Origin: a virus
IMG/VR virus record: IMGVR_UViG_3300017593_002057
Span: 1 to 47,018 of that record
DNA: 47,018 nt
Strand: one strand, 5' to 3'
This document shows positions 1 to 47,018 of the stretch, piece by piece. The notes under the pieces are model-generated. The model was not told the DNA's origin, did not search any database, and was given only the letters and a program-made list of their open reading frames with translations. Every line of letters starts with the position of its first letter. Position 1 is the stretch's first letter. Both the position numbers and the translations under genes were made by a program.

Positions 1-16
1 ATTTATCACCTATAAA
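1..16 (-). promoter_or_regulatory. Ribosome binding site of the next gene (beyond the left edge)
   Basis: The last 16 bases before the left edge, read on the minus strand, contain AGGTG followed by an A/T spacer. They lie directly after the stop codon of the gene ending at 17. This looks like the Shine-Dalgarno sequence of another minus-strand gene whose start codon is just outside the window. Confidence 0.5.
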
Positions 17-1417
17 TTATTCAATGTAAATTTCCATTAAAATACCATTATTAGAATATGCATCTGATCCTGCTGGCACAACTTCTTTTAGCCAAATCCC
101 TTTAGCTGAAGGATGCGTTTTAAATATAACTTTATCATTAGCTTCAAAACTTCCAGACCAAGCAGTGGAATCTATTGTAAAATATGGTTTAGATGTATTG
201 GTATTTGTTGGCGAAAAATTAGATGTAATTGTTCCTGTACCTACATTTCCTTCAAGCGAACCACTGCATGTGAAATGTGAACTATCTGTAAAAGTTAAAG
301 TCCATGTATCTTCCACAGTTCCTTGATTATCCAATGAAACTTTTGATTCATCGAAATTACCGTTTGCAGAGTTTACAGTTACATCCGAAAGACTTGTTTT
401 TATCTCGCCAAGTGATAAACAGACGCCACAATAAGTATTATCGGAATCATAACTATTGGCAACTTGATCTGCCAAATTTATAGTACAAACATTACCAGAC
501 CAAGTATAGCATCTTTTATAATAATCAACTGTTGGTGTAGAATCTGGTGTATCAGAAAATGTTATGCTAATTTCACCAGTTTCATAGTTTATACTACCAT
601 CTGAAACATTTGTTCCAGTAATATTTCCATTGCCATCATCGGTAGCTTCATAATCAATACCACCAAATGCATATTTAACAGTAACAGTTTCCTTTTTTAT
701 TGGTGGATGTAATAATTTTCCGCCATCTTGTCCTGTATAAGGGCCTGAACCTGAACCACTTAAACTTTCGTTTTCATACTTATCATTAGCAGTTTTTATA
801 TATTCAATATGACCTTCAGAATGATAAGTAAAGACTATATTATTACCCAAATATGTTCCATATGGATAATTATCTTCTTGTGATGGACTTGGTGCAGATT
901 GCTTTACCCATTTACTTCCGTTATAATAGACTGGATCAAATGGTTTAACGCCACTATCTATCGTCTGATTTATTTTGAATTGCGAAGAAATTGCAATGTA
1001 AATATCATTGTCAATATAAACATCATTACTTTCAAACAAAATCTGAATCTGTTGCGAACTAGCAGTTAAATCAGCGTTTAATTTCCCGCCTGAATACCAC
1101 TTATAACTATCATCTATGTCATCTTGAACATCAGTCTGTGTTCCCAAGGCTAAATAAAATCTATCATTAGCTGGCGACGGAAAAAGTAAATAAATCATAG
1201 CATCAAAAATACTTTCATTATCAGCATTTTTGTTCCATACGAATTCTTTCCTATATCTGGTAATTCCATTATCCCTTTCAGGTTTAGTTACACGTGGAAA
1301 CAAATTGTATTTTGTTCTATTTGGGATTTCTATATAACTTTTTCTGCCACCATTTGTATTAGAATCTGTTACTGTTTCCGATTTTACAAATGAAACATCT
1401 GATCTAGATATTGCCAT
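17..1417 (-). CDS. Putative tail-tip or baseplate-region virion protein
   Basis: A 466-residue protein with no signal peptide or membrane segment, rich in Thr, Ser, Asn, Gly and Asp, as expected for a beta-rich virion protein. Residues about 241-302 form a small module with the signature 'TDDGNGNI ... INYETGEISITFS'. A related module is inserted in the head-tail connector gene at 17985-18983. The start is ATG preceded by GGAGG. It is the last complete gene of the tail cluster in the direction of transcription, downstream of the tape measure, where tail-tip, baseplate and fibre proteins usually lie. I do not recognise a named family. The structural role is inferred from composition and position. 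Confidence 0.55.
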   Translation of the reverse strand: MAISRSDVSFVKSETVTDSNTNGGRKSYIEIPNRTKYNLFPRVTKPERDNGITRYRKEFVWNKNADNESIFDAMIYLLFPSPANDRFYLALGTQTDVQDDIDDSYKWYSGGKLNADLTASSQQIQILFESNDVYIDNDIYIAISSQFKINQTIDSGVKPFDPVYYNGSKWVKQSAPSPSQEDNYPYGTYLGNNIVFTYHSEGHIEYIKTANDKYENESLSGSGSGPYTGQDGGKLLHPPIKKETVTVKYAFGGIDYEATDDGNGNITGTNVSDGSINYETGEISITFSDTPDSTPTVDYYKRCYTWSGNVCTINLADQVANSYDSDNTYCGVCLSLGEIKTSLSDVTVNSANGNFDESKVSLDNQGTVEDTWTLTFTDSSHFTCSGSLEGNVGTGTITSNFSPTNTNTSKPYFTIDSTAWSGSFEANDKVIFKTHPSAKGIWLKEVVPAGSDAYSNNGILMEIYIE

Positions 1418-1433
1418 AATTTTAAACCTCCAT

Positions 1434-2114
1434 TTACCTTAATATTTGCATTAATTTTATTGTTCCATAATAATAATCATCATCTGCCATATTTGGCCTT
1501 GGCAAGATAGGTGTTACATCAATAACTGGCGGATCTTCCCATCTAAATCTAACCAAATAATGTTTTCCATTGTATATTAATGGATATGTTTTATTTGGAA
1601 TTAATGCTTTTTGATAAAGCATTTCTACTTGTTTTCTTGTTAGCCAACCTTGATTTTCCGTAGCTTCTAAAGTAATTGGTTTCTCACATACATTAAATTC
1701 TTGAATATCATAATTTTGTGCCAAAGTTAATCGCTTAACTGCATCTATTTCAGAACTATTAAATTCATCATTCCAAACCAATTTTAGCATCATACCATCA
1801 AGAAAAACATAATTAGTATCAAATAATGAAATTTCAAGATTATATGAACAAGATTTCGTAATTTGAAATAAAGAATCAACTATGTAAGTAAAAGAAATAT
1901 TTAATTGTTGCAATAATGAATCTAAGGTTAATAATGTAAATAAATCTAATTCTTGAATTAATAAATCTATATTATAATTTTCATTTACAATTGCTTGAAA
2001 TAATGAATCTAAATTATAATTCTTATTCTTTAATTGTTGCGCCAATAAATCTATGCTATAATTTTCATTTTTTAGCTGTTGTAATAATGAATCTATATTA
2101 TAATTTTGCGACAT
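1434..2114 (-). CDS. Tail-associated protein: six 14-residue repeats plus a domain shared with its neighbour
   Basis: A 226-residue protein in two parts. Residues 1 to about 90 are five or six tandem units of about 14 residues, pattern Y-x-I/L-D-x-L-L-x-x-L-x-x-x-x (for example YNIDSLLQQLKNEN). The rest ('LVWNDEFNSSEIDAVKRLT', then 'GWLTRKQVE', 'YNGKHYLVRFRWEDPP', 'ILPRPN', 'YYYGTIKL') is a clear paralogue of the whole protein encoded at 2118-2492. The repeat part matches the long repeat region of the adhesin-like protein at 23755-26451. SD AGAGGT precedes ATG. The function is probably a tail-tip or adhesion accessory. The repeats could be helical or coiled-coil spacers. No named family is recognised. 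Confidence 0.6.
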   Translation of the reverse strand: MSQNYNIDSLLQQLKNENYSIDLLAQQLKNKNYNLDSLFQAIVNENYNIDLLIQELDLFTLLTLDSLLQQLNISFTYIVDSLFQITKSCSYNLEISLFDTNYVFLDGMMLKLVWNDEFNSSEIDAVKRLTLAQNYDIQEFNVCEKPITLEATENQGWLTRKQVEMLYQKALIPNKTYPLIYNGKHYLVRFRWEDPPVIDVTPILPRPNMADDDYYYGTIKLMQILR

Positions 2115-2117
2115 TAT

Positions 2118-2492
2118 TTAAACCTCTTGCAATCTTATAGTTCCATAATAATAATCTTCATCATCTGGATTAGTTCTTGGTAAAATCGGATACATTTCAA
2201 TTGGGGTATCTTCATGTCTAAATCTGACTTTATATTTCTTTCCATTATATTCAAAATCAAAAACAGCATCGGGAATTGAAGCTAATTTTTCTAATTCTTT
2301 CACTTGTTTTCTGGTTAACCAAGCTCTATTTTCATCGCCTTGTAGTGTAATATTTCTTTGAAATTTATTTTTAGAAGACCAAACTAAGGCATTATATCCC
2401 AAAGTTCTATCCTTGGAAGAAGATATGGGCAGATAATCAAATTCATCTACCCAAATTAGGTCTGGAAGTTCTACTGTATCTATTTTTATCAT
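2118..2492 (-). CDS. Small tail-associated protein, paralogue of the next gene's C-terminal domain
   Basis: A 124-residue protein equivalent to the C-terminal domain of the protein at 1434-2114. Both share W(V/N)DEF near the N-terminus, '(A/G)WLTRKQV' in the middle, 'YNGK.Y.VRFR.ED.P', 'ILPR.N' and a terminal 'DDYYYGTI.L'. The adjacent position and shared motifs indicate a tandem duplication, one copy of which gained an N-terminal repeat tract. No Shine-Dalgarno sequence is visible before this ATG (the upstream bases are almost only A and T), so it may depend on translational coupling to the gene ending at 2513. Function unknown; a structural or tail-tip role is inferred from position. Confidence 0.6.
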   Translation of the reverse strand: MIKIDTVELPDLIWVDEFDYLPISSSKDRTLGYNALVWSSKNKFQRNITLQGDENRAWLTRKQVKELEKLASIPDAVFDFEYNGKKYKVRFRHEDTPIEMYPILPRTNPDDEDYYYGTIRLQEV

Positions 2493-2512
2493 TTTGAAAC
2501 AAAATTAAAACG

Positions 2513-3208
2513 TTATATCTTTTTGTAAAGTCTTAATACAGTATCCGCACCTAAAATTCCTGAATAAGTTCCACGTATTGTAATAGATGTTATATTATCT
2601 GTACCATTTTTCCAATGCCCACCATAACGATAAGCTTTTATATTTGCCATTAAAGAATCATGATTATTAGAATGACATATTAAAGTTCTACAATATCCAG
2701 ATTTTGCAAAAATATATGCTTCTCCAAAAATGATAAAGTTGTTTGTTGGATTTTGTTGTCCTATTTCCAATGCATTGCCATTCCAAGAAGAAGCGTCAAC
2801 AGTTGTCCCATTAATTATCAATCTTTGATTATCATAATTTGATTCACTATCATTATTAAATCTTAATTCAATATTTGCAGAAGTATTAAGTTGACTTCTA
2901 ATTCTAAAACTTAATAAATATTCTTCATCATTATTACCATTCAGATTTGAAAATGTATAAGTTTGAGCACTATCAGTAAAAATAACTTCTTCTATTAATT
3001 GCCAGCGACCACCACTACCTGTTCCATTTCCTAATGAATCCAAACGATCTTTTACTGTTGGATAATCACCTTGGGGATTTTTACCTAAAGTCTGTTCAAT
3101 AGCAACAATCGCATCTTGAATATTATTAACGATTGAAGCAGTTATAGTATCAACAAAATCTTGCCAAGTTGTAAAACTATCATAATCATTTGGATAATTT
3201 GAAGCCAT
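2513..3208 (-). CDS. Putative tail fibre / receptor-binding-type protein
   Basis: A 231-residue protein. Residues about 25-60 contain 'IVNNIQDAIVAIEQTLGKNP' followed by 'YPTVKDRLDSL', a short helix-rich stretch typical of the N-terminal trimerising part of phage tail fibre and receptor-binding proteins. A Gly/Ser linker then leads to a beta-rich C-terminal domain (about 70-231) with 'LRFNNDS' and 'ITIRGTYSG', suggestive of a compact receptor-binding fold. SD AAGGGTG precedes ATG. The leader is one of the two copies of the 60-bp hairpin repeat. The assignment is from motif recall and position in the tail cluster, not from a domain search. Confidence 0.6.
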   Translation of the reverse strand: MASNYPNDYDSFTTWQDFVDTITASIVNNIQDAIVAIEQTLGKNPQGDYPTVKDRLDSLGNGTGSGGRWQLIEEVIFTDSAQTYTFSNLNGNNDEEYLLSFRIRSQLNTSANIELRFNNDSESNYDNQRLIINGTTVDASSWNGNALEIGQQNPTNNFIIFGEAYIFAKSGYCRTLICHSNNHDSLMANIKAYRYGGHWKNGTDNITSITIRGTYSGILGADTVLRLYKKI

Positions 3209-3220
3209 ATTTAATCACCC

Positions 3221-3280
3221 TTCTTTAAAGACAATAATCCGTCCCATTCTAATAATTCAACTTGAATTATAGAATGGGAC
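3221..3280 (-). repeat. 60-bp hairpin repeat, copy 1
   Basis: The first copy of a dispersed 60-bp element; the second is at 27120-27179, same orientation, with 57 of 60 positions identical. Positions 3241-3280 form a long hairpin: outer arms gtcccattct (3241-3250) and agaatgggac (3271-3280), continued inward by ATAATTCAA pairing with TTGAATTAT. The stem ends in the stop codon of the endonuclease gene at 3280. The conserved non-hairpin flank (3221-3240) leads straight into the SD of the gene at 2513-3208. No U-run follows the stem on the minus strand, so it is not a classic intrinsic terminator. RNA processing or translational control is possible. Confidence 0.85.
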
Positions 3281-4257
3281 TATGAATTTTTTATTTTATT
3301 TAATGTTTCAGAATCAATAAGTGCTTCTAACAATTTCCAAGTGTCAAAATCAGGTTTATTTTCCATAGCTGCTTTGGTTAACATTTCTAAATCTTTATAA
3401 CATTGATGACATACCATTATACAATCGAACTTCTTTCCAAGAAGAAATTTTCTATTACAAATTGGACATATCTTATAATCTTTTTCAACATCTTGAATTA
3501 TGAACTTTTCTGGACGATTTAAGATATCAAGTACCAATTTTTCATTAGTTAATTCTTCTTCCCATAAAAAAATCATCTTCCAGCCGTACTTTTCAAAATG
3601 TTGCTTTCTATTTTTTATTTCTTCTTCATTATGCCAATATCTACCTAAAACTTCAATTATAATCTTCTTATCTTTATGGATAAAATCAGGATTCTTACCA
3701 TCAATCCAAAGTTGACCATCACCAACATAGCGCCAAGATAAATTATACTTATTTATCAACTCAATAAGAATTTTTTCAATGCTAGTTGGTCTTCTCTTTT
3801 GAGAATCTGCAAGCATCTCAAAAAATTCATCTTTTGAAATCTTCATCCATTCCCAAGGATGCATTCCCTTGTTCCAACAATTCCAATTAGAATTCCCACT
3901 TCTCTTTCTTTTTATAACTTCATTTCCTTTTGGAGAAATTTCCTTTAAATGTTGAATTATCTTTCGTTTCTTTTCTTCATCGAGATTCTTCCACCAATTC
4001 TTTTTAGCTTTACTATAAATAGCTGACAATTCTTCTCTACTAATATGCCATACTTTCTTCTTACCTTTGAATTGCTCCGATGTCGCTTTTCTCTTTCGTT
4101 CCAAACCTTCTTTTGTCCAAACTCTTTTGCATCGTTTTAAACCTAATCTATGAACACGATTGCGAATAGCAGAAATAGTGCAATTAAATTCTTTAGCAAT
4201 TTCATCTACAGGAACACCATCCAAATACATCTGCTTTAACTTTTCTATTTGATCCAT
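3280..4257 (-). CDS. Homing-endonuclease-type protein (HTH, Vsr-like nuclease, zinc finger)
   Basis: A 325-residue freestanding nuclease. Residues about 1-42 form a helix-turn-helix ('DEIAKEFNCTISAIRNRVHRLG'-like, split here as DEIAKEFNCT and SAIRNRVHRL). Residues about 155-240 carry a Vsr/EDxHD-type PD-(D/E)XK core: 'SIEKIL', 'NPDFIHKDK', 'IIEVLGRYWH', with the expected acidic residues and histidine. A C-terminal zinc finger (CPIC ... CHQC) follows. Such proteins cut intron-less or sequence-specific phage sites and spread their own gene. It has its own near-consensus promoter and starts with ATG at the predicted transcript start, with no SD. It is inserted between two tail genes. High confidence in a nuclease, moderate in active homing. 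Confidence 0.8.
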   Translation of the reverse strand: MDQIEKLKQMYLDGVPVDEIAKEFNCTISAIRNRVHRLGLKRCKRVWTKEGLERKRKATSEQFKGKKKVWHISREELSAIYSKAKKNWWKNLDEEKKRKIIQHLKEISPKGNEVIKRKRSGNSNWNCWNKGMHPWEWMKISKDEFFEMLADSQKRRPTSIEKILIELINKYNLSWRYVGDGQLWIDGKNPDFIHKDKKIIIEVLGRYWHNEEEIKNRKQHFEKYGWKMIFLWEEELTNEKLVLDILNRPEKFIIQDVEKDYKICPICNRKFLLGKKFDCIMVCHQCYKDLEMLTKAAMENKPDFDTWKLLEALIDSETLNKIKNS

Positions 4258-4263
4258 AACCTT

Positions 4264-4292
4264 ATTATAATCATAATAGAATCTAATGTCAA
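4264..4292 (-). promoter_or_regulatory. Consensus sigma70 promoter for a leaderless endonuclease mRNA
   Basis: Read on the minus strand: TTGACA (4292-4287), 17-bp spacer, TATAAT (4269-4264), both perfect. Six bases (AAGGTT) separate the -10 box from the ATG at 4257, so the predicted +1 coincides with the start codon and the mRNA should be leaderless. Confidence 0.85.
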
Positions 4293-4329
4293 TACCAAAA
4301 CTATATCTTCATATCCCAAATCAATGTGA

Positions 4330-4974
4330 TTATATCAACGATGAAAAAATTGGTAATAATTTAGCAGCAATACCAATACCAATGCCTATAAGCAAAACGA
4401 TCTCGTCCCAAATCCATGTTAACTGCTCTGAGGATTGCTGCCCATGGGTAGCGTCATTGGCTACTCGGCACTGAAGTACTATATGTTTACTATGTCCTTC
4501 AGATGTATAATCCGTAGTATCTACTACTAATGGATTAGAAGAAGTATAATTTTCCACATTTTTGACTTTATCTGTTTGGCTTTTATAATATGCGTGGCCA
4601 TTTGTAGAATCTTCTATTGGATGTCCTGTTGTGCCCTGTGTTCCATCCGCTTGCTGATAATCAGAATCTGGACAACCATTATCACCGCTGTCTCTTACGC
4701 CAACACGAACTTCACCATTAGTTCCTAATGTCCAACCAATAGTACCATCACAATACCATCTAATATTATTAATCTGTGTAAAAGTACCTGTGAATTTTAT
4801 CCTATGGCTTTTCCAATAACTATAATTGAAACCAGAATCGGGAATTGGAATGGGATAATTCAAACCAGGATTGTATGTGTCAGCAGTGCAAAATCTAGCA
4901 CTTGTAATTTCTGTTGCTGTTGGTCCTGGACTTTCTGCACCGTTTAATTCTTCTACTGCTACCGTTGCTGCCAT
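4330..4974 (-). CDS. Putative tail virion protein with an unusual hydrophobic C-terminal extension
   Basis: A 214-residue protein. ATG at 4974 is chosen because GGGAGG precedes it; the frame stays open further upstream but without an SD. The body (about 1-192) reads as a beta-rich phage structural protein: 'FTGTFTQINNIRWYCDG', 'SKHIVLQCRVA', ending in 'LTWIWDEI', which resembles the normal C-terminus of such proteins as I recall them. About 22 more residues follow, including 'GIGIGIAAKLLPIFSSLI', which is hydrophobic and membrane-like. The neighbouring endonuclease gene lies immediately downstream, so the tail may be read-through created by that insertion. It has its own promoter (5005-5033) and sits just after the tape measure. 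Confidence 0.6.
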   Translation of the reverse strand: MAATVAVEELNGAESPGPTATEITSARFCTADTYNPGLNYPIPIPDSGFNYSYWKSHRIKFTGTFTQINNIRWYCDGTIGWTLGTNGEVRVGVRDSGDNGCPDSDYQQADGTQGTTGHPIEDSTNGHAYYKSQTDKVKNVENYTSSNPLVVDTTDYTSEGHSKHIVLQCRVANDATHGQQSSEQLTWIWDEIVLLIGIGIGIAAKLLPIFSSLI

Positions 4975-5004
4975 TTTAAAAACCTCCCTTTCTTTTGTTT
5001 TTCT

Positions 5005-5033
5005 TTTATAACACAAAAGTTAAATTTTGGCAA
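5005..5033 (-). promoter_or_regulatory. Sigma70-type promoter between tape measure and gene 4330-4974
   Basis: On the minus strand: TTGCCA (5033-5028), 17-bp spacer, TATAAA (5010-5005), each matching 5 of 6 consensus bases, with an extended TG one base before the -10. It lies between the tape measure stop and the SD of the next gene, so it probably boosts that virion gene. Confidence 0.65.
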
Positions 5034-5036
5034 ATT

Positions 5037-8000
5037 CTAAGCATTTCTTCCAACTAATCTTTTTCTTGTTAGAAATTTTTCTAATTTATTAGCAACTTCT
5101 TCAGAAGTTACCACTGGAAATGTTTCAGTACCAATTACTAAATTAAGGTTTACGGTTCTCTTAATTCCCTCAGTTGTCTGAATTTCGCCGCCTTTTTGAT
5201 AACTACTAAACATTTCTTTTGGAAATTGTAAATTGTTCAATGCATTCAAAAATCTTAAACCATAAGATTCAACAGCTTTTTTCCTTAATATAAATTCGCC
5301 AGGTTCCAATAAGGTTGGAACTCTATCACCAGTTCCAAATCCAGTTACTAAACCACCAATTTGCATACCAGTCGGCGGTGTGCCAGCTGCACCAGCTGGT
5401 TTTGTTTTTCCTAGTTGTTTTTGCAATTCTAATGCTTTCTTTAACTTTTTAATATATTCATCTAAAATTTTCAATAATTGATTTAAATCCCTAAAATCAA
5501 CTTTTGGTTCTATATCTTTTATTTTTTGAATCGCTTCAAATTCAGATTTAAGCAATGAAATATTATCCAATGCATCTTGGAATTTCTTTCTTGATCTTTC
5601 CAAACGCTCTATTTGTTTATCAATAGCATCAATCAATTTTTCATATTCTTCACGTTCACGCATAAGTGCTTCAAGACTTGTAGATTCAACGTCTTTAATT
5701 TCTTCAACATCTCTAGCACGTCTTTCAATAATATCATCTAATTCATCTCTTAACCATTCAACAAATGATTCCATTTCTGGTGTTCTTAATCCTTCTGGAA
5801 TACGTTGTATTATTGAAATTGCCTGTTGCAAATTCCTTTCAGTCAAACCATAATATTGTTCACTAGTTTGCCACATAAAATTAGCCTGTGCCAATGCAGC
5901 TCTAGCAGCTTCCACATCACCTTTTCTTGCAAACTCAGCAGCTTTGCGATAATTCCTTAAGGCCTTTTCCCTATAATCCAATGCTTTAACATGTAAACTC
6001 ATTGCTCTTGAATGCCTACGATGAGCATAATGTACTAACTTTTCAGCCTGTTCTGTTGTTCTTATCTCCTGATTAATCAAACCTTCATAACGCATCCATC
6101 TTCTTTCTTCAGCAGCAAAAGCTTGTTCAACAGCCTGAATACTTCTTTGTGCCCAAGTTTGTTTCATATTTATCAATACATTTAAAGCATTAACTTGTCT
6201 CTGATATTCAGCACGCTGCTCACGCATTTTGCTGATTTCCCTATTAATCATTCTAATTCTGATTCTTGTATAGGCTTCAAATGGTTCTAACTTAGTCAAT
6301 TCATCACGCAATTTCTTCAATTGTTCGGCAACTGGAACTTTCTGCATTTTTGCACCGATGCCAGCAAAAACTTCTCCAAATACACCCATTTCTTCTGTCA
6401 TTTGCATTAAGGTTTGCAGAAATTTTAAAGCTAAATCATCTGGTAAAGATGCTGCCCATTCCCTTAATGATTTACCAATATCTATCATATTTTTCTTAGT
6501 CAAAACACCATATTTTCTAAGCAATTGCAGCAAATTCATAAACCAATTAAGGACCTTAGCACGTTGTTCTTCTGGAACTGATAAAACTAGTTGTTGCAAA
6601 GCAATAATAACTGGCTTAATATTTTCAGATGTTAAGATTCCTGCTTTACCTAATTTCATAATCCATTCAAAAATCTTTCTAACTTTATCTATATGTTCAC
6701 TAGCATAATCACCTAAATCTCTCAAAGTTTCAGAAAATTTATCTATATCTTTGACAAATTTATCCACATCGAATGGTTCTATCTTTTTGGGTTTTTCAAT
6801 GCCTTTCATTCTTCTTTCTAAATCTTCAAAAGCTCTTCTTCCTATATCAGTATATCCTTCTGTTGCTTTTTCTACAGATGTTTTCCATTCATTGGTTGCT
6901 TTGGCAGTTTTCTTTATCTCTTCTCTTAATTTAATATGTTTCTCAATCATCTGGCCCATTTGTTCAATATTCTTATCTAAGGTCTTACCGAGCTTTTCTT
7001 TCATTTCGTCACGAAGTTTCTTGAGTTCTTTTTCAGCTTTGTCAGCTTGTTCTTTTAAACCAGCTAACATCAAACCTAAGACGCCAATTGCAGCACTTAT
7101 AGTCTCTACAGGATCTTTACCTTTCCTGATTTGTTCTACATAGTATTCCATACCTTGACCCATCTTAGAAAGTTCTGTAACAGCTGTTCTTTTTAATTCG
7201 TTCAAATCTATCATACCTTGTTTATATTTTGCCATTGCCTTTGTAATATTATCATATACCAATTGGGCCTTTCCAAGTTCGGTAATTGCTTTAAACATGT
7301 TTTGTTGTGCTTCTATAAAACTTCTAGTTGTTTCGGCCAATCCTTCGACAGTTTTTCTTGCCAAAATCATCTTACCAATCCACATAACCAATGTAGTAGC
7401 AAGTAATACAATTAGATATTGCCAGTTTCCAGTTGCAAAGGCAGTAATTGTTATTTCTTTTCTAAGTAAAGCAAGTGCATCTTTTAAAAGTTTAAGTGAA
7501 GTTATAAATTTTATAGTTCTTGTAGTGACAGTACCAATTACTAATGTTAATCCAGTTATAGCTATAGACATACCTGCAAATTCCGCTACTACAGTGCCTC
7601 TACCTGTGGCAATCAATTTCATAAATTCTGTAAGTGTGGCAATCACATATTTCAATGGAATTGCCATACCTTCAAATATTGCTCTAGACATTCCAATGAA
7701 AGCATTTTTAAATAGCATTAATTGTGTAATTAAATTATCTAAATAGAGAGAAAGAGAATTTGAAACAGTACCTGTCATTTTTAATGCGTCATTTAAAATT
7801 GGCAAATATTTAGATTGTGATAATAAAATTGCAAATGCTGTACTTCCCCTGATTCCGACACCTTCTATTGCATCGCTAACATCAAATGCTCTTTCATGCA
7901 GTAAAGTAAATATTTCAGCCAAACTATGTAATCTTGGATCAACTTCTTCAGCTGTTAAGCCAACTTTTGCTAATGCTTCTTTAAATCTATCAGTTGGTGC

Positions 8001-10829
8001 TGTCAAACGCATTAATAATGATCTTAGATACACACCAATCTTAGAACCTTCTAATCCTGCATTAGCCAAAACTGCCATTGCACTGGCAGTCTCCAAAAAT
8101 GATACACCTGCCGTAGATGCTACGGCAGCTACATATCCTAAAGCAGTCCTTAATCCTTCCAAAGATAATCGGCTTTTCGTGATTGCATTAAATAAAATAT
8201 CGCCAATTCGTGTTGCTTCATCAGCAGAATAACCCCAAGACCTTATAACTACCATAATAGCATGTGCAGCATCTTCTACACTAGATTTTGTTACCATTGC
8301 CAATTTGGCAGCTGTATCAACTATTTTCATAGTCTCTTCAGCACTAAATCCTGCCTTAGCAACTTCAATTCCAACTTGTGATAAGTCTCTAATTGAATAA
8401 GTGACATTTAAACTTAAATTATGAAATGATTGAGCTAATCTCTCAACATCTGAAGCACTTGCTTGTGCAATAGCTCTAATTGCAACCAAATTCCTTTGAA
8501 ATTCAGCAAGTTGATTTACAACATCTAATAAGTTCATGTAAACCATCCAAAACATACGCAATTGGACAAACCAATTCACACGCATTAAATCCAATAATTG
8601 CGCACCTGCTTCTCTCCTTAATATAGCTCTAGATTTCCTAGCATATGTCTCTAAAGCACCATGTAATTGTGTTAATTGTTTAAATACAGTTTCAATTGCA
8701 GGCCCAAATTGACCTTTCAATGCATCTGCATTCATAATTACAACTTTTTCTAAATTTGTCCAAAAAGTTAACAATTGCTGTGGTGTCATATATTTTGCTA
8801 TTGTTCTAGCAGCCATATTTATATTTCTAAGGTCAGCGCCTGATCTAACTAAAACTTGCTGCAAATCACGCCAAACTCTCAATATCGGTTCTATAACTGG
8901 CCTTAACTTAGTTGTTCTTTGGTATAATTCACTAATTTCTTCATTTGACTTCCCAATAAATTGGGCCATTTCTCTATGGATTGGAATTGTTTCATCTAAA
9001 GCACCACCCATCTTGACATACTTAGCTAATAAAGATTCCATCTGACGATTTAATAATTCAAGTTGTGTCAACTTTGCAATATGTTGTTGAACATCCTGCT
9101 TATCTAAATTCAGCAAATGTAATGTAGTTCCATGAATTCTTTGATTAGTAACAGCTATTTGATCCAAAATTTGTTCAAATTTCCTATATTCAGCAACTTC
9201 AGCGGCAACAGCCCGTTTCTTTAATAATTCATCACGTAAAGTAAGTAACTTGTTTTCAATTTCAAATTGTTCAGTTTCTTTCTTAGTTAAACTGAGTGCA
9301 GCTTCAAGTGTTCTTATCTGATCTTGAAGCAATTTAATTTCCTGTTCCAATGATAGAACACCTTGATTCCTTAATTGATTCAATCTTTCAACACTTTCCA
9401 CTGCTGATTGCACAAATTTAGGTTGCGCAGCTAAAATATTTGAAATTGCCTTTTGGACTGGAACATTTGCTTTAACTGCGGCAACAACTTCATTTATCAA
9501 TTTAGTGTAATTTTCCAATGGATTAATACCTGCCGTTAATAAAGCTATATATGTAGATGTATTCTTTATTAAATTTTCTTGAACTTTCTGACGTGCCAAA
9601 TCAATAGTAGCCATTTCTTTTAAAGTTTGAATATTTTTAATATTCAAATTATTTTCTTCTAAAACAGTTCGTAAGATTTTCTTTCTCCTAGCAGGTAACT
9701 TTTCGTATAATGCTAAAATTTGATTTGTTAATTCTATTGTCCTTTCTAATGCAGTTGTTCCACCAAAAATGGATTCTACAGTACGCACTTTTGCCAATTT
9801 ATTCAATTCTGCAACTAATGCTTTAGCATACTCTGTCATATTCAAATATTGCTGCAACAATCTACGATTCCCAGTTCCAGTTAGTAAGATTGTATCTTTT
9901 ATTCTATTTAATAAATTATTATGTGCTTCTAATGCACCGACCCCAGTTCTTAGACTAGTTAGATATTGCTGGTACGCTTGCTGTAACATCTGTGTACTTC
10001 TCAATCGTTCAAGTTCTGCCTGACGCATTGCTAATGTAGCCTGATACCTTCTTGGCTCAATCTGATTGGCAATATTCAATAATGAAATTTCTTGTTGCAA
10101 TAAATTTATTCTTTCAGTTATAGGAAGCATTCCTTGACGGCGAACTTGTGCCAATCTTTGTGCCTCATCTTTCAATTGTCTGACTATATTGGCTTCCTTC
10201 AATAAATCTGTAACAACTTCCAATTCAGTAACACCATGCATTCTAGCAATCCTAACTACAGCATCCATTATATTTCTGTAATTTTGATAAACATTCATTC
10301 CACGTGCAATTGCATCTATTGAAGTTGAAATCTGTTCTTTTAATGTAGCTTCCATTTCAATCCTTTGTCTAATCAAATTCAAATTTTCTGTATTAACTTT
10401 CTTTTGTGATAATAATCTATCTGTCTGTTGTTCAAGTGTTTTCAAAACGCCAGCATAGGCCTGTTGAAGTTCAAATACTTTTTCCAAATTTGGTTTTCCG
10501 CTTCTTAGTATTTCCTGAAATTTGATTTTGAATTCATCTAAAGACGCTATTACTTTTCTAAAAGGTTCTGCAGAAATTCCCAAATCAGCAAATATTTCAG
10601 ATTTAGTATAAAGTGAATCTATTTGATTTAAAATAATAGAAATTGCTTTTGATACATTCAAGAAAGGATCAGCTCTGAAAAATGCACCAGCAGAAAATTT
10701 ACGTTCTAAAGCAGTCAATAGAGCATCAAACTTCATAAGTTTTTCTTCTAAATCTTTCAGACCAGCAGATAGATGTTCTAATCCCTTTGCATCAAATCTA
10801 AATAAGTATCTTAAACCGCCGAGTTCCAT
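5037..10829 (-). CDS. Tail tape measure protein
   Basis: A 1930-residue protein, by far the longest in the window, which fits a tape measure that sets the length of a long tail. The first 700 residues are mostly helical, Gln/Leu/Glu-rich coiled coil. Residues about 750-1060 match the TP901-type minor tail/tape measure core ('FLETASAMAVLANAGLEGSK' and the surrounding Ala-rich helices). Hydrophobic segments lie near residues 1090 and 1140, as is usual for tape measures that reach the host membrane. A charged coiled coil follows. The C-terminal part has the common motif 'GGLVTGFGTGDRVP ... PGEFILRK' near residue 1830. The ATG is preceded by GGAGGAG. It follows the tail chaperone genes, the classic order. 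Confidence 0.93.
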   Translation of the reverse strand: MELGGLRYLFRFDAKGLEHLSAGLKDLEEKLMKFDALLTALERKFSAGAFFRADPFLNVSKAISIILNQIDSLYTKSEIFADLGISAEPFRKVIASLDEFKIKFQEILRSGKPNLEKVFELQQAYAGVLKTLEQQTDRLLSQKKVNTENLNLIRQRIEMEATLKEQISTSIDAIARGMNVYQNYRNIMDAVVRIARMHGVTELEVVTDLLKEANIVRQLKDEAQRLAQVRRQGMLPITERINLLQQEISLLNIANQIEPRRYQATLAMRQAELERLRSTQMLQQAYQQYLTSLRTGVGALEAHNNLLNRIKDTILLTGTGNRRLLQQYLNMTEYAKALVAELNKLAKVRTVESIFGGTTALERTIELTNQILALYEKLPARRKKILRTVLEENNLNIKNIQTLKEMATIDLARQKVQENLIKNTSTYIALLTAGINPLENYTKLINEVVAAVKANVPVQKAISNILAAQPKFVQSAVESVERLNQLRNQGVLSLEQEIKLLQDQIRTLEAALSLTKKETEQFEIENKLLTLRDELLKKRAVAAEVAEYRKFEQILDQIAVTNQRIHGTTLHLLNLDKQDVQQHIAKLTQLELLNRQMESLLAKYVKMGGALDETIPIHREMAQFIGKSNEEISELYQRTTKLRPVIEPILRVWRDLQQVLVRSGADLRNINMAARTIAKYMTPQQLLTFWTNLEKVVIMNADALKGQFGPAIETVFKQLTQLHGALETYARKSRAILRREAGAQLLDLMRVNWFVQLRMFWMVYMNLLDVVNQLAEFQRNLVAIRAIAQASASDVERLAQSFHNLSLNVTYSIRDLSQVGIEVAKAGFSAEETMKIVDTAAKLAMVTKSSVEDAAHAIMVVIRSWGYSADEATRIGDILFNAITKSRLSLEGLRTALGYVAAVASTAGVSFLETASAMAVLANAGLEGSKIGVYLRSLLMRLTAPTDRFKEALAKVGLTAEEVDPRLHSLAEIFTLLHERAFDVSDAIEGVGIRGSTAFAILLSQSKYLPILNDALKMTGTVSNSLSLYLDNLITQLMLFKNAFIGMSRAIFEGMAIPLKYVIATLTEFMKLIATGRGTVVAEFAGMSIAITGLTLVIGTVTTRTIKFITSLKLLKDALALLRKEITITAFATGNWQYLIVLLATTLVMWIGKMILARKTVEGLAETTRSFIEAQQNMFKAITELGKAQLVYDNITKAMAKYKQGMIDLNELKRTAVTELSKMGQGMEYYVEQIRKGKDPVETISAAIGVLGLMLAGLKEQADKAEKELKKLRDEMKEKLGKTLDKNIEQMGQMIEKHIKLREEIKKTAKATNEWKTSVEKATEGYTDIGRRAFEDLERRMKGIEKPKKIEPFDVDKFVKDIDKFSETLRDLGDYASEHIDKVRKIFEWIMKLGKAGILTSENIKPVIIALQQLVLSVPEEQRAKVLNWFMNLLQLLRKYGVLTKKNMIDIGKSLREWAASLPDDLALKFLQTLMQMTEEMGVFGEVFAGIGAKMQKVPVAEQLKKLRDELTKLEPFEAYTRIRIRMINREISKMREQRAEYQRQVNALNVLINMKQTWAQRSIQAVEQAFAAEERRWMRYEGLINQEIRTTEQAEKLVHYAHRRHSRAMSLHVKALDYREKALRNYRKAAEFARKGDVEAARAALAQANFMWQTSEQYYGLTERNLQQAISIIQRIPEGLRTPEMESFVEWLRDELDDIIERRARDVEEIKDVESTSLEALMREREEYEKLIDAIDKQIERLERSRKKFQDALDNISLLKSEFEAIQKIKDIEPKVDFRDLNQLLKILDEYIKKLKKALELQKQLGKTKPAGAAGTPPTGMQIGGLVTGFGTGDRVPTLLEPGEFILRKKAVESYGLRFLNALNNLQFPKEMFSSYQKGGEIQTTEGIKRTVNLNLVIGTETFPVVTSEEVANKLEKFLTRKRLVGRNA

Positions 10830-10832
10830 TTA

Positions 10833-11042
10833 TTATCTTCTCCTCCTTCTTTTTACATGATATGGAAGTCCTTTTTCCTTAGTTTTTGCAAAATCTCTTA
10901 ATTGTTTAAGCGTCATTTGTTTGGCAAGACGTTTAATTATTGGCCTTAGATTTTTAGGTATATCTGATAATTTTAATGTTCCTTTTTTATAAGCATATGT
11001 CATTGAGAACAGCCTTTTTTGGCTAATACTTACAGCAGGCAA
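10833..11042 (-). CDS. Small basic DUF3008-like phage protein
   Basis: A 69-residue basic protein. The N-terminus 'MPAVSISQKRLFSMTYAYKKG' (21 residues; core SQKRLFSMTYAYKKG) and the later 'QLRDFAKTKEKGLP' are the two signature stretches I associate with DUF3008, a short protein family common in phages and of unknown function. The C-terminus is a run of arginines, suggesting nucleic-acid contact. The start is TTG, chosen because SD AGAGGTG lies at good distance. It sits between the tail chaperones and the tape measure, so it is co-expressed with tail genes. Confidence 0.7.
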   Translation of the reverse strand: MPAVSISQKRLFSMTYAYKKGTLKLSDIPKNLRPIIKRLAKQMTLKQLRDFAKTKEKGLPYHVKRRRRR

Positions 11043-11048
11043 TGTTTA

Positions 11049-11357
11049 TCACCTCTTCACCTTTAATTTGATTTTAGAACCTAATCTTAGAACCTCTTTT
11101 GAAACATCTTCTGTTTTTATTTCCAATGAATCAAAAACTTTTTTCCAAGTTGATTCCATTTTCTTAAGGCCTTCTTTGGTTAAATCATGACTTGTATATC
11201 CAGTTAATCTTAAAATACTAGCAAGAAATTGCTTCTCAGATAATCTCTGCTTAGTAATTTCATTAAAAAATAGATAAATTTGCGGAATAGAATACTGATA
11301 TTTTATATCATTAAAACGATGGCCATTACTAATCAAAACTTGAAAAATTGTAGCCAA
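11049..11357 (-). CDS. Tail assembly chaperone, distal (T-like) frame, probably made by -1 frameshift
   Basis: A reading frame of about 102 residues directly upstream of the tape measure in transcription order, in the -1 frame relative to the chaperone gene ending at 11360. The first usable start is a TTG without a proper SD, and the frame is open back through the A/G-rich end of the preceding gene. Residues 'RFNDIKYQYSIPQIYLFFNE' resemble the short helical domain of tail-chaperone T parts. By analogy with lambda G/GT and many siphoviruses, this is probably the C-terminal extension of a frameshift product that helps load the tape measure. Independent translation from TTG is not excluded. Confidence 0.6.
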   Translation of the reverse strand: MATIFQVLISNGHRFNDIKYQYSIPQIYLFFNEITKQRLSEKQFLASILRLTGYTSHDLTKEGLKKMESTWKKVFDSLEIKTEDVSKEVLRLGSKIKLKVKR

Positions 11358-11359
11358 TC

Positions 11360-11791
11360 CTACTTTTTCTTTTCCTTCTGGCCTTCCTTCAATTTCTGAC
11401 TCTCTTCCTTCAAGTTTGCGCCGAAAAAATCCATCAGCAAGTCCTTATTCGCATTCCAAATAGCAAAAATCAATTGAAATCCTTCTTTTGGCGTTAAATT
11501 ATAGATTTCCTTTTTGGGATGAATTTCTTTTATATTTCCATTTTCATCCCTAGGATTCACAGCATGATAGATTATTTCAATAAATTCTTCGGAACTTGCA
11601 AGGTAGATTTTTAAAAGGAGGGGAATATTATTGGCAATATCTAAATCAACAGTGCGTATTCCGAAAGAAATCAATCTTTCGGCAATACGTTCAAAGGAAG
11701 GCGTTAAATCAATTAATTGGCCGAAACTAAATGGCCTAATTGTAAATTTTCCTACCTTAACTTCTGGAAATAAAACTTTAGTTTCATTCAT
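11360..11791 (-). CDS. Tail assembly chaperone, proximal (G-like) protein
   Basis: A 143-residue protein from ATG at 11791, preceded by a GGGG stretch. An upstream GTG in the same frame lies within a small hairpin and is less likely. The N-terminal part 'KFTIRPFSFGQLIDLTP' resembles the start of G-type tail chaperones. The C-terminus is highly charged (GQKEKKK) and encoded by an A/G-rich run suitable for ribosomal slippage. Together with the following -1 frame it forms the G/GT pair expected just before a tape measure gene. Its role would be temporary binding of the tape measure during tail assembly; it is normally absent from the virion. Confidence 0.65.
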   Translation of the reverse strand: MNETKVLFPEVKVGKFTIRPFSFGQLIDLTPSFERIAERLISFGIRTVDLDIANNIPLLLKIYLASSEEFIEIIYHAVNPRDENGNIKEIHPKKEIYNLTPKEGFQLIFAIWNANKDLLMDFFGANLKEESQKLKEGQKEKKK

Positions 11792-11948
11792 ATCTTTTAC
11801 CCCAACTTCTATCCCTGCATCCACAGGGATAAACTTTTTTTTTCAAAGGGCCAGCTAAAACTGGCCCTTTTAGCATGTCCGACTTTTATGTTGGCAAAAG
11901 CCGCCAATTAAAATTGGCCCGCAAGACATGCATTATGATCTTTTTCTA
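11792..11948 (-). other. Structured intergenic region after endonuclease gene 2
   Basis: No gene starts here, but the DNA is dense in inverted repeats. On the minus strand in order: an outer stem GCATGTC/GACATGC (11929-11935 with 11874-11880) enclosing two small hairpins (GCCAAT/ATTGGC and GGC/GCC); then a 10-bp stem AAAGGGCCAG/CTGGCCCTTT (11861-11870 with 11845-11854); then nine A; then ATCCCTG/CAGGGAT at about 11814-11833. The 10-bp stem lacks a U-run in the direction of transcription but has four T on the plus side. It could be an attenuator, a processing site or a folded leader of the chaperone gene. Confidence 0.6.
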
Positions 11949-13658
11949 TTAATAAGTTTTTACAAAAACAGCATTACCACAATCCCAAATTCTATCATAC
12001 CCATTATTAACCATATTTTCCCATTCAGTTAGATTGGGATCAAAATTTTTCAATTTTTCTTTTAATTTAGCTTTTTGAAAACTTAATCTATTAAATCTTA
12101 CTAATTGAGATTTTAAGAAATAATAATAATTAGGTTCTGTGACCTTTAAAAATTCAAATCCAATCTTCATATAACTTGTTCCTAATCCATATCTTAAATC
12201 AACATAAGAAATAACAGAACGAACATTATATTCTGTAACAAAATATTTTAACAATTTCGATAAAGCACCGACAACTAAGCAATAATTCTTATTGCAAAAT
12301 CTTAAAATTTCCCATTCATATTTTTTATTAAATCTGGGTTTTCCCATTGTTAATAAAGACATTAAAACATTATTATGAAATAATCCAATATGTTTACCAT
12401 TTATAAATCCTTGCAAATGATTTTCATTTAGAAATTTTTCCGCATCACTTTTATTTATTTCTTTAATATAACATTCTCTTGCAAAAATTTTATTAGTTAT
12501 TAAACCTAATTTATTCAACAAAATAGATTTTACTATTTCTTGTTTATTTACCCATTCATCTTCAAAGATATGAATTAACTGAATATTTTCTTTTAAACAT
12601 CTCAAAGTCTTATCTAAATGATAATATTTATGCCTACCTTGTAATTCACCATGCCAATAAAGACCATCAAATTCAATAGCTAAATTCTTATCTGGCAAAT
12701 AAAAATCCAAAAATCTATTTCCTAAGACATTTCTACTTTGTCTAACTATAATACCATCATAATTATTACGCAAAAATTCATATATTTCATCTTCGTATTT
12801 TGAAGAATAACCGTCTATTGGATTACAATTAGGACAACGAAGTCTTTGATAATAATCTCCATCAAAAACCAATCCACATTTTTTACATTTCCAACTATAC
12901 TTAATATAACTTCCTTCTAAATCTCGCTCACCTTTCAATTCCTTTTCTGAAAAATTAGGAATTACAGGATTGTTTTCATTCATTAGCACTCTATGATAAA
13001 AATTTTCAAGACGTTTTGTCCTAACTTTGTTCTTAATAGATTCATTATGCATGAGAACTTCAGTCCCATACTTCTTAAGATTAGTTTGCCTAGCCTTTTC
13101 CTTTATAATATCTGATTCCATTGGGTATTCAACACCGTACTTTTTTAAATTAGTCTGTCTTATCTTTTCTTTTATTAATTCAGATTGAAAAGGATTTTCC
13201 ACACCATATTTTTTCAGATTAGTCTGTTTTATCTTTTCTCTAACAATTTCTGACTGTAATCCCTGTTTGACTCCAAAATGCTTCAGAAAAGTTTCTTCTT
13301 TTTTCTTTTTTATTAATTCAGATTGTGATGGATTTTCAACACCATATTTTTTTAAATTAGTTTGTTTTATTTTTTCTTTTATAACTGGATGTTGAAAAGG
13401 ATTTTCCACTCCGTATTTTTCCTTTATAGCTTTTATTGTATTTAATTTCTTCAGTTTATTGATACAATCTCTACTACCACAAGATTTAGTAAAAGAACAT
13501 CCATTCTTTCTAACACCCACAGGCCTTCCACAAATAGGACATTTAGGAAAATCTTCCCTACTTAAAATATTGTTTTTCAAACAAAAGAGTCTCAAACTTA
13601 ACGTCGGTTTAAATTCATTTAAAAAGGAAGTAGTTTGTATTATTTCTTCTTTAGTCAT
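11949..13658 (-). CDS. Homing-endonuclease-type protein with NUMOD-like repeats and a Mom-like C-terminal domain
   Basis: A 569-residue protein from ATG at 13658. Order of parts: an N-terminal Cys-rich finger (CPIC ... CGSRDC); six or so repeats of about 24 residues built on 'KKYGVENPFQ' plus 'IKEKIRQTNL' (NUMOD-type DNA-binding repeats); a zinc ribbon (CKKC ... CPNC); a Vsr-like nuclease core ('NRFLDFYLPDKNLAIEFDG', 'LYWHGE') near residues 285-340; and a C-terminal domain of about 190 residues ('MGKPRF', 'EWEILRFCNK', 'GALSKLLKYF', 'VISYVDLRYG') that looks like a GNAT/Mom-type acyltransferase fold. It is a paralogue of the gene at 19074-20633. Own promoter, no SD. Inserted between the tail chaperone and tail tube genes. 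Confidence 0.8.
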   Translation of the reverse strand: MTKEEIIQTTSFLNEFKPTLSLRLFCLKNNILSREDFPKCPICGRPVGVRKNGCSFTKSCGSRDCINKLKKLNTIKAIKEKYGVENPFQHPVIKEKIKQTNLKKYGVENPSQSELIKKKKEETFLKHFGVKQGLQSEIVREKIKQTNLKKYGVENPFQSELIKEKIRQTNLKKYGVEYPMESDIIKEKARQTNLKKYGTEVLMHNESIKNKVRTKRLENFYHRVLMNENNPVIPNFSEKELKGERDLEGSYIKYSWKCKKCGLVFDGDYYQRLRCPNCNPIDGYSSKYEDEIYEFLRNNYDGIIVRQSRNVLGNRFLDFYLPDKNLAIEFDGLYWHGELQGRHKYYHLDKTLRCLKENIQLIHIFEDEWVNKQEIVKSILLNKLGLITNKIFARECYIKEINKSDAEKFLNENHLQGFINGKHIGLFHNNVLMSLLTMGKPRFNKKYEWEILRFCNKNYCLVVGALSKLLKYFVTEYNVRSVISYVDLRYGLGTSYMKIGFEFLKVTEPNYYYFLKSQLVRFNRLSFQKAKLKEKLKNFDPNLTEWENMVNNGYDRIWDCGNAVFVKTY

Positions 13659-13664
13659 AAGCAA

Positions 13665-13692
13665 ATATTAACATATTTTCTCAGTTTGTCAA
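13665..13692 (-). promoter_or_regulatory. Sigma70 promoter for a leaderless endonuclease mRNA
   Basis: Minus strand: TTGACA (13692-13687), 16-bp spacer with a TG one base before the -10, then TAATAT (13670-13665). The -10 box is followed after six bases by ATG at 13658, so the predicted transcript starts at or next to the start codon. Confidence 0.75.
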
Positions 13693-13708
13693 GCTGAAAT
13701 TATATATT

Positions 13709-14839
13709 TTATGATAAGTCACATACAAATAAATAACCATAAGGAATATCTACATAGGGAGTTCTATCTTTTAACTGCGCTTCATCGTCACGTAATACTG
13801 TCAAGGTTAAAGTATAATTCATCCACGCATCACTTGCAAATCCCAAATCTCCAGAAGGAATTAAGCTGCATCTTGGAATTATATGAACTAAATCATGTCC
13901 TATATCAGTTGTAGAAATAACAGCAGCAGCTCCATCCATAGCTATAATTGACTGCGGTGTTCCGACTACTGTATAACCAAAAACATCTGTATCATATTTA
14001 ATCCAATCAAAAGAATTAAATATGTATTCTATATTAGCAGTTGCCCAGTTATTTCCAGATACTGGATTCTTCATCTCATCCAATAGTTTTACTTTCTTAT
14101 TCATTGCAAAGTCAGCAGTAGCACCAGTTCCTGCTGGTTTTAAGAAATTCCATAAAAGTGGCGAATCCTGATTTGGATTCCAAGTATCCCAATCACCATT
14201 GCAATCAACATATGCAATATGGCCAGCTAAATTGGCCCAGTTTCCAACTGGGTCTTTAGCAATTATAAATGCATAACTATGATCATTTGCACAAGGTGGA
14301 TTCCCACTTCCACCTTTTGATTTCCATAAGGCTTCAATATAAGACTTAGCTTTTGCAGGATCATTTAATTTCTTTGTTATTACACAAATAGTTTCAGATT
14401 CAGAACCGTAAAAAGTTTTACCAGTCACTTTCAAGTCGGAAACTGATAAATTGATTTCGCTACCAACAATAAAACGATTCATATTTTTCTCATCTACTTC
14501 TGCCAATGTTAATTCATAGCTAATAGGCCTACTTAATACCACTTGTTTATCTAATTGCCTAATTCCTTCTATACTAGCATAATGCTCCAATGTGGTTACA
14601 TCGCCACCTACTGTAGCTTCTTCTAAGTTTCCTAAATAAGTTTTTGCCAGTATTTCATCCCTAGTTCCTACTATATTACCATAAGAATTTTTTACATTTC
14701 CATCAGCATCAGTTATTCCAAATATAGCATTGGCTAATGCAAGCCAATCAACTTGCATCTCTTTACTAGCTTCTGTTTTGGAAGCAAAATAAACCCTAGG
14801 AACACTAATGGTATAATTATCAGGTGTTCGCAATGCCAT
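13709..14839 (-). CDS. Major tail tube protein (copy A)
   Basis: A 376-residue protein, one of two adjacent paralogues. Shared signatures with the gene at 14873-16408 include 'GITD.(D/N)G.V.N', 'YLGNL', 'GGD(V/I)TT.EH' near residues 35-85 and a C-terminal 'IPR.SL.PSGDLGFASDAW'-type segment. Size, abundance-type codon-rich beta character and position just before the tail chaperones and tape measure fit a tail tube protein. No sheath-like second gene is seen, which supports a siphovirus tail. SD GGGGGT precedes ATG. It lies directly upstream of the endonuclease at 11949-13658 in transcription order. Confidence 0.65.
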   Translation of the reverse strand: MALRTPDNYTISVPRVYFASKTEASKEMQVDWLALANAIFGITDADGNVKNSYGNIVGTRDEILAKTYLGNLEEATVGGDVTTLEHYASIEGIRQLDKQVVLSRPISYELTLAEVDEKNMNRFIVGSEINLSVSDLKVTGKTFYGSESETICVITKKLNDPAKAKSYIEALWKSKGGSGNPPCANDHSYAFIIAKDPVGNWANLAGHIAYVDCNGDWDTWNPNQDSPLLWNFLKPAGTGATADFAMNKKVKLLDEMKNPVSGNNWATANIEYIFNSFDWIKYDTDVFGYTVVGTPQSIIAMDGAAAVISTTDIGHDLVHIIPRCSLIPSGDLGFASDAWMNYTLTLTVLRDDEAQLKDRTPYVDIPYGYLFVCDLS

Positions 14840-14872
14840 AATTTCTAACCCCCAAAACTAATTATTTATATA

Positions 14873-16408
14873 TTAAAGCATAAAGTAAGAAATAAAACCG
14901 CCTGCTGAAATATCAACAGATGTTGCTATCTCAGGGATTGTATATCCTACTAATTTCTGTATTGCCAAGACAAAACCGCCTGTCATCCAATCATCACTTG
15001 CAAAGTTTATCGTTCCATTAGGTCTTAATGCAGCTTTTGGAATTACCCAATAGAAAGATGTTCCGATTTTAGTTCTAAATATCAACATTGCACAACCTTC
15101 AATTATCTGTTTTCCTTCACCAACAACCATTGTCATCAATGTAGAATTAATCTTTGCCCAAAAATAACTTGACCAACCTAAGAGATAACCTGTAACTTCT
15201 GCCTTTCCACTTGGTACATAATTTGCATCAGTGTAATATTCTACAGTAACAGAATATGTCCCATCGGCAACAGCCTTGAATACTAATGTTAATTTTGCAT
15301 TATATGGTGAATTAGCTGTTTTATATTCAATCTTACTACCACTATCTAAGAAATTAGCCGCACCGCTTTCTATCTTTAATGGAGACTCAAAGTTTCCACC
15401 ACTATTATCAGATGTATCATCATAATAAATTTCAGTAGTAGAGCCATCACTTACCGTAACTTTGATACCTTTTCTGAATATAGTTCCATAAAGTTCAATA
15501 TATTTGGTTTGACTTGCTGGATTTACATAAGATGCAGTTTCAGTAAATTTTTCTGCATTTGTCCTATCGCCTATTACTCTATTTGCAGGAATCCCACCAT
15601 TGTAATTTTCATCAACTACTAACATTTTAATTTTGCTGCTCAAATTGGTGTCGGCATAAGAATAAGTACTTCCATTCATATTAGATGGCCAATTTTTTAT
15701 CTCCATTTTTTCCGTTACAGAATTATATTCAAAATAACCACAGATGATACGATTAGAATAAGGTTTTAAGCTAGCATCCAATGAATCTTTTAATGCATTT
15801 CCTACTAGGAAATAAAATACGCCTTTTAAAGATTCAATTATTTTTCCTTGTTCACTCAATTTATCAGTTAAAAGTTCATTTAAATTAGATTCAAATGTTG
15901 TTGCATCTGTATAACCTGTTATTTTATTATCAATTATAGCAATATAATCTTCGGCAAATGTTCCATCAGCTTTCTTAGTAGATTTTGCTACAATATATTC
16001 ATATGCAGGATAAGTAACTTCGGATGCACCAAAGAATTTCTTTAGATTTTTCTTATGAATTTCATCAAAACTAAAAGTTAATTCTATACTTCTTTGGATA
16101 ACCTTTCTTTTATCAACAACATTTATACCATCTTTATTAACAGTATGCTCTTGAGTAGTAATATCACCGCCAATAGACATATCCGTTAAGTTACCTAAAT
16201 ATGCAGCTTCCAAAATTTCACTAGGTGTTAAACCTGTATCTTCTTTCTTAGCATTTCTAACTTTACCATTAGTATCAGTTATTCCACTATATGCCCTAGC
16301 TAATGCCATTGCATCAACCACGCCAGACTTATTAAAATCATCAATTGGATAAAAATATAAAAGGGGCATTCCCAATGTATAAAACTTAGAACTTCTAGTT
16401 TCTGGCAT
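14873..16408 (-). CDS. Tail tube-like protein (copy B) with an inserted beta domain
   Basis: A 511-residue paralogue of the protein at 13709-14839: 'GITDTNGKVRN', 'AAYLGNL', 'GGDITTQEH' near the N-terminus and 'VIPKAALRPNGTINFASDDW' near the C-terminus match in order. It is about 135 residues longer. The extra length falls in the middle (about 290-420), in a stretch rich in Thr, Ser, Asp and Gly ('SVTVEYYTDANYVP') that reads like an added Ig- or jelly-roll-type surface domain. It may decorate the tube, act as a second tube subunit, or form a tail collar. SD AAAGGAGG precedes ATG. Confidence 0.6.
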   Translation of the reverse strand: MPETRSSKFYTLGMPLLYFYPIDDFNKSGVVDAMALARAYSGITDTNGKVRNAKKEDTGLTPSEILEAAYLGNLTDMSIGGDITTQEHTVNKDGINVVDKRKVIQRSIELTFSFDEIHKKNLKKFFGASEVTYPAYEYIVAKSTKKADGTFAEDYIAIIDNKITGYTDATTFESNLNELLTDKLSEQGKIIESLKGVFYFLVGNALKDSLDASLKPYSNRIICGYFEYNSVTEKMEIKNWPSNMNGSTYSYADTNLSSKIKMLVVDENYNGGIPANRVIGDRTNAEKFTETASYVNPASQTKYIELYGTIFRKGIKVTVSDGSTTEIYYDDTSDNSGGNFESPLKIESGAANFLDSGSKIEYKTANSPYNAKLTLVFKAVADGTYSVTVEYYTDANYVPSGKAEVTGYLLGWSSYFWAKINSTLMTMVVGEGKQIIEGCAMLIFRTKIGTSFYWVIPKAALRPNGTINFASDDWMTGGFVLAIQKLVGYTIPEIATSVDISAGGFISYFML

Positions 16409-16422
16409 ATTTTAAACCTCCT

Positions 16423-16818
16423 TTATTCTTTCAACAAAGCTTTAAAAGAAATTGCAAAACATCTACAACCGCCTGAAATAGAAGATATTATTTCAGGCTG
16501 AGAATCTAAAGCTAAAATTTTTCCGTTAACAATTTCTTCATTTCCATTTAATCTTTTTAAAATTAAATTTAAAGTATCAAAAGCATTTCTTGGTCTTCTA
16601 TGACAAGCAACTATCAAAAAACTAGGATAAAATCTTATATTATCAACATTTGGTGAGCCACCACCCACAGGAACAACATAAATAGCTTCTTCATTACTTT
16701 CATACAAATCTGAAATTGCTAAAAAAAATGCTTTAGCATGAATTTTTTTTCCAAATGCTTGATTTATTATATCAGATTCTTCTAAAGAATTCAAGTATTC
16801 AACTATTTTATAAATCAT
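16423..16818 (-). CDS. Putative tail terminator / tail completion protein
   Basis: A 131-residue protein in the position where the tail terminator (gpU-like) gene usually lies, between neck genes and the tail tube. Features: 'YVVPVGGGSPNVDNIRF', 'PRNAFDTLNLILKRLNG' and a C-terminal beta strand 'CRCFAISFKALL', compatible with the alpha/beta fold of terminators. SD AAGGGA precedes ATG, and the ATG overlaps the stop codon of the previous gene by four bases, indicating translational coupling. Family assignment is by context and overall pattern, not a clear motif. Confidence 0.5.
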   Translation of the reverse strand: MIYKIVEYLNSLEESDIINQAFGKKIHAKAFFLAISDLYESNEEAIYVVPVGGGSPNVDNIRFYPSFLIVACHRRPRNAFDTLNLILKRLNGNEEIVNGKILALDSQPEIISSISGGCRCFAISFKALLKE

Positions 16819-17417
16819 GCTAAATCCCTTTTAATTAATTCAGCAACTTTTCTAAATAAATTTTCCAATTCTTTCTGCATAACAGGTACAAGATTTCTCT
16901 CCATAATTTCTTTTAATGCTACATTATAATCGATACCTTGGCCCCTTTCTTCAGGTTCATCACTACGCCATCTCCTATATTCTATAAATCCACCAACAGA
17001 ATGTGTTTGATAAAATTTATATCCAGCAAATTTTCTAACTTGATTAGCTCCAGAAACAGATGCTGTATCAACACTAGCAACTAATGGATAATCATATGCA
17101 ATTCTTGTTCGCCAACTTTTAGGGTTTTTTCTTCCCCAAATCGGATTTGGCATTCCCCTTTGAGATTTAGTCACACGTGCAACTTCTCTTGCTTCCAAAA
17201 AAACTTTGCCAGATAATTGCAATGCACCTGTAGCACAACCAAGTTGATTAGTAATATTTCTTAAAATTTCTGGACAAACTAACTGAAAATATAAAAATAT
17301 CTTATCAATTAATTTTCTTCTTATGAATTTTTGAAAAGGTTCTGCTTTAAACCTATTTTCAATCTGAACCTTTTCACCTACTCTTATTGGCTCTCTTTTT
17401 ACTTCAAATCTCACCAT
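16815..17417 (-). CDS. Putative neck / tail completion protein (HK97 gp10-like position)
   Basis: A 200-residue basic protein between the head-closure gene and the tail terminator gene, the usual place for the HK97 gp10-like neck protein. The middle contains 'QRGMPNPIWGRKNPKSWRTR' and 'GGFIEYRRWRSDEPEERGQG', and the C-terminus is an amphipathic helix 'ALKEIMERNLVPVMQKELEN'. No SD is visible before the ATG, which overlaps the end of the previous gene, so it is likely translated by coupling. No strong family motif; the call rests on order and size. Confidence 0.5.
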   Translation of the reverse strand: MVRFEVKREPIRVGEKVQIENRFKAEPFQKFIRRKLIDKIFLYFQLVCPEILRNITNQLGCATGALQLSGKVFLEAREVARVTKSQRGMPNPIWGRKNPKSWRTRIAYDYPLVASVDTASVSGANQVRKFAGYKFYQTHSVGGFIEYRRWRSDEPEERGQGIDYNVALKEIMERNLVPVMQKELENLFRKVAELIKRDLA

Positions 17418-17734
17418 TAGACTATTGTTAATCTTATATATGAAAATTTTCCATCTAAATCAGTTCTTATCCTTATAGCTTCAACTATATATTCATTATC
17501 ATCAACTTTTACAATATCTCCAATCCTAATATTCAATTTTTTATCAAGCCAAATATAAGTTCTTGGCACAAAATAATCTTGCAATCTAGTATGCCTAGGT
17601 GCATTATCTTCTTGAATTCTTGCTTTTAGATTTTCGCAAATGACTTGTTTTTCCAGTAGCGCACCTGTTTCATCTAAAACATCTCTATAAATGCTAATTG
17701 TAACATTTTTGGCTTTATCAAAAAATGAAAACAT
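17417..17734 (-). CDS. Putative head-closure / head-tail joining protein
   Basis: A 105-residue, beta-rich protein. 'ENLKARIQEDN', 'YFVPRTYIWLDKKLNIRIGD' and 'VKVDDNEYIVEAIRIRTD' give the small beta-barrel pattern seen in head-closure proteins such as SPP1 gp16-like stoppers: a short strand, a loop, then 'GD.V...D.EY.V'. It is encoded between the small basic protein and the gp10-like protein within the connector cluster. No clear SD; one-base overlap with its downstream neighbour. Moderate confidence from pattern plus order. Confidence 0.55.
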   Translation of the reverse strand: MFSFFDKAKNVTISIYRDVLDETGALLEKQVICENLKARIQEDNAPRHTRLQDYFVPRTYIWLDKKLNIRIGDIVKVDDNEYIVEAIRIRTDLDGKFSYIRLTIV

Positions 17735-17736
17735 AA

Positions 17737-17979
17737 TTATTTCTTAGATTTTTTCTTCTTTCTACTTACAGATTTGGGATAATAATATTTCCCTTTGCTT
17801 ACATTAACTGCAAACAAAGCCATTTTCTGTGCATGTCCACCAGCCCTAACAGCAGCATTTATACAAGCCTGACATACGCCTTTAAATCCATGCTGTTTAC
17901 ACCATCTTTCAAACATTCCCCTATGAGAACGGGGGACTGCTCTCTGAATCCAATATTTGGGTCTTTTCCTTGCTGCCAT
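17737..17979 (-). CDS. Small basic protein of the connector cluster
   Basis: An 80-residue basic protein ending in a Lys/Arg-rich tail (SRKKKKSKK). It contains 'RSHRGMFERWCKQHGFKGVC' and 'AAVRAGGHAQKMALFAVNVS', similar in style to short helical proteins found beside capsid and connector genes in many phages. SD AGGGGG precedes ATG. The function is unknown. A DNA- or capsid-contacting role is a guess from charge and location. Confidence 0.6.
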   Translation of the reverse strand: MAARKRPKYWIQRAVPRSHRGMFERWCKQHGFKGVCQACINAAVRAGGHAQKMALFAVNVSKGKYYYPKSVSRKKKKSKK

Positions 17980-17984
17980 ATTTT

Positions 17985-18983
17985 TTACCCCCTTTGTACT
18001 TCTAACTTTCCATAAATCAAATATGGTGCTAATAATGCTATTACTTGGGGATGCACATTAAATTTTGCTGCTACTCTATCTAACTTATTTGGTCTATAAT
18101 ATGAAACTGCAACATCGCCAATTCTTTTCGATCTAATTAAAGAACTTGCATCCCAAGTCAGGATATTTTGCAAATATAATAATTGTATAATTTGAGCTTC
18201 TTTTGCATCATTTAAAGGATATATAACTTTAGATTTACAATCAGAATCTAATAATTTACTTACTTTTCCATCAAAGGTTATTGTCTTTTCTGAAATACTA
18301 TTAGAAATAATAGTAAAACATTGATGATTTCCTGTTTCATCTATATGGATAGCACCATATTTTAAAAAGTCATCAAATGCATCAAATGTTTTATCTATAG
18401 TAATTATATTTCTATAATAACCATTACATTTAAGAACTATGTCTTTATCAGTATCTGGCGGATTTGGAAATTGTATCTGCAATAATCCAGTATCATAACT
18501 TATTGTACCAATTTCATTTCCATCATGAATGATCTTACCGTTTCCGTCATCAGTAACTTCAAATTCTGAACTATTAATTATAGTTTTGATATTAATAGAA
18601 TTTGCAATTGGAAATACATCTAAATCAATTTCAAAATCTTTTTTTGAACCATCGCCCTTAGCAATATTAAAACTTTCTTCCTCAAAAGATTTAAGAATAT
18701 TTCCTTTTAATGAAAATCCATCAAAATAATCTTTATCTACTGAATAAGGCTTATATCTTGCTATTTTTCTTGGTAAGTTTAAACTTTGGCCTTTATATAA
18801 TTTTTCTCCTACAAATGGTAATCTTTCTATATAAGTTGTAGCTAATCTTAATAATGTTTCTTTCTCTTTTGTTATCTTTAACTTCCAATTTAAATCAGAC
18901 CAAATAACCAATTTCTCATTGGCTTCTTCAAGAGTTAAATATGAATTGGCATTTGGAGAAGCTGGAACAGCGTTAATTGCCAC
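17985..18983 (-). CDS. Head-tail connector (adaptor) protein with inserted beta module
   Basis: A 332-residue protein. Residues 1-85 ('ANSYLTLEEANEKL', 'LLRLATTYIERLPFVGEKLY', 'LNLPR') and the C-terminal segment ('IGDVAVSYYRPNKLD', 'ALLAPYLIYG') match the DnaT-like/gp6-type head-tail adaptor fold, which is normally about 170-200 residues. Between them lies extra sequence, including a module at about 105-190 with 'TDDGNGKI ... ISYDTGLLQIQFPNPP' that resembles a module in the tail protein at 17-1417. The start is GTG preceded by AGGGGG, and that SD lies in a hairpin. It is the first connector gene after the endonuclease at 19074-20633. Confidence 0.65.
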   Translation of the reverse strand: MAINAVPASPNANSYLTLEEANEKLVIWSDLNWKLKITKEKETLLRLATTYIERLPFVGEKLYKGQSLNLPRKIARYKPYSVDKDYFDGFSLKGNILKSFEEESFNIAKGDGSKKDFEIDLDVFPIANSINIKTIINSSEFEVTDDGNGKIIHDGNEIGTISYDTGLLQIQFPNPPDTDKDIVLKCNGYYRNIITIDKTFDAFDDFLKYGAIHIDETGNHQCFTIISNSISEKTITFDGKVSKLLDSDCKSKVIYPLNDAKEAQIIQLLYLQNILTWDASSLIRSKRIGDVAVSYYRPNKLDRVAAKFNVHPQVIALLAPYLIYGKLEVQRG

Positions 18984-19073
18984 AATATAAACCCCCTCGG
19001 AGGAACGAGGGAAGGCAGCAAGTTGCTATAATCATACCTTCCCCCGTTACATATGTGAACAGGTACAAGACCT
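18984..19073 (-). promoter_or_regulatory. Structured leader between endonuclease gene 3 and the connector gene; SD in a hairpin
   Basis: Ninety bases without a gene. On the minus strand: an imperfect palindrome GTTCACATATGTAAC; then GGGAAGG pairing with CCTTCCC around an inner AGCA/TGCT hairpin; then CCCTCG/CGAGGG with a six-base loop. The last stem contains the GAGGGGG Shine-Dalgarno sequence of the GTG-started connector gene, and it competes with the preceding stem for CCC. Two mutually exclusive foldings suggest control of translation initiation, though no known riboswitch is recognised. Confidence 0.5.
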
Positions 19074-20633
19074 CTAAGTTAAAACATAAACAAAATTTCC
19101 ACAATCCCAAATCCTATCATAACCATTTTCTATCATATTAATCCATTCAGATTTACTTTCATCAAATTTTTCTAAACGCTTAGCTAATTTATGTTTCTGA
19201 AAATTTTCCCTTGGATATCTAACAAATTCGCCAATTTTAATATAAAAATAATTAGGTTTAGAAGTTCCAATTAACTTAAATCCTAACTTCCTCAATGAAT
19301 ATCCAGTTCCATATCTTCTATCAACATAAGAAATAATGGATTTGGGATTATAATTTTCTATAAAATAATTTAATAATTTAGAAAATGCACCAACAACTAA
19401 GCAATAATTTTTATTACAAAATCTTAAAATTTCCCATTCATATTTTTTATTAAACCTAGGTTTCCCCAAACAAAGCAATGAAACTAATTCATTATTGTAA
19501 AATAATCCAATATTTAATTTGGCCTTAATATCAGATTGAAGATGATTTTCTCGCAAAAACTCTTTAACTTCATTATAATCCAAATTTTTTATAATGCAAG
19601 TTCTAGCATATATTTTATTTTCCAATAATCCAAGTTTAGCAAGTAAAATACTTTTCACAATATCTTTTTTAAATAACCATTCATCTTCAAAAATCTGAAT
19701 TAAATGAATTCCCTTTTGTTCGCACAATATTGTCTTATTTAAATGATAATTTCTATCTTTATTTCCATTTAATTCTGAATGCCAAAACAAACCATTCAAT
19801 TCAATAGCTAAATTCCTGTCTGGAATAAAAATATCTAACTCTTTTCCATCTAAAATGGAGCGATCATGAACAATTACTTTATTATTATTTTCTTCCAAAA
19901 AATCTATAAGTTCTTTTTCTTCATTAGAACCTGAACACTTTGGACATCTAACAATGCTTCTTAATGTAGATTCAAACTCATAACCGCATTTCTTACATTT
20001 AAATTTATACTTATTAGCTATGCACTGATTTTTATCTTTCCAAACACCGTTATAATTTTCAGATAGAAAAATCAAATCATTTTTATCACAATATTCCTTT
20101 AACTTAGGCAAAAACTTTTCCGTTTCTTTAAAATGTTTAATTTCACTAACAACTTTTAATTTTGATATATTATCAACGCCATATTTTTTTAATAAAGTTT
20201 TCTTAAACTTTTCTTTTATTTTTTCGTTTTGAAGAGCATATGGAACGCCATATCTTTTTAAATTGGTTTGTTTAACTTTTTCTTTAATCTGTTCATTTTG
20301 AAGTGGAACTTCAACTCCATATCTCAATAAACATGTATCTTTTGCTTTTTGTCTAAAAAAATCAGATTTTAAAGCATTATCGACGCCATACCTTTCCAAT
20401 AAAGTCTGCCTAGCCTTTTGTCTTATAAAATCAAGTTGAAATGGATTTTCAACACCATATTTTTTTAAAAAAACTTGTTTCCTTTTTTCTTTTATAACTT
20501 CAGCTTGTGATGGATTTTCAACACCATACTTCTTCAAAAAATATCTTCTAAGGTATTCAGCTACACATTCCTTCTTTCCACAGGTTTTTGAACGCTTATT
20601 TTTCTTTTCAGCACCGCAAATAGGACATTTCAT
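19074..20633 (-). CDS. Homing-endonuclease-type protein, paralogue of the gene at 11949-13658
   Basis: A 519-residue protein with the same plan as its paralogue: N-terminal zinc finger (CPIC ... CGKKEC), about five NUMOD-like repeats built on 'KKYGVENPFQ', a zinc ribbon (CKKC ... CPKC), a Vsr-like nuclease core ('LDIFIPDRNLAIELNGLFWH') and the GNAT/Mom-like C-terminal domain ('CLGKPRF', 'EWEILRFCNK', 'VVGAFSKLLNYF', 'ISYVDRRYGTGYS', 'NGYDRIWDCGNF'). DNA identity to the paralogue is very high around 19385-19470 versus 12265-12350. It starts at ATG with no SD, directly behind its own promoter. Inserted between the capsid gene and the first connector gene, a typical conserved target zone. Confidence 0.8.
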   Translation of the reverse strand: MKCPICGAEKKNKRSKTCGKKECVAEYLRRYFLKKYGVENPSQAEVIKEKRKQVFLKKYGVENPFQLDFIRQKARQTLLERYGVDNALKSDFFRQKAKDTCLLRYGVEVPLQNEQIKEKVKQTNLKRYGVPYALQNEKIKEKFKKTLLKKYGVDNISKLKVVSEIKHFKETEKFLPKLKEYCDKNDLIFLSENYNGVWKDKNQCIANKYKFKCKKCGYEFESTLRSIVRCPKCSGSNEEKELIDFLEENNNKVIVHDRSILDGKELDIFIPDRNLAIELNGLFWHSELNGNKDRNYHLNKTILCEQKGIHLIQIFEDEWLFKKDIVKSILLAKLGLLENKIYARTCIIKNLDYNEVKEFLRENHLQSDIKAKLNIGLFYNNELVSLLCLGKPRFNKKYEWEILRFCNKNYCLVVGAFSKLLNYFIENYNPKSIISYVDRRYGTGYSLRKLGFKLIGTSKPNYFYIKIGEFVRYPRENFQKHKLAKRLEKFDESKSEWINMIENGYDRIWDCGNFVYVLT

Positions 20634-20640
20634 AAAAAAA

Positions 20641-20669
20641 ATTATATAACAAAAAATTACATTTGTAAA
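20641..20669 (-). promoter_or_regulatory. Sigma70 promoter for a leaderless endonuclease mRNA
   Basis: Minus strand: TTTACA (20669-20664), 17-bp spacer, TATAAT (20646-20641), then seven T and the ATG at 20633. The -35 box overlaps the 3' arm of the hairpin that follows the capsid gene, so the end of one unit and the start of the next are fused. Confidence 0.75.
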
Positions 20670-20690
20670 GGCCCAATTAAGGGCCTTTAC
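20665..20690 (-). terminator. Hairpin / probable terminator after the major capsid gene
   Basis: A perfect 10-bp inverted repeat, GTAAAGGCCC and GGGCCTTTAC with a six-base TTAATT loop, seven bases after the capsid stop codon. On the minus strand it is followed after eight bases by TTTTTT. That distance is longer than ideal for an intrinsic terminator, so it may be a partial terminator or an mRNA-stabilising 3' hairpin for the abundant capsid message. Confidence 0.6.
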
Positions 20691-20696
20691 GTTATG

Positions 20697-21686
20697 TTAT
20701 GATTTAGCGAAGCAAGCGCCCATTGTGTAACGCCAATCTTTCACATAACCACCAAATAGAACCATTACACTGGCCTTGATTTCCTTGTTTTCTTTGTCCT
20801 GCCATACATCTATTATCACTTCCTCTCCAGACAATGCCACTAATCCACGACCTCTCTGTAACAATGCCCATGGGAAATGATTGCCAACTTTTGGAATCCT
20901 ATTCCAAGGAAGTACACCAAACATGTTATAGAATGGATTCTTCTTAGTAGCGCCTGAAGTTTTTTGTGGATAATATTCGCTGGAAATGTCAGCTTTAATA
21001 TCATGTGCTATAGAAGGATGGCATAAAATTGTATCTGGCCTTATTGTGATAGGATTACCCCTATCATTATATGCATTATCAACTACCATCTTTGTATAAG
21101 CGCTATTTAAATTAGTTATAGTATAATCTTTATCAGCACCTAAATAATTCTGCCCACAACCAGAAACACTAGCAGATTTTAGTGGATGCTCATTACCTGC
21201 ATCTGCCATAAAAGGTTTACCATCATATATGAATTTACCACTAGGATCTACAATATCGCCTACGCTATTATCAAATATATCATGACCAGATGTCAAAGCG
21301 CCATACACAAAGAATTTAGAATAGAAAGATTCTTTTGTTCTAGCAGCGGCCCTAGACCACTCCTTAATAGTAGAGCTGAACAATTTTGCAATTGCTTCCA
21401 TGCTTCTATGTGTTTCATAATTCCAGCGCATCCCACGTGCAAATGTTCTAATTTTACCTATTAGCAACCAACCTTCTTCTGGAGTATCATATTCAATAGG
21501 CTCGCCTGGTTTCTTTTCTTTTAATTCATCTAATCCTACCATTGTATGGGACATCACATATGCATCAGGGCAATCTTCTTCTTCAAATAAAAGTGGCCAA
21601 ACAGGAGCTTCTTCTTCATATTCCCTAAAAAAGATTTCATAACCTTTAGATTTTAAGACTTGGGTGAATTCAGTCTGTTCTGCCAT
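20697..21686 (-). CDS. Major capsid protein
   Basis: A 329-residue protein, the size expected of an HK97-fold coat protein without a long delta domain. Pattern: an N-terminal arm ('YEIFFREYEEEAPVWPLLF'), 'GKIRTFARGMRWNYETHRSM' (E-loop/spine-like stretch), 'TKESFYSKFFVYGAL', 'ILCHPSIAHDIKADIS' and a C-terminal strand set 'IKASVMVLFGGYVKDW'. It resembles the Mu-type major head subunit group. SD GGAGG precedes ATG. Neighbours are a decoration-type protein upstream and connectors downstream, separated by the inserted endonuclease. A stable hairpin follows the stop codon. Confidence 0.8.
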   Translation of the reverse strand: MAEQTEFTQVLKSKGYEIFFREYEEEAPVWPLLFEEEDCPDAYVMSHTMVGLDELKEKKPGEPIEYDTPEEGWLLIGKIRTFARGMRWNYETHRSMEAIAKLFSSTIKEWSRAAARTKESFYSKFFVYGALTSGHDIFDNSVGDIVDPSGKFIYDGKPFMADAGNEHPLKSASVSGCGQNYLGADKDYTITNLNSAYTKMVVDNAYNDRGNPITIRPDTILCHPSIAHDIKADISSEYYPQKTSGATKKNPFYNMFGVLPWNRIPKVGNHFPWALLQRGRGLVALSGEEVIIDVWQDKENKEIKASVMVLFGGYVKDWRYTMGACFAKS

Positions 21687-21724
21687 GATAATTAAACCTC
21701 CAAATATATATTATTTTCTAATTT

Positions 21725-22249
21725 TTATGAAACAACTATTTGCTTATGTGTATTAATTTTAACACGCATATAACCTGCTTCTGCTTCTTCATCGGAAGCG
21801 CCTACAAAAATCACGAAACCTTCATTAAATGGACTATTATCCAAATCCACAACCTGCTCATTGTTGTTTATAATAACTTTAAGTGCATCGCCATAACGTA
21901 ATGCTTTAATAGCAGTTTCTGCATTTGGAGAACCGCCAATACCTTTGATTAGGAAAATAGCTTCTTCATCAGTAATAACAAATCTTTCTTTATCTTTGCT
22001 AAATGTATATGTTCCATCACCATTATCAGTTACGCCATAAACATTGTAAGCAGTATAATCGCCTAAAATAGCCCAGCCAACTATATTGTCAGTAGCATTG
22101 CTTCCCTGATCTATTAATTTATAATCTGCGCCTTTCTGACCTACAAAAGTAGCCGTCCCAGCTTTCACTGTTACACCATTTAATTTAATTTTTAAATTAA
22201 GACCATCTGCATGATAAGCATCATAAATACCTGCTTTGATAGACTTCAT
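21725..22249 (-). CDS. Putative capsid decoration / head stabilisation protein
   Basis: A 174-residue beta-rich protein immediately before the major capsid gene, where decoration or cement proteins are normally encoded. It has 'VTVKAGTATFVGQKGADY', 'VYGVTDNGDGTYTF' and a C-terminal 'GYMRVKINTHKQIVV', with no signal peptide or membrane segment. SD AGGGGG precedes ATG. I do not recognise a named family. The alternative is a head fibre or another minor head protein. Confidence 0.55.
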   Translation of the reverse strand: MKSIKAGIYDAYHADGLNLKIKLNGVTVKAGTATFVGQKGADYKLIDQGSNATDNIVGWAILGDYTAYNVYGVTDNGDGTYTFSKDKERFVITDEEAIFLIKGIGGSPNAETAIKALRYGDALKVIINNNEQVVDLDNSPFNEGFVIFVGASDEEAEAGYMRVKINTHKQIVVS

Positions 22250-22262
22250 AATATTTAACCCC

Positions 22263-22664
22263 CTATTTAAATAATAAAATTATTTTTGAAATTTCTTCTG
22301 GCAATTTAGTAATCATTTGATTAGTCAATTCAGCTGAAAATCTTAACCAACAAGCCAAAATTGTTCCCTTTTCGCACTCAGTCAAATCCTTATAATCTTT
22401 ATCTTTCATTATTTCTTCTATCTTGTTTAAACATTGAATGGAACTATATGAAAATTTATTTATATCTTCACCCAAAGCATTTTTCCAAAAACAAATGGAA
22501 AAGGCTGAATATTTTGCTAAAATTTTAGCTAAATCATCGGCCTGTTTCATTACCTTTGCATAACTCTTATCAATCTTTGGAACTTTAATTGTTTTGGAAG
22601 TAGTTCCACATGCAATAGTAAATAAAAACATAAAAATCAAAAATAATGAAATCAATTTCTTCAT
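22263..22664 (-). CDS. Phage-encoded lipoprotein (moron-like)
   Basis: A 133-residue protein with a textbook signal: 'MKK' then a hydrophobic run (LISLFLIFMFLFTIA) and Cys19 in a lipobox-like T-I-A-C. After cleavage and lipidation it would be anchored in a host membrane. The mature part is helical with five or so Cys residues, which suggests disulphides outside the cytoplasm. SD TAGAGGT precedes ATG. It is encoded with the unknown gene at 22668-23351 under a separate promoter, inside the head gene cluster. Superinfection exclusion (as for T5 Llp or TP-J34 Ltp) or a spanin-like role are possible; neither is shown by the sequence. Confidence 0.7.
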   Translation of the reverse strand: MKKLISLFLIFMFLFTIACGTTSKTIKVPKIDKSYAKVMKQADDLAKILAKYSAFSICFWKNALGEDINKFSYSSIQCLNKIEEIMKDKDYKDLTECEKGTILACWLRFSAELTNQMITKLPEEISKIILLFK

Positions 22665-22667
22665 ATT

Positions 22668-23351
22668 TTAAACCTCTAAAAATTTTTCTAAACTTTTTAA
22701 AATTTCTTCTATATTTGTATTTTTTAAATTTACAAAATAGCCTTTTTTATGTATAAAACATTCAGTATTTATATATTTATGAAAATCAACAAGTGATGGG
22801 CCATTAGATTGAAATCCCTTTCTTATTCCAAGGTCATCACCCATTCGATAAACCATATAATCAACTTTCCTAAGTTCTGATTTCAGATATTTAGATTCTG
22901 GAAGAATATTATCGTTTAGCGCAATTAGATATGATTTAATTTGAATCTTTTCTAATTGAATATCTTCAAATTGCTTTAACCAATGTAATCTATATCTTTC
23001 AAAATAATCAAAACAATTAGATAATAATTGCAATGTATCTGTTCCTTCTGAATCCAATCCCCACCAAAAATCTTCCTGTAAATTGTTAAGAAAATGAAAA
23101 TTTATATCTTCCTTTATTATATTCTTAAAGAAATCAGAAAAAGAAGGATAAACAAATATTTTCAACTTAGTATCTATTTTTATATCAAATAAGATTATAT
23201 CGTTATTTTGCAAACGAATAGACTTCTTTGGAAAAATTGGACAGTAATCAGATAGTTTAAGTTTCTTCTTCTTATGTAAACAATATGCAACCTTTATAGC
23301 ATCCGAAGACAATACACAAGGCAATAGAACACGCAAAAGGGAAAACCTCAA
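22668..23351 (-). CDS. Unknown protein, first gene of a moron-like cassette
   Basis: About 222-227 residues, no recognised family. It contains basic patches (HKKKKLKL), a Trp-rich stretch 'QEDFWWGLDSEG' and a C-terminal 'GLDSEG'-independent helix 'NIEEILKSLEKFLEV'. There is no ATG near the 5' end: the frame opens with TTG at 23351, and another TTG at 23336 has a GAGG at plausible distance, so the start is uncertain. A strong promoter lies just upstream. A gene of non-virion type with its own promoter inside a structural cluster fits a moron, an accessory gene acquired by the phage. Confidence 0.5.
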   Translation of the reverse strand: MRFSLLRVLLPCVLSSDAIKVAYCLHKKKKLKLSDYCPIFPKKSIRLQNNDIILFDIKIDTKLKIFVYPSFSDFFKNIIKEDINFHFLNNLQEDFWWGLDSEGTDTLQLLSNCFDYFERYRLHWLKQFEDIQLEKIQIKSYLIALNDNILPESKYLKSELRKVDYMVYRMGDDLGIRKGFQSNGPSLVDFHKYINTECFIHKKGYFVNLKNTNIEEILKSLEKFLEV

Positions 23352-23367
23352 AAGATTTTACACATAG

Positions 23368-23396
23368 ATGTTAACATATTTCACATAAAATGTCAA
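23368..23396 (-). promoter_or_regulatory. Sigma70-type promoter of the moron-like cassette
   Basis: Minus strand: TTGACA (23396-23391), 17-bp spacer, TAACAT (23373-23368) with an extended TG one base before the -10. It lies between the stop of the gene at 23400 and the gene at 22668-23351. Confidence 0.7.
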
Positions 23397-23399
23397 GTT

Positions 23400-23753
23400 C
23401 TAGGATGGTGTCTTCCACGTAATTTTTTGATCTTTCAATTCAAATCTTCCTTCTGGAAGTTCTCTAATATTTAAAGTCTGAATTTGGCCATCTGGACTTT
23501 CAACTTCTATTTCTATGTAAGCTATATCATCAAAATCAGCAGTAGCATCATTTGGAACATAAATTTCAAACTTGCAATTTTTTGAATCAATAATTTTTAT
23601 TTGTTGGTCGCTTCCACCAGAATTAGCAGTTGCCAATTTAACAGAATGTTGATAATCATCATAAATTTCACAACGAATTTTCCAACCATCCAAATTTTCA
23701 ATCCCGTTTACAGTACATGTAAATAAAATAGCATCTCCTTTAGTTAATTTCAT
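23400..23753 (-). CDS. Small virion-associated protein of unknown function
   Basis: A 117-residue protein from ATG at 23753, chosen because GGAGG lies at good spacing; an upstream in-frame start has no SD. It is beta-rich: 'GDAILFTCTVNGIENLDGW', 'CKFEIYVPNDATADFDDIAY', 'EIEVESPDGQIQTLNIRELP'. The pattern suggests a small Ig-like or baseplate/fibre accessory fold ('L.GW.I.C.I.D'). It follows the large adhesin-like gene with one base between them, so it is probably a partner of that protein. No named family. Confidence 0.55.
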   Translation of the reverse strand: MKLTKGDAILFTCTVNGIENLDGWKIRCEIYDDYQHSVKLATANSGGSDQQIKIIDSKNCKFEIYVPNDATADFDDIAYIEIEVESPDGQIQTLNIRELPEGRFELKDQKITWKTPS

Positions 23754-23754
23754 A

Positions 23755-26451
23755 TTAACTTTCCTCCTGACAAGCAAAATTTAGATTAAATTCATTACAT
23801 TGAAAATCTAAATTCAAATTATATTTGCTATAATTCAAGTTCAAGTTATATTTGCTATAATCTAAAGTTAATTTACAAGGTGCAAATTTCAATCTTTGAA
23901 ATAATAAAATATCTGTTGAATATCTAATTTCATTTATTTGCAAGAATAAAGCATCAATAGAAATTTGTTTTCCAATTATTTCTAATATTATATCTATAAT
24001 ATAAGCAAAAGATTGCAATTGTCCTAATAAAGAATCAATGTTATAGTTAGCAAATTGTAATTGCTTTAGTAGTAAATCAATATTATAAATAAAAGATTTC
24101 AATTGTTTTAATAAAACATCAACATTATAAGAATCTGATAATAGTTCACTAAATACTGAATCAACATCATAACTAGTAAAACGTAATTGCTTTAAAAAAA
24201 CATCTATACTCCAAACAATTGATTTCAATGATTTTAACAAAATATCGATCTGATAAGCAAAATTTAAGACATTTCTCAGGAGAATATCAAGATTATATTG
24301 AAATTCTACTTCTTCTTCTTTTTGTAATATTAAATCTATGGAATATTGTAGTTGTCCAACTTTACTTAGAATTAAATCAATACTATAATTATTAAATACA
24401 ATCTTTTGCAACAAAATATCTAAACCATAACCAAATTGTCTTAATTCCTTAATTAATATGTCTAAAGTATAAATAGAAGATTTTAATAATTCCAATAAAA
24501 TATCAATGTTATAATATTGATAACACAATTTCTTTATTAATATATCGACATCATAATTTAAAAATTGGATTTTTTCCAATAAAATATCAATATTATATAA
24601 TTTCTCAATTTTCTTTATTATTACATCAATATTATAGGCTAAAGAATTTAATCCTTCTAATAACGAATCAACAAGAATAGTCTTTTTCAATCCATAAAGT
24701 ATTGCATCTATAGAATAATTAATTTCTTTTACAGTCTGTTCATCTCCAATTGTCGAACTTGGTTCTGGGTCAATATACTTACGTACCAGTATCCAATCGA
24801 ATTTGAAATCCGAAGTATCATAAACATTGCTTTGAGTTCGATTTCCTAAATTCAAACTAGTCAAATCATACGTATTAACATAAGAACTACCTTGTTGTGA
24901 ACCATTTAAATTAATTTTAAGATTATCACTTTGATCCTTAATAAATTCAAGAATACCCCAAGAAGTTAAGTTATCACCAACATCATACTCATTTCCATCA
25001 GTATCATATATAGCAAGTTTATCATAACTATCTCGCCATATTTTAAATATCAAATTATTTCCATTCCACCAATACAAACCAGAACCATGACTGGTAGGAT
25101 TCAATTGATAATATCGTGCACGTAATGCAGCATGAGATAATGAATCGTGAGTATGTTTAATTCCAAACGGAAGATGTGTCCAAGTTAAAATACTATTTAC
25201 TACAGAATAATTTCCATTTCCTTGACTACCTTGAACAAAAGTCCATTTATTAGTATCAATGTCCGAACCATCAAAATCGTCAAAGAAAATAAATGTGTTA
25301 TCGCCATTACTTAAATCATTGGCATTAGAACTTCCATAATAAAGATAAATAGTCTTAGTAGAAGAAGCTGGAATAGAAGGAACTTTTACCCAAAGAATGG
25401 CTTCTTGATTATTTTTATCCCATTTTTCTCTCCAAAAATGTAATGGAGTAGTTCCATCAGAATCAGCAAATGCAATATCTGTACCATCATCTTTAGCATG
25501 ATTAAAGTTAAAATTACTAGAATTTAAAACTATTTTTACTTGATAATCTGCAAGATTATTAGAATTTGATGTATTATCTATAGTTATCTGTCTTCTAAAA
25601 TTATAAGGAAGCCATCCTTCTTTTACTATACATATATCAACAGAATAATCAGAAGTTTGATGCTTCAAAATACATACATCACAAGAATAACTACTCGAAT
25701 ATACATATTCTTCTTGTTCCGAAGAAGAAAAACTTGGTTCTGGACTAACATACTTACGAACACGATATGTATCGAATACTGCATTTTCATATGCAAATAT
25801 CCCAAAATGACCATCTGTATAAGAACCATCATTAACATTGATTGATTCAAATAATGAATTATCTGAATTATAAACATAAAAAATCAAATCTCCATTATCT
25901 TTCCATATAACTTTTAAAAAATACCAAATATCTTCAGATAATTCCCCTTGTTTTGAACCACTTGCCAAAAGAGGTTCAGATGCATGGTCTTTTCGAATCT
26001 GAATATCTTTATATGAAGATCTTTGATCAAGTATAAATTGATAACCATTTGCTTCAGTAGATGGTTGTGCAATTTGAATACCAGCAAGTGATGTATTAGA
26101 AGAAGCCTTTAACATTACCCAAGTTTCGAAAATTCTATTCCTGCCAGAATTTTGATCTATTGTTTTAGTCTTATATGATTGATTACCTTCTGCCTTAATT
26201 GCATAATTACCTGTTTTCACATCCGTTGTAGTAAACGAAATCGACAAAGAACCTTGATTAAAATCAGTCGTATTTTCGAAATCATCAAAGAAAATAAATG
26301 TATTATCACCATCGCTTGCATTAGTTGCTTCGGAATTTCCATAATAACAATAAATATCTACATTATTATCCAAATTATCACTAATTTTTACCCAACAATA
26401 TGCTATACGATTGGGACTTGTCCCTTCTACTTTTTCTACCCAAAAGTTCAA
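23755..26451 (-). CDS. Adhesin-like protein, main part (DUF2341 domains plus 14-residue repeats), 5' end out of frame
   Basis: About 898 residues. Order: the end of a first DUF2341 domain, with a LamG-like region following ('NTFIFFDDFENT'); two repeat-like units (CDVCILK, VDICIVK); a second complete DUF2341 domain ('FRRQITIDNT', 'ADYQVKIVLNSS', 'ILWVKVPSIPASSTKTIYLY', 'FIFFDDFDGSDID') with another LamG-like region; about seventeen 14-residue repeats (Y-x-I/V-D-x-L-L-x-x-L) at roughly 580-840; and a short beta tail with repeated 'YSKYNLNL'. It is likely a long virion adhesin. The nominal start is an internal TTG without SD. The true 5' end lies in another frame at 26471-26668, so a single-base frameshift is indicated. 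Confidence 0.75.
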   Translation of the reverse strand: MNFWVEKVEGTSPNRIAYCWVKISDNLDNNVDIYCYYGNSEATNASDGDNTFIFFDDFENTTDFNQGSLSISFTTTDVKTGNYAIKAEGNQSYKTKTIDQNSGRNRIFETWVMLKASSNTSLAGIQIAQPSTEANGYQFILDQRSSYKDIQIRKDHASEPLLASGSKQGELSEDIWYFLKVIWKDNGDLIFYVYNSDNSLFESINVNDGSYTDGHFGIFAYENAVFDTYRVRKYVSPEPSFSSSEQEEYVYSSSYSCDVCILKHQTSDYSVDICIVKEGWLPYNFRRQITIDNTSNSNNLADYQVKIVLNSSNFNFNHAKDDGTDIAFADSDGTTPLHFWREKWDKNNQEAILWVKVPSIPASSTKTIYLYYGSSNANDLSNGDNTFIFFDDFDGSDIDTNKWTFVQGSQGNGNYSVVNSILTWTHLPFGIKHTHDSLSHAALRARYYQLNPTSHGSGLYWWNGNNLIFKIWRDSYDKLAIYDTDGNEYDVGDNLTSWGILEFIKDQSDNLKINLNGSQQGSSYVNTYDLTSLNLGNRTQSNVYDTSDFKFDWILVRKYIDPEPSSTIGDEQTVKEINYSIDAILYGLKKTILVDSLLEGLNSLAYNIDVIIKKIEKLYNIDILLEKIQFLNYDVDILIKKLCYQYYNIDILLELLKSSIYTLDILIKELRQFGYGLDILLQKIVFNNYSIDLILSKVGQLQYSIDLILQKEEEVEFQYNLDILLRNVLNFAYQIDILLKSLKSIVWSIDVFLKQLRFTSYDVDSVFSELLSDSYNVDVLLKQLKSFIYNIDLLLKQLQFANYNIDSLLGQLQSFAYIIDIILEIIGKQISIDALFLQINEIRYSTDILLFQRLKFAPCKLTLDYSKYNLNLNYSKYNLNLDFQCNEFNLNFACQEES

Positions 26452-26470
26452 TAAAGTAGTTCCATCATTT

Positions 26471-26668
26471 TTAGTGAATCTTAATTAAGTCACCAGATTG
26501 ATTTTGATCGCTAGGGAAATTAGATGAATGGCCTTCTACATGGAAATCACATCCTGAAGCACCAGAACTTTCACCTACCTTTAGTAATACTTGATAATCA
26601 GTTCCAGCGCCTGATTGGCCTTGAATGGTTATTTTCTTTCTGTAATTCCAACCATTTAGCCACGCCAT
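26471..26668 (-). CDS. 5' fragment of the adhesin-like gene (first half of a DUF2341 domain)
   Basis: A 65-residue reading frame beginning 'MAWLNGWNYRKKITIQGQSG', the standard beginning of a DUF2341 domain, with SD AGAGGTG before its ATG. It ends at TAA (26473-26471) inside the domain. The frame at 23755-26451 continues the same domain ('RFTKNDGTTLLNFWVEK'). Deleting one of the two A at 26481-26482 joins the halves as D-L-I-R-F-T without a gap. Explanations are a sequencing or assembly error, a disrupted gene, or programmed +1 frameshifting. This fragment alone should not be a functional protein. Confidence 0.75.
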   Translation of the reverse strand: MAWLNGWNYRKKITIQGQSGAGTDYQVLLKVGESSGASGCDFHVEGHSSNFPSDQNQSGDLIKIH

Positions 26669-26690
26669 TTAATATGCACCTCTTAAAAAA

Positions 26691-27107
26691 CTAATCATTT
26701 AGCTTTTTTATCTCCCTATTACCATTTTCATCAATTATCCATAAAAATTTATGTTTCTTTCCCAAAATATATTTAATTCTTCTACCGCCATTTTTACCTA
26801 ATGCAATATAATTACGTCTAAAAATTATTGGTTCTTCGCCTTTTTCCAGAAAAATTTCATAACTGGGAATTTGTTTTGGAAGAACTAATAAACCTTTATC
26901 TAATAGTTTTTTAGCCAATTTAATATCAAATGGATACCAACCAATAATTAATGCATCTTTCTTAGAAACATTCCCATACAATATTTCATTTCCATTCTCA
27001 TCAAATTGTGCTATGCTTTTGCCATTAGCATAAGTAACTTTCCAATAATAAACCCAAGGACGATAAAGTAACAATTTTTCATAAGTTTTAAATAATTTGT
27101 CAAACAT
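26691..27107 (-). CDS. Unknown protein with WKxTYxxG motif
   Basis: A 138-residue protein from ATG at 27107, chosen because AAGGAGG precedes it; the earlier in-frame ATG lies within the hairpin repeat and is not credible. It begins with an aromatic stretch 'LLLYRPWVYYWKVTYANGKS' and holds two similar units ('AQFDENGNEI' and 'WIIDENGNREI'), suggesting an internal duplication of a small beta motif. No signal peptide or membrane segment. It sits between the hairpin repeat and the adhesin-like gene, so a structural or accessory role is possible. Not recognised. Confidence 0.55.
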   Translation of the reverse strand: MFDKLFKTYEKLLLYRPWVYYWKVTYANGKSIAQFDENGNEILYGNVSKKDALIIGWYPFDIKLAKKLLDKGLLVLPKQIPSYEIFLEKGEEPIIFRRNYIALGKNGGRRIKYILGKKHKFLWIIDENGNREIKKLND

Positions 27108-27119
27108 AGTTAACCTCCT

Positions 27120-27179
27120 TTCTTTAAAGACAATAATCCGTCCCATTCTGATAACCCAACTTGAATTATAGAATGGGAC
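27120..27179 (-). repeat. 60-bp hairpin repeat, copy 2
   Basis: The second copy of the element at 3221-3280, same orientation, 57 of 60 bases identical. Hairpin arms are gtcccattct (27140-27149) and agaatgggac (27170-27179). Of the three changes, two (C for T at 27154 and 27155 on the plus strand) turn A-U pairs into G-U pairs in the minus-strand RNA and would be A/C mismatches in a plus-strand RNA. The third falls in an unpaired bulge. As at copy 1, the flank leads directly to the SD of the next gene. Confidence 0.85.
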
Positions 27180-27197
27180 GATTAAAATTAAAAATAA

Positions 27198-27356
27198 TTA
27201 ACCTGTACTTTTGATGAATTCTCTTACTTTTTTAGGAATTTCTTTAAAAGACGGATAAGACTTGCTTCTACATCTATGTGTAAAAATAAAAATTCCATTT
27301 TCATCTATACCAACACTAAATCCCCCTCTCCTTATTGCAAGTTGGCTATTCGACAT
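27198..27356 (-). CDS. Small unknown protein, possibly the 3' remnant of a gene cut by the TnpB element
   Basis: Fifty-two residues from ATG at 27356. The distinctive part 'ENGIFIFTHRCRSKSYPSFK' followed by 'PKKVREFIKSTG' reads like the conserved C-terminus of a short phage protein. The N-terminal residues (SNSQLAIRRGG) overlap, in another frame, the last codons of tnpB. A longer frame from 27452 runs through the probable omega RNA and is unlikely to be native. So the original N-terminus was probably displaced by the insertion. SD is weak (AAGGGA close to ATG). Function unknown. Confidence 0.4.
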   Translation of the reverse strand: MSNSQLAIRRGGFSVGIDENGIFIFTHRCRSKSYPSFKEIPKKVREFIKSTG

Positions 27357-28483
27357 TCCCTTTGGAACTGCCGTTTTAAGCCCCTTTGGCTTAATATAGG
27401 GACGGAATGCTCCTCGGCTACTCTTTCGAGTAAGTTCCATGCTCCCACACAATCAGCGTTTCCCTTAAAACCACACTGACTGCACTGAAACACTTCAACA
27501 CTTACTCGATTCGCCTTATCGGTGAACCCACACACAGGGCATCTTAGGGAACTGTATTGCGGGTTCACCTTTATTACTTGGAAACCTTCCAAGCGTCCCA
27601 ATTCTTCCAATTTGTTTGCTAAATGATTATATGCCCAAGTATTGTTGCGCCTTCTAAATTCTTTTGTGCGATTTCTTTTGCCTTTAAATAATAATTTTTC
27701 AACCACAAAATCAGTATTGGGATAAAGTTTTACTAATAACTTTGCATAATAATTTAGCAATTGTTTTTGCGATGATAATTTTCCTTTATAACTTCTCCAC
27801 TTAGTTCTTATCCTTAAATCTTTTAATTCCTTGCCAAAGATTTTTCCATCAGAAGTAGCAATTGCGTTGTTTAAACCTACATCAATGCCAATCTTATTAT
27901 TGTTTTGTTTTTTCTTTTCTGGAAGTTCTATGAAACATTCCATAAAATAGTCATTGTTAATTTTTAATAATTTAAAGCTTTTTCTCAGTTTTCCTTTTTT
28001 TACCATTTTATTGAATAAGTTCGTTCTTTTACAGGGTATCTTTAACCTGTGTCTTGAATTTAAACTTATAACTGAAAACCAAATATCAAATTCTTTTGTT
28101 TTAAGTTCAGGAATAATATAAGCACTAAATTGATTTAAATCTATTTCTTTTCCTTTAAAATAAGGCCTTTCTTTTTGTTTATTCTTTTTTGCTCCCTTTA
28201 CTATTTGCCAAGCTTTTACCGAAGCATCTCTAATTAATCTTCCGCCTCGACAATATTCTTTTGGTGGATATGAACCTTTTATATCTTCAAAATCCCAAAA
28301 TAATTTTATTTTATGATTAACTTGATCTCGCCAGAATGCAAGCAATTTATTTAATTCTTTAATTTTACCTTTATTTGCATAAATCTTCAATCTGTAAGAC
28401 TTAATCATCATATTCCAAGGATCAAATTTAGTTGACCACTTTCCATTTTTCAATAAGTATTTAATTTTCTTCTTTTTTTTCAT
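27332..28483 (-). CDS. tnpB: TnpB RNA-guided nuclease (IS200/IS605-type), orphan
   Basis: Up to 383 residues. TnpB normally begins near 'MIKSYRLKIYANKGK', so ATG at 28411 or 28408 may be the real start, and the first 24 residues may come from target DNA. RuvC residues are present: Asp in 'GIDVGLNNAIA', Glu in 'FVVEKLLFKG', Asp in 'GNADCVGAWNLL'. The zinc finger CPVC ... CSQC lies between the last two. TnpB is an RNA-guided DNA endonuclease that cuts at a target chosen by omega RNA and helps retain the transposon. No tnpA lies nearby, so movement would need a transposase in trans. It is inserted in the head gene cluster. Confidence 0.88.
   Translation of the reverse strand: MKKKKKIKYLLKNGKWSTKFDPWNMMIKSYRLKIYANKGKIKELNKLLAFWRDQVNHKIKLFWDFEDIKGSYPPKEYCRGGRLIRDASVKAWQIVKGAKKNKQKERPYFKGKEIDLNQFSAYIIPELKTKEFDIWFSVISLNSRHRLKIPCKRTNLFNKMVKKGKLRKSFKLLKINNDYFMECFIELPEKKKQNNNKIGIDVGLNNAIATSDGKIFGKELKDLRIRTKWRSYKGKLSSQKQLLNYYAKLLVKLYPNTDFVVEKLLFKGKRNRTKEFRRRNNTWAYNHLANKLEELGRLEGFQVIKVNPQYSSLRCPVCGFTDKANRVSVEVFQCSQCGFKGNADCVGAWNLLERVAEEHSVPILSQRGLKRQFQRECRIANLQ
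27335..27460 (-). ncRNA. Probable omega RNA overlapping the tnpB 3' end
   Basis: The last ~125 bases of tnpB are unlike the rest: G+C-richer and full of small hairpins on the minus strand, as expected for an omega RNA scaffold. ACTC-GAAA-GAGT (27420-27431) is a GNRA tetraloop hairpin. TTAAGCC/GGCTTAA (27376-27394) is a 7-bp stem. TTCC/GGAA follows. In known IS605 systems the omega RNA spans the tnpB 3' end and the right transposon end, with the guide just beyond. The exact 3' boundary, and therefore the guide, cannot be fixed here. Confidence 0.45.
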
Positions 28484-28664
28484 TTTTCAAAAAAAATAAC
28501 ACTTCAGGTATTAAAAATTTAGTATCAATTCTATGGCTAACTTCTAAATTGCCATCTTTATAAATTTCAAATAAAACTTCATGTTCATCTAAACGTCTAT
28601 AATATCTTGCAATCCCATTCTTTTCCATTAAAACAACAAAATTCAAAAATTTATCATGGATCAT
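28461..28664 (-). CDS. Small unknown protein overlapping the tnpB 5' region
   Basis: Sixty-seven residues: 'MEKNGIARYYRRLDEHEVLF' is preceded by twelve further residues, and an internal ATG at 28628 is an alternative start. No SD is obvious for either. The C-terminus is Lys/Glu-rich (KNEKKEEN) and overlaps the first bases of tnpB, so it may have been altered by the insertion. It overlaps the gene at 28654-28935 by 11 bases. Function unknown. Confidence 0.45.
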   Translation of the reverse strand: MIHDKFLNFVVLMEKNGIARYYRRLDEHEVLFEIYKDGNLEVSHRIDTKFLIPEVLFFLKNEKKEEN

Positions 28665-28935
28665 ACAATTTCATTTCTTTAATAGTTTTTTTCATTAATA
28701 TCAACTGTTTATTCAATTCCGCCAAAAATTGTTCAAATTCCACCGAACCACTTATTTTTTTATAAACCATAATCAATCCTGCTAGAATATCTGAAAAGAA
28801 ATCATATAAACTTTCTTCTTTTGAACTAGAACTAGTATAAAAATAATACAAATTAGAAGACTTAATCATAACGGAAATATGATAATCATCCTTACATTTT
28901 TCTTCAATTATCTTCAATAAATCCTTTAATTTCAT
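28654..28935 (-). CDS. Small unknown protein next to the scaffold gene
   Basis: Ninety-three residues, helical, with 'MKLKDLLKIIEEKCKDDYHI' at the N-terminus, a Ser-rich middle (YTSSSSKEES) and a C-terminal helix 'FLAELNKQLILMKKTIKEMK'. SD AGGAG precedes ATG at good spacing. It lies 10 bases after the scaffold gene and is co-transcribed with head genes. No family recognised. Confidence 0.55.
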   Translation of the reverse strand: MKLKDLLKIIEEKCKDDYHISVMIKSSNLYYFYTSSSSKEESLYDFFSDILAGLIMVYKKISGSVEFEQFLAELNKQLILMKKTIKEMKLYDP

Positions 28936-28945
28936 CAGTTACTCC

Positions 28946-29794
28946 TTAAATAAAATTCTTTTCTGCAAGACTTTTCAATTGTTCTTTACGCTTTTTCTTT
29001 GCTTCTTCCTGCAATTGTAATAATTTCTTTAAATCCTCTATTGTCATATTTCTAATTTCTGCCTGATGCTTTAATTCTTCTTCTGTATATTTCTTTGCTA
29101 TTTCAGATAAATCTTCTTTAGGCTCTTTCTTTTTGCCTTTATCGCCTTCTTCCACAGGTTCATTAATTTTCACTTTTACTAAGTCAGCATTTTCTGGGTC
29201 TTCAAGGAATTTTTTAATATATTCTTCTACTGGAACCTTTATTACATTGCCACGACTAGTTTCTTTCACATGATACCAATCACCATTTTCTTCATCCCAT
29301 ACAAAATCATCTCTGCACAATTTAACAATTCTTTTGGGGTTCTTTGCTATATTATATGCAGAATGTAAAATTCTGCTTTCCAACTGATACCTTCTTAGTT
29401 TGAAAATTTCATCTTTAGAACTATTTAAACCACTTTCTAGTTCTTTGATTTTCTTTTCATATTCTCTTATTTCGGCCTGATATTCTTTTTTCAATTTTTC
29501 AATTTCCCTTTCATGCTGAATTTTCAACTTTTCTATTTCCGAAGCCTCCTTCATCTTTTCTTCTTCTTCTTTTTCCTGATACTGGTTCAATTTTTCTTCC
29601 AATTCGGACATTCTTTGCTTAAGTTCTTCTTCTGCCTTTTCTCTTACTTGCATCTTTTCCTGCAAAATCTTCAATTCTCTTTTTGCTTTTTTAGCTTCTT
29701 CTTCCGCTGCACGTAACTCTTCCTTTAGCTTATCCCTTTGCTCTACAACTTTCTTAAATTCACTTTCAGAAACAAACTTTTTATCTTCAGGCAT
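28946..29794 (-). CDS. Capsid scaffolding protein
   Basis: A 282-residue, highly charged protein. Residues about 10-135 form a long coiled coil of Glu/Lys/Leu heptads ('KELEEKL'-type), typical of internal scaffolds of the gp20/minor structural class. The middle has a small compact segment ('KLCRDDFVWDEENGDWYHV') and the C-terminus is again helical and basic, which would contact capsid subunits. No catalytic motif of a fused protease is seen. SD TTAGGAGG precedes ATG. It lies between portal and capsid genes, the standard scaffold position, although TnpB and accessory genes now separate it from the capsid gene. Confidence 0.7.
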   Translation of the reverse strand: MPEDKKFVSESEFKKVVEQRDKLKEELRAAEEEAKKAKRELKILQEKMQVREKAEEELKQRMSELEEKLNQYQEKEEEEKMKEASEIEKLKIQHEREIEKLKKEYQAEIREYEKKIKELESGLNSSKDEIFKLRRYQLESRILHSAYNIAKNPKRIVKLCRDDFVWDEENGDWYHVKETSRGNVIKVPVEEYIKKFLEDPENADLVKVKINEPVEEGDKGKKKEPKEDLSEIAKKYTEEELKHQAEIRNMTIEDLKKLLQLQEEAKKKRKEQLKSLAEKNFI

Positions 29795-29814
29795 AATATA
29801 TTAAACCTCCTAAA

Positions 29815-31335
29815 TTATTTTTCTTCTTCTTTTTCTTCTTTTGGTTTTTCTTTCCCTTTTTCTTTAGGCCTTTTTGCTTGTTTCTTTACTTTACTTCTTT
29901 TTATTTCTTCTTCACTAGCTGTAAAATCATAGATATCACGGGCCTGACCAAACAATATACCCGCTGAATCTTGTATTTCATTAATAATTTCATCACGATT
30001 TTTCTGAACCATCGGATAAGGACAATTTTCAGTTAATTCTACGGCTAATGCTTTATTGAAGCTCCTGCTAATATTTTTCTTCATCATTTCAAATATGCTG
30101 TCGAAATAATCCATGAAACTCAATGCATTAACATCCCTGCAATAACTGCTGAAATATCTTTTATTAATTTGCCTTTCCTTATTCAAATATCTTAAATAAA
30201 ATTCTATCATTTGGTTTTCAGCACTTTCTAAATGCATAACTTTAGCCTTCAATGTTGCACCAACCAATTCCAATGCAATTCTTCTTGCTCTACTGCTATT
30301 TGTAACGATATCTTCTCTAGTTCCAGCTAAAGCTGTACTCAAATAAATAAAATCTATCATACCATTTATAATGTTCCAAATTGTTCTTAATTGACTAATG
30401 TCTGGTGTAATAAATTGTGGTGGATGGCCTGCGCTTGCTGGATAAGTGAAAACAGATGAAGTTCCAATTTTCTTTAAAACATTCCCTTCTTCTGCTCTAT
30501 TCATTTCTTCTAATTCACCATCATCAGGACAAACCAATTGTGCAAATCCCTGTCTCTCTATCATTTCATCAATTATAGAAGTCCAGTTAAAGATAGTTCT
30601 TGCTAGGTAAGGCATATCATTTGATAAAGGTTCACCTTCACCTAAATTATCCACTTCATCATGCAAAACCCTAATTAACGGAATCTCACCTAAGGGATTA
30701 CTTGCACTTCGAATCGAATTTCCTTCTTCATCAAAAGTATAAATTCTTTCTTTAGTTAATAAATAATAATATATTTTTTCTTCTCTTTCTACAAAAGGAT
30801 TCTTATCATCATATTCAGGCAATCTTATTAATGCCCAATTATAATTCCCAAAGGAATCTAAAGACCAATCAACAACATCTAAATAAGATAATACGTTTAC
30901 ATAAGGCAAGATTCTTTTTTCTAAAACTTCTTTTAGACTTAATGAACCTTGTATATTGTGCGGAACATCAAATCTTAACCAAAGATAAGATTGGCCCATT
31001 AAAGTAGATAAATTAGAAGCTTTGCGCATAATTTTATCAATATTATTGCCTTTTCTATCGGCATTTTCAAAGAAAGGGGCTAAAATGGGTGCATTGGAAC
31101 GTTTAACAGGCGTGGCAAAAATAAAATTAGTAAAAGCATTTATAACTTTTCTAGTGATATTCATATAAGAAGCACGTTTTTTGCGATTCTGGAAAGAATC
31201 ATCGTCTTCCAACGAATGACTAAAAAGTTCATTCTCAATAAAATCTTGTCCACCTAAATAGGCTCTTAGGAAAAACTCATATTCTTCCTTTTTCTTTGTA
31301 TAATTAGGATGTCTTCTTGAAGTATCAAAATTCAC
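29815..31335 (-). CDS. Portal protein
   Basis: A 506-residue protein with the typical portal opening 'RRHPNYTKKKEEYEFFLRAYLGG' in part (RRHPNYTKKKEEY, then LRAYLGG), 'RKKRASYMNITRKVINAFTN' and the wing/stem region 'TRTIFNWTSIIDEMIERQGF' that SPP1-like or DUF4055-type portals show. The C-terminal tail is extremely Lys/Glu-rich. It would form the dodecameric ring at the head vertex through which DNA passes. The start is GTG at 31335 with SD GAGGTG. A promoter at 31358-31386 precedes it, so this is the first gene of the structural operon. No terminase is adjacent. Confidence 0.8.
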   Translation of the reverse strand: MNFDTSRRHPNYTKKKEEYEFFLRAYLGGQDFIENELFSHSLEDDDSFQNRKKRASYMNITRKVINAFTNFIFATPVKRSNAPILAPFFENADRKGNNIDKIMRKASNLSTLMGQSYLWLRFDVPHNIQGSLSLKEVLEKRILPYVNVLSYLDVVDWSLDSFGNYNWALIRLPEYDDKNPFVEREEKIYYYLLTKERIYTFDEEGNSIRSASNPLGEIPLIRVLHDEVDNLGEGEPLSNDMPYLARTIFNWTSIIDEMIERQGFAQLVCPDDGELEEMNRAEEGNVLKKIGTSSVFTYPASAGHPPQFITPDISQLRTIWNIINGMIDFIYLSTALAGTREDIVTNSSRARRIALELVGATLKAKVMHLESAENQMIEFYLRYLNKERQINKRYFSSYCRDVNALSFMDYFDSIFEMMKKNISRSFNKALAVELTENCPYPMVQKNRDEIINEIQDSAGILFGQARDIYDFTASEEEIKRSKVKKQAKRPKEKGKEKPKEEKEEEK

Positions 31336-31357
31336 ACAGGTTCACCTCATTAAACCA

Positions 31358-31386
31358 AGCATAACATAAAAAAGCAAATTTGTCAA
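31358..31386 (-). promoter_or_regulatory. Promoter of the head (structural) operon
   Basis: Minus strand: perfect TTGACA (31386-31381), 17-bp spacer, TATGCT (31363-31358) with an extended TG one base before the -10. It stands in a 58-base gap before the portal gene, the only real gap between the replication side and the head side, so it probably drives the structural operon. Confidence 0.75.
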
Positions 31387-31393
31387 GATTATA

Positions 31394-31738
31394 TTATTTA
31401 ACTAAATGTTTTTCCAATAATTTTTTTCTATTATATTTAGGTAAAGATCTCCAACCTTTTTCGCCTCTATTTTTCATATATGCTTCTTTTTCCCGTTGTT
31501 TTGGAATATTCTCATCAAATGGTTCAGCGCCTTTTTCCCACATTCTATAATCATTAAAATATGTCCCAGGACCAGCTTTAGTTAAATCTATTCCTGGTGG
31601 ACTAGTAATAACCTGATACATTGTACCTTTTGCACCACAAACAGGACAAATCTCTGGTGCTTTATTATGTTCTGAAATAGGTTTTTCTTCTTCAACTATT
31701 GTTCCACATTTTCGACATTTATACTCAAAGCGGGGCAT
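31394..31738 (-). CDS. FmdB-type zinc ribbon protein
   Basis: A 114-residue protein. Residues 1-45 are a zinc ribbon: 'MPRFEYKCRKCGTIVE' then 'CPVCGAKG', giving CxxC-CxxC as in the FmdB/putative regulatory protein family. The rest ('GPGTYFNDYRMWEKGAEPFD', then a basic tail) is a helical extension. Such short zinc ribbons are frequent near phage portal and terminase genes and may bind DNA, but their role is not established. SD TTAGGAGG precedes ATG. It is the last gene before the structural promoter. Confidence 0.65.
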   Translation of the reverse strand: MPRFEYKCRKCGTIVEEEKPISEHNKAPEICPVCGAKGTMYQVITSPPGIDLTKAGPGTYFNDYRMWEKGAEPFDENIPKQREKEAYMKNRGEKGWRSLPKYNRKKLLEKHLVK

Positions 31739-31757
31739 GGTTTTTACCTCCTAAAAT

Positions 31758-31928
31758 TTATTTCTCCATTTCTTTTAAAATTTCTTCTATTTCCGCTATT
31801 AAATCTTCTATAGCTACAACTTCATCCCCACAACCTAATGCCATAAGTTTATGTTTTTCACGTCTCAAATTATATAATTTATCTTCAAGGAGAATTTTAA
31901 CAGCTCTCTCTAAAATATCTTTTTTCAT
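31758..31928 (-). CDS. Very small helical protein
   Basis: A 56-residue protein starting ATG at 31928 with SD AGAGGT five bases upstream and ending TAA at 31758. It is predicted to be two helices: 'KKDILERAVKILLEDKLYNL' and 'VVAIEDLIAEIEEILKEMEK'. It occupies the gap between the DNA polymerase and the zinc ribbon protein with short, normal spacing on both sides. Coding support is the SD, the fit to the gap and an amphipathic composition. Function unknown. Confidence 0.65.
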   Translation of the reverse strand: MKKDILERAVKILLEDKLYNLRREKHKLMALGCGDEVVAIEDLIAEIEEILKEMEK

Positions 31929-31940
31929 TTTTACCTCTTT

Positions 31941-34322
31941 TTAAACTTTACTTTGCCATCTTTTAGAAATTTTCGTTTCCACTCTCAAATCAATTGAACC
32001 TAATAATTTATCTACAAGTTCATGTCTTTCCCTAATTCCTTTAGTCATTTCATAAATTATAAATTCTTCCATTTCTTTAATAAATTTTTCATCATTATCT
32101 ATCTCAAAGATAATTTCATCATGCGCTTCTATAATTGGATAAATTCTTTCATCTAATAAACGGTTTTCAATAATTTCATCTATATCGCCAAGCGAAATTA
32201 ACATAATATCTGACGCAACAGATTGAACTACAGTATTAAAAGCCTGTCGTTTTGTTTCTTCATCAAATTTATCAAATTTTCTTATCCTTCCAAAAGGAGT
32301 ATTAATATAATGATTTTTTTCTACAAATCTTACACATCTATCTATTGTTTCTCCTATCTGCGGAAATCTCTCAAAAAAATTATCAATTAATTCTTGTGCT
32401 TTATCTTCCGAAATTCCCAATCTTTTAGCCAATCCAATAGGTGTTATACCATATAATATACCAAATGTCACAGATTTTGCAAACTGTCGCTGTTGTTTTT
32501 GAACTTTTTCATAAGGAATATTGAATATCATAGAAGCAATCATTGTATGAACATCTTTTCCAGACTTCAAAATTTCAATTAATTTCTCATCACGAGATAA
32601 AGCACCAGCAACACAAACTTCAATCATAGAATAATCTGAACCTAAAAATAATTTATTTGGCCTTGCAATAATCATTTCCCTAACGCCACCTGTTCTTGGA
32701 AGATTTTGAAAATTAAATTTATGTTCTTCTCTTCCTAATTCAGAACCGCTACTTGTCCTTCCTGTAATAGTCTTAGTTAAATTGAAATTTGTATAAGCTA
32801 TGCCATTAATTAACTTTGCTTTAATACCCTTAGCATATGTTGAATATAATTTTTCAAATTTTCTATATTTAGATATATAACCTGCTATTGGATATTTATC
32901 TTCCAATTCTAATAAAACTTCCCTTTTAAATGATTTATAATCTTTATATGATAAACCATATACACCATAGAATAATAATCTAATATCATGATCAGAACTT
33001 GGATTAAAAGGTACTTTATTAATCAATCTTTTCTTATAAAATTGTATTAAACTTTCAGGCAAAAATTTTACATTTATATTATCTAAAAAATCAGTTGTCA
33101 TACTTTCTATCTTCTTTTTTAATATTTGTAATCTCCTTTCAAACTTTTGCGTAAGTAAATCTAAATATCTAGTATCCACTAAAACACCTTTATATTCCAT
33201 TTTCATCAAAGCTCTTTCTGCTTTTAACAAAAAATTCCACAAAAAAATTTTATCTTTTAACTTATCTCTTAAAATATTATATAATCTAGCAGTTTTTATA
33301 ACATCACTTGCATTATATTCTGGATTTATATATGTTTTCCAATCTTTACTTCCTTTGATATCTTCTCCGTAATGAATCAATTCTGGAACATATTCATAAC
33401 ATAAACTTTGCAAATTATAATGCTTTCTATTTTGATCTATTATATAAGCAGCTAATTGTGTATCTGCATGTATTGGAAGCCAAATTTTAAATTTATCATA
33501 AATCCACTTCAAATCAAACTTAATATTATGACCAATAAGTTTATGCTTAGAAAGTTCCAAAATCAATTCTTTAGTTATATCATTTGTAACAAATGCAAAT
33601 TTATGATTACCAATGCCTAACAGTTTTATGTCGCCAAACTGCCATTCAATAGCAGAAGTTTCCAAATCAATTGTAACTTCATCTAATTGTTTTAATATTT
33701 TTATAAGTTCATTACTATTTTCAATAAATTTATATTTAATTTTTTCTTTTTTTAATTTATTATTGAACAATTCATTTAATACCTTCAATGCATCAGAAAT
33801 AAATCTTGATTTAGCATCACTTCCATATTTACGCATATAAGATGCTGGATGCGGCAATATTGCAAAATATTTATTATCTTTTAATACAACTTTATTTTTA
33901 ATTTCAGTTAAAGTAAGACCTAACATTCCTTGAACAGGCACGTTTCCCAATAAAAGAAATTTATTACAATCTATATTTTCAATTTCCTTATCAAGATAAT
34001 ACTTACATCTTCTTATTATCGGAACTGTAATTTTAATTTCCTTATCAAAACAATGAACCATATTGGTTGCAAAACAATCTTTTCTATTAATTCCATAAGA
34101 TGATAAAGCAGACCATAGAAAGTCGCCCGACTTTCCAACGAAAACTTTTCCTTGTTCTATTTCAGTTTGTCCTGGATTAATCCCTATAATAATCAGTTTT
34201 GGTGGATTTTCCTTAAATTTTTTTAATTCATCTTTAGAAGGAAATACAGATGGGCTTTTTAGAAAAGGACACTTTTCACAAATTTTGTCTATTTTATGAG
34301 GGACAAATTTTTCAAATAACAT
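31941..34322 (-). CDS. DNA polymerase I-type enzyme with N-terminal Fe-S uracil-DNA-glycosylase-like domain
   Basis: A 793-residue replicative polymerase. Residues 1-190: a family 4/5 UDG-like domain with 'GINPGQTEIEQGKVFVGKSG' (47-66), 'ILPHPASYM' near 155 and Cys 15, 18, 91 and 106 spaced like the [4Fe-4S] ligands of family 4 UDGs. Then a 3'-5' exonuclease with DxE ('IDLETS'), 'HNIKFD' and 'YNASD'. Then the polymerase: motif A 'SDYSMIEV' (about 565), motif B 'KSVTFGILYG' (about 620), motif C 'EAHDEI' (about 735). Motif A has Cys where Arg usually follows E-x. ATG at 34322 is preferred over an upstream TTG; it starts two bases past the previous stop. Confidence 0.9.
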   Translation of the reverse strand: MLFEKFVPHKIDKICEKCPFLKSPSVFPSKDELKKFKENPPKLIIIGINPGQTEIEQGKVFVGKSGDFLWSALSSYGINRKDCFATNMVHCFDKEIKITVPIIRRCKYYLDKEIENIDCNKFLLLGNVPVQGMLGLTLTEIKNKVVLKDNKYFAILPHPASYMRKYGSDAKSRFISDALKVLNELFNNKLKKEKIKYKFIENSNELIKILKQLDEVTIDLETSAIEWQFGDIKLLGIGNHKFAFVTNDITKELILELSKHKLIGHNIKFDLKWIYDKFKIWLPIHADTQLAAYIIDQNRKHYNLQSLCYEYVPELIHYGEDIKGSKDWKTYINPEYNASDVIKTARLYNILRDKLKDKIFLWNFLLKAERALMKMEYKGVLVDTRYLDLLTQKFERRLQILKKKIESMTTDFLDNINVKFLPESLIQFYKKRLINKVPFNPSSDHDIRLLFYGVYGLSYKDYKSFKREVLLELEDKYPIAGYISKYRKFEKLYSTYAKGIKAKLINGIAYTNFNLTKTITGRTSSGSELGREEHKFNFQNLPRTGGVREMIIARPNKLFLGSDYSMIEVCVAGALSRDEKLIEILKSGKDVHTMIASMIFNIPYEKVQKQQRQFAKSVTFGILYGITPIGLAKRLGISEDKAQELIDNFFERFPQIGETIDRCVRFVEKNHYINTPFGRIRKFDKFDEETKRQAFNTVVQSVASDIMLISLGDIDEIIENRLLDERIYPIIEAHDEIIFEIDNDEKFIKEMEEFIIYEMTKGIRERHELVDKLLGSIDLRVETKISKRWQSKV

Positions 34323-34323
34323 A

Positions 34324-35247
34324 TTACAAGTTCCCAATTGCTACCCAAATTTTCATATCTTTTGTTTCCAAATAAGCAACATTATTTTTACAAATTAAAA
34401 ATTCGATATAATCATCATTAGATGGAATATTAAAAATTATTGCAGGTAATATATAAGTACCATCCAATTTTCCTTCTATCTTACACAACAATTTGATTTC
34501 AGGATATTCATTAATCAAATAATTTTTCTCTAAATTCAAAGTATCTATTTTTGACAAAGAAGTCAATAATTTAACATCATTATATGGAACTTGAACCTTA
34601 CAAATAAATTCTTTAGAATTTTTAATATTATCTACTTTTTTATAAAAATCATCTTCAGCTTCAGAACCAATTATATAAGAAACAAATCCATGTTCAGATG
34701 TAATATGTCCTACCCAAACATCTGAAAATTTGGCAATTGAAAAATAATTATCAGGAATTATTAACTCATCAGTATTAATGATTAAACGTTTAATCTTCTT
34801 ATCAAAATCAACATATTCTGGTTTTATCTCTACATAAACAGAATCATTTCCCAAAGCTAAAAAGTTAGGGCTAATATCTATATATGATATATCACTAGTA
34901 AATTTTTTCAAAATATTAGCAATTTTAATCATTTTTTCCAAAGTACCTTTTGTAAAATATATTTTGTTATCTACTTCGATTCTATCTGGAAGCTCAGATT
35001 CTATACATGGTATAAATGCTTCTAAATTTCCAATCTTATATACCAATTTATCTTTTTTCAAATTTAGCTTTCCATTTTGGACTTCCAAAACTTTATATAT
35101 CAAATCACAAGTAGCTTGCAAAGGCTTTTCAACTGGAAAATCCATATCGATTTCACCATAAATACCCATTCCAGAAAAAATTGCCTTATCTTTTACTAAA
35201 AATACATAAGCATTTTTCTTTTGTAAAATATTCAATAACTCTTTCAT
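34324..35247 (-). CDS. Possible sliding clamp (DnaN-like), divergent
   Basis: A 307-residue protein between the clamp-loader gene and the DNA polymerase gene, exactly where a processivity clamp is expected. It is beta-rich, in about three similar thirds. The pattern '(T)LEKMIKIANILKKF', 'IKRLIINTDELIIPD' and 'CKIEGKLDGTYILPA' is compatible with clamp strands and helices. No motif proves it. SD GGAGG precedes ATG. Role if correct: a ring on DNA that tethers the polymerase, loaded by its neighbour. The alternative is another polymerase accessory protein. Confidence 0.45.
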   Translation of the reverse strand: MKELLNILQKKNAYVFLVKDKAIFSGMGIYGEIDMDFPVEKPLQATCDLIYKVLEVQNGKLNLKKDKLVYKIGNLEAFIPCIESELPDRIEVDNKIYFTKGTLEKMIKIANILKKFTSDISYIDISPNFLALGNDSVYVEIKPEYVDFDKKIKRLIINTDELIIPDNYFSIAKFSDVWVGHITSEHGFVSYIIGSEAEDDFYKKVDNIKNSKEFICKVQVPYNDVKLLTSLSKIDTLNLEKNYLINEYPEIKLLCKIEGKLDGTYILPAIIFNIPSNDDYIEFLICKNNVAYLETKDMKIWVAIGNL

Positions 35248-35249
35248 CT

Positions 35250-36182
35250 TTAACCTCCAAATTTATTTTTTACTTTTTCTAATCTAAAATATGTTTCTAA
35301 TATAGCCAAAATCATAGAAGATGAATCATAAATAGGATGATTTAATGGCTCTATACAGTCATATATCAATCTAATATTATCTGGTGATAATATCAAAAGT
35401 TGATTAATAAAGGTAGCTAATAAGTATTTTCTTAAAGCTTCAGTATTTGCCTCTATTTCTCTTTTATATTTATTCAGATAATCAATTAATTGTTGTAAAT
35501 CACTAACATTAAATAATATCTCTGCTATCTTAGAAAAACTTAATTCTTCATGACTAGAAGTAATTTTTTCCAAATAATTTAATGCATCACCTTCACTATT
35601 AAAATGAATCATTCCCGACATTAATTTTTTAGCTATACCAATACATCCATAAGATTTTTCATATAACTTTTGAAAAAAAATTGCACTCACTGGAAATTGC
35701 AATGAACGCAACCCTTTAGCTATACATTTACAAAAAGTTCTATATTCCAAAGCTTCAGTTCTTAATCTAAGACATCTTCTTCTAATAGTAATTGGAAGTT
35801 TATCACCTTCTATTCCAGTCAAGATAAAATGTACATCTTTTGGTGTATTTTCAAAAATGTTCAAAAAGCTATTCATTGCAGCCGTACCAATCTCATTAAT
35901 TTCATCTAATATCCAAATACGTTTTCTATTTTCGAAAATTGGTGTTTGAGCACGTCTAATTATCTCCCTTGCATTATCTATTCCCCTTAAATCAGCAATA
36001 TTTATAAAATAAATATAACGTGGAATTGTAAAGTGATTAGCAATTATATTAGCTAATGTAGTTTTGCCAGAACCTGAAGGGCCAAAGATTAAAATAGCCC
36101 CAGGTAATGGTTGTTCACCATCAAAAAATGGTTTTAATACCTTTTTTAATAATTCATTTCCACAAATATCTTCTAGTTCCAC
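35250..36182 (-). CDS. Clamp-loader-like AAA+ ATPase
   Basis: A 310-residue AAA+ protein of the RFC/gp44/DnaX type. Walker A GPSGSGKTT (34-42), Walker B 'RIWILDE' (88-94), sensor 1 region 'HFILTGIEGDKLP' and an arginine-rich 'TIRRRC' as in the SRC box of clamp loaders. The start is GTG at 36182, with GGAGG five bases upstream. A longer frame back to 36221 would run into the tRNA gene and code for residues from tRNA sequence, so it is rejected. Together with the neighbouring possible clamp and polymerase it forms the processivity module. Confidence 0.85.
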   Translation of the reverse strand: MELEDICGNELLKKVLKPFFDGEQPLPGAILIFGPSGSGKTTLANIIANHFTIPRYIYFINIADLRGIDNAREIIRRAQTPIFENRKRIWILDEINEIGTAAMNSFLNIFENTPKDVHFILTGIEGDKLPITIRRRCLRLRTEALEYRTFCKCIAKGLRSLQFPVSAIFFQKLYEKSYGCIGIAKKLMSGMIHFNSEGDALNYLEKITSSHEELSFSKIAEILFNVSDLQQLIDYLNKYKREIEANTEALRKYLLATFINQLLILSPDNIRLIYDCIEPLNHPIYDSSSMILAILETYFRLEKVKNKFGG

Positions 36183-36194
36183 TTTAACCTCCAA

Positions 36195-36267
36195 AGCGGG
36201 AAGCAGGACTTGAACCTGCAACTTCCTGACTGGTAATCAGGTGCTTTACCAATTAAGCTATTCCCGC
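36195..36267 (-). tRNA. tRNA-Gly with anticodon ACC
   Basis: A complete 73-base cloverleaf: acceptor GCGGGAA/TTCCCGC (7 bp), D arm GCTT/AAGC with GG in the loop, anticodon stem CCTGA/TCAGG with loop TTACCAG, T arm GCAGG/CCTGC with loop TTCAAGT, discriminator T. Start 36267, end 36195; anticodon ACC at 36234-36232. The first ten bases match bacterial tRNA-Gly (GCGGGAATAG), and U73 fits Gly. CCA is not encoded. ACC would read GGU. It is co-transcribed between the ssDNA-binding gene and the clamp loader. Confidence 0.9.
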
Positions 36268-36273
36268 TTTTTT

Positions 36274-37032
36274 TTAAATTTCTATTTCTTGATCAATATC
36301 TGATGATAAATCTTCAATTTCAGGTTCAGCAGATAGTTTCTTTCTAATACAATTTACATCATACTTACAATCAAAAGCAATTTCATCTTCTCTAAGTTGA
36401 GTAACATTCCAATGAAAGAATAAATAACTTATTGGATACTTATTCTCATTTTTACAAGGTAACATTCTAATTTCTATCGTCTCATTTTCCTTCATTTCAA
36501 ATCTTGGCTGGAAAATTTGAATTTGATTGCTAATCAACATATAAGATAAGAGAGCTTGATCATGAATATCTATTATTTCTTCTTTATACTTATTCCACAA
36601 TTTCGTAATTGACATTGGTTTACCTTTATCAACATCATATTGTGTTCTACCATCACTTCCAGATGTTTTCTCTATAACCAATGTATAACCTTTTTCTGGA
36701 TCAACAGCATCTCCCCAACTATTTGGAGCTTTCGGGTGCATTTTCCTTACAATTTTATCTGTTACATTAACAGGTATTTGGAAAAGTGTAATTCGTCTAG
36801 AATAATCTTCATATTGTTCACTAAGAATAACCGCATAGCAGACAAAGAATTTTTTCTTATAAATGCTACTAGCTTCATCATCATGTCTTTCGGCATACAG
36901 CCGTCTGGCCTTCAAACAATGTGGACATTCAATGCCGAACATTCCTAAGCAAGGAACACCAATTCTTTGACTTTCGCCTGACACTACCCTTCTTACATTT
37001 TCTGTTGTTTTGTCATTTAACCAATTAAACAT
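36274..37032 (-). CDS. Single-stranded DNA-binding protein, T4 gp32-like
   Basis: A 252-residue protein. The N-terminal part carries a Cys cluster 'PCLGMFGIECPHC' followed by a His-containing stretch, like the zinc site of gp32-type proteins. The middle is a basic, aromatic OB-like region ('KKKFFVCYAVIL', 'LFQIPVNVTDKIV'). The C-terminus is very acidic ('EIEDLSSDIDQEIEI'), the usual tail by which SSBs recruit replication partners. SD AAAGGAGG precedes ATG. It lies between the coiled-coil protein after the helicase-primase and the tRNA. The call rests on this combination rather than on strong sequence identity. Confidence 0.7.
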   Translation of the reverse strand: MFNWLNDKTTENVRRVVSGESQRIGVPCLGMFGIECPHCLKARRLYAERHDDEASSIYKKKFFVCYAVILSEQYEDYSRRITLFQIPVNVTDKIVRKMHPKAPNSWGDAVDPEKGYTLVIEKTSGSDGRTQYDVDKGKPMSITKLWNKYKEEIIDIHDQALLSYMLISNQIQIFQPRFEMKENETIEIRMLPCKNENKYPISYLFFHWNVTQLREDEIAFDCKYDVNCIRKKLSAEPEIEDLSSDIDQEIEI

Positions 37033-37058
37033 CTTTAACCTCCTTTAATTTTATTTTT

Positions 37059-37526
37059 TTAATCTTCTTTCCAAGGCCCATCTAAAATTTTTAATAATTC
37101 AGCCTTGGAAAGATTATCTTCACTTATTAACAATTCTTTATCAATTTCTAATATAGCCTTTAACAATGATGCTCTTTGTACATGTATTTGCAACATAGTT
37201 TTGCAAAATTCATATAATTCTGTTGTTCTATCCAATCTCTTTTTTAATTTAACATATTCCTCATCCAATGGCAAGGTGTATTTTATAAAATTTTGTTTAG
37301 CCGCTTCAGATTTAAATTCCTGTTCATTAATCACTTTAGCTTGATATGCAATGAATTCCAATTCCGCTTGATGCATAGATTTTCTAGCTTTACGAGCTCT
37401 TAGAGCCCATTGTCCTAATAGAAATGGTTGTTGTTTTATTAATTCAACCAATTCGCCAATACTCGGCGCACCCAAATATAACTCTTTCCTTAAATCTAAT
37501 AAATATTTCAAATCTTCTTTTTTCAT
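37059..37526 (-). CDS. Helical coiled-coil protein of the replication cluster
   Basis: A 155-residue, almost entirely helical, charged protein ('EELVELIKQQP'-type N-terminal helix and 'EYVKLKKRLDRTTELYEFCK' coiled coil). SD AAAAGGAGG precedes ATG; its start overlaps the end of the primase-helicase gene by four bases, so the two are translationally coupled. It lies between primase-helicase and SSB. A helicase-loading or recombination-accessory role is possible from position alone. No family recognised. Confidence 0.55.
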   Translation of the reverse strand: MKKEDLKYLLDLRKELYLGAPSIGELVELIKQQPFLLGQWALRARKARKSMHQAELEFIAYQAKVINEQEFKSEAAKQNFIKYTLPLDEEYVKLKKRLDRTTELYEFCKTMLQIHVQRASLLKAILEIDKELLISEDNLSKAELLKILDGPWKED

Positions 37527-39301
37527 TTTTTCCTCCTTTTTTCTTTTATTTCCATACTTTCAAAAATTTGCTCCAATTTAATAGCTTCATCTTTAGTTAT
37601 TTCTCTAAAATGAAGAAAATTAGTATCTAAATCAAAAAAACAAGTGCCACCTTGAGATTCTCTACCCGCTTCTACTGAAACATACAATACTCTACTAAAG
37701 CTTTCTTCAATACCTGGAATTCTATTTCTATGTATTAACAAAACTGTATCACTATCTGATAGAAAACTAGCCGCCCATTGTGGTGTCATCCCTTTTGGCA
37801 TCATAGTAGGATCGCCCTTACCAAAATGCGCAATTATAACTATTGGAACTTCCAACTCACGTGAAATGTCTCTAAATTTTCTAATATAACTTTCCATAAC
37901 CTGAACTCTATTGTGAATTTCTGTTCTCACCAAATAATGTATATTATCAAATATAACTAATTTTAAATCAAAACGCAAGATGCTATCTCTAATAGTTTCT
38001 TCTACTTGCTCAGGTTTTTTAATACTATTTGGAGCACAAATATAAAGGCTTGGAACTTGATTCTCATCTAAATAATGTTTTATCAATACATAATCCTTTG
38101 TAAATTGAAAATCTCTACCAACATCTAATAACATTCCCCAAGCTAATTTAGCTAATCTAGTAGCTGTCATTTCAACACAATAATACATAGTTGGAATATT
38201 TTGACGTGCTAATTCTGTAGCAATTTTTAAAAATAATGAGGTTTTTCCCGTCTTCGGGAAACCTACTGCTGTAATCAATTCGCCTGACCTAAAACCACCA
38301 TTTAAAATTCTATTCAATTCTTCGCTAAATGTTGGCAATACATTTTCCGATATTTCACCTGCCAATATTTCACTTTCCGCTATTTTATCTATTCTATGTA
38401 CAGATTCAGGTTCTGCTCTTGTTGCTTCTTTTAATAATAATTTAAATCTTTCTATCCCAAATTCATTTACATAATCAGATACATCATAACCTTCTGGCAA
38501 ATGAATTATATAACAACGATGGATACCTAATCTGCTAATCAATTTTTTTGTTCCTAATTCGCCTGCCTTATCTGCATCAAGTGCTAAATAAATCTTTTCC
38601 AATTCTTCAAATCTTTCATACCATTCAGGGTGGAAAACCCCAGCACCAGGAATCCCCAAAACATTTTCTATTCCTTTATCTATTAAAGTTATAGTATCAT
38701 GTTCACCTTCTAGAAGAATTGCTTCACCAATATCATAAATATCTTTTAATGCATCTTCATTATACATTATTTTAGGTGCATTCTTTACTTGCCTAAAAGT
38801 TTTAGGCAATCCAAACCAACTTCTATACTTAATATTATATAATCTCCCATTTTTAAAATATGGGATAACCAAAGTCTTTGGAACTGGCAAAATTTCACCA
38901 TCAACTTCTTCATTTTCAACCAAAACACCCAACTTTTGTCTTCTTATAGTATTTAATGAAATTTTCCAATTCTTTATTAAATCTCTTAAATATTTTCTAT
39001 TTTTCATCAATGTATTATGTGCTAACATAACTTCATCTAAATATTTATTATCTAACGGTTTTAACTTTTCAAAAGATAGCTTCGCAACGGTATCAATTAA
39101 TCCCATTTTCTTTTTCAAACTATAAAGACTTCTACCACTTTCTAAACATGCAAAACAATGCCATTTGCCTGTAACAGCATGAATAACAAATGCACGATTA
39201 CCTTCCGAACCACAAAAAGGACATTTATGTAATCTTATTTCTTCGCCTTCTACTTTAAAATCCAAATTTTGTCTTTTCAAAAAATCAATCGGCCTTTCCA
39301 T
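37523..39301 (-). CDS. Bifunctional primase-helicase
   Basis: A 592-residue protein with, in order: a CHC2-type zinc finger (C27, C30, C49, C52; H48 adjacent); a TOPRIM primase core with 'LLEGEHDT' (about 195) and 'LALDADKAG' (about 240); and a DnaB-type helicase/RecA core with Walker A 'GFPKTGKTS' (about 350) and Walker B 'LVIFDNIH' (about 455). This T7 gp4-like arrangement unwinds the fork and lays primers. Start is ATG with AGGA upstream. Neighbours are the other replisome genes, consistent with a phage-encoded fork. Confidence 0.9.
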   Translation of the reverse strand: MERPIDFLKRQNLDFKVEGEEIRLHKCPFCGSEGNRAFVIHAVTGKWHCFACLESGRSLYSLKKKMGLIDTVAKLSFEKLKPLDNKYLDEVMLAHNTLMKNRKYLRDLIKNWKISLNTIRRQKLGVLVENEEVDGEILPVPKTLVIPYFKNGRLYNIKYRSWFGLPKTFRQVKNAPKIMYNEDALKDIYDIGEAILLEGEHDTITLIDKGIENVLGIPGAGVFHPEWYERFEELEKIYLALDADKAGELGTKKLISRLGIHRCYIIHLPEGYDVSDYVNEFGIERFKLLLKEATRAEPESVHRIDKIAESEILAGEISENVLPTFSEELNRILNGGFRSGELITAVGFPKTGKTSLFLKIATELARQNIPTMYYCVEMTATRLAKLAWGMLLDVGRDFQFTKDYVLIKHYLDENQVPSLYICAPNSIKKPEQVEETIRDSILRFDLKLVIFDNIHYLVRTEIHNRVQVMESYIRKFRDISRELEVPIVIIAHFGKGDPTMMPKGMTPQWAASFLSDSDTVLLIHRNRIPGIEESFSRVLYVSVEAGRESQGGTCFFDLDTNFLHFREITKDEAIKLEQIFESMEIKEKRRKK

Positions 39302-39303
39302 GA

Positions 39304-40089
39304 TTAAATCCTAAAAATAAAATTACGCACAGGTGGTGCAAATCTTAATAATGATCCATATTTTTCTTCAAACAACAACTTTTTCTTTTTTATTAATAGT
39401 ATATCAGCATTAGTTATCTTACGTTTGAACAAATTAAAAAATATTTCATTATTTAATAAATAATCTAATTCATTATATCTTATACTAAATCCATAAATAT
39501 TTGTCCTTTCCTTTGGAATTATAATTCTTGACCAATGCTGTCTAAGCCAAAGAAGACTATTATCACGATGTTCCTTTCTAATATTCAAAATTCTATTATG
39601 TGCATTTACAATATCCTTTACTATTTGCATATCTAAATAATTATAAAAACGAAATATAAAATTTTCAATAAGGATTCCAGCTTGTGGAACATAATTTAAC
39701 TTTCCTTGAAAATTAACAATTGTAATTGCAAAATCCATATAATAATCCAAATAGGCCTTGTCCATTCTAAATTCAATATCATACTTTTGACAAAGGGATT
39801 TATAATAAGGATGAAAATCTGAAAATTGTAATAAATCAACATTAGATTTTTTTTCTAATAAAAAAGAAAGCTTATTAGAAATTAAATGGCGGGTATTAGG
39901 AATAGAAATGTATCTACCATAATAGTATGAAATAGCGTTAAGAAAATAATGATAGGCTTCATTTAAATTAAGATTTTTATCTTTAATAAATGCTAAAATT
40001 AAATTTTTATCCAAATAGACATTTCTTCCATATAAAATAAATAAATAATTTCTCAACCTATCAATTAAATAATCAACATTATATTTCAT
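39304..40089 (-). CDS. Unknown protein upstream of the primase-helicase gene
   Basis: A 261-residue, Tyr/Asn/Leu/Lys-rich, mostly helical protein with no recognised domain. Features are several aromatic stretches ('YHYFLNAISYYYGRY', 'IFRFYNYLDMQIV') and a basic C-terminus. It lies two bases before the primase-helicase gene and overlaps the 40079-40321 gene by 11 bases, so it is translated in coupling with replication genes. All-helical proteins at this site can be helicase loaders, but nothing in the sequence demonstrates that. Confidence 0.5.
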   Translation of the reverse strand: MKYNVDYLIDRLRNYLFILYGRNVYLDKNLILAFIKDKNLNLNEAYHYFLNAISYYYGRYISIPNTRHLISNKLSFLLEKKSNVDLLQFSDFHPYYKSLCQKYDIEFRMDKAYLDYYMDFAITIVNFQGKLNYVPQAGILIENFIFRFYNYLDMQIVKDIVNAHNRILNIRKEHRDNSLLWLRQHWSRIIIPKERTNIYGFSIRYNELDYLLNNEIFFNLFKRKITNADILLIKKKKLLFEEKYGSLLRFAPPVRNFIFRI

Positions 40090-40321
40090 CGGATAAATAT
40101 TTAACTACCATATCTAAAATGATACCAGCTACTAAGGATTTAGGCAATTTAAAATTTGCACTTATATTACTAATAATATCATTAGTTTTTACATTTACAG
40201 AAGCATTTATTATAACTTTATTATGGCGCTTTGGCGGTTTAGGCAATGGAAATAAATCACCACGCCTTTTCAAAATCTCATTTAATATTGCCTCAGTCAA
40301 TTTTGTTAAAATAGCTTCCAT
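40079..40321 (-). CDS. Small protein, possible ribbon-helix-helix-type DNA binder
   Basis: Eighty residues. The N-terminal helix and Pro/Lys linker 'PLPKPPKRHNK' precede 'VIINASVNVKTNDIISNIS' and 'LPKSLVAGIILDMVVKYL', a strand-helix-helix pattern that could be a ribbon-helix-helix fold. It overlaps the next gene by 11 bases and the previous one by one base. Function unknown; the fold is a weak inference. Confidence 0.45.
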   Translation of the reverse strand: MEAILTKLTEAILNEILKRRGDLFPLPKPPKRHNKVIINASVNVKTNDIISNISANFKLPKSLVAGIILDMVVKYLSDEI

Positions 40322-40683
40322 TATTCAAAGAGTGAAGATAAATCAATAGTTATAATGATTTTTTTATCTTTTTTGTTCACATTTATCTTCTGATTTAATT
40401 TCTCATCAAGTTCTTCCAATTTCTCAGTAGATTTTTCTAAATCCAAAGTTGAAGATTGAAGTGTTGGTTCCATGTCAGTTGAATTTTCAATAACATTTTG
40501 CCCTAAATCGACTTCATTTTGGGCTTCTTCCGCTTCATCAACTTTTTCATCTTGGGATATAGAAGTTTCACGTTTCAAAAGTGTTTCATCAAGTAAAAAC
40601 TCATCGCAAGAATCATTAGGACCCTTTGAATCTTCACATTTCCCATTTTCATAAAATACACAGTATTTACAAATTTTTTCCAT
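40321..40683 (-). CDS. Acidic protein with N-terminal Cys cluster
   Basis: A 120-residue protein. The N-terminal 30 residues hold four Cys ('ICKYCVFYENGKCED' and 'DSCDEF') that could bind one zinc ion. The remainder is acidic and low-complexity (Glu/Asp/Ser), ending in a short Lys-rich strand-like segment 'KKIIITIDLSSLFE'. SD AAGGAGG precedes ATG. It may be a small binding or anti-nuclease-type protein (acidic DNA mimic), but this is speculation. Unrecognised. Confidence 0.5.
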   Translation of the reverse strand: MEKICKYCVFYENGKCEDSKGPNDSCDEFLLDETLLKRETSISQDEKVDEAEEAQNEVDLGQNVIENSTDMEPTLQSSTLDLEKSTEKLEELDEKLNQKINVNKKDKKIIITIDLSSLFE

Positions 40684-40700
40684 TTTATCCTCCTTAAAAT

Positions 40701-40988
40701 TTATTGAGTAAAAAATTTAATCCAAGTATAAAGAAGAATTTTTAAATCTTCTAAAAAAAGCTTAATATCTTTTTCCGAACAAATTGGTTTACCTTTAAGA
40801 AGTAAATAATCATCATCACTCCAAGGCTTTCCTTCTAAAAAACCTACATTAAAAATACCAAAACCCTTCAGCCAATGAAGCTTAATAGGTTTTGGTAATC
40901 GTATTGTTCTATCAAAATTAAATTGAACAGTAATTTCTTCTTCATCTTTATAAATTATTATCCCAATAGAATTTCCGCCTTTCGCCAT
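40701..40988 (-). CDS. Small unknown protein
   Basis: Ninety-five residues: a beta-rich N-terminal half ('NSIGIIIYKDEEEITVQFNF', 'RLPKPIKLHWLKGFGIFNVG') and a C-terminal helix ('EKDIKLFLEDLKILLYTWIK'). No signal peptide and no known motif. It lies two bases downstream of the Sm-like protein gene and 17 bases before the acidic protein gene, in the same operon driven from 41307-41335. Confidence 0.5.
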   Translation of the reverse strand: MAKGGNSIGIIIYKDEEEITVQFNFDRTIRLPKPIKLHWLKGFGIFNVGFLEGKPWSDDDYLLLKGKPICSEKDIKLFLEDLKILLYTWIKFFTQ

Positions 40989-40990
40989 TT

Positions 40991-41287
40991 CTATTTTCCT
41001 TTTTCAATATTTTTTAAATCAACTTTAATATCTGGAATGACTATTCCAGATGTCTGTTGAATATACATTTTTTTCAAATCTTCTGCATGAGAAATAGGAA
41101 TTTCTACTAAAACATGAATTTTATTCAACTGGCATTCTTCCATAGGTAACCATGGAATTAATATAAATTGATTTCTATTTCGTATTACAGCCATAGGTTT
41201 TGATAATGAATAGAATTCATCAGTTTCTTTTTTAACATTACTTATTACAAATTCATTCGTAACTAATTTAAAAAACTTTATTTCCAT
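40991..41287 (-). CDS. Sm-like small beta-barrel protein
   Basis: A 98-residue protein starting at ATG 41287, chosen because AAAGGAGG precedes it; the frame is open further upstream, but there lies a promoter. The pattern 'IKFFKLVTNEFVISNVKKET' then 'YSLSKPMAVIRN' and 'FILIPWLPMEECQ' is the short five-strand barrel of Sm/LSm-type proteins found in T4-like phages, whose role (RNA binding or processing) is unclear. It is the first gene after a strong promoter, suggesting early or high expression. Confidence 0.55.
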   Translation of the reverse strand: MEIKFFKLVTNEFVISNVKKETDEFYSLSKPMAVIRNRNQFILIPWLPMEECQLNKIHVLVEIPISHAEDLKKMYIQQTSGIVIPDIKVDLKNIEKGK

Positions 41288-41306
41288 TTTTTTCCTCCTT
41301 TCTTTA

Positions 41307-41335
41307 AGTATAATTATTTTATAAAAAAATGTCAA
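41307..41335 (-). promoter_or_regulatory. Sigma70 promoter in front of the Sm-like gene
   Basis: Minus strand: perfect TTGACA (41335-41330), 17-bp spacer, TATACT (41312-41307, 5 of 6). The SD of the gene starting at 41287 follows about ten bases after the -10. It lies in a 52-base gap and probably drives the genes from here toward the polymerase. Confidence 0.8.
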
Positions 41336-41339
41336 TAGC

Positions 41340-41600
41340 TTACAATATACACTTACCAGCCTTTAAACGAATAGTTTTTCTAGCTGGTACTTTATATTTT
41401 TCTAATGTAATCGGATGTTTTACAATTTTTTCTTTAAGTATCACAGGATAAAAACGTCCAATAGGTGTAACAACTTCGTAATTATCTTCCATGACCAAAT
41501 CTTGTAAAGTATCGAAAATTATATCCATTATCTTTTCAGTAGTTACAGCTTTTAAACCTAATCTCCGTGAAACAATATTGCAAAATTCCTTATATTTCAT
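41340..41600 (-). CDS. HU/IHF-type DNA-binding protein
   Basis: An 86-residue protein from ATG at 41600, with GGAGG six bases upstream; an earlier in-frame ATG at 41627 lies before that SD and is rejected. 'VVTPIGRFYPVIL' and 'PARKTIRLKAGK' are the two conserved parts of the Bac_DNA_binding family: the beta-arm entry and the C-terminal strand. The N-terminal 'FCNIVSRRLGLKAVTTEKIM' fits the helical dimerisation part. Role: DNA bending or compaction, probably assisting replication and recombination. Overlaps the Rad50-like gene by 11 bases. Confidence 0.8.
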   Translation of the reverse strand: MKYKEFCNIVSRRLGLKAVTTEKIMDIIFDTLQDLVMEDNYEVVTPIGRFYPVILKEKIVKHPITLEKYKVPARKTIRLKAGKCIL

Positions 41601-43314
41601 GAATTTCCTCCAAATGACTTTTTTCATCTATTAAATCAACATGTTGTATGTTATCAAATTTAATAACATTTTTCAAGTCCGAATTATGGCTTATAATAAT
41701 TATCTTTTTAAAAATTGTTTTTAAATTTGCTAGCATTTGAGCCAATTTTTCTTGCGCTTCAGAATCGAGATTCACATCAAATGTTTCATCTATCGCAATT
41801 ACATCTACACTATGTGCAAAATAAGCTAATGCCAAAGAAGCTGATATCTTCATTAACTGTTTTTGACCTGAAGATAATTTTTCGTATTTCCTGCCATTAT
41901 ATCTAAATATTAAATTTTCATCTACTGTGATTTTGCCTTCACTAAATGCATTCATTGCAAAAACTAATTTAGAAATAAATAAATCATAATATTTTTTCAC
42001 TATTTCTTTAAGTTCAATTCTACTATCTTTAACTTTGGCTAATAATTTATCTAATATGTTTAAAGAATTTTGTTTTATTTCATACATTCTTTTGGTTTTT
42101 GAAATCTCACTTTCAATATGTTCTTTTTTTTCTTTCAAAGTCTCTAATTGCTTCTTATATATTTCAATCACATCAAAAATTTTTTGTTTATTTTCCATTT
42201 CAGTTCTATAAAAATTCAATTCTGCTTGTAAATCATTTATTTGTAATTGAATTTCATATTTTACTTTTTCATTAGACTTTATAAGTTCATCCAAATCTTT
42301 TATCTCATTTTCAACAGATTTCGAAGAAAATTTAGATAATTTTTTAGTCAAATCTTTCAAAACTATCATTTTCTCTTTAAGTTCCAATTCAAGTTCATTC
42401 TTCTTCTCCTTAATATAATTAAAATCTTTTATCTCTTGTCCACACCATTTACACTTCTCAAATTTTATACTAATTTCTACGTTTTTTAAATTTTTCTTTA
42501 ATTCTTCTATCTTATTTTTTATAAAGTCATATCTCTTTTCAAAAACAACAATACTTTCCAAAGATTTAGATTTTTTCAATTTCTCTTTATTTAAACCAGA
42601 TAACTTTTCTTCAATCTTTTGTTTTTCTAACTTTAATTTCTCTATTTTGTTCTGTATATTATCCAGATCGAAACTAGACTTTTTCGATATTTGATTTTTT
42701 TCTCTTACTGCTTTCCTCAATTTTAATTTCGTGTCTTTAATTTCATTTTCAATAATTTTCAAATTTTCAATCAAAAAATCCAAATGGCTTTCCCACAAAG
42801 ATAAATTTATTTTTCCTATTTTAAATTCAATATTCTTTTCCATCTTAAACAAATAATCATCAACAGTCTTTCTCAGAAATTCCATATCAGGCAATAAATT
42901 TTCAATATACTTTTTTCTTTCATTAGGCCTTAAATCTAAAAAAGAAGAAAATCCAAACAAAAATGCAAATTTAGTCCTATTTTTAATATTATCAAGTAAA
43001 GAATTATACTTGAAGTGATACGGTATAGAATCTATAAACAATTGAACACCTGATTTTTTCCTTAAAATAGTAACATTTCTATCTTCAATTAACATATCCA
43101 GTTTCACTAATAAATCATCTTGACCCTCTCTAATTAGGTCGCTTTTTCTCAATCCTTCTATGTTACCTTGAAGCGCATATTTAACAGCTAATATAATACT
43201 AGACTTTCCCGTTCCAATTTTACCTTCTAATAATGTTATACCATCTTTAAAAGGATAAATTAAATGTTCCCAACTGCGAAAATTCTTTAGTTCTATACTC
43301 TTTAATTCAATCAT
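41590..43314 (-). CDS. Rad50/gp46-like SMC recombination ATPase
   Basis: A 574-residue SMC-type ATPase. Walker A 'GKIGTGKSS' (31-39), a long coiled coil, a CxxC zinc hook 'CKWC' (288-291) in the middle, then the second coil and C-terminal lobe with signature 'SSGQKQLMKISASLALAY' and Walker B 'DVIAIDETFD' (about 480-515). This is the partner of the Mre11/gp47-like nuclease two genes upstream; together they resect DNA ends for recombination-dependent replication. Coupled at both ends by overlaps. Confidence 0.9.
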   Translation of the reverse strand: MIELKSIELKNFRSWEHLIYPFKDGITLLEGKIGTGKSSIILAVKYALQGNIEGLRKSDLIREGQDDLLVKLDMLIEDRNVTILRKKSGVQLFIDSIPYHFKYNSLLDNIKNRTKFAFLFGFSSFLDLRPNERKKYIENLLPDMEFLRKTVDDYLFKMEKNIEFKIGKINLSLWESHLDFLIENLKIIENEIKDTKLKLRKAVREKNQISKKSSFDLDNIQNKIEKLKLEKQKIEEKLSGLNKEKLKKSKSLESIVVFEKRYDFIKNKIEELKKNLKNVEISIKFEKCKWCGQEIKDFNYIKEKKNELELELKEKMIVLKDLTKKLSKFSSKSVENEIKDLDELIKSNEKVKYEIQLQINDLQAELNFYRTEMENKQKIFDVIEIYKKQLETLKEKKEHIESEISKTKRMYEIKQNSLNILDKLLAKVKDSRIELKEIVKKYYDLFISKLVFAMNAFSEGKITVDENLIFRYNGRKYEKLSSGQKQLMKISASLALAYFAHSVDVIAIDETFDVNLDSEAQEKLAQMLANLKTIFKKIIIISHNSDLKNVIKFDNIQHVDLIDEKSHLEEIHEI

Positions 43315-43609
43315 TTTTTATAATCTCCAAAAAATCTTTTAATTTCAAAATCACGAAATCGTTCATATGATTCTTATTTAGTTCATGCAATATAAATAAT
43401 GGAATCTTGTCTTTTGTCCTATGTTTTTCAATCTGTCGATAAGCATTTAACATAAATTTTGGCAATTTTTTTCTTTCCTTCACTTCTATAATAAATCTAT
43501 CAGTAATAATATCTTCCTTACCCAAAATTCCAATCCTACGTGCATTATCGAACTGAAAAATCTTAGCTATAGCCCTTTCCATAGATTTCCCACGATTTCT
43601 AGCATTCAT
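43307..43609 (-). CDS. Small PD-(D/E)XK nuclease, resolvase-like
   Basis: A 100-residue protein with the compact nuclease core: 'GKSMERAIAKIF' (conserved Glu), 'GKEDIIT' (Asp) and 'FIIEVKERKKLP' (E-x-K), then 'FMLNAYRQIEKHRTKDKIPL'. This arrangement is that of Hjc/VRR-type nucleases that act on branched DNA. It sits between the gp47-like and gp46-like genes and overlaps the latter by eight bases, so a role in processing recombination intermediates, such as Holliday junctions, is likely. Enzyme specificity cannot be read from the sequence. Confidence 0.65.
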   Translation of the reverse strand: MNARNRGKSMERAIAKIFQFDNARRIGILGKEDIITDRFIIEVKERKKLPKFMLNAYRQIEKHRTKDKIPLFILHELNKNHMNDFVILKLKDFLEIIKND

Positions 43610-43610
43610 T

Positions 43611-44456
43611 TTAAAACTCTTCCATTTTCAAATACTTTGCTCTCAATTTAGCAATTATGTTCTTCAATAATTTATTATCCGATTTTTTCAAAATTTCATC
43701 TAAAGAAATAAATTCTTTTTCAAATTTTGGCAATTCAAACTTTTTCTTTGGTATTTTAACTTCTTTTCTTCTAAAGAACTTATACAAATTATCCTTTTCA
43801 TCAAAAGATGTAACATTTATTTCAATTTGTTTTATATTATCTAAATCATACAAAATATATAAAAACCTATTCAACTTATAATCATCCTTAAAAGTAGCTG
43901 GATAACAAGCTCCAGTTATATATAAATTTTTAATCTTTCTTGCAAAATGTAAATGACCATTAAAAACTACAGCTTTCTTTGGAAAATCCCTAATTGATAC
44001 GGCAAATTCCGCATCATAATATTTATTTAGTTCTTTAATGTCTTTATGAGAAAAAATAATATCAGCATTAGCTGGAACAGATTTATCATAATATGGCCAA
44101 AATACAACAGTTTTGTTGTACAACAATTTTGTTGTTAATTTTGGAAAGATGTGAACATTAGGAAGGAAGGATATGAGACAAAGCCAAGAATGCCTTAATT
44201 CTATACTTCTGGCTTCATTTTCATGATTTCCAACTACAATATAACAAGGTTTTTTTAAATTAGATAAAAAAGAAGCAAAATCATATAGAATATGAAAAGG
44301 CAATTCTTTTGTTTTATTTATAATATCACCAAGGAAAACATAACTATTAACTTCTAATTTAGAAATGCATTCTTTTAGATAATTCCATTCTTTCAATCTA
44401 AAAGGATCATCTTTTAAATGAATATCGCCAATAATTAATGCAGGAAGAAATCCCAT
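43611..44456 (-). CDS. Mre11/gp47-like metallophosphoesterase nuclease
   Basis: A 281-residue protein. Calcineurin-type motifs in order: 'GDIHL' (D-x-H, residues 10-14), 'FLGDII' (about 43), 'GNHENE' (about 76), 'FSHKD' and 'NGHLHF'. It is the nuclease half of the gp46/gp47 (Rad50/Mre11) complex and is followed by the gp46-like gene after a small resolvase-like gene. ATG at 44456 overlaps the TGA of the recombinase gene (TGATG), and GGAGG lies just upstream, so translation is coupled. Confidence 0.88.
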   Translation of the reverse strand: MGFLPALIIGDIHLKDDPFRLKEWNYLKECISKLEVNSYVFLGDIINKTKELPFHILYDFASFLSNLKKPCYIVVGNHENEARSIELRHSWLCLISFLPNVHIFPKLTTKLLYNKTVVFWPYYDKSVPANADIIFSHKDIKELNKYYDAEFAVSIRDFPKKAVVFNGHLHFARKIKNLYITGACYPATFKDDYKLNRFLYILYDLDNIKQIEINVTSFDEKDNLYKFFRRKEVKIPKKKFELPKFEKEFISLDEILKKSDNKLLKNIIAKLRAKYLKMEEF

Positions 44457-45424
44457 CAATCCTCCAGCTTTTCAAGCAACTTATATTTTTCTACTATTTC
44501 TTTTGCTTTTTCAATATCTCTTTCACTTAAACGAATTTTTGCTTCACCCGTATCATATTCAAATACAGGCAATTTTTTATAAGTTTTAAAATCTTCTTTG
44601 TTTCTAGGTTGTATAATTCCTTTTTGTGCTAAATAATCTAAAACACCCGTAAATGGATGAGCTCCATGCTTAAAATCTAAAACCCATCTTGTATAGTCAA
44701 ACAAATGTTCATCCCTTCTATTTTTGCTTACTTCAGCTTTAATTACATATGCATAAGTTTCATTATCTCTTTTAAGTGCACTAACATTCATCAAACTTAA
44801 TGCCACATGTCCCCAAAAATTAGGTGCATGACCACCACTTTTGACTTCTCTAGCAATAAATCCTGGCGCTATATATTTATGATTACTAAAAATTAATAAA
44901 TTATTATCATAAATGTGTCCAGAAATATTACGGAAAAATTCATGCAATCTTTTGGCCGCCCTGCCTTGATCTTCCACTAATTTACTTTTATCATCACCAA
45001 ATGACGCAATACTGTCTATAACAACTAAACCATCAATGCCTTCCTCGTGAGACTTATCAAAAAATCTACAAACAATTTCATAACACTTTTCAATAGTAGG
45101 ACATTTATTAGGCGGAACAATGAAAAATCTCTCCATGTCAATTCCCAATTCTAACAATCGTTTTTCTTCACAAGCATTCTCCCTATCAATATACAAAACT
45201 AATGCATCTTTATTTTGATTTAGAAAATTAGCTGATAATTTTTGTGCCAAAAAACTTTTAGCAGACATACTAAATCCACTTAATTCCAAAATTCTACTAA
45301 ACTCTATTCCTGAAGGAACAATCAAATCTAATCCTGCAATACCAAAATGTAATACTTTTTTAGGTTTTGTTTTACTTTTTAATTCTTTAGTTAACATTTC
45401 AAATAATTCACTTTTCTTCTTCAT
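44456..45424 (-). CDS. RecA/UvsX-like recombinase
   Basis: A 322-residue RecA-fold protein. 'LELSGFSMSAKSFLAQKL' holds Walker A at 50-57 (GFSMSAKS), where Ala replaces the usual second Gly; T4 UvsX also departs from the consensus there. Walker B is 'GLVVIDSIASF' (about 132-142). 'SNHKYIAPG' and 'REVKSGGHAPNFW' fit the DNA-binding loop region. Role: strand exchange in recombination-dependent replication with gp46/47-like partners. Own promoter at 45440-45468, SD AAAAGGGG. Confidence 0.85.
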   Translation of the reverse strand: MKKKSELFEMLTKELKSKTKPKKVLHFGIAGLDLIVPSGIEFSRILELSGFSMSAKSFLAQKLSANFLNQNKDALVLYIDRENACEEKRLLELGIDMERFFIVPPNKCPTIEKCYEIVCRFFDKSHEEGIDGLVVIDSIASFGDDKSKLVEDQGRAAKRLHEFFRNISGHIYDNNLLIFSNHKYIAPGFIAREVKSGGHAPNFWGHVALSLMNVSALKRDNETYAYVIKAEVSKNRRDEHLFDYTRWVLDFKHGAHPFTGVLDYLAQKGIIQPRNKEDFKTYKKLPVFEYDTGEAKIRLSERDIEKAKEIVEKYKLLEKLED

Positions 45425-45439
45425 TTTTAGCCCCTTTTC

Positions 45440-45468
45440 ATTCTAAAATAAAAAAAATAAAAAGTCAA
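45440..45468 (-). promoter_or_regulatory. Sigma70 promoter for the recombination operon
   Basis: Minus strand: TTGACT (45468-45463), 17-bp A/T-only spacer, TAGAAT (45445-45440), each 5 of 6. The -35 box overlaps the stop codon of the upstream gene. It precedes the RecA-like gene and the coupled gp47/resolvase/gp46/HU genes. Confidence 0.75.
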
Positions 45469-45833
45469 GACCGTATAATATCCTTTTCCACCAAATCATA
45501 AATTAACCTACCTATATATGTAGCAGTTTTTTCTACATCTTTGTTCGTTCCAGTCAGTTCCCAAATGAAAATATGACCAACTTCATGACAAAGTAATGAT
45601 AAAATTTCCTTTTTATCAAGCTCCAAATCTGGATTAAGTTGATAAAAAGATGTATATAAATAAAAAGTAGCTTTCAACATTTCAGGCACATAAGAAACGG
45701 AGATTCTTCCACCAGTAAGATTATGTTTTTTATTTAATCTAGCTACTGCATAATATTGAACCAAAGGAACTTCTTGAATTATTCTATCCAAAGCTTTACA
45801 AACAAAATTTTCTAATTTTTCCTTCTTATTCAT
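45465..45833 (-). CDS. Small HExxH metallopeptidase-like protein
   Basis: A 122-residue protein with the zinc-peptidase motif 'LLCHEVGHIFIWE' (HEVGH) near residue 83, preceded by 'GGRISVSYVPEMLKATFYLY' and followed by a helix that could supply the third ligand. Size and layout resemble SprT/ImmA-type minimal metallopeptidases in phages. SD GGGAAGGAAG precedes ATG; it overlaps the upstream gene by eight bases. The substrate is unknown; host-factor degradation or repressor cleavage are guesses. Confidence 0.6.
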   Translation of the reverse strand: MNKKEKLENFVCKALDRIIQEVPLVQYYAVARLNKKHNLTGGRISVSYVPEMLKATFYLYTSFYQLNPDLELDKKEILSLLCHEVGHIFIWELTGTNKDVEKTATYIGRLIYDLVEKDIIRS

Positions 45834-46860
45834 CTTCCTTCCCTTTCATAAATTTTTCAAAATCTTCAAAATATTCAATTAATTTTATCTTTTTTTCCTT
45901 CGTACCAAATAAAAATATTGGATTATAAATAGTTGCAGATTTATCCCAATAATCATAGATATATTCACTATGTTTTTGAAAAGAACCAACCATAACAATC
46001 CATTGCCACTTCCTAAAATTATAATCATGTAATATTGCTGGTGTATGTTTATGCGCCAAAACTATCACATCTGCATCAGGATGATGCCAACGTAATTCAC
46101 GTTGACCTGCATGCAATTTATTATAAATGCTAAAACCTAAAGCTTTATGTACTTCTAATATCTTATATGAAACTTTATCAAATTTTAATTCTATTACAGC
46201 TCTATTGTGTGACACAGGAACCTTTAAATCAAAAAATGAAAAAATTGTTTCTCCAATTGCTCTTTCACTTCTAAGATCATGATTACCTAAACATAGATTC
46301 AATAAGCAATCATTTCTTAATAATTCATCTAATAAATTAAGCAAAGCTATTTTTTGTTGACGTGGAGTTAAAGAAGTATTTAACATTGGAAATTTTAAAT
46401 TATCCAAAATGAAATTATCTATCATATCGCCAACAACAGATAATTTAATCTGATTGTCAATAATAAATTCCATAAATTTTAAAAATGATTCATAATCAAC
46501 CCATGTATTTCCAATATGCCAATCAGCAGTAAACATTACTGGAAAATATGAATAAGGATAATCTTTATATTTATCTATTACAAATTCATTTTTAATACCA
46601 GAAATTTCTTTATTCAACTCAGCATTCGCTTGGCCTTGCAATAAAATCTTCCGCCAATCAGCTTTCCTAAGACCAATTTTTATTTCTTCAATTTCCGAAG
46701 CGGTATCGGCATTATTATTTAACTCTGGATACCTCTTTTTTAATCGTCTATAAGTTCTTCTAATGTTTTTCCCATAAATCTGTTCTAATTCTTGCCAACT
46801 TTTATATTTCTTTTCTTCTTTTAATTTTAATGCTTCTTCCAAAGTCCATCTTTTTTTCAT
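45826..46860 (-). CDS. Metallophosphoesterase with N-terminal HTH-like domain
   Basis: A 344-residue protein. Residues 1-45 ('KKRWTLEEALKLKEEKKYKS', 'WQELEQIYGKNIRRTYRRLK') look like a Myb/HTH DNA-binding unit. The rest has calcineurin-type motifs: 'TADWHIGNTW', 'VVGDMIDNF', 'CLGNHDLRSE', 'LEVHKA' and 'LAHKHTPAIL'. This is a different branch from the gp47-like protein at 43611-44456. It may be a DNA nuclease or phosphatase recruited to DNA. The ATG overlaps the previous stop by one base (TAATG). Function beyond metal-dependent phosphoesterase is unclear. Confidence 0.7.
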   Translation of the reverse strand: MKKRWTLEEALKLKEEKKYKSWQELEQIYGKNIRRTYRRLKKRYPELNNNADTASEIEEIKIGLRKADWRKILLQGQANAELNKEISGIKNEFVIDKYKDYPYSYFPVMFTADWHIGNTWVDYESFLKFMEFIIDNQIKLSVVGDMIDNFILDNLKFPMLNTSLTPRQQKIALLNLLDELLRNDCLLNLCLGNHDLRSERAIGETIFSFFDLKVPVSHNRAVIELKFDKVSYKILEVHKALGFSIYNKLHAGQRELRWHHPDADVIVLAHKHTPAILHDYNFRKWQWIVMVGSFQKHSEYIYDYWDKSATIYNPIFLFGTKEKKIKLIEYFEDFEKFMKGKEDE

Positions 46861-47018
46861 TATTCCCCCTCTTGTTCTATTTCATTAATAATTTGTCTTA
46901 ATTCTTCAAAGAGATAATCAGACTTAACAGTTGGCATATAGTCCGCATCATCAATATAGACACTTTCTAAAATTCTTTTGCAAATATCAATTAGATAATC
47001 CAATTGACTATCATTCAT
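46860..47018 (-). CDS. Small acidic protein, cut by the right edge
   Basis: At least 52 residues before TAA at 46862-46860. An ATG lies exactly at the window edge (47018-47016), so it may be complete, or the frame may continue outside. The visible part is acidic and helical ('SQLDYLIDICKRILESVYI', then 'YLFEELRQIINEIEQEGE'). The stop overlaps the ATG of the next gene by one base, and GAGGGGG near its end serves as the SD of that gene. No family recognised. Confidence 0.55.
   Translation of the reverse strand: MNDSQLDYLIDICKRILESVYIDDADYMPTVKSDYLFEELRQIINEIEQEGE

Follow-up and report, generated by a model that had tools for sequence, protein, structure and literature searches.

How are free-standing homing endonucleases expressed once they have landed in a foreign operon? 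The answer is poorly understood even in T4 (PMC2988022). The seg, mob and I-Tev genes of that phage combine endonuclease-specific promoters with poor translation signals, as the three endonuclease genes described here (HEG1, HEG2 and HEG3) appear to do, and regulation limits their expression (PMC2988022). However, none of the endonuclease promoters in T4 is early, all being middle or late, whereas those of the present phage are of host type. In I-TevI-type genes, the Shine-Dalgarno (SD) sequence is sequestered in a hairpin on early and middle transcripts, whereas HEG1–HEG3 are predicted to have no leader at all. Hef-like endonucleases (phrog_3339/phrog_559), known from T4-related, Campylobacter, Jersey-like, and other phages (e.g., F-LimVIII of LIMEstone1), include many to which HEG3 aligns over its full length; like HEG2 and HEG3, they also lie between structural genes (PMC3296691). 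The Hef-like genes examined differ from HEG2 and HEG3 in having SD-type leaders, a leadered late promoter given in the annotation, or no promoter that is clearly recognizable.

The lambda cI transcript made from PRM is leaderless. Leaderless transcripts are also known from Thermus phage YS40, where most middle and late mRNAs are reported to be of this kind (PMC3594737), and from PL1 and PR2 of cluster O mycobacteriophages (PMC4351075), and they are predicted likewise for HEG1–HEG3. In lambda, YS40, and cluster O, however, leaderless mRNAs serve general or regulatory genes, while here they are predicted only for selfish endonucleases, the other genes mostly having an SD. SD-less (“leaderless”) translation has been proposed for one selfish endonuclease, the ShiLan-domain HNH endonuclease of mycobacteriophages (PMC11855218), but that proposal is based on a missing ribosome-binding site inside another gene and names no promoter, whereas the promoter geometry of HEG1–HEG3 is explicit. 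Phage morons are inserted genes that carry their own promoter (PMC2147016), as HEG2 does with P2; unlike a moron, HEG2 has no established terminator of its own, and its cargo is a nuclease that is likely self-mobilizing. The present phage has three such cases, each built differently and one with an empty site in relatives, and they suggest a simple answer to the expression problem: the start codon is joined directly to a private host promoter. Should the read-through mRNA go untranslated, this arrangement would show a selfish gene limiting its cost and freed from dependence on its insertion site.

Three endonuclease genes and the promoters at their start codons

The window is the whole 47,018-nucleotide stretch that was analyzed (IMG/VR record IMGVR_UViG_3300017593_002057). 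A megablast search of phages revealed no near relative, and comparisons were made with two relatives, G001 and G002, at a DNA identity of about 80–90%. An Rfam search of the phage returned tRNA alone, a single tRNA-Gly, and no genome relative of its TnpB-like gene was found.

Table 1. Coordinates of the endonuclease genes, their promoters, and two further features in the window
Feature	Coordinates	Strand	Description	Basis or remark
P1	4264..4292	-	TTGACA 4292-4287, 17-nt spacer, TATAAT 4269-4264, AAGGTT, ATG 4257	read directly
HEG1	3280..4257	-	GcrA-like/sigma-r4-like HTH (N-terminal), Vsr/EDxHD-like (DUF559) nuclease core, C-terminal ~50 aa	Pfam, PDB matches, hhalign
P2	13665..13692	-	TTGACA 13692-13687, 16-nt spacer, TAATAT 13670-13665, TTGCTT, ATG 13658	read directly
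HEG2	11949..13658	-	Hef-like free-standing homing endonuclease; DUF7487 repeats, zinc ribbon, MTES_1575/EDxHD-like core	Pfam, PHROG phrog_3339
P3	20641..20669	-	TTTACA 20669-20664, 17-nt spacer, TATAAT 20646-20641, seven T, ATG 20633	read directly
HEG3	19074..20633	-	Hef-like endonuclease, HEG2 paralogue, in all three phages	phrog_3339
Hairpin	20664..20691	-	GTAAAGGCCC/GGGCCTTTAC; 3' of probable major capsid gene; 11 pairs, 6 GC (listed for the + strand)	terminator-like; conserved in relatives
Portal gene promoter	31358..31386	-	TTGACA-17-TGTTATGCT, 22 nt to GTG, SD present	sigma70 class as P1-P3, ordinary leader, conserved

The first-pass annotation had described near-consensus minus-strand promoters 6–7 nt before three endonuclease ATGs, and direct reading, ranking, and shuffles all confirmed them. 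P1 matches the consensus at 12/12 positions and ends 6 nt before the HEG1 ATG. The spacer of P2 ends in TG plus one base, giving an extended -10 (TGn), again 6 nt before its ATG; at P3 the gap is 7 nt here and 6 nt in the relatives. A consensus scan placed P1 first within positions 1–20000 and P3 among the top three within 20001–40000, and a sigma70 weight matrix ranked P1, P2, and P3 at 1, 14, and 15 of 46,978 coding-strand positions. Promoters 5–8 nt before the 52 gene starts numbered 3, against 0.025 expected, all of them at endonucleases; the 6–7 nt geometry is absent from 49/49 other genes. When the 60-nt region upstream of each gene was dinucleotide-shuffled in 20,000 trials per gene, the observed score was reached 1 (P1), 12 (P2), and 6 (P3) times.

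Transcription from sigma70 promoters usually starts at the seventh or eighth base past the -10, after a T. At all three promoters this base is the A of the ATG, and a T precedes it. The geometry therefore predicts a 5' UTR of zero length, with +1 at the A of the ATG. It also agrees, at all three genes, with the description of leaderless genes as lacking an SD and having a -10 element about 10–12 bp ahead of the start (PMC3160421). Beyond the hexamers nothing is alike among P1, P2, and P3, which speaks against their common ancestry, and HEG2 has 37 extra N-terminal residues relative to HEG3, so that their starts differ within the shared protein. Because of both observations, the leaderless geometry seems to have arisen separately at the three genes.

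Is an SD missing? For HEG1, HEG2, and HEG3, pairing with the anti-SD has energies of -1.2, -0.3, and +1.0 kcal/mol, compared with a median of -9.4 kcal/mol for the other genes, of which 36/48 reach -6 or lower. The reported lack of an SD thus stands for all three endonucleases, but its presence in “nearly all” other genes comes down to about three quarters. An AAGG in the P1 region is unusable as an SD because it lies only 2 nt before the HEG1 ATG. Upstream, the HEG2 start is bounded by an in-frame TAA at -12, with only a TTG at -6 between them. The next in-frame ATG, GTG, or TTG is at codon 10 or later in HEG1, 22 in HEG2, and 33 in HEG3, and later starts would cost HEG1 and HEG3 conserved residues of the N-terminal domain. 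The start codons of HEG1–HEG3 are well constrained: none of the other possible starts combines a usable SD with an intact protein.

HEG2 and HEG3 match the family profile phrog_3339 over most of the protein (E about 1e-140). A profile (A1) built from 20 homologues matches 3r3p (“Mobile intron protein”), which we take to be I-Bth0305I, with an E of 6.6e-7, and D267, E278, W284, and H285 are invariant in the 20 sequences. These matches identify an EDxHD (Vsr-like) core related to I-Bth0305I and Vsr. A core of the same kind is identified in HEG1 by DUF559 above the Pfam cut-off, Vsr (1cw0, E 0.015; GcrA was also matched in the PDB), and hhalign against A1 (E 1e-6, probability 91%), making it inexact to call HEG1 an unrelated nuclease, as had been done.

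Mobility, conservation, and the expression model

HEG2 is missing from both relatives, which have a clean empty site, in the presence/absence pattern of a mobile endonuclease gene; the HEG1 site holds different endonucleases, and HEG3 occurs in all three phages. Because the HEG2 insertion begins at the stop codon of the tail gene (TTATCATAA), P2 lies within the inserted DNA, which supports the view that it travels with its gene. The tail gene's own hairpin lies downstream of the insertion, which would be within reach of read-through. For HEG2, the one gene covered by this comparison, an I-TevI-type autorepression operator resembling the homing site and overlapping P2 was looked for; the similarity between empty site and promoter was no better than in shuffles (p 0.455).

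HEG3 is 90–91% identical in G001 and G002. Across the three phages, P3 keeps both hexamers, the 17-nt spacer length, and the 6–7 nt gap, while neighboring bases have diverged in the spacer and discriminator, with a 1-nt indel in addition. The -35 of P3 forms part of the 3' arm of the hairpin; since the hairpin also constrains TTTACA, the conservation of this hexamer cannot be counted separately in favor of a -35. With P2 inside the HEG2 insertion and the P3 hexamers and spacing kept, the claim that each endonuclease has its own promoter held up, and private promoters at HEG1–HEG3 are well supported.

In G001 and G002, the HEG1 site is occupied by an HNH endonuclease gene that has the C-terminal ~50 aa in common with HEG1. 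It is also privately promoted (TTGACA-17-TG) but has a normal leader of 31–38 nt with a strong SD (AAGGAGG). At the sensitivity used, HEG1 had no relatives in phages, viral_contigs, or genome_contigs, and the only match to the HNH gene in viral_contigs was G001 itself.

The account that we consider probable is as follows. HEG1, HEG2, and HEG3 would be free-standing EDxHD/Vsr-type genes, with putative homing activity, located among the structural genes of a tailed phage with an apparent dependence on host RNA polymerase. Each would be transcribed from its own host-type (sigma70) promoter, with +1 predicted at the A of the AUG; a leaderless mRNA, read from its 5' AUG with no SD and presumably by 70S ribosomes, is the best reading of the geometry. 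Because an SD is absent, the long read-through mRNAs of tail and other structural genes would yield little endonuclease, and only private-promoter transcripts would be productive. Expression would not depend on the operon around the gene, and it would probably be low and shielded from late over-production. The suggestion that it is early was left unsupported, because the portal operon promoter is of identical sigma70 type; promoter type did not separate early from late transcription at P1–P3, and any timing would be conjectural.

Related endonucleases and competing explanations

How widespread is this geometry among related genes? We compared 114 dereplicated Hef-like genes from IMG/VR with 371 neighboring control genes. 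Leaderless geometry (5–8 nt) was present in 7/114 Hef-like genes and 11/371 controls, an enrichment that was not significant (p 0.10). A family-wide leaderless strategy is accordingly rejected. The T4-late motif (TATAAATA) was not enriched at leaderless distance in Hef-like genes, and the Bacteroidetes motif TAnnTTTG was too rare there for comparison. Leadered promoters 14–35 nt upstream were enriched (11/114 vs. 13/371, p 0.011), and an SD was rarer than in controls (20/114 vs. 131/371, p 1.7e-4). The “shared expression strategy” that had been proposed thus survives within this phage but extends neither to the relatives' leadered HNH gene nor to the Hef family.

These survey results, along with the HNH gene that has its own promoter yet a normal leader, speak for a reading in which the promoters are autonomous, the tight spacing is compaction, and leaderlessness has no function. 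Initiation would then be by 30S subunits, S1-assisted and SD-independent, on A/U-rich RNA that includes read-through transcripts, in keeping with SD depletion across the family. We regard this reading as rather unlikely, although it is the strongest of the alternatives: the 6–7 nt geometry occurs at 3/3 endonucleases and 0/49 other genes, always with the predicted +1 on the A of the ATG, and the -10-to-ATG distance is kept in the relatives of HEG3. Alternatively, the promoters might serve phage genes, the insertions having captured or displaced promoters of downstream structural genes, so that closeness to the ATG is incidental. T4 offers a precedent in promoters located within or next to seg and mob genes (PMC2988022), and the downstream genes here share the orientation of the endonucleases. 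However, G001 and G002 have the same downstream genes without HEG2 and P2, and the tail-gene hairpin separates HEG2 from those genes, which makes this explanation improbable. Chance matches in A+T-rich intergenic DNA, upstream of poorly expressed or decaying genes, might be expected at a GC content of about 30%, and promoter-like matches across the window exceed shuffles only slightly. Yet so few local shuffles (1–12 of 20,000) reach the observed scores, with P3 conserved, the ORFs intact, and the nuclease motifs conserved, that chance is already largely refuted and very improbable.

Own promoters with leaderless mRNA at HEG1–HEG3 could be an instance of something broader. We suggest, tentatively and with some doubt, that leaderless promoters are an insulation device evolved repeatedly by selfish phage endonucleases: a host promoter fused to the AUG with no SD might allow translation only from the gene's own transcript and keep it silent on structural read-through mRNA in any operon. 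Against the leaderless reading, most Hef-like homologues in isolated phages either have a leader of SD type or lack a clear promoter; in its favor, the Hef-family homologue of Thermus phage YS40, the sole case among those examined with a comparable arrangement, has a TATACT that ends 6 nt short of the GTG start.

Promoters and starts of the three endonuclease genes

How are the three minus-strand endonuclease genes of this phage (HEG1, HEG2 and HEG3) transcribed and translated? Before each start codon, our reading matched exactly the promoter (P1, P2 and P3) described in the first-pass annotation. A weight-matrix scan of 46,978 coding-strand positions ranked these 1, 14 and 15; by chance, 0.025 promoters of such score would be expected 5 to 8 nt before the 52 starts. 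Their scores were matched by 1, 12 and 6 of 20,000 shuffles of each gene's own upstream 60 nt. The A of all three ATGs lies 7 to 8 bases past the -10 element and follows a T. Such a position after the -10, at an A following T, is where sigma70 polymerase normally starts. Leaderless mRNAs are thus probable for all three genes, as predicted from this geometry.

Features of the window and their positions
Feature	Positions	Description	ATG	Basis
P1	4264..4292, minus	TTGACA-17-TATAAT, perfect consensus	6 nt downstream	direct reading
P2	13665..13692, minus	TTGACA-16-TAATAT, extended -10	6 nt downstream	direct reading
P3	20641..20669, minus	TTTACA-17-TATAAT	7 nt downstream	direct reading
HEG1	3280..4257, minus	GcrA-like HTH and DUF559 core
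HEG1 C-terminal part	3280-3426	shared with relatives' HNH endonuclease
HEG2	11949..13658, minus	Hef-like endonuclease
HEG3	19074..20633, minus	Hef-like endonuclease
Gene upstream of HEG1	4330-4400	3' end differs in relatives
Hairpin repeat	3281-3220 and 27179-27117, minus	after HEG1 and near 27.1 kb
TnpB/Cas12f-like gene	27332-28483	TNB domain, PHROG transposase
ORF overlapping it	27198-27452	CxxC-containing tail
Segment absent from G001	28412-27359	TnpB/Cas12f-like gene region
DNA polymerase A	31941-34337

As also proposed, the three genes lack a Shine-Dalgarno (SD) sequence (anti-SD energies of -1.2, -0.3 and +1.0 kcal/mol), but "nearly all" overstated its presence elsewhere: 36/48 other genes have an SD at -6 or better when starts are picked to favour it, and 27/42 have one under a first-ATG rule.

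Outside the hexamers the promoters are dissimilar. Furthermore, relative to the conserved CPICG, HEG2 begins 37 residues further upstream than HEG3 does, and DNA upstream of that point is unalignable between them. Given these differences, the geometry seems to have arisen separately in each gene.

Nuclease identity and insertion sites in related phages

By gene content, the window, which covers the whole IMG/VR record, looks like a tailed phage; its genes, including DNA polymerase A, tape measure, portal and scaffold, lie essentially all on one strand. The polymerase apparently carries a fused N-terminal uracil-DNA glycosylase domain.

HEG2 and HEG3 belong to the Hef-like endonucleases (phrog_3339), with DUF7487 repeats, a zinc ribbon and an MTES_1575 core; a profile from 20 homologues matches structure 3r3p, which is I-Bth0305I (E 6.6e-7). 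HEG1 had been considered unrelated; its core aligns to this profile (E 1e-6), and weakly to Vsr, so the three are not unrelated. Their sequences indicate a common catalytic superfamily with different DNA-binding parts.

Two relatives, G001 (IMGVR_UViG_3300021513_000003) and G002 (3300021493_000003), are about 80-90% identical to the window across long stretches. Both lack HEG2, whose insert begins at the upstream tail gene's stop codon (TTATCATAA) and stops before the tail-gene hairpin; these limits imply that P2 arrived together with HEG2, and that HEG2 sits where tail-gene transcription would pass through. HEG3 is present in all three phages. The bases from hairpin to ATG differ among them, with one base inserted or deleted, while both hexamers (TTTACA and TATAAT), their 17-nt spacing and a gap of 6-7 nt persist. 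Because TTTACA doubles as hairpin sequence, conservation of the -10 and of its distance is more informative. With P2 inside its insert and P3 conserved, the proposal that each endonuclease gene has its own promoter holds, and private promoters are well supported.

At the HEG1 site, G001 and G002 carry a zinc-ribbon HNH endonuclease instead. The last ~50 residues are common to both proteins and include, in HEG1, what is left of the HNH motif; recombination appears to have exchanged one endonuclease for another at this site. The HNH gene has its own promoter (TTGACA-17-TGTTATAAT in G001; TACAAT in G002) and a 31-38 nt leader with AAGGAGG. Thus, the common trait is the predicted private promoter, and not every gene has the leaderless form, even within one site. 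The gene upstream of HEG1 is ~20 residues shorter at its 3' end in the relatives (GGGATGAAATATAA), an end that insertions appear to have changed.

Expression and the wider Hef-like family

On the best reading, the three genes would be autonomously expressed as leaderless mRNAs from host-type promoters. Since these genes lack SD sequences, little endonuclease would be expected from the plentiful read-through mRNA. That transcription is early, as first suggested, is unsupported, since the portal operon has a conserved promoter of this type as well. T4 expresses its endonucleases from middle or late promoters and has no early ones for them, and half of its free-standing endonuclease genes have no recognisable initiation region (PMC2988022); the window phage would solve the same problem differently.

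Is the leaderless strategy shared more widely? We surveyed 114 dereplicated Hef-like genes from IMG/VR and 371 neighbours, a blunt test with first-ATG starts and mixed hosts. SD 4-mers were rarer in Hef-like genes (20/114 versus 131/371, p 1.7e-4). Promoters at a distance of 14-35 nt from the start were commoner (11/114 versus 13/371, p 0.011). Leaderless geometry was not significantly enriched in this set (7/114 versus 11/371, p 0.10), so the proposed shared strategy stands for the three window genes but not family-wide: a leaderless start is no rule for Hef-like genes. Individual homologues do resemble them. One locus (L149) has TTGACA-16-TATACA with a 6-nt gap, also overlapping a hairpin-like repeat; the L073/L074/L075 group has TATATT, TATACT or TATAAT 4-8 nt before ATG; and the Thermus phage YS40 homologue, like the window genes, places its -10 near the start (TATACT 6 nt before GTG), and leaderless mRNAs are a known feature of that phage (PMC3594737). 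Among homologues in Salmonella, Klebsiella, Acinetobacter, Campylobacter and Dickeya phages, most either carry an SD-type leader or show no clear sigma70 promoter. In Acinetobacter-named and Klebsiella phages (L184, L185, L189), a Hef-like gene comes after the major capsid gene and its terminator, whose T-tract contains the predicted -35 in L184 and L189, as with HEG3.

A hairpin repeat (GTCCCATTCTATAATTCAAG...AGAATGGGACGGATTATTGTC), without an Rfam match at the gathering threshold, occurs twice in the window and, by blastn, at two places in G001 and in G002. The TnpB/Cas12f-like gene, whose region is missing from G001, is possibly frameshifted, its tail running on in the overlapping ORF.
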